From: JBDRED01 sp043820025 [NCBI: Elusimicrobiota bacterium]
GTDB lineage: Bacteria > RUG730 > JBDRED01
Direction of reading: 5' to 3'
Assembly: GCA_043820025.1 (NCBI GenBank)
Contig: JBDRED010000011.1
Location: 1 to 44,931, forward strand
Length of the DNA stretch: 44,931 nt
Shown here: positions 1-44,931 of the stretch, in pieces
Layout: the number at the start of each line of letters is the position of its first letter
How positions within the stretch are numbered: the first letter of the stretch is position 1
Notes under the pieces: generated by a model
What the model was told of the DNA's origin: nothing
Databases searched by the model: none
The model's input: only the letters and a program-made list of their open reading frames with translations
Program-made: the position numbers and the translations under genes

Positions 1-40
1 ATTATTAGTATTTCCATATACTTCTTCAAAAGATGGAATA

Positions 41-520
41 ATGGAAATGCAAAATGATATTAATATCATAGCAAACTATACCGGCGCTGATTCGACAAAG
101 ATAATATTTGTCTTAGATTTAATATCCAAAATTGAAAAGATGAGTCTTATGAAGAAAACCAAGCCAACCGAATTTGATCAGACAATGGACCTTGATTTTG
201 ATATGTCTTTTACTGATACAAGCACTCAGCTTTATTATTTACAAGATGGGTCTGTATTACTGATGCACTATCCTTCTCTCAATATGGAAATTGCGCATTA
301 TCCATTATTCGAACTTGATGCAATTAAAAAAATACTAAAAAATCCAATTTTGTCTTTACGTCTTAATGAATTAGAAATTTATGATAAGATAATAAATTTA
401 GTGTTTGATCCGGCCGTTACCCCTGCGGAAGTATTATGGGCTATAAAGTATATGCAAAATAAAACGTCAATAAACGAAAAAGACATTTTACAACTAAGAC
501 GATTAAACTCAGCCGCATAA
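41..520 (+). CDS. Hypothetical protein, possibly the 3' part of a longer gene
   Basis: I do not recognise this 159-residue protein. It is soluble-looking, rich in Asp, Glu, Ile and Leu, with no signal peptide or membrane segment. The reading frame stays open from base 2 of the window to the ATG at 41, so the gene may begin outside the window. A weak ribosome-binding sequence (gatgga) lies just before 41, and a second Met codon follows at 47. The C-terminal half looks alpha-helical. The stop codon lies only about 5 bp before the left end of the mobile-element relic at 526, so the element sits right against the gene, and the original downstream context may have been lost. No function is proposed. 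Confidence 0.5.
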   Translation: MEMQNDINIIANYTGADSTKIIFVLDLISKIEKMSLMKKTKPTEFDQTMDLDFDMSFTDTSTQLYYLQDGSVLLMHYPSLNMEIAHYPLFELDAIKKILKNPILSLRLNELEIYDKIINLVFDPAVTPAEVLWAIKYMQNKTSINEKDILQLRRLNSAA

Positions 521-525
521 ATTAT

Positions 526-883
526 TGTTATTACTAAGTCAATATGTTAAATTTTTACTAATTTAAAATGTTAAACTTCAAAAGGAGAATACATGTAATT
601 TTTCTGTTGCAAAATATCAGAAATAGTTTTTTGTTTCATTAAATATAAATTATCTTTAGGTAATTTTGATTTAGCAATAATAAAATTATTATATAAGACA
701 AGGATAGAATTATTTTCTAATAAACAGACTTCAACTTTGAGATTAGCAAAAGATGTGTTCTATAGTGACTAAAATCCTTTTTTGTTTTTCATTTTAACCC
801 CTTATAAATGTTTTTATAAGAGATTATCAAATTTAACATTTTAAACTAGTAAAAAAGTTTAACATTTTAATATAGTAACAACA
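526..883. mobile_element. MITE-like deletion derivative of a transposon
   Basis: Imperfect terminal inverted repeats of about 55 bp bound this stretch (526-580 and the reverse complement of 827-883); by eye about 47 of 56 aligned positions match. Each end holds two tandem copies of a ~21-bp unit, TTACTAattwaAATGTTAAA-like: 531-551 and 555-575 on the left, and inverted at 832-852 and 858-878 on the right. Paired end units resemble the multiple transposase-binding sites of some DDE transposons. Between them is only a minus-strand remnant of a transposase-like frame. I read it as a non-autonomous internally deleted element lying between the first gene and thyX. I could not define a target-site duplication. 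Confidence 0.65.
571..792 (-). pseudogene. Transposase remnant (start fused to C-terminal tail)
   Basis: On the minus strand an ATG at 792 begins MKNKKGF and then hits TAG and a second TAG in the same frame. After those stops the same frame runs open for 62 codons to a TAA at 571-573, inside the left terminal repeat. The tail contains FANLKVEVCLLENNSILVLY, which has the feel of the small beta-barrel that follows the DDE catalytic core in integrase-type transposases; this family assignment is inference from a short stretch. A transposase stop codon lying within the terminal repeat is the usual layout for insertion sequences. The catalytic core is absent, so the gene is dead. Confidence 0.5.
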
Positions 884-933
884 CAGAGTGAAATTAATTG
901 GAAAATTTAAAAAGATATGATAGTATTTGTGTT

Positions 934-2385
934 ATGAAAGTAATTTGCGCAGGATATAATATAGATATTGAAAGCATAAAGGCTCTTGAAAAAGGGGATG
1001 CCTGTAATTTGTCCGCGCTAACTCCGGAAACAATATCAGCGGCTTACGCGAGGATCAGCAGAGACCCTCGGCCGATAAACGAGCTGAGAGGCGATGCAAG
1101 AAAAGAGGTTGAAAAATCCAGAAAATCGAATGAAACAATTATATTTGGGATGGGGCACAGCTCAGTAGCTGAGCACGCTGTGTTTAATATTGATATTATC
1201 GGGATATCCAGGCTTGCATTAGAGGCTCTTGAAAAGTTTAGGCTCGCTTCCTTTACTGAAAAATCACAAAGATATATTACATTAGATAATGATTATGTAT
1301 TACCAAAAGAGATAGAGGATTTAGGCTTTGCCCCTCTTTTTAGAGACACTATAACTTTACAGAACAATTTTTATCACAAAGCGTTTAAACAGCTTAAAGA
1401 TTATATTTGGGATAAAAACAAGGAGCTTGCAGGCGATCCTAAAAATAAAACGCTTTTAGAAGGATGGGCAAAGGAAGACGCAAGATATATAACATCTCTG
1501 GCTGCTCATGGCCAAGTCGGTATGACAGTTAACGCGCGCGCTTTGGAAAATATGCTAAGAAGATTTTCAGCGAGTAAGTTTGAAGAGGTCCGCGAGCTTG
1601 GCAAAAAATTATATAACGAAACAAAGCATGTGGCGCCGTCTATTGTCAGATACACAGACCCTACGTTATATGAGCAGGATATTGAGAATGGAGCGCAAAA
1701 AATATCATGCAGGGAGTTTGAGCGCGCGCAAAGCGCAAATGCAGTGCATCTGATTGCTTATGACAAGGGGGCGGATTCTTATATAATAGGAGCGCTGTTA
1801 TATAAAAACTCAGGATGTTCTTACGACGCGTGTTTTGAAAAAGCGGCTGCTATGAGCGAACAAGAAAGAGAAGCGGTAGTAAAAAGCGCGCTAAAAAATT
1901 TAGAAGCGTATAATACTCTTCCTCGAGAGTTTGAATACGTTTCGCTTACTTATGAGCTTATTGTTTCGGCCGCGTGTTTCGGCCAGTTAAAAAGGCACAG
2001 AATGGCAACTATCACATGCCAGGATTATAACCCGGCATTAGGAGTAACAATTCCTAAATCCATTACTGAGTCAGGATTGGAGAACGAATTTAAAAGTATT
2101 ATTGAAAAGACAGAGGCCGCGTATAATACAATAGCAAAACAAAACCAATCTGCTGCGGAATATATTCTTACAAACGCGCATAAAAGAAGGGTTCTGTTCA
2201 AAACAAATTTAAGAGAACTTTCTCATATTTCAAGACTAAGAGAGGATAAGCACGCGCAGTGGGATATTCAAAATATAGCTCGAGAAATGGCAAAAAAAGC
2301 AAAGGAAACAATGCCTGCGGCAAGCATGCTTATATGCGGAAAGGACAAGTTTAAAGGAAAAAAAGAAGAAATATACAAACAATAG
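934..2385 (+). CDS. thyX: Tandem-domain FAD-dependent thymidylate synthase family protein
   Basis: ThyX makes dTMP from dUMP using methylene-tetrahydrofolate and FAD. At about 483 residues this is roughly twice the usual 210-310 and contains two ThyX-like halves. The first half has GHSSVAEHAVFNID and, near residues 98-112, EKFRLASFTEKSQRY, which keeps the spacing R-x7-S of the family signature RHR-x7-S but lacks RH. The second half, near residue 353, has KRHRMATITCQDY, which keeps RHR but has Asp where Ser is expected, followed by a ThyX-like segment DKHAQWDIQNIA. The frame could start at TTG 898, but neither site has a convincing ribosome-binding sequence; I prefer ATG 934 because MKVICAGYNI looks like a natural N-terminus. 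serS follows closely. Family is confident; activity is not established. Confidence 0.82.
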   Translation: MKVICAGYNIDIESIKALEKGDACNLSALTPETISAAYARISRDPRPINELRGDARKEVEKSRKSNETIIFGMGHSSVAEHAVFNIDIIGISRLALEALEKFRLASFTEKSQRYITLDNDYVLPKEIEDLGFAPLFRDTITLQNNFYHKAFKQLKDYIWDKNKELAGDPKNKTLLEGWAKEDARYITSLAAHGQVGMTVNARALENMLRRFSASKFEEVRELGKKLYNETKHVAPSIVRYTDPTLYEQDIENGAQKISCREFERAQSANAVHLIAYDKGADSYIIGALLYKNSGCSYDACFEKAAAMSEQEREAVVKSALKNLEAYNTLPREFEYVSLTYELIVSAACFGQLKRHRMATITCQDYNPALGVTIPKSITESGLENEFKSIIEKTEAAYNTIAKQNQSAAEYILTNAHKRRVLFKTNLRELSHISRLREDKHAQWDIQNIAREMAKKAKETMPAASMLICGKDKFKGKKEEIYKQ

Positions 2386-2437
2386 AATATAGAAGGCAGA
2401 AAAATTATAATAACTTTTGAACATTAAGGATAATATT

Positions 2438-3715
2438 ATGTTAGATATAAAACTAATAAGAGATAATAAAGAAGAGGTAAAACAAAGGCTTTTAGCCAGG
2501 AATATGGATATCTCTGTTATTGATAAAATCTATAATCTGGATATTGATTATAGAAAACAGATTGTTATTGTCGAGGAAATGCAAAAAGAGATGAATTCCG
2601 CTTCTCAAGAAATATCTGCGTTAAAAAAAGCAAAAGCTGAAAAGGAATTAGAAAAAAAACTGCAGGATTTAAAGAAGCTGTCAAACAATATTAAAGAACA
2701 AGAAGTAATTCTTAAAAAGAAAGAAGAAGAAATGACCGGGATAATGCTTTCTGTGCCAAACATGCCGCATGAGACTACTCCTGCAGGCAAAAATGAAAAT
2801 GACAATATTGAGATAAGTGTGTATGGCAAAAAAAGAAGTTTTGAATTCAAGCCTAAGGATCATGTAGATATCGGAGAAGCGTTAGACATTATTAATTTAA
2901 AGGCCGGCAGTAAGATAGCAGGAGCAAGATTCCCGTTTTTAAAAGGATATGGCGCAATGCTTGAATGGGCGCTGGTTCAGTTTATGCGCGATACTCAGCG
3001 TAGAAAAGGGTATACTGAAATAATGCCTCCGTTTCTCGCAAACGCGGATAGTTTTATTGGAACAGGGCAGCTGCCAAAATTTGCCGAAGATTTATTTAAA
3101 TGCAAAGATGATGATTATTATTTAATCCCAACAGCAGAGGTTCCGTTAACAAACATACACAGGGGCGAGATATTAGACGAAAAAAATCTCCCAATAAAAT
3201 ATATGGCGTATACGCCATGTTTCAGGCGGGAGGCAGGATCTTATGGCAAAGATACAAGAGGCCTGATACGTAACCATCAGTTTAATAAGATAGAGCTTGT
3301 AAAAATAGTTAAACCGAAAGACGGATTAAAGGAATTGGAGTCTTTAACAAAGGACGCCGCAAATATTCTGGATCAACTGGAGATGCCATATAGAATTATA
3401 GAGCTGTGCGCGGGAGATATAAGTTTTGCGTCAAGCAAGACGTATGATATAGAAGTCTGGATGCCGGGAGAAAACAGGTGGCGTGAAATTTCGTCATGCA
3501 GTTTATTTACAGATTTCCAGGCTAGAAGAATGGCAACTAAATATAAAACAATGGACAATAAAAAATATTTTGTATATACATTAAATGGTTCAGGCGTTGC
3601 TGTTGGCAGAACATTTGCCGCAGTGCTTGAAAATTATCAAAACGCTGATGGAAGCGTAACTATCCCTGAGGTATTATACAAATATATGGATGGGCTTACG
3701 GAAATAAAGAAATAG
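2438..3715 (+). CDS. serS: Seryl-tRNA synthetase
   Basis: SerRS charges tRNA-Ser (and tRNA-Sec) with serine in the cytoplasm. The protein has the two expected parts: an N-terminal helical arm (residues ~30-100, rich in Lys and Glu, coiled-coil, binds the tRNA long arm) and a class II catalytic core. Motif 2 is seen as CFRREAGSYGKDTRGL near residue 260 and motif 3 as GSGVAVGRTFAAVLENYQ near residue 383. Length, 425 residues, is normal. I start at ATG 2438 because aagga at 2426-2430 sits 7 bp upstream and MLDIKLIRDN is the standard SerRS beginning; the TTG at 2417 lacks a ribosome site. It lies 52 bp after thyX and may share its transcript. Confidence 0.97.
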   Translation: MLDIKLIRDNKEEVKQRLLARNMDISVIDKIYNLDIDYRKQIVIVEEMQKEMNSASQEISALKKAKAEKELEKKLQDLKKLSNNIKEQEVILKKKEEEMTGIMLSVPNMPHETTPAGKNENDNIEISVYGKKRSFEFKPKDHVDIGEALDIINLKAGSKIAGARFPFLKGYGAMLEWALVQFMRDTQRRKGYTEIMPPFLANADSFIGTGQLPKFAEDLFKCKDDDYYLIPTAEVPLTNIHRGEILDEKNLPIKYMAYTPCFRREAGSYGKDTRGLIRNHQFNKIELVKIVKPKDGLKELESLTKDAANILDQLEMPYRIIELCAGDISFASSKTYDIEVWMPGENRWREISSCSLFTDFQARRMATKYKTMDNKKYFVYTLNGSGVAVGRTFAAVLENYQNADGSVTIPEVLYKYMDGLTEIKK

Positions 3716-3718
3716 TTA

Positions 3719-3745
3719 TTCTCCGTTTTTTAAAGAGGCGGAGAA
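3719..3745 (+). terminator. Hairpin after serS, possible terminator
   Basis: Arms TTCTCCG (3719-3725) and CGGAGAA (3739-3745) form a perfect 7-bp stem a few bases after the serS stop. The T-run lies in the loop, and none follows the stem, so intrinsic termination is plausible but not certain. Farther along, 3761-3802 can form a second, imperfect GC-rich stem (ctgaacc...ggtttcag). Confidence 0.45.
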
Positions 3746-3883
3746 TATGGTAACCGGTATATCAGCTGAACCTGCCTGCCACGCAATAGGCGGGGTTTCA
3801 GTATCTGCCGGGGATAAGTATTTTACTGGGGCCCTGAAATGAATTCAGTGTGACAATCAATGATTGACAGCTGTTTTAAAAAG

Positions 3884-3939
3884 ATTTCGCAATAAATTCA
3901 ACTTTCTTTCGTTTTAACTTCATAATAATGTGTTACAAT
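3884..3939 (+). promoter_or_regulatory. Promoter with paired upstream repeats for the TIG/PorV locus
   Basis: An extended -10 element, TG-T-TACAAT, lies at 3931-3939; there is no good -35 box. Upstream are two related copies 22 bp apart: TTTCG at 3885-3889 followed by aataaattca, and TTTCG at 3907-3911 followed by tttt and AACTTCATAA (3916-3925). The same combination occurs upstream of the second PorV gene at 43343-43361. The missing -35 and the helically spaced copies suggest an activator site. Transcription from here would give a leader of about 85 nt before 4031 that can fold (gcttct/agaagc at 3957-3978). I could not match this leader to a known riboswitch. Nothing coding is visible in 3746-3880. 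Confidence 0.5.
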
Positions 3940-4030
3940 CTCTAGTAGCAGAAGGGGCTTCTATAATAGTTCAGAAGCGGTGATGGGCAGAATGTTTAGT
4001 GTATGCTAATCGTCACGGAGGGCTCAAGGT

Positions 4031-4717
4031 ATGCGAAAGAGAATTACTCTTTGTAGTATTTTTTTATTTGTTTTTTGTTTTGCCATAGCGCAGGCTGAGA
4101 CAAATAATAAAATCATTTCTTGTTCGCCGGATACATTACCGCAAGGTTCAAAAAATACAACTCTTACACTAATAACAAATCAATTATTACCGCAAAAGAC
4201 AATAGATGAATTTTTATACTCATCAGTATATTTTTCAAACCCGGGCGTGCAGGTTAAAGAAGTGGAATTTATTAATTCGCTTGCAATAACCTGTAAGATT
4301 GACGTTGATGATGACGCGTCTTTGGAAATCACGAACAACCCGGTAGATATAACAATTATCAGTTACGATGAAAATGGAACGCCTTACAGCTTTCAAGGAA
4401 CTAATATGTTTCAAGTAAAACGCCGGCCGTTTATTGATGCAATTACAGTGAAAACACAAACAGGCGTAATAAAGAAAGGCGAGACAGCAGAGCTTCTGAT
4501 AAAGGGCAGGAATATTTTACCCGGAGAAGCGGGAGTTGTTATTGTATGGTCAGGCCTGGGTATTATTAAGGGAATGGCTTTAGATACTGAAACAGTTCAG
4601 TGTGTTTTAACTAAGGAACAAACAGGCGCGCTTAATACAGGCAGGTATAAGATATGTTTATATAACAGCGATGGAACAGACTGTGTTTCAGAAGAAGAGA
4701 TAGAGGTAATAGATTAG
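4031..4717 (+). CDS. Small secreted protein with two TIG-like repeats
   Basis: A 228-residue protein with a clear signal peptide (MRKRITLCSIFLFVFCFAIA, predicted cleavage near AQA). The mature part holds two Ig-like IPT/TIG-type units: the first opens with IISCSPDTLPQGSKNTTLTL, the second with IDAITVKTQTGVIKKGETAE followed by LLIKGRNILPGE, matching the 'proline, loop, G, strand, xIxGxxF' pattern of the giant protein next door. GGAGGG at 4017-4022 is 8 bp before the ATG. The giant TIG gene starts 16 bp after its stop, so the two are almost surely co-transcribed. It may be a short partner or capping subunit of the large protein; that role is inference. Exact function unknown. Confidence 0.72.
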   Translation: MRKRITLCSIFLFVFCFAIAQAETNNKIISCSPDTLPQGSKNTTLTLITNQLLPQKTIDEFLYSSVYFSNPGVQVKEVEFINSLAITCKIDVDDDASLEITNNPVDITIISYDENGTPYSFQGTNMFQVKRRPFIDAITVKTQTGVIKKGETAELLIKGRNILPGEAGVVIVWSGLGIIKGMALDTETVQCVLTKEQTGALNTGRYKICLYNSDGTDCVSEEEIEVID

Positions 4718-4733
4718 AGTCAGGAGAACGACG

Positions 4734-7700
4734 GTGTTTGTAACCAAAAACTGTATCATTAAAAGAATATTGAGATGGGGAATCAGCGCGATTGCGGTTT
4801 TTGCTGTTTCAGCATTTCTAATACCGGCTGTATACGCATATGATATTAGGATAGAAGAAAATTATGCGCCGCAGCAGGGCGAAAAGGATATTGAGTTTAC
4901 AATAACAACAAGTGTTGATATGCAGGACGCCACAACAGCGCCGTACACATATAAGCCTGTGTTTTGGATAGAAGGAGTTACAGTTACTGATGTTGCCTGG
5001 TATAACTCAAAAACATTAAAAGCAACGGTTGATCTTACAAACTCTGCGCCGGGCCCGCATGCAGCGTATGTTTTAGCTGATATTACGCCGTCTTCGCCGC
5101 CATGGGGCGGGACAATTGCGCTTGTTCAGTCAGCATCTGCCACATTCACGGTAAAATCAAAACCCGAGATTTATGACTGCAGTCCAAAAGCCGCGTATCA
5201 GGGCAAGGGGAATACCGATATTACGTTAATAGGAAAGAATTTTTACAGTTTAAACACCAGCAATGGCTTTTTATCAATATCAGGTTCAGGCATAACTAAA
5301 ACAGGAATAAACTGGTCAAGCGGCGTGTCTAATTATCTGACAGTCTCAGCTGTAAATATTTCATCCAGCGCTTTGCCGGGAACTGCGCCATACCCAATAT
5401 ATTTTGAAAACCAGGACGGCGGAGGAAACACATCAAAAGATACGCAGGGCGAAGACAAAGGAATCTTTACTATTTATCCGCACCCTGCAATTTTATTAAT
5501 CAATAAAACTAATGTTTATCAAGGCCAGGAAGATGTCCAGGTTAGTATTTACGGGTCAGGTTTTCATTCAAGCAGTATTGTCGTAATATCAACTGCAAGC
5601 GCTGATTATGCCGCAGGGGCAGGCGGAGTAAATATAATAAGCAGTAAGGTTGAGGGCGATACCCTAATAACTCTTACATTAAGCGTTGAAGAAGACGCAG
5701 ATATTACGAGCACAAAGAATAGGACATTCTTTGTAATAAATGCTGACGGATCAGGAACCAATACAAATATCAGCGCTCAGTTTACAAAATCGAATTTTGT
5801 AACAGCAAGAAAAACATTTCATATTACGAGTATTGAAGGATCATTATACCAAGGCGAAACAAGTACCTTGACTGTACAATGTAATGCGGCCGGCGGAGGG
5901 TATGAAAATAGTATAGAGGCATCTTTACAGGGAGCAGGATTAACTCTTGAATCAACTGTGCGGGTTTCCAGCTTGCAGGCATGGGTAAGGGTAAAGGTTG
6001 ATCCAAAAGCAGATGTCGGACAGCGTTATGTTACGATAAAGAACCCTACATATAATTATGAAGATTCTTATCCAATTGATGTTCAGGCATCGCCATACAC
6101 AGAGCTTGCGTTAGCCAGCGCGTCTCCGCAGCAGCTCTATCAGGGCGATGTCAGCACTGTGACAATCACTGCTTCATCAGGCTGGTTCCAGGACGGAGTA
6201 AAGGCCGCAATTGGCGGCACGCAGGTAAAAATAGAGAATATTACAAAAATAAACCCGACTACTGTGTGGCTGCAAGTGTCTGTAGAGCCTACAGCCGCAT
6301 TAGGAGAAAGGCAGATTTCGATTATTAATGAGGCTTATGCAAAAACAGTTGTTACAGATATTAATATACTGCGCGGGCCTGTGCCTACAGGGCTCAAGGT
6401 CCAAAACCCGTCCACTATTGAGGTCGGGTATAAAGGCCTTGTAGAAATAAACGGAGATTCAAAAAGTTTTGAAACAAAAGCAGCGCCCACAGTCGAGTTT
6501 AGCGGCAGCGGCATAAGCGTGTTAAATGTTAATTCAGCTGACAGAGAAGTTATTGCCGTATATGCAAGAGACGCGATGCTTCCTCCGGGCGGCGGGTATA
6601 CGCAGGGCAATTTTTATTCAGGAACAGTATCTGATTCAAGTATTACAGTAAGCGGCAATCAGATTTCTTTTTATACTACAGGCAGTGAAAAATCAGGCAC
6701 AACAACATACGCTCTCACTGATGATGAGACGGATACGATTGCAGAACTTGCAAATAAAATCAATACATTAACGCCAAATGTAACAGCATTAATTCTTAAA
6801 GGCCCGGCAGGTTTAAATCCAAAGATAACAATAAATAAAGCAAATCCGTCACAATATGTATCTGTTAAAGATAACAGCCACAGCTACACATATTTTACCA
6901 GCGCGCAGACATTTAGTAATTTATCCGCAACACTTACAGGCTGGGGCTGGACAGTAACAATGAATATGCCTGCGTCTACTGTGCTTGGCGCGCTTTTTGA
7001 TACTGACACTAATAATGACGGAACCGGCGATGAGATTAATGTTACTACTTCAGATCCGGGAATGGCGTTTGCAGCCTCAGTTGATAATTATGGCAACGGC
7101 TGGGCAGCTGATCTTTTGGGTTATGGAAGCCAGGCTTCCACTGACCTGGAGGATAGAGGGTATAACCACTTAACCACAGCTGACTATTCTCAGAACCTGC
7201 GCGCTGAAACAGGAGGAGAACAGAATAGTATACAGGCATATATTGAGGTTGATCCGCAGGCAGTTACGGGAAACAGAATAGTAAATGTTACTAACCCGAC
7301 ATTCCAGACAAGCGGGGCTTGTTTAGTTAAAATAACGACTTCAGCATACAGCACCCCTGAGATAACGAGCGGTAACCAGATTGTTTATCAAAATGACAAG
7401 TTAAATATAACTATTACAGGCGTAGGTTTCAGTCCGGATTGCGAGTTCACGGTTGGAAGCGCAGGTATAACTGTGAATAGTTTTGTGCGTGTGAGCAATA
7501 CTGAAGCTATTGTATCAATAACCGTAGCCGCAGACGCTGAAGCAGGCTATTATCCAATTACAGTAAAAAATATTGACTATAACACATCTTATACAAAAAC
7601 AGACGCGTTTTCAGTAAGAGAGCGCCATCAGATTAATTCTGTGTCGCCTAATATTCTTGCGCCCGGCACAACAGAATATTTTTATATAAACGGCACAAGC

Positions 7701-10700
7701 TTTAGCAATACAGGCCAGTTTAAAATATTTATTGATGATAAACTGGCAACAAATACAAATTATTCGTCAGATAACATTGTGTTCATATCAAGCCACTGCG
7801 TTAGCAGGACACAGATATCATGCCAGGTTTTTATTGGCAGTAATGTTATTACCGGCCTTCATGATGTCAGCGTATATTTTGAAAAGAATGGGTCTACTGT
7901 AACTAAAGAAGGAGTTTTAACTATTCCAAAACAGCCAAGCATCATAGACGTTCAAGGAACTGTAAGCAGGGGAGATGTAAATAAAGAGGTAACAATACGA
8001 GGAAGCAACTTTGAACCAGGAGCAAAGGTTGTAATCAGCGGGTCAGGAATTATTGTAAGCACAGAAACGGTTATTTCTAATAAAATACTTACCTTTAGAT
8101 GCGATGTTGCTAAAGAAGCGGAAAAGACAAACAGAATAATAAAGGTCATTAATCCTACAGGCCAGTATGCAGAGGGAATATTAAAGGTAATTGCTCCTCC
8201 AAAGGTTGTTTCATGCACGCCAAATATTGTTTTAAAAGGAACAACAAGATATATTGAAATTACAGGAGAAGATATTAATGAAATTCACAGTATAAGATTT
8301 AGCGGCGTGACAAATACAGACCCTGCGGTTACGTTTGAAAACGCAATTAATCTGCGTGATCTAGGCGACGGCACAACCGTAGGCTATGCCGGCAGTACCC
8401 AGCTCTTTACATATGTTTATATAGGCACTGCTGTTGTCAGCGGCGCGCATGATATTAATATTACAAACTATACCGGCACAGACAGCGGCATAGAACCTGA
8501 AGCTGAAGGAATTGGAGCAGGGCTTCTGAATGTTAGGACTCCTCTTAGGATTGACAATGAGATTGGCGAATTCAGACTGCCTGCAGGAATAAATGAAAAA
8601 CTTGTGCGTATAAAGGGAGATGGATTTTCTCCAACATGCACAGTCGAAGTTACAGGCGGCGAGTTTGAAATAGCGAGGACCGATTTTATCGGGTCCAGAG
8701 AGCTTGAACTTTTAGTAAATATTCCTGATGACGCGAGGCTTGGGCCAAGAACAATTATTATTAATGAGATAGACGGATCAGCTGTTTATAAAGCAATTAT
8801 TGAAGTGATCCAGGCTGTAAAGATCTACGCGGTTACTCCACAAATGATAGGCGTGGGGATGACGCATGCAACAATGTCTATAACAGGTATTGGAATTGAT
8901 ATTGATACAAGCACATTTGTAACAAAAACATTTCATCACCCTAAGGGCGTATCTTATAATGTATACGGCATTGATCCTACAGGCCAGATAGAAATAAGCG
9001 GCGGAGGCATTAGCAATATTGTAATAGACAGCGCAACAGTAAGCAGTACAGGTTTAAAATTATTTTTTACTGTATTAGCTACTGCGCCGGTTACATCAAG
9101 GGATATTCGTATTATTAATAGGGATAAGGAAAATATAGCGGATAAAGCGGGAGCATTTGTTGTTGAAGAAATGGTAAAGATAAATATGATAAGTCCAAGC
9201 TATCACCAGATTGGTTCCAGCGAGCCGTTCTCAATCCGCGGCAGTGGGTTTGATACGACTAATAATTATGATACAGACGGAAGCGCTGTTATATTCAGCG
9301 GCACAGGATTAACGACAAATTATGTAAATGCTCCGGGCAGTAATTATGAACAGATTGTAGGGTCAATAACATCTGTGGGTAAGGAAGGCACTGTAGTTAA
9401 TAAGATAGCGGATGTCAGCGTTCGTAATAAGGATGGCACAATAGGCATGCGCAAGGGCGCTATAATTCTCGTAGATCCATTAGATATAAATCCTGCGCTT
9501 GTTTATCCGACGGTAATCCCTATCGGAGCGCTTAATGTGGCAGTGCATATTAAAGGCCAAGGCATAATGAATGGAGCTACCGCGTATTTCTGGAGAATGA
9601 AAAGCGGAATACCTGATTACGATGAAATAAGAACTGTTAACATAGATTATATTGATGAAACTGAAATTAAAGTATTTGTTAGAACAAATGCTTCAGGCAT
9701 GACTGAGAATGAATTATATAACCTTACGGTTGAAAACCCTAATGGCGCGGTAAAAATATTAAATGATATTATATCTGTTGATTTCAGGCCCGCGTTAAAT
9801 TCAGTAACGCCTAATTTTGTCAGGGTAGGCGGAGAAAAAGAAATTGTTATAAGCGGTAACAATTTTAATAGGTACACTATAAGCGATGTTGATTTTATGT
9901 CTGCCGGAGTTAATTTTGTTCCTAACTATTCAGATTATAATCATGGAGAAGACAATCTAATCACAGGCAAGGTAAAGGTTTATGATTTTGCCACACCGGG
10001 TATTGTTACTTTATTTGTTAATACATTGACTGAAGGCAAGGAAGGTTATGGAGAAGATATTATTAAGGTATTGCCTGCGCCAAGCGTAAATACGATTTCT
10101 CCGTCTGTGTTTAATGCGGAAATGACAACAAGTTTATATATAAAGGGGAGTAATTTTGACGAAGGCGTGGAAGTTATATTGTCAAAAACCATAACCGATC
10201 CTTTAGACGAGTCTGCCGAATATTCATTTAAAGAAGAAAACGGGCTCATAAGAAGCTCTACTCTCTTACAGATAAATGGTTTAGCTGTTTCTATAGAGGG
10301 ATTATATAAAGTTATAATAAAAAATGCGGATGGCAGTAAGGTTGAATTAGCGGACGCCATAACCGTTCTTCCGCCGGTAGCAAAGGCATTTGTAAACTCA
10401 TTAGTTCCAAATTACGCAAATTCGGGAGACATTAATAAACACATTGAGGTCCAGGGGTCAAACTTTCTGCCAGGCATGAATATTTACGCTGAAGGAATAG
10501 GCGTTACTGTATCTTCATCGGTAGTTTATACATCCAGCGCGACTCTTGTTATAAGTGTAGACGAGGCAAAGGCTATCCCCGGATTCTATAATATAATATT
10601 CCATAATCCGAAAGCTGATCCTACAGCCGCTCCATTCTATATAACATCTATTCCTGAGGTAACTGAAATACGGCCTGCTGCAATGCAGAGAGGGCTGGAA

Positions 10701-11870
10701 GGCAAGGTAGAGATTATAGGTAAAAACTTCAGCGAAAAAGCTATAGAAGATAGCGAGTATATTGAGGCAGAGATTGGCGGAAACAAAATAATTGTCTGGA
10801 AAGCGTCTACTACATTTGTCAGCAGTACGCAGTTAAACGCGTATATAAAAATACCTGCTAACACTCCGGTTGGAGGATATGACGTAAATGTGATTAATCC
10901 GCATCAGGTTGTAGGTAAAGGGCCGGGCTTATTTAAGGTTGTTGCGCCAATAGATGTTGAAAGCATCAGCCCTTATAAGGTAGCGCGCGGCGACGAAAAC
11001 AGGAAGCTTTTGGTTTATGGTTCGGGATTTGAGAATGGGCTGAGCGCGAGATTTTCAACAACAGACCTTACTGTCAGCAATGTCGAATTTATAAGCGATT
11101 CCCAGTTTACTATGGAAATAAGCGTTGATGATACTGCAGCTATAACTTCGCATGATATAGTGATTACAAATCCAACAGGCACTACAGCTACAATTGGAAA
11201 GGTTATTCAAGTTGGGCCTGCTGTGATTGTCAGCCAGGCAAACCCGAGCAGAATAGGCGTTGGCGCGCAGGGCGAGAATAGCGAGGGAGTGCCAATAGAG
11301 ATAATAGGAAGCAACTTTGATGTTACGGGAAATAGCGTTACTTTAAAAGACAGCGCAGGGATTATAGTCAGCGCTGTTGAAACAAACGGAGCAAATTCAT
11401 TAACAGCGTATTTAAAAATAGGCGATAATGTTACTCCGGGCCCGCGCGATGTGACTGTCATTACTCCGCTTGGAGCTAAAGGAACAGGCACAGGCATCCT
11501 GGAGGTAATAAACGCTGTTTCAGTAACAGGAATTGATCCGGACAATTCGCTTGTGGTTTATAAAGACGCGTTTAGATTATGGCATGATGGCGGAGTAACG
11601 AGCGCGAAGTATAAGGTTGTCGACGGCACACTCACTGTGACAGTTGATGGCGTGCCTACGAACTATGGTCTTTATAATGCTTCTTACGATACATTACAAG
11701 AATTGGCAGCAGCGATTGATGGAGTTTCAAACTGGAACGCTGAGCTTACAGCAACAAGCTCTGTTCTGCAAGGCATGCCTTCAAGATATTTAAGCGATGT
11801 TCCTTTAATAAATGTTTTGGTTCTAGCAATACTGCAACTGTACAGCTTGCGTATAACAGGCGTTCAGTAA
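4734..11870 (+). CDS. Giant IPT/TIG-repeat surface protein, N-terminal part (frameshifted)
   Basis: Starts at GTG 4734 with aggag at 4722-4726 upstream. Residues 1-36 are a signal peptide ending AVYA. The rest is about 21 TIG-type Ig repeats, each opening with a hydrophobic-x-S/P pattern, then a Gly and a strand such as VEIIGKNF or YIKGSNF, and closing with xxVxNPDG-like turns. One repeat (nt ~6600-7230) carries a large insert including the segment DETDTIAELANKINTL, reminiscent of flagellin IN-type motifs. A second insert begins near 11560. The frame ends at 11870 in sequence that no longer looks like TIG. Adding one T to the TTTT at 11815-11818 carries the frame smoothly into the next ORF. 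Predicted role: extracellular adhesin or surface filament. Family call is firm; role is inference. Confidence 0.85.
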   Translation: MFVTKNCIIKRILRWGISAIAVFAVSAFLIPAVYAYDIRIEENYAPQQGEKDIEFTITTSVDMQDATTAPYTYKPVFWIEGVTVTDVAWYNSKTLKATVDLTNSAPGPHAAYVLADITPSSPPWGGTIALVQSASATFTVKSKPEIYDCSPKAAYQGKGNTDITLIGKNFYSLNTSNGFLSISGSGITKTGINWSSGVSNYLTVSAVNISSSALPGTAPYPIYFENQDGGGNTSKDTQGEDKGIFTIYPHPAILLINKTNVYQGQEDVQVSIYGSGFHSSSIVVISTASADYAAGAGGVNIISSKVEGDTLITLTLSVEEDADITSTKNRTFFVINADGSGTNTNISAQFTKSNFVTARKTFHITSIEGSLYQGETSTLTVQCNAAGGGYENSIEASLQGAGLTLESTVRVSSLQAWVRVKVDPKADVGQRYVTIKNPTYNYEDSYPIDVQASPYTELALASASPQQLYQGDVSTVTITASSGWFQDGVKAAIGGTQVKIENITKINPTTVWLQVSVEPTAALGERQISIINEAYAKTVVTDINILRGPVPTGLKVQNPSTIEVGYKGLVEINGDSKSFETKAAPTVEFSGSGISVLNVNSADREVIAVYARDAMLPPGGGYTQGNFYSGTVSDSSITVSGNQISFYTTGSEKSGTTTYALTDDETDTIAELANKINTLTPNVTALILKGPAGLNPKITINKANPSQYVSVKDNSHSYTYFTSAQTFSNLSATLTGWGWTVTMNMPASTVLGALFDTDTNNDGTGDEINVTTSDPGMAFAASVDNYGNGWAADLLGYGSQASTDLEDRGYNHLTTADYSQNLRAETGGEQNSIQAYIEVDPQAVTGNRIVNVTNPTFQTSGACLVKITTSAYSTPEITSGNQIVYQNDKLNITITGVGFSPDCEFTVGSAGITVNSFVRVSNTEAIVSITVAADAEAGYYPITVKNIDYNTSYTKTDAFSVRERHQINSVSPNILAPGTTEYFYINGTSFSNTGQFKIFIDDKLATNTNYSSDNIVFISSHCVSRTQISCQVFIGSNVITGLHDVSVYFEKNGSTVTKEGVLTIPKQPSIIDVQGTVSRGDVNKEVTIRGSNFEPGAKVVISGSGIIVSTETVISNKILTFRCDVAKEAEKTNRIIKVINPTGQYAEGILKVIAPPKVVSCTPNIVLKGTTRYIEITGEDINEIHSIRFSGVTNTDPAVTFENAINLRDLGDGTTVGYAGSTQLFTYVYIGTAVVSGAHDINITNYTGTDSGIEPEAEGIGAGLLNVRTPLRIDNEIGEFRLPAGINEKLVRIKGDGFSPTCTVEVTGGEFEIARTDFIGSRELELLVNIPDDARLGPRTIIINEIDGSAVYKAIIEVIQAVKIYAVTPQMIGVGMTHATMSITGIGIDIDTSTFVTKTFHHPKGVSYNVYGIDPTGQIEISGGGISNIVIDSATVSSTGLKLFFTVLATAPVTSRDIRIINRDKENIADKAGAFVVEEMVKINMISPSYHQIGSSEPFSIRGSGFDTTNNYDTDGSAVIFSGTGLTTNYVNAPGSNYEQIVGSITSVGKEGTVVNKIADVSVRNKDGTIGMRKGAIILVDPLDINPALVYPTVIPIGALNVAVHIKGQGIMNGATAYFWRMKSGIPDYDEIRTVNIDYIDETEIKVFVRTNASGMTENELYNLTVENPNGAVKILNDIISVDFRPALNSVTPNFVRVGGEKEIVISGNNFNRYTISDVDFMSAGVNFVPNYSDYNHGEDNLITGKVKVYDFATPGIVTLFVNTLTEGKEGYGEDIIKVLPAPSVNTISPSVFNAEMTTSLYIKGSNFDEGVEVILSKTITDPLDESAEYSFKEENGLIRSSTLLQINGLAVSIEGLYKVIIKNADGSKVELADAITVLPPVAKAFVNSLVPNYANSGDINKHIEVQGSNFLPGMNIYAEGIGVTVSSSVVYTSSATLVISVDEAKAIPGFYNIIFHNPKADPTAAPFYITSIPEVTEIRPAAMQRGLEGKVEIIGKNFSEKAIEDSEYIEAEIGGNKIIVWKASTTFVSSTQLNAYIKIPANTPVGGYDVNVINPHQVVGKGPGLFKVVAPIDVESISPYKVARGDENRKLLVYGSGFENGLSARFSTTDLTVSNVEFISDSQFTMEISVDDTAAITSHDIVITNPTGTTATIGKVIQVGPAVIVSQANPSRIGVGAQGENSEGVPIEIIGSNFDVTGNSVTLKDSAGIIVSAVETNGANSLTAYLKIGDNVTPGPRDVTVITPLGAKGTGTGILEVINAVSVTGIDPDNSLVVYKDAFRLWHDGGVTSAKYKVVDGTLTVTVDGVPTNYGLYNASYDTLQELAAAIDGVSNWNAELTATSSVLQGMPSRYLSDVPLINVLVLAILQLYSLRITGVQ

Positions 11871-14800
11871 CAGTAAATGGAACAGGGTTTGACGACGAAG
11901 CTGTAGGTGTTGTGCCTGCTGTTACCGTTAGCGGAACAGGGGTTACATCTATTAATGGCTCAACGAATGTAAGCAGTAAACTTTCATTAACAACGCAGCT
12001 GTTGATTGATACGGCGCTTTCATTCCCGAGCGCGCGCGATGTAAAGGTAAAAAATCCGGATGGCACGCTTGGACAGGGGCTTGGGCTTCTAACATTGCTT
12101 GAGCCATTATCAATATCTACCTGTACTCCGCATGTTATAGGTAAAGGCGCTGAAAATACAAGTATACGAGTATACGGTAAAGGCTTTGCCGAAGGAATAC
12201 GCGGCCGTTCTGACAGCGCAGGCGCTGTTGTTGGTAATGTAAATTATATTGGCGCTAATGAGATGATAGTGCCTGTATCTATTGACGATATATACAGCGG
12301 AGGCACAGCGCAGATAACGCTCATTAACACAAACGGAGATTCAGCGCAATTTACACTGGATGTGCAGGAGATACCTGTTATTACGAGCATTACTCCTGAT
12401 TTTGCTCCGCAGGGAGCCGGCGGACTTGCTTCAACAATGACTGTAGTAATAAACGGATATAAACTCGGAGATGTGGATGTATCTACAGGCGTATCATTTG
12501 GAAACGGTATAATTGTAAGCACATTAACAGCTGTAAGCCAAAACTCATTAACGCTCGGCATTAGAGTCCAGTCATTCGCAACTGTAGGTATGAGAAATAT
12601 TACGATTATTGATAAGAACGGGAAAAAGGGAATTGAATACGACGCGTTTGAGGTTACGGCAAAGCCGTCTATTACGTCTATTACTCCGGCAAGCTTAACA
12701 GCAGGAACAACTGTAACAGTTGATGTTCGAGGCACAGGATTTAATGATAATGCAAAGCTAAGTATGAGCGGAAGCGGATTTAATGTGTTTGGATATAATT
12801 ATTATAATAACGAGAGATTTCTCGCAAAGGTTTACGCAAGCACATTAACCATTCCGGGCACATATGATATTACAGTAACAAATCCGGATCAAAGCAAGGG
12901 AGAAGGATACGGTTTATTCACACTAAATGAGCCTCCTAAACAGCCGGAAATTCTCGAGATAGTCCCGGGAGAAATGGTACAAGGATTAGTAGACCAGGAA
13001 TTATGGGTTTTAGGCCATAATTTTGAAAATGGCATTGTTGTAAGCTTTGGCGGCGGCGGTATACAGAAGTCATCAATGGTTTATGTTAATGAAAACCAGT
13101 TAAGGCTGATTGTGACAGTAGATGCGGCTGCGCTGGAAGGTTCCAGGCTGGTTCGTGTAATAAATCCAAGCGGGAAGACCGACGCTAAAGAATCATTTAC
13201 AATTATCTCTCTCCCTAAAGTAACAAAGGTTGTTCCGAATACCCTTACTCAAGGCACAACAACGACTGTTTACGTGCAGGGCACCGGTTTTACGACCGGC
13301 GCGGATGTGACAATAAGCGGAGCGCAGGGTATAACAGTAAGTAATATTGAGATAACCGGAGCGGCAGAGCTTCACTTCTCAGCGTATGTATCGCCTCAGG
13401 CATTAGTCGGCGCGCACGATGTTACGGTTATAACTCCTAATGGCACAGGACAAGGCCCGGGTTTATTAAATATTACAGCGCCGTTAAATATTTCTTCTGT
13501 GTATCCGTCAACGTTTGCTCAGGGCGCGGAAAATAGAGATGTATGGATACGAGGAACAGGATTCCGGGAAGATTCGCAGATTGTTATTGGCAATAATGAA
13601 ATAGAGATTATTAACACAGCGTATCTGAACCAGAATGAGATGCGCGTTACAATAAATGTTCCGGGTACGGCAAATATCGGAGATAAGGAGATAGCGGTAT
13701 ATAATAACACAGGCGCAAAGGATACAAGCGATGGTTTATTCTTTGTTATTCCGCCGGTAGAGGTAACGGCTGTCTATCCGGAGGAAATAGGGATTGGCGT
13801 GCAGAATAAGAGGATAAGGATTGACGGAAAGGAGTTTAAAGACGGCGCTGCTGTTAAGATTGTCGGATTAGGCGTTACAGTATCCTCAGTCACGTTTAGC
13901 AGCACTAATCAGATATTCGCTAATGTCAGCGTAAATACAGATGTTCTTGAAGGGTATAGAGATGTTGTTGTGACAAACCTTGACGGCAATTATGGTAAGG
14001 GAGAAAGCGTTATTAATATAAAAGAGCAGGTTACTGTGAGCATGCTCTCTCCCGAGTATTTTGTTCTCACTCCGGGAACAACCTATCAGAATCTGATTGT
14101 TAGAGGAGCTAACTTTGAAGGCGCTCCTTCAATATCATTTAGCGGACAAGGCGTTAGTATTGCGCCCGGATCTGTAAATTTAATCAGCAGTGACGAACTA
14201 ACAGCAACGGTTTGGGTTGACACAATGAACGTAACAAACAGCAGTATACGGGATATTTATGTAACAAACAGCGACGGAGCAATTGGCAAGGGCGGATCAT
14301 TGTTCCGTATTATTAAACCAATATCAGTATCAAGGGTTGTTCCAAGCGCGCTTGGCCTGGGTTCTGAAAACGCGCATATAAAAATTAATGGCGAAGGTTT
14401 TATAGAAAGCAGTGATGTTACATTTAATGATTCAAAAATTACGGTTAGCGATGTTCAATATATAAGCGCTGAACAGCTTGATGTTACGCTGTCAATAGAG
14501 ATGAACGCTTATCTGGGTAAAGCAACCTTTACAATTACCGGTTTTGGCGCGCCTATTGTCAACAATACGGCGTTTACAGTAACTGACGCGCCTGTGATAC
14601 ATAGCGTTGAGCCTGCGAAATACGCGCGCGGAGCTAAATTACAGACGCTGAAAATACAAGGCACAGGGTTTGACATACACAGCACGACTGTAAGCATACC
14701 AAGCGGTATCACAATACACAGCTTGAATGTTAATGTGCTGGAAACAGAGATAACGCTTGTAATTAGCGTTGAGTCTTGGGCTGAAATAGGGAAGAGAGAT

Positions 14801-17800
14801 GTTACGGTTGTTGCGGGTAATAATGGAAAGTTTGGCACTGCCGAGGATATTTTTGAAATCGTAGCAGGGCCTTCTATATCAGATATTTATCCTGAGGCAA
14901 TAATACAAGGCAAAACAAAACAGGATATAGTGATTAATGGCGCCGGATTTAGTGAAGGGCTCTCAGTTAAAATTGATGCTGTAGGCGTAACAACCAATAC
15001 TATTACATTCGCAGGAGAGAATAAACTAATTGTAAATGTTGATGTGCTTCAAAAAACGAGCAATCCGGGTAAATACGATATTATTATAACAAATCCTGAC
15101 GGAAGCCAGGGTAAAGGAATTGAAATATTTGAGGTAAAAGAGCCGCCTATACCTCCAACTCTTGTCAGTATTTCGCCTGAGAGAGCAAATAAGGGCACTA
15201 CCGCAAGCCTGGTTCTTACAGGCAGTAATTTCCAGAAAGGCATGGTCTTGTCATTCCCGGGCGGCGGTATTTCGATAACTACCAGTAGTTGGAAGTCGGT
15301 AACACAGGTAGACGCTACGATAGAAGTTTTAGATACTGCTTTAATAGGGCCAAGAAATATTATTCTTTCAAATCCTGACGGCGGGGTGCTGACTTATAAT
15401 AACGCGTTTGAAGTAACCACAGTCCCGATAGTCACGTCAATAACGCCGTCATCAATAGAGCGCAGGGCGAATGTAACGCGCGAAATGTATGTTAATGGAA
15501 CAGGCTTTATTGAAGGAGCGAATGTTAAGATCAGCGGATACGGCGTATTTGTCAGCTCAGTTGTGTATATGGGCACAACAGAGTTATTGGCGTATATTGT
15601 AATCACAGACACAGCGCCAATTGGCACAAGGGATATTTCCGTGATTAATCCTTATGATATTCGCGGGCTTGGCGAAGGACTGCTTAATGTCGTAGCTCCG
15701 GCCGGAATATCAAAACTTTCTCCTTCAAAGCTTACGCTTGGCGAAAGCAATAGGATAATAAGTATTTTTGGAAGCGGGTTTAATTCTCCGGTTAATGTTA
15801 AGTTTGAAGGCGGCATTATAGTAAATAATATTGCTTTCTTCGACGATACGCGTATTGATGTTGATGTGACTGTGCCAAATACAGTGTCAACAGGATGGAA
15901 GAGCGTAACTGTGACAAATATTGATCAGGGCGTTGAAACAAAGAAGTCAGGCGCTCTTGAAATAGGCAATCCTGTAGAGGTTATTCAGCTTGATCCATCT
16001 TCAATAGGAAGAGGCGCGCTGAATAAAGAAATAGTAGTTACAGGAAGTAATTTTAGCGATTCTAATAATTCGGTTACAGTAGACGCTGTTGGCGTTGTTG
16101 TAACAACATACACAACGAATGGAACAACCTCTATAACAATGAAGGTTAATGTCAGCGAAACAGCGCCGCTTGGGACATTGGACGTCCAGGTTACAAACAG
16201 CGAGGGCAGTAAAGGGGTTGGCAAGGGCGTTCTTGAAATAGTTGATAAGGTAAAAATAAATAGCATTGATCCTGCGTATATAGAAAAATCATGGGAAAAC
16301 TTAACAGAGCTTAGCCATGATCATTCTGATTTGTTTAGTATTTATATGAATGCCGGAGATAATTCCAACGCGCGCGTATTTATTTCCAGCACAGTAATGA
16401 AGATTGCGGCGTATGGCGGCACTAATCTTGGAACGCATACAATTACTCTTGGCGACTATACCATAGAAGGACTAATAATCGAGATTAAACAGTATAATAC
16501 AGGAGCAGGCGCCGGGCAGAACGGTTGGGAGGTTACATACAATGAAGCTGTGTATCAGCAGTTTAAAGATTATTCTGCAACAGCGTTAACGCCTTTATAT
16601 TGGAAAGAGGCATATCAATCATTTGACGCTGAAACAGCGGGGATTGATTATAATTACATTTACGGCAAGGAAGTAATTATCAGAGGAGAAGGCTTTAGTC
16701 TTGAGGGCTCGCCGTCAGTCACGGTAAGCGGCAGTGGAATAACTACGCAAAATACTTCGGTTGAAAGCGACGGTTACATGAAAACCAACTTTAAAATAGA
16801 CGCGGATAATATTGGCGTTGGCGCGCATGATATTACAATCAGGAATGCGGACGGCACTATTGGTAAAGGTTATGGGGTTCTGCAGTTCCTTGAGCCTCTT
16901 TATATTTCAACCTGCGCTCCGAGCGTGATAGGCAATACCGAAGGAACAGGAACAGAGGTTGTTCGAATAATAGGAAAAGGCTTCATAGAAAATATGGGCG
17001 TTACTCTTAAGGCAGGAACAGGGTTAGCGATAAATAACATTAAATACATAGACAGCACTGAAATACAGGTGACTGTAACTCCGTCTGAAATTGGAAACAA
17101 AACGCTTGAAATCAAGAACCCTGAAACTGAGCGCACAAAGGATGTTATACTGCGGGTAGAGGCGCTTCCTATAGTAACCGGCGTAAGCCCGTCGTCATTG
17201 CCACAGAGCGCCGGCGGAGCTTCTTCAACGACAATAACATTATATGGTAAAGGATTTGATGTCAGCACATCCAGCGCTGCAAGCAAGATAATTAAATTTA
17301 GCGACAATCGTATAACCGTGTCATCTATCACATATTTATCAGCAGGCCGGGACCAGATGAATATTAATGTCAGAGTTGACAGGGCTGCGGCAATAGGCAG
17401 CGTAAATATTGAAATTACAGACAAAGACAATAATATTGGTACGAGCAGAGAAGTATTCTCAATAACGCCTTCTCCAAGCGTTGTAAGTATTACGCCTGCA
17501 AGCTTGAGGCCCGGAACAACGGTTAGTATGGATATAAGGGGAACAGGGTTTGCAAGCGATTCAAGGATTTTATTCAGCGGCGTTGGTATTTCAACAACAA
17601 GTTATAAATTCGCGAGCAGTGAACGAATATTAGTCGGCGTTATTGCGGATGCTGAGAAAATAATACCTGATGTTTATGATATTACTGTGCAGAACGGGGA
17701 TCTAAGCAGCGGTATCGGCTATGGGATTCTTACGGTTCTTGAACCGCCATTGACTCCTATTGTAATAGGTATTTCTCCGGATAAAGTAGCTGTCAAGCAA

Positions 17801-20800
17801 ACAAACCAGGACGTAATAATAAGCGGCGCTAATTTTGAGCAGGGCGCAATAGTTAACTTTATCGGCGGCGGAGTAAATATTACAACAACAACATTATTAA
17901 GCAAAACAGAGCTGAGATTAAAGATAGATATAGACGAAGCGGCTCAGCTTGGGTATAGGGGAATAAATGTAACAAACCCAAGCGGCAGGGTTTCTGAAAC
18001 TGTGCCGAATATTTTCCAAGTAACAGCTATGCCGGAAATTATATCCATGAGCCCTGCAAGCCTGGTCAGAGGCACCACTAATTGGGTAACTATTGCCGGC
18101 AATGGATTTAGCGAAGAAGCTCAGCTGGAGGTAACTGCGGATAATTATATAACAATAAGTTCATTAACGGTTGTCGGAGCTACTCAGATTAGGTTTAAAG
18201 CAAGCATTGGATCTAACGCGGTTATCGGACAGCACGATATAATGGTTTGGACAAATAATGGCAGCGGCATAGGTAAAGGCGTGTTTAAGGTTGTTGATCC
18301 TGTATCAATATTAAATGTAACTCCTCCTTCAGTAGCCAGAGACAATAAAGCGCATAGCATGTCTATAACAGGAGAGAGTTTTGACGAGGAAACGCAAATA
18401 GAGGTAACAGGGAATGGCGTTACTGTAGGCAATATTAAATTCGTTAGTTCTCAGGAAATGAGTTTTTATCTCACGCTCGCTACGGACGCAGATGAAACAT
18501 ATAGAGATATTATTATAACAAACAAGGAAGGCTCATCAGCCACACAAACAAACGCGGTTAATGTTGTAGAGCCGGTTGTTATTTCAGGTATAGAGCCCGC
18601 TTCGCTTGGTATAGGCGCAAGCAGTCAGACAGTCATTATAAACGGCACGGGATTTAGTCTTATTAATGGGTCTACTCCTACAGTCACTATAGCGGGCGTG
18701 GGGGTCACGCTAAGCCCGCAAGTTTCTTATAACAGCAGCAGACAGCTGGTTGTAACAGCGCATGTGTCTCCAACCGCGTCAGTAGGGGCAAGGACAATTA
18801 CTGCGGCTAACGCAGATGGTAATGAAGGAGAGGGAGCCGGATTGTTATCAGTAGAAGAAAAGATATCTATTCAGGCTGTTGAACCTGCTTCTAAGGCAAT
18901 AAGCACAACAACATTTAGTCTTAAAATTATTGGAAGCGGGTTTGATACTCAAGGAGATACTCCGACAATATCCTTAAGCGGCAGGGGCGTGTCTGTAGTT
19001 TCAAGGTATGCCCCGACGAGCGGAAGCGAGATGCATATTGATCTCCTGATAGACACAAATACAGTCACGGTCGGATCTAGAGATATAACGATCACTAATC
19101 CGGATGGGACAACAGGCATAGGCAAGGGCGTATTTACAATAACAGAACCGCTCACAATAATTAAAACAGTGCCTACGGACCTGGGCAAAGGCGCTGTTCA
19201 AAAAACAATAAGCGTTTATGGCCGAGGGTTTGTAGAAGGCGCGCAAATAACATTTGACGGCAGCAACGGCATAAATTTAATCGGCAGTCCTAAATATATA
19301 AGCGCTGAACAAATAGATTTAACGGTGTCTCTCGACAATCCTGCGGTTTATGTAGGGTTTAGCACTATGACAGTAACCAATCCAAATATGGATTCTTATA
19401 CGACAAACAGAGTATTTAAGGTTACAGACGCGCCGGTTGTAAATGCAATAAGCCAAGGAGCCGCGTTTGGCCAGGGCGCGGCCAATCAAACGGTAGTTAT
19501 TACAGGCGCTAACTATGTAGTTGGGAATACTACTGTGACATTTGCCGGGCTTGGAGGAGGGGTAATAGTTCGTAATACCCAGGTAAACGCGAGCAGTAAT
19601 ACAATAACACTTACAATAGATGTGAGCAATAACGCGACAATAGGCAAGAGAGATATTATAGTAACATCAGGGGGAATTTTTGGAACCGGCAAAGCATTGT
19701 TCGAAGTATTATCCAAACCTATTATCCAGACTGTAACTCCGTCAGGGCATCTAGTCGGAACAACGAATCAAACTATAACATTAACAGGCCTGGGATTTGG
19801 CTCAGGTGGCGGAACATCGGTTTCATTCAACCCGAATTATATAACGGTTAATTCTGTATCACTAATAAATTCACAAACAGTGAAATTAAATGTTTCATTA
19901 AACGGGCCAAGTATTGAGGTTGGAAATTACGACATAATAGTAACAAACAATGATAACAGCACAGCTGCAAAAGAGGATGCGTTTGCAGTGCTTCCATCAT
20001 TGCCTACGCCAATTGTGTATAGCATTTCCCCGTCTAAGGTGCATCAGGGTTTAAGCGGACAAGAGATCGCTGTAATCGGCGGTAATTTTGAACAAGGCGC
20101 TATTGTTTCATTCAGCGGCGGAAAGGTAATAGGCAGCAGCGTTGCATATATAAGCGAAAGCCAATTGCAATTAGTGGTTGCTGTTGAATCTGACGCTGTA
20201 GTAGGGTTTAGGGATGTGACAATAACAAATCCGAATAGCGGAACATATACTTTAGAGGATGGGTTTGAAGTTGTTACAACGCCGACAATTACAAGCTCGG
20301 ATCCGTCATCAATATCAAAGCCTGTTTCAGGCGGAGAGAACCATACGCTATTAATAAACGGAACAGGATTCTCAGAAAATGCGTCAGTCCGCATAAGCGG
20401 CCAGTCAATATATGTTTCTTCAACCAGATTTGTCGGAAGCACACAGCTTGAGACGAGTATTGTTGTATACTCAAGCGCTTCAGTCGGCGCTCATGATATT
20501 ATTGTAGATAATACGTTTGGTATCAGCGGTTTGGGCGCAGGCGCTCTAAAGATTACTGAACCTTTGACAATAGATAATACAACCGCATTACAAATCCCGC
20601 GGGGAGTAAAGGATAGAATCATTACAGTTAAAGGAACAGGTTTTGAAAATGGCGCCAGTGTTGTGTTTGGCGGCGGAGGAATCACAGTGAATTCTGTAGA
20701 CCGGCTCAGCTCAAAAGAGCTTGAATTAAGCGTTAGTGTGGCTGATAACGCTGAGCTTGGAGCAAGATTAATAACCATAACTAATACAAACGGCACGTCG

Positions 20801-23800
20801 AGAACAAGCGAAACAGGTATTTTAGAGATCGTTGAGCCGATACTGGTAAGCAGCTGCGAACCGTCACAGATAGGAAAGGGATTGACTAATAAAATTTTAG
20901 TAGTGCATGGCAGCGGGTTTGAAGACGGCGCGATTGTAAGCATTAGCGGGTCAGGTATAACTCTTGAACAAGGGCCTGCTACATTTGTCAGCGCCGGCGA
21001 ACTGCATTCAACAATTACAGTTGTTGGAATGACGAATATTGTGCTTGGGCCAAGGGATGTTGTTGTGACAAATCCAAGCGGAGAAAAAGGCGTTGGCAGC
21101 GGGGTATTAGAGGTAGTTAATGCAATAACAATAGATACGATTGAGCCTAAATACATGGTTAGAGGCACATCAGGCACAGTCAGTATCAGAGGACAGGGCT
21201 TTGACTTAATTAATGGAAGCACTCCGACTGTTACAATAACAGGCGGGGGCGTAATTATAAACCAGAGCAGTGTTACATATGTGAGCAGTGTGGAGCTTAC
21301 GGCTCATTTTGATGTCAAGTCAGACGCTGCTGTCGGAGCTCGCGATCTTACAATCACAAACGCGGACGGCACAATAGGCAAGGGAATAGGAGTTTTCCAG
21401 GTAACCGTTGATCTGACTATTACAAACGTATTGCCTGAAAGCCTGGGCCAGGGCGCGCAGAATGAATGGGTGGAGATTAGAGGAAGAGGGTTTACCGAAG
21501 ATGCGGCAATTGATTTTGGCAGCGATATAACTGTGCAAGAAATTAATTATGTAAGCAGTGAAAAATTATTAGCGAAGATTTCTATAGATACGGGCGCGTC
21601 AGGCGCGTATAACCTAACGGTGCGCAACCCGCATGATGTTGACACAAAATCAAGCGCGCTTACAATAACAAATGTTCCTGTTGTATTAAATGTGTCTCCA
21701 CAAAGTTATTCGCAAGGAGCAAAAAATCAAACATTAATTATTGATGGATATAATATCGCCGGCAGCAGCGCAGTGCGGTTTAATGACGGCAACATTATTG
21801 TCAGCACGCCTACTGTATATACATCTAGTATGGTTGTGACAGTAACAGTTCCGCAAGGCACAGAAGCCGGTAAAAAGGATATAATAATAACGGATAACAC
21901 AGGCAGGCTTGGAATATCAAGAGGAGTATTTGAAATCACTCCAAAGCCAACAGTTATAAAGACTGATCCTGCTGTAGTTGATCAGGGAACAAAGGATGTT
22001 CCTCTCACAGTTTACGGAACAGGATTCAAGCCGGGAATTTCAGTCAGTTTTAATAATACGGACTTGAAGATAGTCGGGCAGGCAGTCTATATCAGCCCTG
22101 AACGCGTTACAGTCAGCGTTGACGCGTCATCATCAACTGCAGGCACATATGATGTTATTGTTACAAACAGCGACCAAAGCAAAGGCGCAGGGTATGGTAT
22201 TTTAAGCGTTGTAAAACCGCCTGTCATAACAAAATGTTCTCCGGCGCAGTTAAGCCAGGGCACGCAGGAACAAAACATAGTAATATCAGGATCTGACTTT
22301 ATGAAAGGGCTTACAGTAAACTTTATAGGCGGGAGCGGAGTATTTATAAGCTCTACAAGCGTTGTTTCTTCAAATCAAGTAATAGTCAAAGTAAGTGTTA
22401 ATGATGACGCTGCTGTAGGCGCGCGAACTGTGCAGATAGTTAATCCAAACAACAGCGCTACAGGCCTGTCAGGCGTTAATAAATTCGAAGTAACTCCAAA
22501 ACCAATTATTAATTCGCTGGTTCCTGCGACATTAATGCAGGGAGCAACATCATGGATTACAATAAAAGGAACAGGATTTTATGTCGGCAGTGAACCAAGC
22601 GTTATTATTCCTACAGTAACATTCAGCGGCGGAGGCATAATAATCAGCTCAACAGCGTATGTTGGCAGCACTGAAATAAAAGTTTACGTTGAAGTAGCTG
22701 ATACCGCAGTTTCAGGCAATAGGGATGTGCGTGTTGTAAATGCGGACGGAACTGCTGCGATTGGAGAGGGTAAGCTTACAATTGTTGCGCCTATGCAAAT
22801 AACCAGTTTATATCCTGCAGTTGTAGCGTATGGCGATACAGACAAGATTATTACAATAAAAGGCCAAGGGTTTAATGAAAATGCGGCTGTTGTGTTCAGC
22901 GCCGGAGATATTACAGTCAGTAATGTAACATACGTAAGCGACAATGAAATGAGCGTTACAATAAGCGTGCCTTCTGACAGCGAAGAAGGCCCGCGCGATA
23001 TAACAATTACAAACCAAAACGGAGTCTCAATAACCGCTGTAAATCTGTTCTCTATTATAGCGCCTATTACCATAAACGGGGTTAATCCTTCTGTTATTGG
23101 CAGAGGCGTTGTAAATAAAACCGTTCTCATTAGCGGAAGCAACTTCCAAGATGGGGCAGTAGTCAGTATTTCCGGAGCAGGCGTAACCCTAAGCACAGTT
23201 AGTTACAGTAATACAGAAATAGGAATAGCAGTCAGCGTAGCTGAGAACGCTCCTTTAAGTAAACGCGATATTACTATCACTAACCCGAACGGGTTAAAGA
23301 AAGTTCAAAAGGAATTATTAGAGGTTGTCAGCGATGTTACAATCAGCAAACTTACGCCGGGGTATGTAATGCAGGGAAGTTCGCTCTGGATAGATATTGC
23401 AGGCACAGGTTTTGGCGGAGTTACCGCATCTACGCCAAGCATTAAACTGAGCGGCACAGGGTTATATATTAGTTCAATCACGTACGCCGGATCAACAAGC
23501 CTGCGTATGTATATTATAGTCGCTTCAACAGCGAATGTTGGAGCTCGAGATATTACAATTCGCAATGCGGATGGGACAATAGGCGTTGGACAAGGTTCGT
23601 TAATTGTGACTGAACAGATGCAGATTACAGCTGTAGAGCCGGCTGCAATTGGCAGGGGCGCAGAGAATCAGGAAATAGTAATCACAGGTATTGGGTTTAT
23701 TGACACGCCGTCAATAGTGTTTAGTAAGGCGGGTATTTCCGCCTCAGGAGTAACATTTATAGGCAGTAATAAAATTAAGGTAAATGTAAGCGTGCTTGCT

Positions 23801-24710
23801 TCGGCAGCAACCGGATATACAGATATTACTATTAAAAATCCTAATAATGTCAGCAAGACAGCGAGCGGATTATTAGGCATAAATTTAGCGCCTGTTATTA
23901 CAGGATTGAGTATTTCCGAACTGCCTCAGGGCGCTGAAGAGCAAACAATTATTATTAGCGGATATAATATGCAGGTAAATACAAACACAGCTGTTGAATT
24001 TAGCGGCACTGACATAAGCGTAAAATCTACAAATGTTACAGCAGCTACAAGTATGGCGGTTGTTGTTTCAGTTAATAAGGGCGCGTCGCTTGGAGCGCGT
24101 GATATAATAATTACCAATGCTAACGGCGAGATTGGGGTTGGAAGAGCGATATTTAATATTACTAAAGGGCCGCAGATTATAAGCATTGCTCCAACAAGCT
24201 TAGATCAAGGAGTGCATAATCAAGAGGTTAATATATATGGATCCGGATTTAAGGCAGGAGCAGTCTTTTCTGTAGACGCTCTTAAGGTTACAATAAGCGA
24301 AACAAGATTCGTATCAAGCGATAGATTAATTGCTGTGGTAAGTATTGATTCAGGCACTCCGACAGGCCAGTATAATGCGAGCATTAGAAATCTTGACGGA
24401 AGCAATACAACCGGCGTCAATCTGTTTACAGTAACGCCGCCGCCTTCAATAGCTATAGTAACGCCGACAAAGATAAACAGAGGCGTAACAAACTTTGACA
24501 TAACAATAATCGGAAATAATTTTGCCGACGGAGCTGTAGTGTCAATTGACGGCGCCGGTATCAGCGTTAATAAGGTTACGTTTGTTTCATCGGTAAAATT
24601 GATTGTAAATATTACAGTCAGCGAGTCTGCAACGGTCGGGTCCAGGACAATAACAGTTGTTAATACAAACGGCAGTATTGGCATAGGCGCGAATATGCTG
24701 GAGATAGCGT
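4850..24710 (+). repeat. About 65 TIG repeats with an eight-repeat super-unit
   Basis: Repeats of about 92 residues recur throughout the giant gene. Every eighth boundary carries a proline-rich hinge: TIPKQP (nt 7926), LPPVAK (10371), NEPPKQ (12932), KEPPIPP (15143), LEPPLTP (17744), LPSLPTP (19994), VKPP (22217), TPPPS (24436). Spacings are 2445, 2561, 2211, 2601, 2250, 2223 and 2219 bp; the 2561 and 2601 spans contain non-TIG inserts. Each other repeat position also keeps its own signature. For example, the repeat before the hinge ends with a G-x-Y-[DN]-type strand and N-x-D-x-S, and the repeat three after the hinge opens with a P-x-x-[IL]-G-x-G-like motif. This indicates amplification of an eight-domain block. 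Confidence 0.85.
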
Positions 24711-26050
24711 CCGTTCCCAGCTTGTTATCAAATGTGAAAGCGACAAATACGCTCATTGATTATGAAAAAGGCGGAGTGCCGGATGGAGTGACTGTTCAAT
24801 ATACATTATCAGCTCCGGTTGACCAGTTAAAGTTAGATGTTTATAAAGGCAGCGGCGAGAATGTCAGGTCAATAATATTATATGATGTGCCGTTAGGCGC
24901 TCATACGACTGACTATGTTTTCTTCTGGGATGGATCAATTATAGTTAATCAAGCGACAGGCCAGAGAGGAAAAATAAATGGAGAATATCTATTAATAGTT
25001 TCAGCAACGAGCGGCAATGAAATAGTTTCAGTACAGCTGGCAAATAGGATTGAGGTTGAGGTTGTAAATATTTATAATCAGCAAATAGAATATACAAAAA
25101 TAGGCTCAAACCAGGACGAGATAGGGCCTTATAAAATAAAATTTGATTTATCAAAAGCCGCATTTACCACATTAAATGTTTTAAATAGCTCAGGTACTGT
25201 TGTAAGAGACCTGGGCATGCAGTTAGGAAAGAGCGGCGCTAATGCGTTTAGCTGGGATGGCCGCGACTCAAGCGGAAAGAATGTAGCGCGCGATGTTTAC
25301 ACAATCAGGATTGACGCGTACGACGAATCAATTCCTACTGACCGAGCTTACTCAAAATATGTTAAAGTTTCTGTGGACCAGCTTAAGGTTGTAGATGTTC
25401 AGATTTCAACATTAAAAGCCATTAACTCGCCGGCGAAGATACAGTTTATTCCGGCTGAGACTATGAATATTACAGTTACAATATATGAGCCGGGCACAGA
25501 GATAAAAAATGGAGTGCCTGTAACGCCCGGCAAGGTTGTAAAAACAATGACCACATATTTAGAGAAAGGCACAACATTCTATACTGAATGGGATGGAAAG
25601 GATTCAAAAGGCAATACCCTGATAGACGGAGATTATGTGCTCGTAATAACAGGCGTAGATAGTTTTGGAAGCAGTATCAGCGAGCCGATAGTCAGGTCTA
25701 TTTCAGTGCTTAGGGCCGGTGATATTAATGCGCGCAAACAAATGTTTGAAGAAAACAGTTACGTGTATCCAAACCCTGTAAGAACGGCCGTAAACAGCAG
25801 CGTAAAAATAAGGTACTCGCTCAACAGGGCTGCAGGGCTAAGATTACAAATTTTCGATATTATGGGGGATGTGATCTATCAAGCAAGCAAAGATAGTTTA
25901 AGTGTTGCTGAGAGCGAATTTATTTGGGATGTAAAGAATGATTCAGGCCGCGATGTAGCGCGCGGATTATATATTTATGTTTTAGAAGCGAAAGAGTATG
26001 AGTCAGGCGAAGTTTTAAGAGTATCAAAGAAGATAATGGTGATAAGATGA
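11912..26050 (+). CDS. Giant IPT/TIG-repeat surface protein, main part with FlgD-like and sorting-like C-terminus
   Basis: 4,712 residues from the first in-frame GTG, but similarity to the repeat family begins before it: this frame reads GSSNTATVQLAYNRR and then VTVNGTGF upstream of 11912, so the true protein continues from 4734. About 44 TIG repeats follow to about 24710, with an obvious eight-repeat order. The C-terminal 440 residues differ: three FlgD-like Ig blocks (24725-25715, with FFWDGS, SWDGRDSSGK and EWDGKDSKGN turns) and a final domain from about 25755 opening YVYPNPV and ending KKIMVIR, which resembles type IX secretion sorting domains. No ribosome site precedes 11912. The stop overlaps the ATG of the PorV gene. 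The repaired protein of ~7,100 residues would be secreted and surface-exposed. Confidence 0.86.
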   Translation: MPAVTVSGTGVTSINGSTNVSSKLSLTTQLLIDTALSFPSARDVKVKNPDGTLGQGLGLLTLLEPLSISTCTPHVIGKGAENTSIRVYGKGFAEGIRGRSDSAGAVVGNVNYIGANEMIVPVSIDDIYSGGTAQITLINTNGDSAQFTLDVQEIPVITSITPDFAPQGAGGLASTMTVVINGYKLGDVDVSTGVSFGNGIIVSTLTAVSQNSLTLGIRVQSFATVGMRNITIIDKNGKKGIEYDAFEVTAKPSITSITPASLTAGTTVTVDVRGTGFNDNAKLSMSGSGFNVFGYNYYNNERFLAKVYASTLTIPGTYDITVTNPDQSKGEGYGLFTLNEPPKQPEILEIVPGEMVQGLVDQELWVLGHNFENGIVVSFGGGGIQKSSMVYVNENQLRLIVTVDAAALEGSRLVRVINPSGKTDAKESFTIISLPKVTKVVPNTLTQGTTTTVYVQGTGFTTGADVTISGAQGITVSNIEITGAAELHFSAYVSPQALVGAHDVTVITPNGTGQGPGLLNITAPLNISSVYPSTFAQGAENRDVWIRGTGFREDSQIVIGNNEIEIINTAYLNQNEMRVTINVPGTANIGDKEIAVYNNTGAKDTSDGLFFVIPPVEVTAVYPEEIGIGVQNKRIRIDGKEFKDGAAVKIVGLGVTVSSVTFSSTNQIFANVSVNTDVLEGYRDVVVTNLDGNYGKGESVINIKEQVTVSMLSPEYFVLTPGTTYQNLIVRGANFEGAPSISFSGQGVSIAPGSVNLISSDELTATVWVDTMNVTNSSIRDIYVTNSDGAIGKGGSLFRIIKPISVSRVVPSALGLGSENAHIKINGEGFIESSDVTFNDSKITVSDVQYISAEQLDVTLSIEMNAYLGKATFTITGFGAPIVNNTAFTVTDAPVIHSVEPAKYARGAKLQTLKIQGTGFDIHSTTVSIPSGITIHSLNVNVLETEITLVISVESWAEIGKRDVTVVAGNNGKFGTAEDIFEIVAGPSISDIYPEAIIQGKTKQDIVINGAGFSEGLSVKIDAVGVTTNTITFAGENKLIVNVDVLQKTSNPGKYDIIITNPDGSQGKGIEIFEVKEPPIPPTLVSISPERANKGTTASLVLTGSNFQKGMVLSFPGGGISITTSSWKSVTQVDATIEVLDTALIGPRNIILSNPDGGVLTYNNAFEVTTVPIVTSITPSSIERRANVTREMYVNGTGFIEGANVKISGYGVFVSSVVYMGTTELLAYIVITDTAPIGTRDISVINPYDIRGLGEGLLNVVAPAGISKLSPSKLTLGESNRIISIFGSGFNSPVNVKFEGGIIVNNIAFFDDTRIDVDVTVPNTVSTGWKSVTVTNIDQGVETKKSGALEIGNPVEVIQLDPSSIGRGALNKEIVVTGSNFSDSNNSVTVDAVGVVVTTYTTNGTTSITMKVNVSETAPLGTLDVQVTNSEGSKGVGKGVLEIVDKVKINSIDPAYIEKSWENLTELSHDHSDLFSIYMNAGDNSNARVFISSTVMKIAAYGGTNLGTHTITLGDYTIEGLIIEIKQYNTGAGAGQNGWEVTYNEAVYQQFKDYSATALTPLYWKEAYQSFDAETAGIDYNYIYGKEVIIRGEGFSLEGSPSVTVSGSGITTQNTSVESDGYMKTNFKIDADNIGVGAHDITIRNADGTIGKGYGVLQFLEPLYISTCAPSVIGNTEGTGTEVVRIIGKGFIENMGVTLKAGTGLAINNIKYIDSTEIQVTVTPSEIGNKTLEIKNPETERTKDVILRVEALPIVTGVSPSSLPQSAGGASSTTITLYGKGFDVSTSSAASKIIKFSDNRITVSSITYLSAGRDQMNINVRVDRAAAIGSVNIEITDKDNNIGTSREVFSITPSPSVVSITPASLRPGTTVSMDIRGTGFASDSRILFSGVGISTTSYKFASSERILVGVIADAEKIIPDVYDITVQNGDLSSGIGYGILTVLEPPLTPIVIGISPDKVAVKQTNQDVIISGANFEQGAIVNFIGGGVNITTTTLLSKTELRLKIDIDEAAQLGYRGINVTNPSGRVSETVPNIFQVTAMPEIISMSPASLVRGTTNWVTIAGNGFSEEAQLEVTADNYITISSLTVVGATQIRFKASIGSNAVIGQHDIMVWTNNGSGIGKGVFKVVDPVSILNVTPPSVARDNKAHSMSITGESFDEETQIEVTGNGVTVGNIKFVSSQEMSFYLTLATDADETYRDIIITNKEGSSATQTNAVNVVEPVVISGIEPASLGIGASSQTVIINGTGFSLINGSTPTVTIAGVGVTLSPQVSYNSSRQLVVTAHVSPTASVGARTITAANADGNEGEGAGLLSVEEKISIQAVEPASKAISTTTFSLKIIGSGFDTQGDTPTISLSGRGVSVVSRYAPTSGSEMHIDLLIDTNTVTVGSRDITITNPDGTTGIGKGVFTITEPLTIIKTVPTDLGKGAVQKTISVYGRGFVEGAQITFDGSNGINLIGSPKYISAEQIDLTVSLDNPAVYVGFSTMTVTNPNMDSYTTNRVFKVTDAPVVNAISQGAAFGQGAANQTVVITGANYVVGNTTVTFAGLGGGVIVRNTQVNASSNTITLTIDVSNNATIGKRDIIVTSGGIFGTGKALFEVLSKPIIQTVTPSGHLVGTTNQTITLTGLGFGSGGGTSVSFNPNYITVNSVSLINSQTVKLNVSLNGPSIEVGNYDIIVTNNDNSTAAKEDAFAVLPSLPTPIVYSISPSKVHQGLSGQEIAVIGGNFEQGAIVSFSGGKVIGSSVAYISESQLQLVVAVESDAVVGFRDVTITNPNSGTYTLEDGFEVVTTPTITSSDPSSISKPVSGGENHTLLINGTGFSENASVRISGQSIYVSSTRFVGSTQLETSIVVYSSASVGAHDIIVDNTFGISGLGAGALKITEPLTIDNTTALQIPRGVKDRIITVKGTGFENGASVVFGGGGITVNSVDRLSSKELELSVSVADNAELGARLITITNTNGTSRTSETGILEIVEPILVSSCEPSQIGKGLTNKILVVHGSGFEDGAIVSISGSGITLEQGPATFVSAGELHSTITVVGMTNIVLGPRDVVVTNPSGEKGVGSGVLEVVNAITIDTIEPKYMVRGTSGTVSIRGQGFDLINGSTPTVTITGGGVIINQSSVTYVSSVELTAHFDVKSDAAVGARDLTITNADGTIGKGIGVFQVTVDLTITNVLPESLGQGAQNEWVEIRGRGFTEDAAIDFGSDITVQEINYVSSEKLLAKISIDTGASGAYNLTVRNPHDVDTKSSALTITNVPVVLNVSPQSYSQGAKNQTLIIDGYNIAGSSAVRFNDGNIIVSTPTVYTSSMVVTVTVPQGTEAGKKDIIITDNTGRLGISRGVFEITPKPTVIKTDPAVVDQGTKDVPLTVYGTGFKPGISVSFNNTDLKIVGQAVYISPERVTVSVDASSSTAGTYDVIVTNSDQSKGAGYGILSVVKPPVITKCSPAQLSQGTQEQNIVISGSDFMKGLTVNFIGGSGVFISSTSVVSSNQVIVKVSVNDDAAVGARTVQIVNPNNSATGLSGVNKFEVTPKPIINSLVPATLMQGATSWITIKGTGFYVGSEPSVIIPTVTFSGGGIIISSTAYVGSTEIKVYVEVADTAVSGNRDVRVVNADGTAAIGEGKLTIVAPMQITSLYPAVVAYGDTDKIITIKGQGFNENAAVVFSAGDITVSNVTYVSDNEMSVTISVPSDSEEGPRDITITNQNGVSITAVNLFSIIAPITINGVNPSVIGRGVVNKTVLISGSNFQDGAVVSISGAGVTLSTVSYSNTEIGIAVSVAENAPLSKRDITITNPNGLKKVQKELLEVVSDVTISKLTPGYVMQGSSLWIDIAGTGFGGVTASTPSIKLSGTGLYISSITYAGSTSLRMYIIVASTANVGARDITIRNADGTIGVGQGSLIVTEQMQITAVEPAAIGRGAENQEIVITGIGFIDTPSIVFSKAGISASGVTFIGSNKIKVNVSVLASAATGYTDITIKNPNNVSKTASGLLGINLAPVITGLSISELPQGAEEQTIIISGYNMQVNTNTAVEFSGTDISVKSTNVTAATSMAVVVSVNKGASLGARDIIITNANGEIGVGRAIFNITKGPQIISIAPTSLDQGVHNQEVNIYGSGFKAGAVFSVDALKVTISETRFVSSDRLIAVVSIDSGTPTGQYNASIRNLDGSNTTGVNLFTVTPPPSIAIVTPTKINRGVTNFDITIIGNNFADGAVVSIDGAGISVNKVTFVSSVKLIVNITVSESATVGSRTITVVNTNGSIGIGANMLEIASVPSLLSNVKATNTLIDYEKGGVPDGVTVQYTLSAPVDQLKLDVYKGSGENVRSIILYDVPLGAHTTDYVFFWDGSIIVNQATGQRGKINGEYLLIVSATSGNEIVSVQLANRIEVEVVNIYNQQIEYTKIGSNQDEIGPYKIKFDLSKAAFTTLNVLNSSGTVVRDLGMQLGKSGANAFSWDGRDSSGKNVARDVYTIRIDAYDESIPTDRAYSKYVKVSVDQLKVVDVQISTLKAINSPAKIQFIPAETMNITVTIYEPGTEIKNGVPVTPGKVVKTMTTYLEKGTTFYTEWDGKDSKGNTLIDGDYVLVITGVDSFGSSISEPIVRSISVLRAGDINARKQMFEENSYVYPNPVRTAVNSSVKIRYSLNRAAGLRLQIFDIMGDVIYQASKDSLSVAESEFIWDVKNDSGRDVARGLYIYVLEAKEYESGEVLRVSKKIMVIR

Positions 26051-27045
26051 TGAAAAACAATAAATTAATCAGTATTAAAATGATTGCGAAAATTATGACG
26101 GCGGTTTTATTCACGGCAATGCTCTGTATGAGCAGTGTTTTTGCTGAGTCAATAAATGAAAATGCAGGCACAAAAAACTTTTTGTTTCTAAAGATGGGAT
26201 TAGGGGCAAGGGTAATGGCAATGGGCGGCGCGTTTACGGCAGTAGCTGACGATGTAAACGCTATTAGGTATAATCCGGCCGGGCTTAGAACTCTTTTAAG
26301 AAAACAGGTAATGGGAACGCATATAGCATGGTTCCAGGGAATCAGAGGAGAATATGTTGCTTATGGCCAGCCGTTAAAGAGTAGTATGGCAATTGGCGCA
26401 AGCCTTTTACTCTTTACTGCCGATGAGATAGAACGTCGTGATGACGCAGGTAATATGTCGGGTTATGTTGGCTTTGAGCAGGGCGTTGCGCATCTGGCGT
26501 GGGCAACCAGATTGGATAGAAATGAAAGAGTGCTGTTTGGTATCGGAGTAAAATATGTTTATGAGATATTGGATGGAGATAAATGGGATACAGCGTCTTG
26601 CGATGTTGGAATTCTTGGCAGGGTTGCAGGGTCGCTTTTCTTGGGCGCAGCTTATAGAAATATTGATGTTATGAATGCAAATCTTCCTGAAGAAATAAGA
26701 GCCGGGCTTAGTTATTTCTTCCCTAAAACTACTATTAGCGTTGACGCAATCGAATTTTCCGATACAGGCCTTAGAATTGCTATAGGCGGAGAATATATAA
26801 TAAAACGCACAGTTGCGTTTAGACTGGGTTATGGCGCGACAAATAATGAGGCATTAGGCGAGCTTGAGAACGATACATTTAAAGATCTTGGATTAGCAAG
26901 AACTGCAGGTATGTCAACAGGCTTGGGATTCTCAACACACCCGATAGCATTCTTAGGCGGATCAAAGCTCCAAGTTGATTATGCGTTTGCGCATTATGGA
27001 AAGCTTGGTATGACGCATGTGGTTTCTTTCTCAACAGAATTTTAA
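26047..27045 (+). CDS. PorV/PorQ-family outer-membrane protein
   Basis: A 332-residue beta-barrel protein with signal peptide (hydrophobic stretch MTAVLFTAMLCMSSVFA). The family signature near the mature N-terminus is clear: FLKMGLGARVMAMGGAFTAV, then ADDVNAIRYNPAGL. It ends in alternating strands closing with VVSFSTEF, a typical barrel terminus. PorV in Bacteroidota type IX secretion is the shuttle that carries sorting-domain substrates to the attachment complex; the same family occurs in many lineages lacking other Por genes. Its ATG overlaps the stop of the giant gene (ATGATG at 26047-26052), so it is translationally coupled to a gene whose C-terminus looks like a sorting domain. That pairing suggests it handles export or anchoring of the giant protein (inference). 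Confidence 0.85.
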   Translation: MMKNNKLISIKMIAKIMTAVLFTAMLCMSSVFAESINENAGTKNFLFLKMGLGARVMAMGGAFTAVADDVNAIRYNPAGLRTLLRKQVMGTHIAWFQGIRGEYVAYGQPLKSSMAIGASLLLFTADEIERRDDAGNMSGYVGFEQGVAHLAWATRLDRNERVLFGIGVKYVYEILDGDKWDTASCDVGILGRVAGSLFLGAAYRNIDVMNANLPEEIRAGLSYFFPKTTISVDAIEFSDTGLRIAIGGEYIIKRTVAFRLGYGATNNEALGELENDTFKDLGLARTAGMSTGLGFSTHPIAFLGGSKLQVDYAFAHYGKLGMTHVVSFSTEF

Positions 27046-27067
27046 CGCCCAATAGGGAACAAATAAT

Positions 27068-27259
27068 ATGAAACATTTGTCAAAAATTAGTAATGTTTTA
27101 TGCGCAGCGCAGCAGAATAACGGACAGGCTATGGTCGAATACACGCTTTTAATAGCAGTGGTTGCAATGGCGTTTATGGGCGCGTCTCCTCTATTAGACG
27201 ATGCGGTAAAAAAATTATTTATAAGCTTAGCTGATTTTATTGGCCGGAATATGCCATAA
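27068..27259 (+). CDS. flp: Flp/Fap-type pilin
   Basis: A 63-residue class IVb (Tad) prepilin. The leader MKHLSKISNVLCAAQQNNG ends at Gly19 and is followed by QAMVEYTLLIAVVAMAFM: the required Glu at position +5 and Tyr at +6 of the mature protein, then the hydrophobic assembly helix. The mature pilin is about 44 residues, in the Flp range. It starts 22 bp after the PorV-family gene with aggga upstream, so it belongs to the same gene string. It would be cleaved by a TadV/CpaA-type prepilin peptidase, which is not in this window. Confidence 0.9.
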   Translation: MKHLSKISNVLCAAQQNNGQAMVEYTLLIAVVAMAFMGASPLLDDAVKKLFISLADFIGRNMP

Positions 27260-27345
27260 GATAGTTTAGCGATGAGCGGACATTTTATTGTATGGGTTTG
27301 ATTTATTAAAACCGATAAAAGTTAATGTGAGATAAAAGAAAATAG

Positions 27346-27375
27346 TTGGAATAATGTATAAAAATATTGTATAAA
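27346..27375 (+). promoter_or_regulatory. Candidate promoter before the second pilin
   Basis: TTGGAA (27346-27351) and TATAAA (27370-27375) are 18 bp apart and lie in the 142-bp gap between the two pilin genes. They would allow the second pilin and downstream Tad genes to be expressed at a different level from the giant-protein unit. A strong ribosome site (aggagggga) follows at 27392-27400. Confidence 0.4.
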
Positions 27376-27401
27376 TAAAAAAACTCTTTTTAGGAGGGGA
27401 T

Positions 27402-27569
27402 ATGATAAGAAAATTTTTTAAAGATGAAAATGCGCAAGGTATGACGGAGTATATTTTGATAATTGCGGTTATTGCAATTGCTGTACTCGGTGTTATGGGG
27501 CTTTTCGGCGATCAAATCAGTAAAATGTTTAGCTCATTTAAAGGCAAACTCGAAGACGCGACAAGCTAA
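27402..27569 (+). CDS. flp: Second Flp-type pilin (55 residues)
   Basis: A short gene with a strong ribosome site (aggagggga) and ATG at 27402. The product begins MIRKFFKDENA and continues QGMTEYILIIAVIAIAVLGV, followed by a polar tail ending KLEDATS. The mature start would be Gln12 with Glu at +5 and Tyr at +6, as in Flp pilins, but the residue before the cut is Ala rather than the usual Gly. The mature product is about 44 residues, matching the first pilin. The stronger ribosome site and its own candidate promoter suggest this may be the major pilin; that is inference. Confidence 0.85.
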   Translation: MIRKFFKDENAQGMTEYILIIAVIAIAVLGVMGLFGDQISKMFSSFKGKLEDATS

Positions 27570-27612
27570 TAAGAAATATTGATTACCCCGGAGATTGATT
27601 ATTGGGGGATAA

Positions 27613-28035
27613 ATGCAAAGGATTTTGAAGAAGACTGACATCAAAGGCCAGACACTTGTTGAGTTTGTTATTGTGTTTTATGTGTTTATGCTTTTGGCGC
27701 TGGGTGTTCTTCAATGGGCTTACATTGGAGTTAATGCAATAGTCATTAATCATGCGGTGTTTCAAGTCGCAAGGGTTGGTTCTGTAACCGACGATAAAAG
27801 GACTATGGAAAGAGCCGCTGACCTGGCTATACCGTTTAAGAACAAGGAAGATATTAGTTTAAAAATTCTTTCTAATGATGATAGTCAGGATTTGAATATT
27901 GAGCTTAGCTATAAGGTGCCGCTTTTTTTTCCGATAATTAATAAGCTCATTAAGGAAGCATTGCAGTTAGATGAGTATAAACTGCCTATAAAGGCAGAAT
28001 ATATGATGCCCAAAGAGGGCGTGACAATACAATAG
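27613..28035 (+). CDS. tadE: TadE-like pseudopilin
   Basis: A 140-residue TadE-family protein. After a short basic leader, GQTLVEFVIVFYVFMLLALG forms the class IVb prepilin-like motif (Gly/Gln cut, Glu at +5) and the single N-terminal membrane helix; the remaining ~100 residues are periplasmic. TadE is a minor pseudopilin thought to act in Tad pilus assembly. A GGGGGA ribosome site at 27604-27609 precedes the ATG. CCCC at 27586-27589 can pair with GGGG at 27604-27607, which might partly hide that site. A partner tadF/tadG is not seen. Confidence 0.85.
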   Translation: MQRILKKTDIKGQTLVEFVIVFYVFMLLALGVLQWAYIGVNAIVINHAVFQVARVGSVTDDKRTMERAADLAIPFKNKEDISLKILSNDDSQDLNIELSYKVPLFFPIINKLIKEALQLDEYKLPIKAEYMMPKEGVTIQ

Positions 28036-28061
28036 CGCGTCGTACGAGTTACTATTTCACT

Positions 28062-28084
28062 AAAAATTTCTAAAAGAAATTTTT
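28062..28084 (+). promoter_or_regulatory. All-AT-arm hairpin before cpaB
   Basis: A perfect 9-bp inverted repeat, AAAAATTTC (28062-28070) and GAAATTTTT (28076-28084), with a 5-nt loop, lies in the tadE-cpaB gap and directly touches the cpaB ribosome site (aggggga). It ends in T residues but is AU-rich, so it may be a weak terminator/attenuator or an mRNA processing site. Confidence 0.4.
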
Positions 28085-28099
28085 CAGGGGGATTATATT

Positions 28100-28864
28100 T
28101 TGGATAAAAAACGTGTGCTCCTTATTTCATTGGTACTAGGTTTAGTAGGCGTTATGTTAGCGTCTCTTTATTTAAAGAAAAAGGAAGAGGCAATAGTCGC
28201 CGGAATGAACCCGGTATCTGTTTTAGTCGCAAAACGCGATATTTCTCAAAGAACAATGCTGGATGAAGATATGTTTAAGGTAGAACAAATTCCCGAGAAA
28301 TATGTAGAACCCAAAGCAATCTTAGTAAAAGACACACAAAAGGATTTAGCTAAAGCCGTAGGAATGGTAAATCTGGTGCCTATAACAGCAGGACAACAGA
28401 TTATGCAGTCAGCTCTTGTTCCGCCTAGCGTGGAAACAGGCGTATCTGTTAAGGTTCCGGTCGGAAAACGCGCTATGGTTATTCCTTTGCCGAATATTGA
28501 CCTAACTTCGCTTATAAAACCCGGAGATAAAATAGACCTGCTTAATACATTCACAGCCCAGTTAAAAACAGGAGGCAGCACAAAGATCACGGTTACAGTA
28601 CTACAGAATGTTGTTGTATTAGGCGTAGCAAAGGATCTTGGAGAGGTGCATATCGAGGATAAAAAAGATAAAAAAGGCGGATTATTAGGCGGCGATGAAA
28701 AAAGAATCGGGCAATTAACATTAAGCATAGCGGTTACTCCGGAAGAAGCCCAGCTTGTAGCGCTTGCGCAGGCTCAGGGAGATATTAATGTAACAATACG
28801 CGCAAGAAATGACGATGAAGGCGTGCTTGTCAGGGCGGTTGATACCAGTATGTTTTTGAAATAA
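28100..28864 (+). CDS. cpaB: Flp pilus assembly protein CpaB/RcpC
   Basis: A 254-residue protein with one N-terminal membrane helix (residues 5-24, ending at LKKKEEA) and a SAF-type domain: PVSVLVAKRDISQRTMLDED is the usual CpaB opening, and IDLTSLIKPGDKIDLLNTF is the second half of the SAF fold. CpaB is a periplasmic Tad component thought to help the secretin channel. It starts with TTG, supported by the aggggga ribosome site 9-15 bp upstream; no ATG fits better. A Lys- and Gly-rich insert (near residues 190-206, EDKKDKKGGLLGGDEKR) is a feature of some family members. The secretin gene follows within 20 bp. Confidence 0.9.
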   Translation: MDKKRVLLISLVLGLVGVMLASLYLKKKEEAIVAGMNPVSVLVAKRDISQRTMLDEDMFKVEQIPEKYVEPKAILVKDTQKDLAKAVGMVNLVPITAGQQIMQSALVPPSVETGVSVKVPVGKRAMVIPLPNIDLTSLIKPGDKIDLLNTFTAQLKTGGSTKITVTVLQNVVVLGVAKDLGEVHIEDKKDKKGGLLGGDEKRIGQLTLSIAVTPEEAQLVALAQAQGDINVTIRARNDDEGVLVRAVDTSMFLK

Positions 28865-28882
28865 TAATGCTTGGGAGTTTTT

Positions 28883-29647
28883 ATGAATTATTTATTGGTT
28901 AGAAAAATTCTGCCGGCGTTTATTCTGGTAATTGTTTTTATTGGGAATATATTAGCGGCTCCTATGATTGAAGTCAGCGTTGACGCTATAGAGATTAAGA
29001 GTTCTAAAGAGAACAACAGAGGAGTATCATGGGAAGATGGTATTGCTTTGCAGGAAGGATTTACAAACAGCAAATATATGAATATAACAGGCGGATCTGC
29101 GCCTTCAATATTTTCAGTTGACGCAGTTGAACGCACAGGCGCGCTCAAAGGAACAATACGAGCGCTATTAATTGATAATCAGGCGCGTGTGCTCGCAAAT
29201 CCAAAGCTTGCTACCGAATCAGGATCTCAAGCATCATTTTTAGTCGGAGGAGAGATTCCAATACCTGTTGCATCAGCTCAGGGCGTAAGCCTTGAATGGA
29301 AGACATATGGAGTTAATCTGCAAATACGTCCGGAGATAAAAGATAAAAGTGATATTAGCGCGATGATCCAAGTTTCTGTCAGCGACCTTGATTACGCAAA
29401 CTCTGTTAAGCTTCAAGGTTACGATGTGCCGGCGCTTTTAAATAGAAGCGCTAATTCAAAGGTTATAGTTAGCGACGGAGGCACAGTTGTAATAGCAGGC
29501 TTAAAGCAGACGCGCAAAGAAACAACTGAAACCAGGGTTCCGATTTTAGGGTCATTGCCTATAATAGGCTGGGCATTTAAAAGTGTAAATGAGCGCGATA
29601 ATGAAACGTCAATGGTGATCTTTGTAACATTTAAGATATTAAAATAA
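28883..29647 (+). CDS. cpaC: Short secretin of the Tad pilus (CpaC/RcpA-like)
   Basis: A 254-residue protein: signal peptide (ILPAFILVIVFIGNILAA) then a near-bare secretin domain. Recognisable parts are MIEVSVDAIEIK at the mature start, ARVLANPKLATESGSQASFL, VGGEIPIPVASAQG, and the end VVIAGLKQTRKETTETRVPI followed by LGSLPIIGWAF, the classic secretin C-terminal signature. CpaC proteins are usually 400-570 residues with pilus-N and BON domains first; those are absent. I use ATG 28883 with gggag at 28873-28877; the TTG at 28871 overlaps that site. It would form the outer-membrane pore for the Flp pilus. Its shortness is unusual for a lone Tad secretin. Confidence 0.82.
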   Translation: MNYLLVRKILPAFILVIVFIGNILAAPMIEVSVDAIEIKSSKENNRGVSWEDGIALQEGFTNSKYMNITGGSAPSIFSVDAVERTGALKGTIRALLIDNQARVLANPKLATESGSQASFLVGGEIPIPVASAQGVSLEWKTYGVNLQIRPEIKDKSDISAMIQVSVSDLDYANSVKLQGYDVPALLNRSANSKVIVSDGGTVVIAGLKQTRKETTETRVPILGSLPIIGWAFKSVNERDNETSMVIFVTFKILK

Positions 29648-29648
29648 A

Positions 29649-29677
29649 TGCAGGGGCTTGATGAATCAACCCCTGCA
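29649..29677 (+). terminator. Strong hairpin between secretin and cpaEF genes
   Basis: TGCAGGGG (29649-29656) pairs perfectly with CCCCTGCA (29670-29677), and the loop itself can pair TTGAT with ATCAA, giving a long stable stem. No T-run follows, so it is better read as an mRNA-stability or partial-termination element between the secretin gene and the ATPase gene than as a full terminator. Confidence 0.45.
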
Positions 29678-29712
29678 ACGCATTACGCGCGACTATAAAA
29701 GGAGCATAACAA

Positions 29713-31890
29713 ATGGCGGAAAATCAGGTTTTTGTTGTATCAGGCCCAAAAGAAGGCTGCGGAAAAAGCACCTTTGCTGTTAATTTTGCCACGTCATACG
29801 CTCTATCCTCAAAAAAAAATGTTGTTATTCTTGACTGCGATATGGACGCTAGAGCGGAAATCGCGTATTACCTTCAAACAACTTCCTTTGAAACAGTTCA
29901 AAATTTATGGAATCTTGCAAGCAAGGTTCGTTTAGATAATATTGATCCGGGCCTTTTTAAGGGAAGGATTCCATTTGATAAACACGGCGTAGGAGTGCTT
30001 AGTCTTGCCGCAAACGCAGAAGAAGTTAAAAAAGTTGAGATTACGCATATTTTAAAAACAATAGCAATTTTTAGCCGGTTATATACCTTTGTTATTGATG
30101 TTGAGGATGCCGCCGGAGAGCTGATGGTTCCTCTTTTTGACCGCGCTGATTATGTTTTTTGGTGCATTCTTCCTCAAACAGTCCATTTATTTAATACAGA
30201 AAAAAGATTTAATGAATTCAGAAGCCTAAATTTTAATATGGAAAAGTTTGGCGTGATATTAAATCAGAGCGATCTGCCGGAAGCCCTGTCGCTTAGGCGG
30301 ATAAATACTGTGCTTGGCGGTTTTAATAAAAGTATTTTAGATTCTATTCCTCAGGAAAAGGCTGTTCTGCATACTGTTAATGCCAGAGATATAGTTGTAA
30401 TAGAACAGCCGCACACAAAGTTCGCAAAAACAGTGCGTAGTTTGTGTGAAAATTTTATGAATAAACAACAAAGCAGCGCAGGAGCAAGAGAGACCGGCAT
30501 GTGGAGTAATATCCTTGCGCAGATAAAGGAGCCGGAGGCTGCAAAGGTTGAGGTGCATGGGACTACTGCGCAGGATAAAGAATCGAATATTAAGGAAAAA
30601 GAAGAAAAAAGATTAGGTATTAAAACGCGTGTGCATAAGCAAATGATAGAAGAGCTTAATAGCAGGCGTATTGATTTGAGCGCCGCTGAGCGCGATCCTA
30701 AGAAGGCGAAAGAACTCAGAAATATCGTCGAGGAGAGCGCTTCAAGAATATTAAGTTCAATCGGAACAGCAGGGTTTACAAGACAGGAAAATCAAGTAAT
30801 TATTCAGGAGATTTTAGACGACGCGCTGGGATTAGGGCCGTTAGAGGATATATTGTCTGATAAAAATATAACAGAAATTATGGTCAATAAAAAAGACCAA
30901 ATTTACATAGAGCAAAAAGGAAAGCTTACTATCTCGGATAAAAAATTTATAAGTGACGAACAAATAATTCAGGTTATAAGGCGCATCATAGCGCCGCTGG
31001 GCAGGCGTATTGACGAGAGCGTGCCTCTTGTCGACGCGCGGTTAAAGGACGGATCGCGTGTTAACGCGATAATCCCGCCATTATCAGTTCAGGGCCCAAT
31101 GATTACCATTCGTAGATTTCCGGAAAAGCCGCTGACAGCCGAACAGCTAATTGAGTATGGAGCAATAACGCCGGATATAGTCGAATTTTTAAGAGCGTGT
31201 GTTATAACCGAGAAAAGCATTATTGTAAGCGGCGGCACAGGCAGTGGAAAAACAACATTTTTAAATATGCTTTCAGGTTATATTCCCGACGGAGAACGTA
31301 TTTTGACAGTTGAGGATGTCGCTGAATTAAGGTTACAAAAAGAACATATAGGCAGGCTTGAGTCAAGGCCGCCTAATATAGAGGGTAAAGGCGAGGTGAC
31401 TATAAGGGACCTTGTTAAAAATACACTCCGTATGAGGCCTGATAGAATAGTTGTGGGCGAGTGTAGAGGAGGAGAGGCTTTGGATATGCTTCAAGCTATG
31501 AATACAGGCCACGAAGGTTCTATGACAACCATACACGCTAATACGCCAAAGGATATGGTAGGCCGTTTAGAAGCAATGGTTCTTATGGCTGCTGACCTTC
31601 CTGTTCAGGTTATAAGAGGATATATTGCGTCAGCTGTTAATATTATTGTTCAGATCTCGAGAATGCAGGATGGCAGCAGGAAGCTGGTTGCTTTAACAGA
31701 GATTGTTGGCAGAGACGATAACGGCGATATAAAACTACAAGACATATTTTTATATAAAAGAACCGGCGTAGATAAGAATGGAAAGGTGTTAGGTACGCAT
31801 GAACCTACAGGAAATATCCCTAAATGCTTTGATGAATTTAAGCTTAGAGGTATTGATTTAAATGTAGACATTTTTAAAAAGAAAAGTTAA
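29713..31890 (+). CDS. cpaF: Fused CpaE-like / CpaF (TadA) ATPase
   Basis: A 725-residue protein joining two Tad components that are normally separate. Residues 1-~250 are ParA/MinD-like, as in CpaE (TadZ): a deviant Walker A SGPKEGCGKSTFAVNFA and VVILDCDMDARAEIAYYL. A charged linker (~250-300) leads to a full CpaF/TadA secretion ATPase: the N-domain with DALGLGPLEDILSDKNITEI, Walker A SGGTGSGKTTFLNML near residue 506, and the Asp box/Walker B to His box region RPDRIVVGECRGGEAL and GSMTTIHANTPKDM near 576-615. The fused protein would both localise and power pilus assembly at the inner membrane. A ribosome site (aggag) precedes the ATG. No tadB/tadC platform genes follow. Confidence 0.92.
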   Translation: MAENQVFVVSGPKEGCGKSTFAVNFATSYALSSKKNVVILDCDMDARAEIAYYLQTTSFETVQNLWNLASKVRLDNIDPGLFKGRIPFDKHGVGVLSLAANAEEVKKVEITHILKTIAIFSRLYTFVIDVEDAAGELMVPLFDRADYVFWCILPQTVHLFNTEKRFNEFRSLNFNMEKFGVILNQSDLPEALSLRRINTVLGGFNKSILDSIPQEKAVLHTVNARDIVVIEQPHTKFAKTVRSLCENFMNKQQSSAGARETGMWSNILAQIKEPEAAKVEVHGTTAQDKESNIKEKEEKRLGIKTRVHKQMIEELNSRRIDLSAAERDPKKAKELRNIVEESASRILSSIGTAGFTRQENQVIIQEILDDALGLGPLEDILSDKNITEIMVNKKDQIYIEQKGKLTISDKKFISDEQIIQVIRRIIAPLGRRIDESVPLVDARLKDGSRVNAIIPPLSVQGPMITIRRFPEKPLTAEQLIEYGAITPDIVEFLRACVITEKSIIVSGGTGSGKTTFLNMLSGYIPDGERILTVEDVAELRLQKEHIGRLESRPPNIEGKGEVTIRDLVKNTLRMRPDRIVVGECRGGEALDMLQAMNTGHEGSMTTIHANTPKDMVGRLEAMVLMAADLPVQVIRGYIASAVNIIVQISRMQDGSRKLVALTEIVGRDDNGDIKLQDIFLYKRTGVDKNGKVLGTHEPTGNIPKCFDEFKLRGIDLNVDIFKKKS

Positions 31891-31925
31891 AATATTGTTT
31901 CAAAAGTAAAAGGGGGTGAGTTTAA

Positions 31926-32228
31926 ATGGAAATAAAAGAATTAAAGAGTATTTCGGTAGTGAGTGTGGCAAAAAGCGCTCCAATTGTGTTTTTTATTCTC
32001 GGAATGGTTGTCGGAATAGCATCATATGTATATTTAAAGGTTAATCCTGCGACTGTAGCGCCAAGAATTAATTTTTGGGAATGGGTATTAGCAATTTTAT
32101 TATATGCTGTTATATTTTGTGTAATACTTTCATTATTGGCTATAGTTGGTTCATTTTTATACAATATTCTTAGCAAGAAAATAGGCGGCATTAAGGTTCA
32201 GCTTGATAACCAGCAGAATGCTGAATAA
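31926..32228 (+). CDS. Small membrane protein with two transmembrane helices
   Basis: A 100-residue protein with a short cytoplasmic N-terminus and two hydrophobic helices (APIVFFILGMVVGIASYVYL and WVLAILLYAVIFCVILSLLA), ending in a polar tail. The layout, with an opening KSISVVSVAKSAP, is reminiscent of the DUF3566-type two-helix membrane proteins, but I am not sure. A very strong ribosome site (gggggtgag) precedes it. It follows the CpaEF gene by 35 bp, where tadB/tadC would be expected, but at 100 residues it cannot be a TadB or TadC homologue. It may be a small accessory of the pilus or of the BatD-like protein that follows. Confidence 0.65.
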   Translation: MEIKELKSISVVSVAKSAPIVFFILGMVVGIASYVYLKVNPATVAPRINFWEWVLAILLYAVIFCVILSLLAIVGSFLYNILSKKIGGIKVQLDNQQNAE

Positions 32229-32249
32229 GAAAGGGAAAAAAAATAAGGA

Positions 32250-33662
32250 ATGCTGCAAATAAAGAAAAAGATCGGGCTTATATTTTTAATACTTATAAGC
32301 CTTTTTATTGCCCGATTTGTGCATAGCTCATCGATTTCTGTTTACGCTTCCGTAAGTAATTCTACTATCACATTAAACAATGAAACCTATTTAAAGCTTA
32401 CAGTCGCAGGAGCAGGTTTTTTTCCTAAACCTGATCTTCCAAATATCCCGGATTTTTCAATTAATCAGACCGGGCAGTATACAGGCATTGATTTTTCTAA
32501 AGGTTCGCCTTTGCCATATACGGTTTTTGAGTATATCTTAATTCCCACAAAAACAGGCGCATTTAAAATCCCGGAAATCTATGTTGAGCATAAAGGTTAT
32601 TACTATGCTACTAAGCCTATAGAAATAACAGTAATAAAAAAAGCGGAAATATTGCCTGCGCCTGAACAGGTAACCGCTGAGGTACAGCGTCTGGATGTGC
32701 AGGGCGCTCCGCCGATTTTTGTTAAAACGCAGATTTCCACAAAGGACGCGCTCTATAACCAGCAGTTAATTTACACATATACATTATTTACGAGGCTTTC
32801 AATACAAGAACTGCCAAAAGCGGTTTTTCCTGAATATGAAGCGTATCATAGGGAAATATTAACCTATAAACGTTTGTATTACGCAAAGATAAATGATGTT
32901 TTATACCGCGCTATAGAATTTAAAACAGCTTTATTCCCTTTTATGACAGGTAAACATATTATTCCAAGCGTGAAATTCAAGTGTTCCAAGTCGTGTTTCC
33001 CGGAAGCAAGTCTTGCTGATGGAGGATTGAAATCTGAATTTAAAGAAAAGGATTCATTTTTTATTAAAGGCCGGGATATACCCGTTACAACAACAATACT
33101 GCCATTAAAAGATAAACCGCTCAGTTTCAGCGGGCTTATTGGCGCTTTTGATATATTTTCAGAGGTAGATAAAACAATAATTCCTATGGACGGATATGTA
33201 GTTCTGACAGTTCATGTTAAAGGCCTGGGCAATTTAAGGTCTATACCGGATATAAACGCGCCGCTTATGGATACTCTTAGGGAATATCAGGTTGATAATT
33301 TTTTAAACTATAATAAGAACGCAAAAGAGGTAAATGGAGAAAAATTATTTCGAATTGTAATGGTTCCAAGGGAGTTAGGAGAAGAAGAAATTCCCAGTAT
33401 TGGTTTTTCATATTACGATATAAAAGAAAAAACATATTTAACAAAATGGACAGACCCGATTAAGATAAAGGTGGTAGAAGCTGAAAAAAAGAATGTATCT
33501 GAAGGAATAGAAAAGCCGGAGCAAAAATCATTCATTAATAAATTAAAATCATCAAAGTGGTTAGAGATATCGGAAATATTTATTCTTGTTCTTCTCGTCT
33601 TCCTCCTAATAATCCGCAGAAAGAAATTGACAAAAGATAATGGCAAGAATATAATCAAGTAA
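32250..33662 (+). CDS. batD: BatD-like membrane-anchored protein
   Basis: A 470-residue protein with an N-terminal signal segment (LIFLILISLFIARFVHSS), a long periplasmic region of beta-sandwich character and one C-terminal helix (ISEIFILVLLVFLLIIRRKK). The opening, SISVYASVSNSTITLNNETY, and the segment LIPTKTGAFKIPEIYVEHKG are typical of the BatD 'oxygen tolerance' family, in which Ig-like domains are anchored in the inner membrane. Bat operons normally include BatA/BatB von Willebrand proteins and a MoxR ATPase; none is nearby, so this is an isolated member. The ATG has aagga directly against it and aaaggg 14-19 bp upstream, so the ribosome site is uncertain. It is the last gene of the surface locus. 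Confidence 0.78.
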   Translation: MLQIKKKIGLIFLILISLFIARFVHSSSISVYASVSNSTITLNNETYLKLTVAGAGFFPKPDLPNIPDFSINQTGQYTGIDFSKGSPLPYTVFEYILIPTKTGAFKIPEIYVEHKGYYYATKPIEITVIKKAEILPAPEQVTAEVQRLDVQGAPPIFVKTQISTKDALYNQQLIYTYTLFTRLSIQELPKAVFPEYEAYHREILTYKRLYYAKINDVLYRAIEFKTALFPFMTGKHIIPSVKFKCSKSCFPEASLADGGLKSEFKEKDSFFIKGRDIPVTTTILPLKDKPLSFSGLIGAFDIFSEVDKTIIPMDGYVVLTVHVKGLGNLRSIPDINAPLMDTLREYQVDNFLNYNKNAKEVNGEKLFRIVMVPRELGEEEIPSIGFSYYDIKEKTYLTKWTDPIKIKVVEAEKKNVSEGIEKPEQKSFINKLKSSKWLEISEIFILVLLVFLLIIRRKKLTKDNGKNIIK

Positions 33663-33841
33663 ATATTTAATCTTCACAGAGGTGATGCTTCTTATTTCGA
33701 ACAAACAAATCAATATGATTTACGCAATGTAAATCGCTTCTTTAAAAATCAAAATTTAATTTTATGATCTGTATAAGGGCATAACATCGTGGGTATAGTT
33801 ATATGCGTAGGATGTTTTGCGCTCATTATTTAGGAGGAATT

Positions 33842-34477
33842 TATATGCCAAAGAAGAAAGAAACAACAGCAAGCGCTATTTCACAAGAAGTAATAATGAG
33901 TAAGATTTATGTGGTTCGTGGGCAGAAGGTAATGATGGATAATGATATAGCAAAATTGTATGGAGTAGAAACAAAGAGTCTCAATCAAGCAATACGCCGG
34001 AATATAGAACGATTCCCGTATGAGTTTATGTTTACTTTAACAAAAGAAGAATATGAATCTCTAAGGTCACAAATTGTTACCTTAGAAAAAGGCAGGGGAA
34101 AATATAGTAAATATCTTCCCAATGTTCTTACAGAATTAGGAATAGTAATGCTGTCATCTGTTCTTAAAAGTAAAAAAGCTATTCAGATTAATCTTCAAAT
34201 AGTTCGGACTTTTGTTCGTCTTCGTCAGATAATCACAGAAAATAAATCTTTAGCGCAAAGAATAGGTAAAATAGAACAAAAACTCAGCACACACGAAAAA
34301 GCAATTATAAAGATAATCGAACAAATGAGTGTTGAGGAAGTGAGACCTAAAAGGAAGATAGGGTTTAAGATAGAGGCTAAGTAATATAGAAACACAAAGG
34401 AGACATTTATATGCCAAAGAAGAAAGAAACAACAGTAAGCGCTATTGCGCAAGAAGTAATAATGAGTAAGATTTATG
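33842..34477 (+). repeat. Direct repeat covering the starts of both ORF6N genes
   Basis: Bases 33842-33911 and 34408-34477 are almost identical (67 of 70 by eye), covering the first ~22 codons of each ORF6N gene. Immediately after, similarity drops sharply although the protein family stays the same. The abrupt edge suggests gene conversion or recombination at the gene start rather than simple duplication of the whole gene. Confidence 0.7.
33845..34384 (+). CDS. ORF6N-domain protein (KilA-N-related DNA-binding)
   Basis: A 179-residue protein with an ORF6N domain: KIYVVRGQKVMMDNDIAKLY and NQAIRRNIERFPYEFMF, then LPNVLTELGIVMLSSVLKSK and IQIVRTFVRLRQI. ORF6N domains are found in phage antirepressor-like and mobile-element proteins and are thought to bind DNA. 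The C-terminal 45 residues form a charged coiled helix. The ATG at 33845 is chosen because aggagg at 33832-33837 lies 7 bp before it; the upstream in-frame ATG at 33803 has no such site. A second, shorter copy follows 26 bp downstream. Accessory gene; its target is unknown. Confidence 0.82.
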   Translation: MPKKKETTASAISQEVIMSKIYVVRGQKVMMDNDIAKLYGVETKSLNQAIRRNIERFPYEFMFTLTKEEYESLRSQIVTLEKGRGKYSKYLPNVLTELGIVMLSSVLKSKKAIQINLQIVRTFVRLRQIITENKSLAQRIGKIEQKLSTHEKAIIKIIEQMSVEEVRPKRKIGFKIEAK

Positions 34478-34680
34478 TAATACGGGGGCAAAAGGTGATG
34501 CTAGATGCGGATATTGCTAAATTATATGTAGTATTGACAAAGAATCTTAATAAAGCAGTAAAAAGAAATATAGATAGATTTCCCGAAGAATTTATGTTTC
34601 AGCTTAGAGTTGACGAGTTTAATAACTTGAAGTTCCAGTTTGGAACTTCAAGTTGGGGTGGGACAAGAAAGCTTCCATAA
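34411..34680 (+). pseudogene. Truncated ORF6N-domain gene
   Basis: An 89-residue frame with the same first residues as its upstream neighbour (MPKKKETT...SKIYVIRGQKVM) and then a different ORF6N sequence: AKLYVVLTKNLNKAVKRNID and RFPEEFMFQLRVDEF, then GTSSWGGTRKLP and TAA. Full-length relatives continue after KLP with a tyrosine and the conserved segment found in the first copy (LTELGIVMLSS); here nothing similar follows in 34681-34758. The ribosome site (aggag) is intact, so a short product could be made, perhaps a DNA-binding fragment. I regard it as a decayed gene. Confidence 0.65.
34624..34654. repeat. Perfect 13-bp palindrome inside the truncated ORF6N gene
   Basis: AACTTGAAGTTCC (34624-34636) and GGAACTTCAAGTT (34642-34654) are perfect inverted arms around a 5-nt loop, about 25 bp before the premature stop. 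Such a stem in coding sequence is unusual and could act as a transcription terminator-like hairpin, a cruciform or a binding site. Confidence 0.7.
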
Positions 34681-34758
34681 TATGTTTACAAAGAAGTCTT
34701 ATAAAATAAGGTATTTTATGATAATATATCTTCAGGCAAAAAGTAATAGGGAGTTTTT

Positions 34759-35703
34759 ATGAGTGTAGATTTTTTACAAAAAAGACATGAGATTATTGAT
34801 ATTTCTAATTGGGATAATATTAAAATATACGAGGAAGGATCAAAAAATAAAAAAGAAGTTTTTTCGCCAAAAGAAAATAATAATAAGTATATAGAACCAA
34901 ATTATAGATATATAAATAAATATTCTAGTAAAAGGCATAAAGAACAGTTTTGGATGGAGATTATTGCTTATTATATAGGAATCTTGGTTGGAGTAAATGT
35001 TCCAAGAACCTTCCTTTCAATTGATAAAGATGGGAAAAATGGAGCTTTATCAGAATGGTTTTATCTTGATGCCGATTCTATAAAAAAAGCATTTAGACAG
35101 TCTAAATTAAAAGAATTAATATATCATAAGGATATTGATTTAGTTTCTAAATATGTCTCAGGATACAATTTTATGGTTGCTGAGATTGAAGATTATGATA
35201 TAGAGAAAGGGAAATAGCATAATATCAATACATTATTTAGTATCATGGAACAGGAAAAAGTGAAAGATTGGCAGGAACTATGGATAAAATATTTTACTTT
35301 TGACGCTTTAATAGGAAATACAGATAGGCACCAAGATAATTGGGGGATTTTGTATAAATCAAAAGGGAATTATTTGTCACCGGCATTTGATAATGGGACT
35401 AGTATGGGGCGTGAGATCTTAGAAAAATATATTAATCGAGGGTATCATCATATCAGACTGTCGCAAAATGATGCAGAGCATGTTAATCATATGAAACTTA
35501 TAGAAATCTTGTTGAAAAAGTTTGGAAAAAAAGCAAAAAGAATTATAATTAATATGCTATCATTTAATGATAAAGAGCTTGAGGAAATATTAGAATATTT
35601 AGTAGAATTGACTAATATAAATCCTTTATCTAAAAGAAGAGCGTATTTTATTAGAAAACTTATTTTAAAAAGAAAAGAACTTTTGTTGAGGTTGGTAAGA
35701 TGA
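34759..35703 (+). pseudogene. HipA-like kinase interrupted by an in-frame TAG
   Basis: Two frames, 34759-35217 and 35245-35703, are in the same register and separated only by one TAG (35215-35217). Read through, they make one ~314-residue HipA-C-type protein. The first part has the ATP-lobe-like segment (EQFWMEIIAYYIGILVGVNV). The second has the catalytic loop DALIGNTDRHQDNWGIL (near residue 183) and the metal-binding SPAFDNGTSMG (near 210). HipA kinases phosphorylate targets such as glutamyl-tRNA synthetase. The stop removes all catalytic motifs from the first piece; the ATG at 35245 has no ribosome site. Either the gene is dead, or read-through or re-initiation occurs. The HIRAN gene overlaps its end by ATGA. 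Confidence 0.75.
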
Positions 35704-36407
35704 ATTTAATAGAACATATATTTGAACCTAATCATCTATTCTTAGTTTGGAAGGACCCAAAAGGAAGGTCTTTGCGTGTAATTGCAAAGCTTGAGAGAGA
35801 TAATGGAGGTGCGAGACTAACTTATTTGGTTGATACAGATGATTTTAAGTTAGCTCAAAAAAATGGATTTATGTGTTATCCGGCATTTCCTGATATCAAT
35901 AGAACATACACAATCAATGTGTTAGAAGTTTTTAGTAAAAGAATACCTCCACGGCAAAGAGAGGATTATAATGAATTTTTGGCTGAAATTAGGCTGCCTG
36001 CGAACGCCGGGGTATCAGATTTTGCATTGCTGGGTTACTCTGAAGTAAGATTGCCTTCAGATGGCTACGCAATAATTAATCCTTTTGATGAAGTAGATTC
36101 AGATTGCGAGTTTCTAAGTGAAATTGCTGGATTAAGATATTATGATAAGGCAATAAATCTGCTAAAAAATCAGCAAATAAAAAAAGGGGTGTCTGTAGCA
36201 ATAATGCCGGATGATGATAATCAATACGATAATAATGCAGTGAAAGTTCTGTTTAAGGATCAAACGATAGGATATGTAAATAGAATACAGGCGAAAACTA
36301 TCAGAAGATGGTTAAGTACCGGGAAAAAAGTACTAGCTGAAGTAGAAAAAATTAATGGTAGTGAAGATCGTCCTAGTGTAATACTTTTTATTAAGGTTAG
36401 GGTATAA
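35700..36407 (+). CDS. HIRAN-domain protein paired with the HipA-like gene
   Basis: A 235-residue protein. Residues ~140-235 form a HIRAN domain (EIAGLRYYDKA...GVSVAIMPDDDNQYDNNAVK...IGYVNRIQAKTIRRWL), a fold that in other proteins recognises unusual DNA ends. The N-terminal ~115 residues (FLVWKDPKGRSLRVIAKLER, then a CYPAFPD segment) faintly resemble the HipA N-terminal subdomain (HipS-like); this is tentative. Its ATG overlaps the stop of the HipA-like gene, so the two were built as a coupled pair. It remains intact although its partner is interrupted. It ends 5 bp before ruvA, which may therefore be partly expressed from the same transcript. Confidence 0.75.
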   Translation: MNLIEHIFEPNHLFLVWKDPKGRSLRVIAKLERDNGGARLTYLVDTDDFKLAQKNGFMCYPAFPDINRTYTINVLEVFSKRIPPRQREDYNEFLAEIRLPANAGVSDFALLGYSEVRLPSDGYAIINPFDEVDSDCEFLSEIAGLRYYDKAINLLKNQQIKKGVSVAIMPDDDNQYDNNAVKVLFKDQTIGYVNRIQAKTIRRWLSTGKKVLAEVEKINGSEDRPSVILFIKVRV

Positions 36408-36412
36408 AATTT

Positions 36413-37066
36413 ATGATAGATTATATTAATGGCAGATTAAAAGAAAAGAGGACGGATAAGGTAGTTGTAGAGGCCGGCGGGCTTGGCTATTCTGTTCTTA
36501 TTCCATCATCAACTTTTTCAGTTCTTCCGATTGTCGGAGAATCCGTGAAATTATACATTTACGAGTCTGCGGCAATGTATGGAAGCGCTGTCAGCTGGTA
36601 CGGGTTTATTACGCAAGAAGATAGAGAATTGTTTGATATGATAAAAGGCGTATCTAAAATCGGAGCAAAAGGAGCATTGGATATTTTATCAAAAGCGCAT
36701 CATAGCCTGCCTCAATTTAAAGACGCAATACTCAATAAAGACTCCAAAATATTAACATCATATTTTGGATTTACAAAGATTACTGCTGAGAAGCTGGTGC
36801 TTGGGCTTAAGGATAAGATTAAAAAGCTGACAATAGTAAATACACAGCATGGCGGGCAGGATTCCGGACGGCCTAATAATTATATATCTTTAGAATATTC
36901 AGGGAATGTGAATGACGCGATAAACGGGCTTATTGCTCTTGGATACAAAGAACAAATTGCAAGAAGTATTATACAGGAAGTGCTGGATATAAAAAAAGGC
37001 GAAGAGTTAAGCGTTGAAGAATTAATAACCGCATCATTAAGGTATTTAGCAAAAAGTAAATTTTAG
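36413..37066 (+). CDS. ruvA: Holliday junction DNA helicase subunit RuvA
   Basis: RuvA binds four-way junctions as a tetramer and loads RuvB rings for branch migration. The protein has the OB-fold N-domain (MIDYINGRLKEKRTDKVVVE), the helix-hairpin-helix centre (ITQEDRELFDMIKGVSKIGA with GFTKITAEKLVLGLKDKI), a variable linker, and the C-terminal RuvB-binding domain (NDAINGLIALGYKEQIARS). Length, 217 residues, is slightly above the usual ~200. There is only a weak ribosome site. ruvB follows by 59 bp. ruvC, often directly upstream, is absent here; the accessory island occupies that place. Confidence 0.95.
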   Translation: MIDYINGRLKEKRTDKVVVEAGGLGYSVLIPSSTFSVLPIVGESVKLYIYESAAMYGSAVSWYGFITQEDRELFDMIKGVSKIGAKGALDILSKAHHSLPQFKDAILNKDSKILTSYFGFTKITAEKLVLGLKDKIKKLTIVNTQHGGQDSGRPNNYISLEYSGNVNDAINGLIALGYKEQIARSIIQEVLDIKKGEELSVEELITASLRYLAKSKF

Positions 37067-37125
37067 AAAGATTAATTAGAAAATAAATTTATTAATATAA
37101 AATTACATAATTTGGGAGAGGTTTA

Positions 37126-38148
37126 ATGGATGAACGCGTAATAGTTTCACCTGGCGCTGATATTGAGGAAGAGGTTCAAGAGATAACTCTTCGTCCCGGC
37201 AGGCTTGATGAATTTATCGGCCAGTCTAAGATGAAGGAGAATTTATCAATATATATTCAAGCAGCGAAGAATAGGAATGAAGCTCTTGACCATGCGTTAT
37301 TCTACGGCCCTCCGGGGCTTGGAAAGACAACGCTTGCTCATATTATTGCAAAAGAAATGTGTACAAACCTTAGGTCAACATCAGGCCCTGTATTGGAAAA
37401 GGTTGGAGACCTGGCTGCAATGCTTACAGACCTGTGCCCGGGCGATATCTTTTTTATTGACGAGATACACAGAATGAATCGTATAGTGGAAGAAGCGTTG
37501 TATTCTGTTATGGAAGATTTTAAGCTGGATATTATCATTGGGCAGGGGCCAAGCGCAAAAAATATAAAGCTGGATATCGCGCCATTTACTCTGGTTGGCG
37601 CAACAACCAGGGCAGGCCTTTTAACATCTCCTATGAGGGATAGGTTTGGGATTATTCAGCATTTGAATTATTATAATTTTGAAGAGTTAAAAACTATTGT
37701 GTTTAGGTCTGCAAAGATTTTAAATATTCCGATTGAAGAAAAAGGCGCTGACGAAATTGCGGGCAGGTCTAGAGGCACGCCGCGTATTTCTAACAGGCTT
37801 TTGCGCAGAGTTAGAGATTATGCTGATATTAAAAACAAGGGTATTATTAATCATGAAAGCGCATGCAGTGGACTGGGCATGTTAGATATTGATGAACAGG
37901 GACTTGACGCAATGGATAGGCGTATACTTAGAACAATAATACAAAATTACGGCGGCGGGCCTGTTGGTATTGAAACAATCGCAGTCGCGGTTTCAGAAGA
38001 GATTGATACAATAACAGATGTTTATGAACCGTATCTGATACAGTCCGGGTTCCTTGCGCGCACTCCGAGAGGGCGAATGGTTACCGAGCATGCGTATACA
38101 CATCTTGGCCTGCCGAGTAAAGCAAGGAATAATGAGCTTTTCACATGA
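37126..38148 (+). CDS. ruvB: Holliday junction branch-migration ATPase RuvB
   Basis: A 340-residue AAA+ motor that drives branch migration with RuvA. Clear motifs: opening [19 protein letters not shown], Walker [15 protein letters not shown] (near residue 63), Walker [13 protein letters not shown], sensor and arginine finger region [19 protein letters not shown], and the winged-helix C-terminus ending [17 protein letters not shown] good ribosome site (gggagagg) precedes the ATG. Its stop overlaps the start of the next gene (ATGA at 38145-38148), so the membrane glycosyltransferase is translationally coupled to it. Confidence 0.97.
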
Positions 38149-39659
38149 TCTCAAGAAAACAATTAGCAGGATTAATAATTCTTATAACAGTAGTTATAAT
38201 TATTTATCTTCCGTCTCTGCCGCGCCCGTTCTTATGGGATGACCACACGGTTATTGTTCAAAATGAATTTGTCCGCGATCCGCAAAACATAAAAAATGTA
38301 TTTAATAAAAAATATTTTGAGCTCACTAAAGAACTTTCTTATAGGCCTGTTGTTTCATTAACGCATCTAATAGATTACACATTTTATGGATTAAACCCGC
38401 TCGGGCATGATTTGACAAATCTTGTATTACATCTGATCAGCGCAGTTCTCTTATATTTTTTCTTAATCCTAATAATTCAGTCTCATGCGCCTGCTATGGC
38501 CGCAGTTTTTTTATGGGCTCTGCATCCTGTTCACGGAGAGGTGGTAATGTGCCCGTCGCTTAGAGAGGACTCTATTGTTATGATATTTTATTTAATATGC
38601 ATGATATTTATGATTAAGCTGTTAAAGAGAGACGGAGAAAATAGATCTAGAGGAGTAATATTTATAATTATTTGCGTTAGCTATATTCTTGGCCTTTTGT
38701 CTAAAGAAAATATGATAATGTTTATCCCTTCAATTTTAGTTTTAGATTTATGCGGAAAAAAAGTTTTTAAAAATTGGAGGGAATGGGATTTAAAAAAAAT
38801 TATGTATTATTATGTTTTAGGAGGAATTTCATTTCTTTATTTGATTCTTCGTTTCATTGTGATGAGAAGCCCCTCAGAAGAAACTGTAGTAAGGCCTGCT
38901 CAAGGAATAATTAATAATATTTTAACTGCAGGCAATGTTTTTATTGAATACATTGGGACATTATTTTATCCCAAAAAACCGGCAGTAAGCTACATTGCAA
39001 TGACCATAGACCGGCATATGCTCGGAATACGCGGGTTTGCGGTAATAATGTTTTTTATCGCGTGCATTGGCATTGCTGTTTATTTATATAAACGTAATAT
39101 AAAATCCTTTGTTATGTTATTTTTGTTTTTTATTTTATTACTGCCTGTGAGCAATATTATTACAATCGCGAATTTAAAAGCTGATAGGTATCTATACCTG
39201 CCATCGGCTTTCTTTATATGCGCAATAGTTTATTATGTTTATAATCTAGGTTTAGCAAATAAAAAAATCTTTCAAGCCGGCAAAATAATATCAGTAATAT
39301 ATATATTATTTTTTACTGCTATTAGTATTTCTAACACGCGTTATTGGGCTGACGAGTATTTATTTTATAAAACAAACTTAGAACATTCCCCGGATTCTGC
39401 AAAATTGCATTTTAATATGGCTACTGTGCTAATGGAAAGAGAGGAATACGAAGAAGCGTTGAATGAATATCGGCAGTCGCTTTCGAATGATAGAATAAAG
39501 GATAAAGCATATGTGCAGATAGGGTTAATTACTACGCTATTAAACGGCGCTTATAATGAAGCAATATTTTTCTTTCAAGAAGCCTTAAGTATTAATCCAA
39601 ATAACAAAGAAGCGGAATATTGCCTTGCAATCGCTAAATCAAAAATCAAAGAATTATAA
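38145..39659 (+). CDS. Membrane glycosyltransferase of TMTC/PMT type with TPR repeats
   Basis: A 504-residue protein with about ten transmembrane helices and two or three C-terminal TPR repeats. The first loop has [19 protein letters not shown], including the acidic Asp-Asp pair of lipid-sugar-dependent GT-C glycosyltransferases (PMT/TMTC/DUF1736 group). TPR-like segments are [20 protein letters not shown] and [20 protein letters not shown]. Such enzymes move a sugar from a polyprenyl carrier onto proteins or cell-surface sugars outside the membrane. The substrate here is unknown; secreted proteins rich in Ser and Thr, such as the giant TIG protein, would be candidates (inference). It overlaps ruvB by 4 bp and ends before a repeat-rich gap. 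Confidence 0.75.
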
Positions 39660-39663
39660 AGTT

Positions 39664-39713
39664 TCCATTGACAATGGACAATATTGACCAAATCTTTCCA
39701 TTATGGATGGAAA
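39664..39713. repeat. Two adjacent inverted repeats after the glycosyltransferase gene
   Basis: TCCATTGACAATGGA (39664-39678) is a perfect odd-centred palindrome, and TTTCCAT/ATGGAAA (39695-39713) a perfect 7-bp stem with a 5-nt loop. The two share the TCCAT core. They could end transcription of the upstream gene or bind a regulator. No T-run follows. Confidence 0.5.
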
Positions 39714-39772
39714 CCTCAAAAAATAAAGAGATGAAGAATAGAAAATAGGTACTATAGGGTATGAAAACAAAA

Positions 39773-39871
39773 TTATTATACCCAAAAAGGTATAATAAAA
39801 ACAATATTACACCTGAAAGGGTGCAAAAATATATTAATTAACTTGACATTACACCTTTTAGGGTATAAAAT
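39773..39871 (+). promoter_or_regulatory. Promoter with three HipB-type operator palindromes
   Basis: TTGACA (39843-39848) and TAAAAT (39866-39871, 17 bp) form a good promoter. Three related palindromes of the form xACC-N6-GGTx are present. Site 1 is TTATTATACC caaaaa GGTATAATAA (39773-39798, perfect 10-bp arms). Site 2 is CACC tgaaag GGTG (39810-39823). Site 3 is TACACC ttttag GGTATA (39850-39867), lying between -35 and -10. Centres are 31 and 42 bp apart, close to three and four helical turns. E. coli HipB binds spaced palindromes of comparable design, so these are probably autoregulatory operators for the gene that follows. Confidence 0.65.
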
Positions 39872-39916
39872 AGGCTTAAAAAAAGTAAGATTTTTTTAGT
39901 TTATAATGGAGTTAAT

Positions 39917-40144
39917 ATGTATTATTTAGGGAAAGAGATTAAAAAATTAAGAAAAGAAGCAAAAATTTCTCAGGTAGAATGTGCGGCAAAAGCTGGTGTT
40001 GGGTTAAGGTTTTTGAGGGAATTAGAGCAAGGAAAGCCAACGGTTAGGCTCGATAGAGTAAATTTATTATTGTTCTTTTTTGGATCTCATTTAGAAATAG
40101 TAAGAAATCAAATGGACAATTTTGAAGACGAGGATATTAGATGA
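39917..40144 (+). CDS. HipB-like (Y4mF-type) Xre repressor
   Basis: A 75-residue helix-turn-helix protein. GKEIKKLRKEAKISQVECAA, KAGVGLRFLRELEQGKPTVR and LDRVNLLLFFFGSHLEI match the HipB/Y4mF family closely (the GKPTV-x-LD signature). These proteins are antitoxins that repress their own operon and bind HipA. A GGAG at 39908-39911 precedes the ATG. Upstream are three palindromic operators. No hipA follows; instead the stop overlaps the queH start (ATGA), so queH is under this promoter. The only HipA-like gene nearby is the interrupted copy 4.2 kb upstream. It is probably an orphan antitoxin recruited as a regulator. Confidence 0.82.
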   Translation: MYYLGKEIKKLRKEAKISQVECAAKAGVGLRFLRELEQGKPTVRLDRVNLLLFFFGSHLEIVRNQMDNFEDEDIR

Positions 40145-40713
40145 AGAAAAAACTATTTCTTAACTCATGCTGCGGCCCGTGCCTTGCGTACCCGTATGAT
40201 GCGCTGAAAGATAAATACGAAATAACAATATATAATACAGCGCCTAATATTCATCCATATAATGAATATATTGAAAGAAGAGACGCGCTCCGCGAATACA
40301 CGAAACAAATAAACCTTCCATTAATTGAGGATGATTATGATATTCACGAATGGTTTGATTATATAAAAGGTGATGAGAATTCATTCGAATCATTGGTTAA
40401 AGATAAAAAAAACAGGTGCAGGCTTTGTTATAGGCTAAGGCTGGAAAGAACCGCTAAGCTTGCAAAAGAAAAAGGTTTTGAATTATTTTCTACAACGTTA
40501 TTATACAGTAAGTATCAATATCATGACCTGATAAAAAAAATAGGCGAAACCATCGCGGAAAAATACGGCCTTAAATTTTTATATAATGATTTTCGAACCG
40601 GCTGGCAGAAGGGGATTGATTTATATAAACCGTTAGGATTATATAAACAAAAGTACTGTGGATGTATATTCAGCATTGAAGAAAGGTATAACAAGGAGAG
40701 GGCGGCTGTATGA
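40141..40713 (+). CDS. queH: Epoxyqueuosine reductase QueH
   Basis: QueH carries out the last step of queuosine formation in tRNA, reducing epoxyqueuosine; it replaces the unrelated QueG. The 190-residue protein has the characteristic Cys motifs: SCCGPC near residue 10, CRLCYRLRLERT near residue 94, and YCGC near the end (KQKYCGCIFS). These bind the iron-sulphur cluster and metal. It overlaps the HipB-like gene upstream (ATGA) and the SpoIID-like gene downstream (ATGA), so all three are coupled. queA lies two genes on, which fits a queuosine cluster. Confidence 0.93.
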   Translation: MKKKLFLNSCCGPCLAYPYDALKDKYEITIYNTAPNIHPYNEYIERRDALREYTKQINLPLIEDDYDIHEWFDYIKGDENSFESLVKDKKNRCRLCYRLRLERTAKLAKEKGFELFSTTLLYSKYQYHDLIKKIGETIAEKYGLKFLYNDFRTGWQKGIDLYKPLGLYKQKYCGCIFSIEERYNKERAAV

Positions 40714-41918
40714 TAAAAAAGCAGGGTTTAAGATATATAATTTTTCTATTATTTGCTATATTGTTGTTTGACGGATGCGTGCCAACTTATAAATATAGAT
40801 ACAGAGACGACGGTAAAATTATTAGACAGAGGAGTATGCCAAACAGGATGGTTAAAATAGGTTTATCAATCAAACAGACTAATAAGCTGGAATTAAAACC
40901 GTTAAACTGCGACTTTAAAGTCTACGATAATGGAAAAGAAAAACTTACTTTACAAAAGGACACTGCGTATAGTTTAGGATTGTATAAAGGTAATATTGTA
41001 ATAAAAGGCCTGAAGGTTTTAGGAAAGGAAATATTTTTATCTTCTCAAAATGCGAAGGGTATGTTAAAAATAAATGAGAAAACATACAGAGGAAGTATAT
41101 TTGTTAAAGAGAAGCGCAATATGTTTGAAGTTATTAATGAATTAGATATTGAGGATTATTTGTATGGGATTATTGGCAGGGAGATATCTCCTTCATGGCC
41201 AAAGGACGCGCTAAAAGCGCAGGCTGTGGCTGCCAGAACATATACTCTTAGAAATCTAAACAGGCATGAAAAAGAAGGTTATAATCTTTGTGACACACAG
41301 CATTGCCAGGTATATGGCGGAGTTGACGCAGAGGATGTCAGGACAAATGACGCTGTTAACGAGACAAAAGGGCTGGTTATAAGTTACGAGAATGAATTAG
41401 CGCAGGTTTTTTATCACAGCGCTTGCGGCGGTAATACGGAAAACGTAAAAAATGTGTGGCCATACAATGGCGTTGTGCCGGAATATCTAAGAGGCAGGCG
41501 GTGTAATTATTGCAAGGGCAACCCTAAGGAAGAATGGAAAACACATATTAGTTTTAAAACGATAACAGAAAAAATGAAAAAAGCAGGTTATGATGCGGAT
41601 CAGATATCCGGCGTGAAGGTTAAGGAATGGACAAAAACAGGCAGGATAAAAAAGATACAGGTGATTTCTGAAAACAGTAAGATCATTTTAAAAGGAACTG
41701 AGTTTAGGGCAATAATAGGTTACGATGTTTTGTACAGCACATTGGTTGAGCCGGAAAATAAACGCGAAGAATTAATTTTTCGAGGCAGGGGCTGGGGACA
41801 CGGAATAGGAATGTGCCAATACGGCATTAAAGGCATGGCTGACAAGGGCCATTCTTGGAAGGAAATATTAAATTTTTATTTCCCCGGGACAAAGGTGAAG
41901 GAATGGGACAAACTTTAA
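40710..41918 (+). CDS. SpoIID/LytB-domain lipoprotein
   Basis: A 402-residue protein with a lipoprotein-like signal (FLLFAILLFDGC, candidate lipid-attached Cys23). The SpoIID domain is clear: DYLYGIIGREISPSWPKDAL, KAQAVAARTYTLRNL, the Cys- and His-containing CDTQHCQVYGG, VFYHSACGGNTENV, and the terminal GRGWGHGIGMCQYGIKGMAD. SpoIID enzymes are lytic transglycosylases that act on peptidoglycan glycan strands lacking stem peptides. In non-sporulating bacteria homologues act in wall remodelling or separation. It overlaps queH by 4 bp and queA by 16 bp, an arrangement that resembles the queH-spoIID-queA order I know from some Firmicutes. Confidence 0.9.
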   Translation: MIKKQGLRYIIFLLFAILLFDGCVPTYKYRYRDDGKIIRQRSMPNRMVKIGLSIKQTNKLELKPLNCDFKVYDNGKEKLTLQKDTAYSLGLYKGNIVIKGLKVLGKEIFLSSQNAKGMLKINEKTYRGSIFVKEKRNMFEVINELDIEDYLYGIIGREISPSWPKDALKAQAVAARTYTLRNLNRHEKEGYNLCDTQHCQVYGGVDAEDVRTNDAVNETKGLVISYENELAQVFYHSACGGNTENVKNVWPYNGVVPEYLRGRRCNYCKGNPKEEWKTHISFKTITEKMKKAGYDADQISGVKVKEWTKTGRIKKIQVISENSKIILKGTEFRAIIGYDVLYSTLVEPENKREELIFRGRGWGHGIGMCQYGIKGMADKGHSWKEILNFYFPGTKVKEWDKL

Positions 41919-43000
41919 TAAGTCTAAATGATATTGATTTTGCTCTTCCGGAATGTTTTATAGCGCAAGAGCCTGCTAAAATGCGAGATGAATCAAAGCT
42001 TATTGTTTACAACAGATCGGATGACACAATTACTCACTTAAAATTCCATGAGATAACAAAATATTTTAATAAAAATATCCTTCTGGTTAGAAACACGTCA
42101 AAGGTTATGCACGCTAAACTGATTGGTAAAAAACGAGCAGGCACAGCAAAGATAGAAATTATTCTTATTAACGAAAAAACATTTACAAAAGACAGCATTA
42201 CATTCTCTGTTCTAACAAGGCGCGCAAAGCTGGGTCTTGGGCAGTTCGTAGATTTTAATGATAATGTTACAGCGGAAATTATAGGCAGTAATGCAGATAC
42301 AATGGATTTTAAATTTAATTTATCAAGAGCCGAATTTTATAATTATCTTGATAAATTTGGCAGGGCTCCTCTGCCTCCATATATAAAGAGGCGCAAAGAG
42401 AATCCAGAGATAGATAAAAATGACAAAGAAAGATACCAGACAATATATGCCGATAAAGAGGGGTCTATTGCAGCGCCGACAGCAGGACTGCATTTTACGC
42501 GCAATGTTCTAAATGAAATACAAAAAAGAGGAACGGATATTGAATCATTAACTCTGCATGTCGGCCTCGGCACATTTAAGCCGATAGTAAATAACGATAT
42601 AACAAATCATAAGATGCTGCCTGAGAGATATTCAATATCAGATAAACTTGCGGGAAAATTAACTGCTTGCCATAAAAATAATAAAAAAATATGTACTGTA
42701 GGAACAACAACAACGCGCGCAGTAGAGGCTTTTTTTAAAACAGGAAACAAAGACTGCGAAGCGGATTTATTTATATACCCCGGATTTAGTTTTAATATTG
42801 ATATGCTTATAACAAATCTGCATGTGCCGAGGTCAACGCCGCTGCTTTTGGTATCGGCATTCATAGCAGAAGGATATAAAAAACTGGGCGATAAAAAATA
42901 TATCGATCATTCAATAACACGTCTAAAAGAAATATATAAAGAAGCAATAAAAGAGAATTATCGTTTTTATAGTTACGGCGACGCGATGTTAATAATATAG
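41903..43000 (+). CDS. queA: S-adenosylmethionine:tRNA ribosyltransferase-isomerase QueA
   Basis: QueA transfers and isomerises the ribose of S-adenosylmethionine onto 7-aminomethyl-7-deazaguanine in tRNA, giving epoxyqueuosine, the QueH substrate. Motifs: FALPECFIAQEPAKMRDESK at the start, GSIAAPTAGLHFT in the middle, LHVGLGTFKPI, VGTTTTRAVEA, and TNLHVPRSTPLLLVSAF near the end. I start at ATG 41903 because MGQTLISLNDIDFALP is the family-like beginning and AAAGG at 41891-41895 is 7 bp upstream; the frame is open further upstream but only as a shadow of the SpoIID gene. Length 365 is normal. Tgt, often next, is not present in the window. Confidence 0.95.
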   Translation: MGQTLISLNDIDFALPECFIAQEPAKMRDESKLIVYNRSDDTITHLKFHEITKYFNKNILLVRNTSKVMHAKLIGKKRAGTAKIEIILINEKTFTKDSITFSVLTRRAKLGLGQFVDFNDNVTAEIIGSNADTMDFKFNLSRAEFYNYLDKFGRAPLPPYIKRRKENPEIDKNDKERYQTIYADKEGSIAAPTAGLHFTRNVLNEIQKRGTDIESLTLHVGLGTFKPIVNNDITNHKMLPERYSISDKLAGKLTACHKNNKKICTVGTTTTRAVEAFFKTGNKDCEADLFIYPGFSFNIDMLITNLHVPRSTPLLLVSAFIAEGYKKLGDKKYIDHSITRLKEIYKEAIKENYRFYSYGDAMLII

Positions 43001-43019
43001 AAGTCTGAGGGATGCTTTA

Positions 43020-43250
43020 ATAATATTTAATAAAGAAAAAGACGCTCCGGGTATAATCTATGCTCAGGAAGAGGAGCTTGAAACTGAATCAGCGCTTAAT
43101 CAGATAGTGATATCTCACGAGATTAAAGGTATTGCGAATAATCCTGCCGCTCAAATTGGATTAATGTTATTGCTTAAGATAAGAGGCTTAAAGGATTCCG
43201 CATTAGTAATAGATACAAAAGACCTGCGTTATATGCAATGCGCAAATTAA
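43020..43250 (+). CDS. Small ORF lacking a standard start codon
   Basis: Between queA and the second PorV gene one frame is open from 42996 to a TAA at 43248-43250, with codon use like the neighbours (gcg, ccg, gac common). It reads IIFNKEKDAPGIIYAQEEEL, then ISHEIKGIANNPAAQIGLML, then RGLKDSALVIDTKDLRYM. tgaggg at 43006-43011 would suit a start near 43020, where the codon is ATA; CTG at 43005 is the only other near-standard option. I do not recognise the ~76-residue product. It may use a rare start, or be the remaining 3' part of a degraded gene. No promoter is evident. Confidence 0.35.
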   Translation: MIFNKEKDAPGIIYAQEEELETESALNQIVISHEIKGIANNPAAQIGLMLLLKIRGLKDSALVIDTKDLRYMQCAN

Positions 43251-43288
43251 TAATTCTATTCATTCAAGCTTCATGTTTCCATCATAAA

Positions 43289-43374
43289 AACTTCATAAGT
43301 TATAGAAAAGCCTTATAAATAAGGGAGTATTACGGCTTTAAATTTCGCAAAAACTTCATAATTTCTTCTAGCAT
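43289..43374 (+). promoter_or_regulatory. Regulatory region of the second PorV gene
   Basis: AACTTCATAA occurs at 43289-43298 and 43352-43361, and TTTCG at 43343-43347 precedes the second copy by the same 4 bp as in the promoter at 3907-3925. TAGCAT at 43369-43374 stands where the -10 element would be relative to that motif. A further stem GAGAAC/GTTCTC (43406-43435) lies in the leader just before the ribosome site. The 43251-43401 stretch has no coding potential. Confidence 0.42.
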
Positions 43375-43449
43375 GCATCGCATGGGGATGTTTGATTATT
43401 AGTGAGAGAACAAAGAAAAAAAAGATGGTGTTCTCAGAAGGAGGGGGTT

Positions 43450-44616
43450 ATGAAAAGGATAATAAAGATCAGCGTGGTTGTGGCTGTATGTCTATTTATA
43501 TCAAATGCATGGGCAGGCTTTTCAGGTAAAACAGGCATGCATTTTTTAAAGATTGCCGTAGGTCCGCGCGGTATTGCTATGGGCGAGGCTCAAACAGCGG
43601 TTTCAGACGATATAAATGGATTGTACTGGAACCCTGCAGGACTTGGGCGCATTACTGATATAGAAGCGCACTGCATGTATAATAAATGGTTCCAGGAAAT
43701 TGCAAGCCAGTATGTGGCAGGAGCAGTTCCCATAAGAAAGACAACAGAGGATGGAATACAAAAGAATTATGGAACTGTAGCGCTTGCTGTTAATTACCTT
43801 TCGGTTGAGCCATTCCAGGGTTATGACGCAGGCGGAGTGCCTACATCAATGGTTGATTCAGCTGATATGGCTGTTTCAGCAGCGTATGGACGCAGGCTTT
43901 ACAGGAAGATTTATGGCGGTATAACATTAAAGTATCTATCTGAAAGGCTGGATACTGTTACAGCTACAGCGTTTGGCGCTGATCTTGGACTATTATATCC
44001 GTTAGACAATGGAGTTTCATTCGGCCTTGCTGTTCAAAACCTTGGAACAAGCATGACATTCATTGATGAAGCAGGTAGTCTGCCAAGGACAATTAAACTG
44101 GGAACAGGCTATACAAAAGACTTTTTCGGTCAGAAGTTTACTGCGGCGTTAGACGCTAATATGCCAAATGATAATGACATGTACTTTGGCGGAGGCGTAG
44201 AGTATTGGATAAAGGATATGATAGCAGTGAGAACCGGCTATAGAACAGGTATAGATATTGGAAGCGGGCTTAGGGCAGGTTTAGGAATAAAGGCAAGCGC
44301 ATTTCAATTAGATTATGCGTTTGCTGATTATGGCGACCTTGGAGATACGCATCGTATCGGGCTAAGTATGAGGTTCGGCCAGGGCGTTAAACAAGATAGA
44401 GTTGACGTAATGTATAACAGAGGGGAAGTTTATTATAATGAAGCTAGGTACAGCGAAGCAATTATTGAATTTAATAAGCTTCTTGAGATAGCTCCAACAC
44501 ACAAGAAAACATTGGAGATGCTGAAAAAATCGCATGAAAAATTAAATCAGTCAATAAAGGAAATAAAGGAACAGACTAAGGATCAGGAAATACCTAAAAA
44601 GACGGAGAAGATATAA
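43450..44616 (+). CDS. PorV/PorQ-family outer-membrane protein with C-terminal TPR
   Basis: A 388-residue protein with signal peptide (IIKISVVVAVCLFISNAWA) and the PorV family signature: FLKIAVGPRGIAMGEAQTAV followed by DDINGLYWNPAGLG, then a barrel ending IGLSMRFGQG. After the barrel come about 70 residues with one or two TPR units (MYNRGEVYYNEARYSEAIIE, FNKLLEIAPTHKKTLEMLKK) and a charged tail. The periplasmic TPR could dock a partner protein. I start at ATG 43450, directly after the aggaggggg ribosome site; the GTG at 43402 lies inside the leader hairpin. It is a paralogue of the protein at 26047 and shares promoter motifs with that locus. Two terminators follow, so it is probably monocistronic. 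Confidence 0.85.
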   Translation: MKRIIKISVVVAVCLFISNAWAGFSGKTGMHFLKIAVGPRGIAMGEAQTAVSDDINGLYWNPAGLGRITDIEAHCMYNKWFQEIASQYVAGAVPIRKTTEDGIQKNYGTVALAVNYLSVEPFQGYDAGGVPTSMVDSADMAVSAAYGRRLYRKIYGGITLKYLSERLDTVTATAFGADLGLLYPLDNGVSFGLAVQNLGTSMTFIDEAGSLPRTIKLGTGYTKDFFGQKFTAALDANMPNDNDMYFGGGVEYWIKDMIAVRTGYRTGIDIGSGLRAGLGIKASAFQLDYAFADYGDLGDTHRIGLSMRFGQGVKQDRVDVMYNRGEVYYNEARYSEAIIEFNKLLEIAPTHKKTLEMLKKSHEKLNQSIKEIKEQTKDQEIPKKTEKI

Positions 44617-44635
44617 ACATAAAATATGTTTTATA

Positions 44636-44658
44636 GGCGCGCAATAGCGCGCCTTTTT
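44636..44658 (+). terminator. Rho-independent terminator
   Basis: GGCGCGC (44636-44642), loop AATA, GCGCGCC (44647-44653), then TTTTT. A textbook intrinsic terminator 19 bp after the second PorV gene. Confidence 0.93.
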
Positions 44659-44699
44659 ACGGGGCTCCCTCTATCCCTCCAGAGGTCCCCGTTTTTTTT
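44659..44699 (+). terminator. Second Rho-independent terminator in tandem
   Basis: ACGGGG (44659-44664) pairs with CCCCGT (44687-44692), with an inner CCTCT/AGAGG stem, followed by a run of T. It directly abuts the first terminator. The symmetrical outer stem could also work on the minus strand for a gene beyond the window, though that strand lacks an equally long T-run. Confidence 0.85.
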
Positions 44700-44764
44700 A
44701 TATATGGCAACTTTGTAAATTAACATCCACACAAAACATCCTTAAATGCTCTGCGCCCTTACTC

Positions 44765-44843
44765 GCCCTGCCGGAGTTAACAATAAACCTAGCCAAGTTA
44801 CGCCCTGACTAAAGTCAGGCCTTATTTGAAGATGCGGCAGGGC
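44765..44843. repeat. Nested inverted repeat in the terminal non-coding stretch
   Basis: GCCCTGCCG (44765-44773) and CGGCAGGGC (44835-44843) are perfect 9-bp arms enclosing a second perfect stem, CCTGACT/AGTCAGG (44804-44819, 2-nt loop). A third palindrome, ACTGCGCAGT, lies at 44870-44879. The whole 44700-44931 stretch has no coding signal I can support. It could be a REP-type repeat or a structured RNA. Confidence 0.55.
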
Positions 44844-44931
44844 TCACACAGCGCAGCGCTTTATTTTTTACTGCGCAGTACTTCTAAACCGCTCCTGAAA
44901 AAGCAGAGCAAAAACATTAAATTCCTATATT

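What the first reader, a model, noticed from the sequence alone, without database searches (positions are those of the whole stretch)
4734..26050. An eight-domain super-repeat built the giant TIG protein
The ~65 TIG repeats are not a simple tandem array. Every eighth boundary has a proline-rich hinge (nt 7926, 10371, 12932, 15143, 17744, 19994, 22217, 24436), and each of the eight positions keeps its own signature: the repeat before the hinge has a G-x-Y-[DN] strand, the repeat three after it an [IL]G-x-G opening, and the following one a longer 'GFxxxxxxP' loop. The last periods are almost constant (2211-2250 bp without inserts). This means a block of eight diverged domains was amplified as a unit, giving a protein with a long-range ~740-residue structural period, possibly a rod or filament with regular hinges.
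Basis: seen in the sequence. Interest (0 to 1): 0.82.

Follow-up and report, generated by a model that had tools for sequence, protein, structure and literature searches.

The report
Eight-domain super-repeat in giant bacterial protein
A giant, probably surface-displayed bacterial protein is built largely from seven old copies of the same ordered block of eight related domains, a long-range modular pattern best known from muscle giants such as titin and nebulin.

Summary
The finding holds. Cutting the two open frames (nt 4734-11870 and 11744-26050) with a profile built from their own units gives 58 consecutive TIG units, nt 7632-24727. Units eight (or 16, 24, 32) apart are far more alike than others (contrast 37.1, null s.d. 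1.8, 0 of 20,000 shuffles). With a whole block held out, 49 of 58 units go to the right one of eight positions, about 7 by chance. Seven blocks run from nt 7941 to 24448; the N-terminal units and the last unit are out of register.

All eight reader hinges carry 2-4 prolines, but only five linkers are longer (by three residues), and the models do not show flexibility. Synonymous sites are saturated, so the amplification is old. A type IX-like tail and an overlapping PorV/PorQ-family gene suggest a secreted surface stalk or fibre (inferred). Block amplification is known from nebulin and titin; I found no bacterial TIG example in the papers searched. None of nine comparison TIG giants shows period eight, though only one was long enough for a fair test. 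The phylum, whether the split gene is intact, and the function are unknown.

The parts
4734..11870 (+). First open frame of the giant TIG gene (2378 aa): signal-peptide-like start, non-periodic TIG units, then block 0 and part of block 1
   Evidence: signal-peptide-like start read by eye
11744..26050 (+). Second open frame (4768 aa from stop to stop; first listed start codon at 11912), rest of the giant TIG gene; the frame changes inside one slot-5 unit, where the two frames overlap
7941..10391 (+). Block 0 (eight TIG units, most diverged copy)
   Evidence: (6 of 8 units to the right slot)
10392..12949 (+). Block 1 (eight TIG units; slot 5 carries an insertion and the frame change)
   Evidence: 7 of 8
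12950..15160 (+). Block 2
   Evidence: 8 of 8
15161..17761 (+). Block 3 (slot 5 carries an insertion of roughly 120 residues, by eye near the same point as in block 1)
   Evidence: 8 of 8
17762..20014 (+). Block 4
   Evidence: 6 of 8
20015..22225 (+). Block 5
   Evidence: 8 of 8
22226..24448 (+). Block 6 (slots 5 and 6 are assigned to slots 2 and 3 in the hold-out test, as after a local exchange)
   Evidence: 6 of 8; b6s2 with b6s5, 99/95
24449..24727 (+). Last TIG unit, not clearly in register
   Evidence: slot 4 75.7 bits, slot 1 64.9 bits
7914..7940 (+). Proline-rich junction before block 0, ordinary length
10365..10391 (+). Proline-rich 8->1 junction 0|1, linker three residues longer
12923..12949 (+). 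Proline-rich 8->1 junction 1|2, linker three residues longer
15134..15160 (+). Proline-rich 8->1 junction 2|3, linker three residues longer; 6-residue gap between strands in the model
17735..17761 (+). Proline-rich 8->1 junction 3|4, linker three residues longer
19988..20014 (+). Proline-rich 8->1 junction 4|5, linker three residues longer
22199..22225 (+). Proline-rich 8->1 junction 5|6, ordinary length; 3-residue gap in the model
24422..24448 (+). Proline-rich junction after block 6, ordinary length
25127..25324 (+). FlgD-type Ig-like domain (best of several in the tail)
   Evidence: PF13860, 102.6 bits over the tail, cut-off 27
25790..25996 (+). Type IX-like C-terminal sorting domain
   Evidence: PF13585 CHU_C 32.8 bits for the tail alone, 19.6 bits for the whole second frame, cut-off 27; PF18962 24.6 bits, cut-off 27
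26047..27045 (+). PorV/PorQ-family outer-membrane protein gene, overlapping the end of the giant gene by 4 bases
   Evidence: (NF033709 105.3 bits, cut-off 90)
4031..4717 (+). Small gene just upstream, signal-peptide-like start (by eye) and two TIG-like units
   Evidence: 32.7 and 12.0 bits with the window's own unit profile; no Pfam match

Best explanation
The gene encodes a giant secreted protein (about 65 TIG domains, over 7,000 codons across the two frames). Its middle and C-terminal part was built by repeated in-frame duplication of a block of eight already diverged TIG domains, perhaps with one step that copied two blocks together, and with some local exchange between slots. The duplications are old: DNA likeness between blocks is almost gone, yet slots keep some residues of their own and each junction its own linker, which suggests selection on slot-specific domain-domain interfaces. 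After export across the inner membrane, a type IX-like C-terminal domain and the overlapping PorV/PorQ-family protein would carry or hold it at the outer surface, where it would stand as a very long modular stalk or fibre with an eight-domain period (roughly 30 nm if each domain spans about 4 nm, as in titin). Shown by computation: units, period, slot identity, synonymous saturation, PorV-family neighbour. Supported less firmly: the C-terminal domain. Inferred: selection, export route, surface location, stalk or fibre shape.
For: Period 8 by unit lag: contrast 37.1, null s.d. 1.8, 0 of 20,000 shuffles; among periods 2 to 20 only 8 and its double stand out. Collinearity of unit similarities z 15.1. 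Hold-out slot assignment 49 of 58, binomial p 2e-35 against 1/8. Unit tree of 55 units: slot labels need 15 changes, shuffled mean 39.0, as low in 0 of 200; block labels need 44. All 4 DNA self-matches at E<=1e-3 lie at unit lags 16, 32, 16 and 16. Age: at identical residues the codon is the same in 40.0% of in-register cases, 38.5% expected from usage; off-register 39.8% and 38.1%. In-register identity is higher in 78 of 91 columns, so likeness is spread over the domain. Two-block step: blocks 1 and 3 pair with 98/98, 2 and 4 with 62/86, and slot 5 is interrupted near the same point in blocks 1 and 3 (by eye). Junction code: 2-4 prolines at the pre-slot-1 junction (8 of 8), none at 4->5 (0 of 6 examined). 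Export: CHU_C 32.8 bits for the tail alone, cut-off 27; the tail also matches the C-terminal ends of the PorU and PorZ models (51.8 and 50.4 bits); PorV family above cut-off.
Against: No slot forms a single clade in the unit tree (0 of 8; 91 columns for 55 units). In-register identity is only 31% against 25%, so slot memory could be inertia, not selection. Register fails upstream of nt 7941 and for the last unit. The tree program warns that blocks 2 and 4 join on long branches, and the two slot-5 insertions are not alike by BLASTP (E 1.7), so the two-block step is not firm. CHU_C scores 19.6 bits, below its cut-off, when the whole second frame is scanned, and the two Por_Secre_tail models stay below cut-off. 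No type IX gene beyond one PorV-family gene was recognised in the window. The gene is split between two frames here, so whether it is made as one protein is unknown. Inter-domain geometry is not predicted reliably (pTM 0.43, 0.42).
Confidence: 0.7

Rival explanations
1. The super-repeat exists, but it is only the fossil of block duplications; the eight-fold pattern has no structural or functional role and is decaying. Proline junctions are inherited linkers.
For: Slot trees are blurred, 9 of 58 units are misassigned, block 6 mixes slots 2/5 and 3/6, long linkers are absent at the last two hinges, large insertions are tolerated, and the gene is split between frames.
Against: Synonymous sites are saturated while features such as the slot-8 Tyr and the slot-4 Gly remain in 7 of 7 blocks. 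Slow protein change alone could also explain this.
Confidence: 0.3
2. Positional convergence: single-domain duplications made the array, and a helical or junctional constraint later made every eighth unit alike, without block duplication.
For: Several of the strongest slot columns lie at the C-terminal end of the unit; DNA likeness between blocks is almost gone.
Against: In-register identity is raised in 78 of 91 columns across the whole domain, and the DNA-level matches left, 4 of 4, are at multiples of eight.
Confidence: 0.04
3. The periodic region is a molecular ruler: one slot per block binds a partner (another fibre, a glycan, or the two-TIG protein encoded at 4031-4717), giving binding sites at a fixed spacing, as in titin or nebulin.
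For: Fixed order over seven blocks and slot-specific residues; an upstream gene with two TIG-like units; titin precedent (passages of PMC7427331).
Against: No partner, no structure and no relative with the same slots found; slot-specific residues are spread over several slots without one dominant slot.
Confidence: 0.15

Closest known systems
Nebulin and other block-expanded domain repeats (Bjorklund et al. 2006, PMC1553488; passages seen)
   Same: Similarity between domains peaks at a fixed multi-domain distance (seven in nebulin); expansion by several domains at a time; a similar autocorrelation test.
   Different: Eukaryotic muscle protein with short helical modules (recalled); here TIG Ig-like domains, eight per block, in a bacterial gene.
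Titin A-band super-repeats (PMC10665226 and PMC7427331; passages seen)
   Same: Ig-like beta-sandwich domains in seven- and eleven-domain super-repeats; domains at the same position are most alike; position-specific residues and linkers.
   Different: Ig and FnIII domains on the muscle thick filament; no sequence relation detected; the ruler role has support there, none here.
Bacterial fibrillar adhesins with TIG or other stalk domains (PMC9210967; passages seen)
   Same: Arrays of Ig-like stalk domains on long surface proteins; TIG is named as a stalk domain.
   Different: No eight-domain super-repeat in the passages seen; no adhesive head domain was recognised here.
Giant type IX cargo: SprB of Flavobacterium (PMC12635249, passages) and grappling hook protein GhpA of Aureispira (structures; PMC11205867 passage, describes the hook protein without that name)
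   Same: Large surface proteins exported by the type IX system (size of SprB recalled); two GhpA fragments are among the 50 fold matches shown for the eight-domain model (ranks 12 and 48).
   Different: No sequence match to any solved structure; here TIG arrays with an eight-domain period; type IX machinery not seen.
Other giant TIG proteins (L001, L026, L028-L031 in the phylum of G001, a genome titled Nitrospirae; L033 and L035 in that of G004/G005, titled Armatimonadota and WS1; L044 in that of G003, titled Bacteroidales)
   Same: 10-30 TIG-like units each, frames of 1,886-4,314 residues.
   Different: None shows an eight-unit period. Eight of the nine were tested for the window's slot order and none is significant (highest z 2.0, L029).

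Membership tests
TIG/IPT domain proteins (PF01833) | Pfam TIG score above the curated cut-off | tested here: met
   69.4 and 215.9 bits for the two frames, cut-off 20.9
Block-amplified super-repeat proteins (nebulin, titin type of organisation) | Domain similarity peaks at a fixed lag greater than one and at its multiples | tested here: met
   Peaks at 8, 16, 24, 32, 40; 0 of 20,000 shuffles
Block-amplified super-repeat proteins (nebulin, titin type of organisation) | Position in the block can be told from sequence in copies not used for training | tested here: met
   49 of 58 units
Titin or a titin homologue | Detectable sequence relation to titin or other solved Ig-like arrays | tested here: not met
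   0 of 177,635 distinct PDB sequences at E<=0.1; fold-level likeness only
Molecular ruler | Fixed-spacing binding of a partner along the super-repeat | not testable with these tools
   needs structure or binding data
Type IX secretion cargo | C-terminal sorting domain above curated cut-off | tested here: inconclusive
   CHU_C: 32.8 bits for the tail alone, 19.6 for the whole second frame, cut-off 27. Below cut-off: PF18962 24.6 of 27, TIGR04183 19.7 of 23
Type IX secretion cargo | Type IX machinery in the same genome | tested here: inconclusive
   One PorV/PorQ-family gene next door; no genome is held for this window
Type IX secretion cargo | N-terminal signal peptide | tested here: inconclusive
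   Signal-peptide-like start read by eye; no predictor was run
Fibrillar adhesin | A known adhesive head domain beside the stalk | tested here: not met
   At E<=0.001 Pfam finds only TIG, TIG_SUH, Qn_am_d_aIII, FlgD_ig and CHU_C in the two frames; the three insertions and the N-terminal 222 residues alone gave no family above cut-off

The most novel reading that the evidence does not exclude
A bacterium has evolved a titin-like ruler on its surface: a TIG fibre whose eight-domain period, kept through saturating synonymous divergence, sets regularly spaced interaction sites or kinks about 30 nm apart along roughly a quarter of a micrometre.
Probability: 0.15. Interest if true: 0.85.

Novelty: new variant of a known kind. 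Interest (0 to 1): 0.58.

Why it matters
Multi-domain super-repeats are best known from eukaryotic giants, where in titin they mirror a physical period. A bacterial case with seven old copies offers an independent instance: it shows that such order can arise in a bacterial gene and outlast synonymous divergence, and it makes the question of what keeps a super-repeat recognisable (structure or inertia) testable in a second system.

Tried and rejected
Raw residue-lag dot-plot: does not single out about 740 residues, because insertions shift the lag; replaced by unit-based tests. Automatic numbering from spacing gave a weaker signal for the second frame (z 5.3), because the block 3 insertion shifts the phase; replaced by a numbering-free collinearity test.

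Recent amplification: rejected, codon agreement is about what usage predicts. Tandem Repeats Finder finds one short array in the window, but its longest period is 500, so it could not see a 2.2 kb unit.

Relatives with the same super-repeat: none found. Genome contigs scan: 5 loci, titled as other groups. Viral contigs: none for the block alignment or the PorV-like protein. Plasmids and phages: no tblastn match. The genome search with the block alignment: 34 of 198 genomes at E<=1e-3 in the phylum of G001; at E<=1e-20, 9 of 201 in the phylum of G004/G005 (searches gave the same matching genomes), 7 of 297 in that of G002, 1 of 296 in that of G003. RuvB of the window is 50-63% identical in the 16 of 18 genomes with a full-length match, so the window's phylum could not be told and may not have been searched.

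Comparison giants: DNA was read from 13 of the 34 genomes, 7 of the 9, 4 of the 7 and the 1; some genes run off their contig. 89 frames of 700 aa or more in 52 partly overlapping loci were examined; frames with fewer than 10 units were dropped, leaving 9 distinct proteins. None has period 8 (the nearest is L026: lag 7 z 2.0, lag 8 z 1.7). Power is poor: of window subsets with 15 or 18 units only 36% and 52% reach collinearity z>2.5, with 24 or 29 units all do. L033 (30 units) is the only fair comparison: it has collinearity z 2.9 (1.8 with 29 units), with best lags 3, 9 and 4, so it lacks period 8 but may hold another block pattern.

Insertions as a known domain: Pfam gave only a non-significant Flagellin_IN hit (E 9.7); the two slot-5 insertions are not alike by BLASTP.

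Literature: no paper on a bacterial TIG super-repeat in the listings (open-access PubMed Central subset only; papers were seen as listings or passages, none in full). PMC11573180 (passages) does not contain the terms TIG or IPT.

Full report
What is there. The region holds one giant TIG-domain gene that, in this sequence, lies in two overlapping open frames: 4734-11870 (2378 aa) and 11744-26050 (4768 aa from stop to stop). The change of frame falls inside a single TIG unit, in the overlap; I treated the two frames as separate pieces for cutting and scoring. Pfam gives TIG (69.4 and 215.9 bits, cut-off 20.9) and FlgD-type Ig-like domains, and a type IX-like tail domain when the tail is scanned alone.

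Objective cutting. I built a unit profile from ten units picked by a start-motif rule and searched both frames. The second frame splits into 45 units of about 90 residues, head to tail, with one large insertion. The first frame has weaker hits, some of them partial. From its residue 967 onward the units are regular; together this gives 58 consecutive units. Borders come from the profile hits, with some set by hand where a hit began inside a unit. Numbering follows the order alone. The unit that spans the frame change is represented by its C-terminal part only.

The period. All-against-all scores, with each unit's general level removed, are highest at unit lags 8 (+34), 16 (+44), 24 (+32), 32 (+34) and 40 (+20). 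Lag 1 is below average (-2.4); the next best lag is 3 (+7.6). The contrast for multiples of eight is 37.1 with a null s.d. of 1.8; 0 of 20,000 shuffles reach it. Among periods 2 to 20 only 8 and 16 stand out; 4 is weakly raised because it contains 8. The nearest neighbour of a unit, after levelling, has the same slot in 41 of 58 cases, 11% expected. A test that needs no numbering agrees (collinearity z 15.1). Among the 100 best ungapped self-matches of the second frame, 37 are at multiples of eight.

Prediction test. I trained eight slot profiles without one block at a time and asked to which slot each held-out unit belongs. 49 of 58 were right (p 2e-35 against 1/8). By block: 6, 7, 8, 8, 6, 8 and 6 of 8 for blocks 0 to 6; the units just before and just after were both wrong. 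The N-terminal units show no order (0 of 5 steps). So the super-repeat is seven blocks, nt 7941-24448, inside a longer TIG protein.

Slot identity. Of 91 alignment columns, 17 carry slot information at z>3. Examples: Tyr in slot 8 (7 of 7 blocks); Gly at the [IL]GxG column in slot 4 (7 of 7) and slot 6 (6 of 7); Asn or Asp before the Phe in slot 1 (7 of 7); Pro of the long loop in slot 5 (5 of 7). The linkers differ by junction too: 2-4 prolines before slot 1 in 8 of 8, on average about one elsewhere, none at 4->5 in 6 of 6 examined (the seventh was not examined because it meets the frame change). Five of the eight linkers before slot 1 are three residues longer.

Age and route. Blocks are 27-40% identical in register. 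At identical residues the codons agree about as often as usage predicts (40.0% against 38.5% in register, 39.8% against 38.1% off register), so synonymous sites look saturated. Only four DNA self-matches pass E<=1e-3, and all four lie at unit lags 16, 32, 16 and 16. In-register identity is raised in 78 of 91 columns, which argues for descent of whole domains and against convergence at a few contact sites (all). Blocks 1 and 3 group with strong support (98/98), 2 and 4 more weakly (62/86), where the program warns of long branches. Slot 5 is interrupted near the same point in blocks 1 and 3, though the two insertions are not alike by BLASTP. I read this as a possible step that copied two blocks together. 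In block 6 slots 2 and 5 are each other's closest relatives (99/95), a sign of local exchange. The weak excess at lag 3 (slots 2 with 5 and 3 with 6) may be an older, smaller duplication.

Structure. Two eight-domain models with the hinge in the middle fold into beta-sandwich domains (mean pLDDT 86.9 and 86.8). pTM is 0.43 and 0.42, so relative orientation is not to be trusted, and neither hinge motion nor a rod is shown. The closest solved folds include Ig-like arrays such as titin I65-I70, plexins and two fragments of the grappling hook protein GhpA; no solved structure is matched by sequence.

Surroundings. The start of the first frame looks like a signal peptide (by eye). The tail has FlgD-type domains and a CHU_C match of 32.8 bits when scanned alone, but 19.6 bits, below the cut-off of 27, when the whole second frame is scanned; two other sorting-tail models stay below cut-off. 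The next gene overlaps by four bases and is a PorV/PorQ-family protein (105.3 bits, cut-off 90). In Flavobacterium, PorV or alternative carriers take type IX cargo from the translocon (PMC10994853, passages). A small upstream gene (4031-4717) has two TIG-like units. From this I infer a secreted, surface-held protein; the rest of a type IX system could not be looked for, because no genome is held for the window.

Comparison. Nine other giant TIG proteins with at least ten units, show no eight-unit period. Eight of them were tested for the window's slot order, in eleven frames of which four are overlapping reads of one gene; none is significant (highest z 2.0). Most are too short for a fair test: window subsets of 15 or 18 units reach z>2.5 in only 36% or 52% of cases, subsets of 24 or 29 always. 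L033 with 30 units is the fair negative for period eight; it has a collinearity signal of its own (z 2.9, best lag 3).

What is known. Expansion by several domains at a time is common in eukaryotic repeats, with a peak at seven in nebulin (PMC1553488, passages). Titin has seven- and eleven-domain super-repeats with position-specific residues and linkers (PMC10665226, PMC7427331; passages). I found no report of such order in a bacterial TIG protein in eight searches of an open-access library, which is not the whole literature. I therefore call it a new variant of a known kind.

Verdict. Block amplification is close to certain. That the period is structural is plausible but open, and the hinge is a proline-rich linker whose mechanics are unknown.

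Noticed in passing
11744-11870: The giant gene is split between two frames inside an insertion-bearing slot-5 unit; sequence error, decay or recoding cannot be told apart without reads or relatives.
   Followed up: partly
6567-7223, 11535-11789, 16277-16678: Three large insertions inside TIG units (borders approximate). The first two share a short TLxELAxxI-like stretch (BLASTP E 0.025); the first has a non-significant Flagellin_IN likeness (E 9.7).
   Followed up: partly
22226-24448: In block 6, slots 5 and 6 are assigned to slots 2 and 3 and slots 2 and 5 pair in the tree, suggesting local exchange or gene conversion.
   Followed up: partly
4031-4717: Small gene with a signal-peptide-like start and two TIG-like units directly upstream of the giant gene; possible partner.
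   Followed up: partly
28100-31890: Flp/Tad-type cluster: CpaB, a short secretin (258 aa) and a TadA-like ATPase with an N-terminal CbiA/MinD-type domain (725 aa).
   Followed up: no
898-2385: ThyX-family protein of 495 aa with two Thy1 stretches, as if the domain were doubled.
   Followed up: no
35245-36407: HipA_C-like short frame next to a HIRAN-domain gene, possibly remains of a toxin-antitoxin locus.
   Followed up: no
L028, L029, L030, L031: Four TIG proteins of 4,140-4,314 aa in genomes of one phylum (that of G001), similar in size, possibly one conserved giant family.
   Followed up: no
L033 1497-12176 (- strand): 30-unit TIG protein with a weak collinearity signal (z 2.9) best at lag 3, perhaps another, smaller block expansion.
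   Followed up: no
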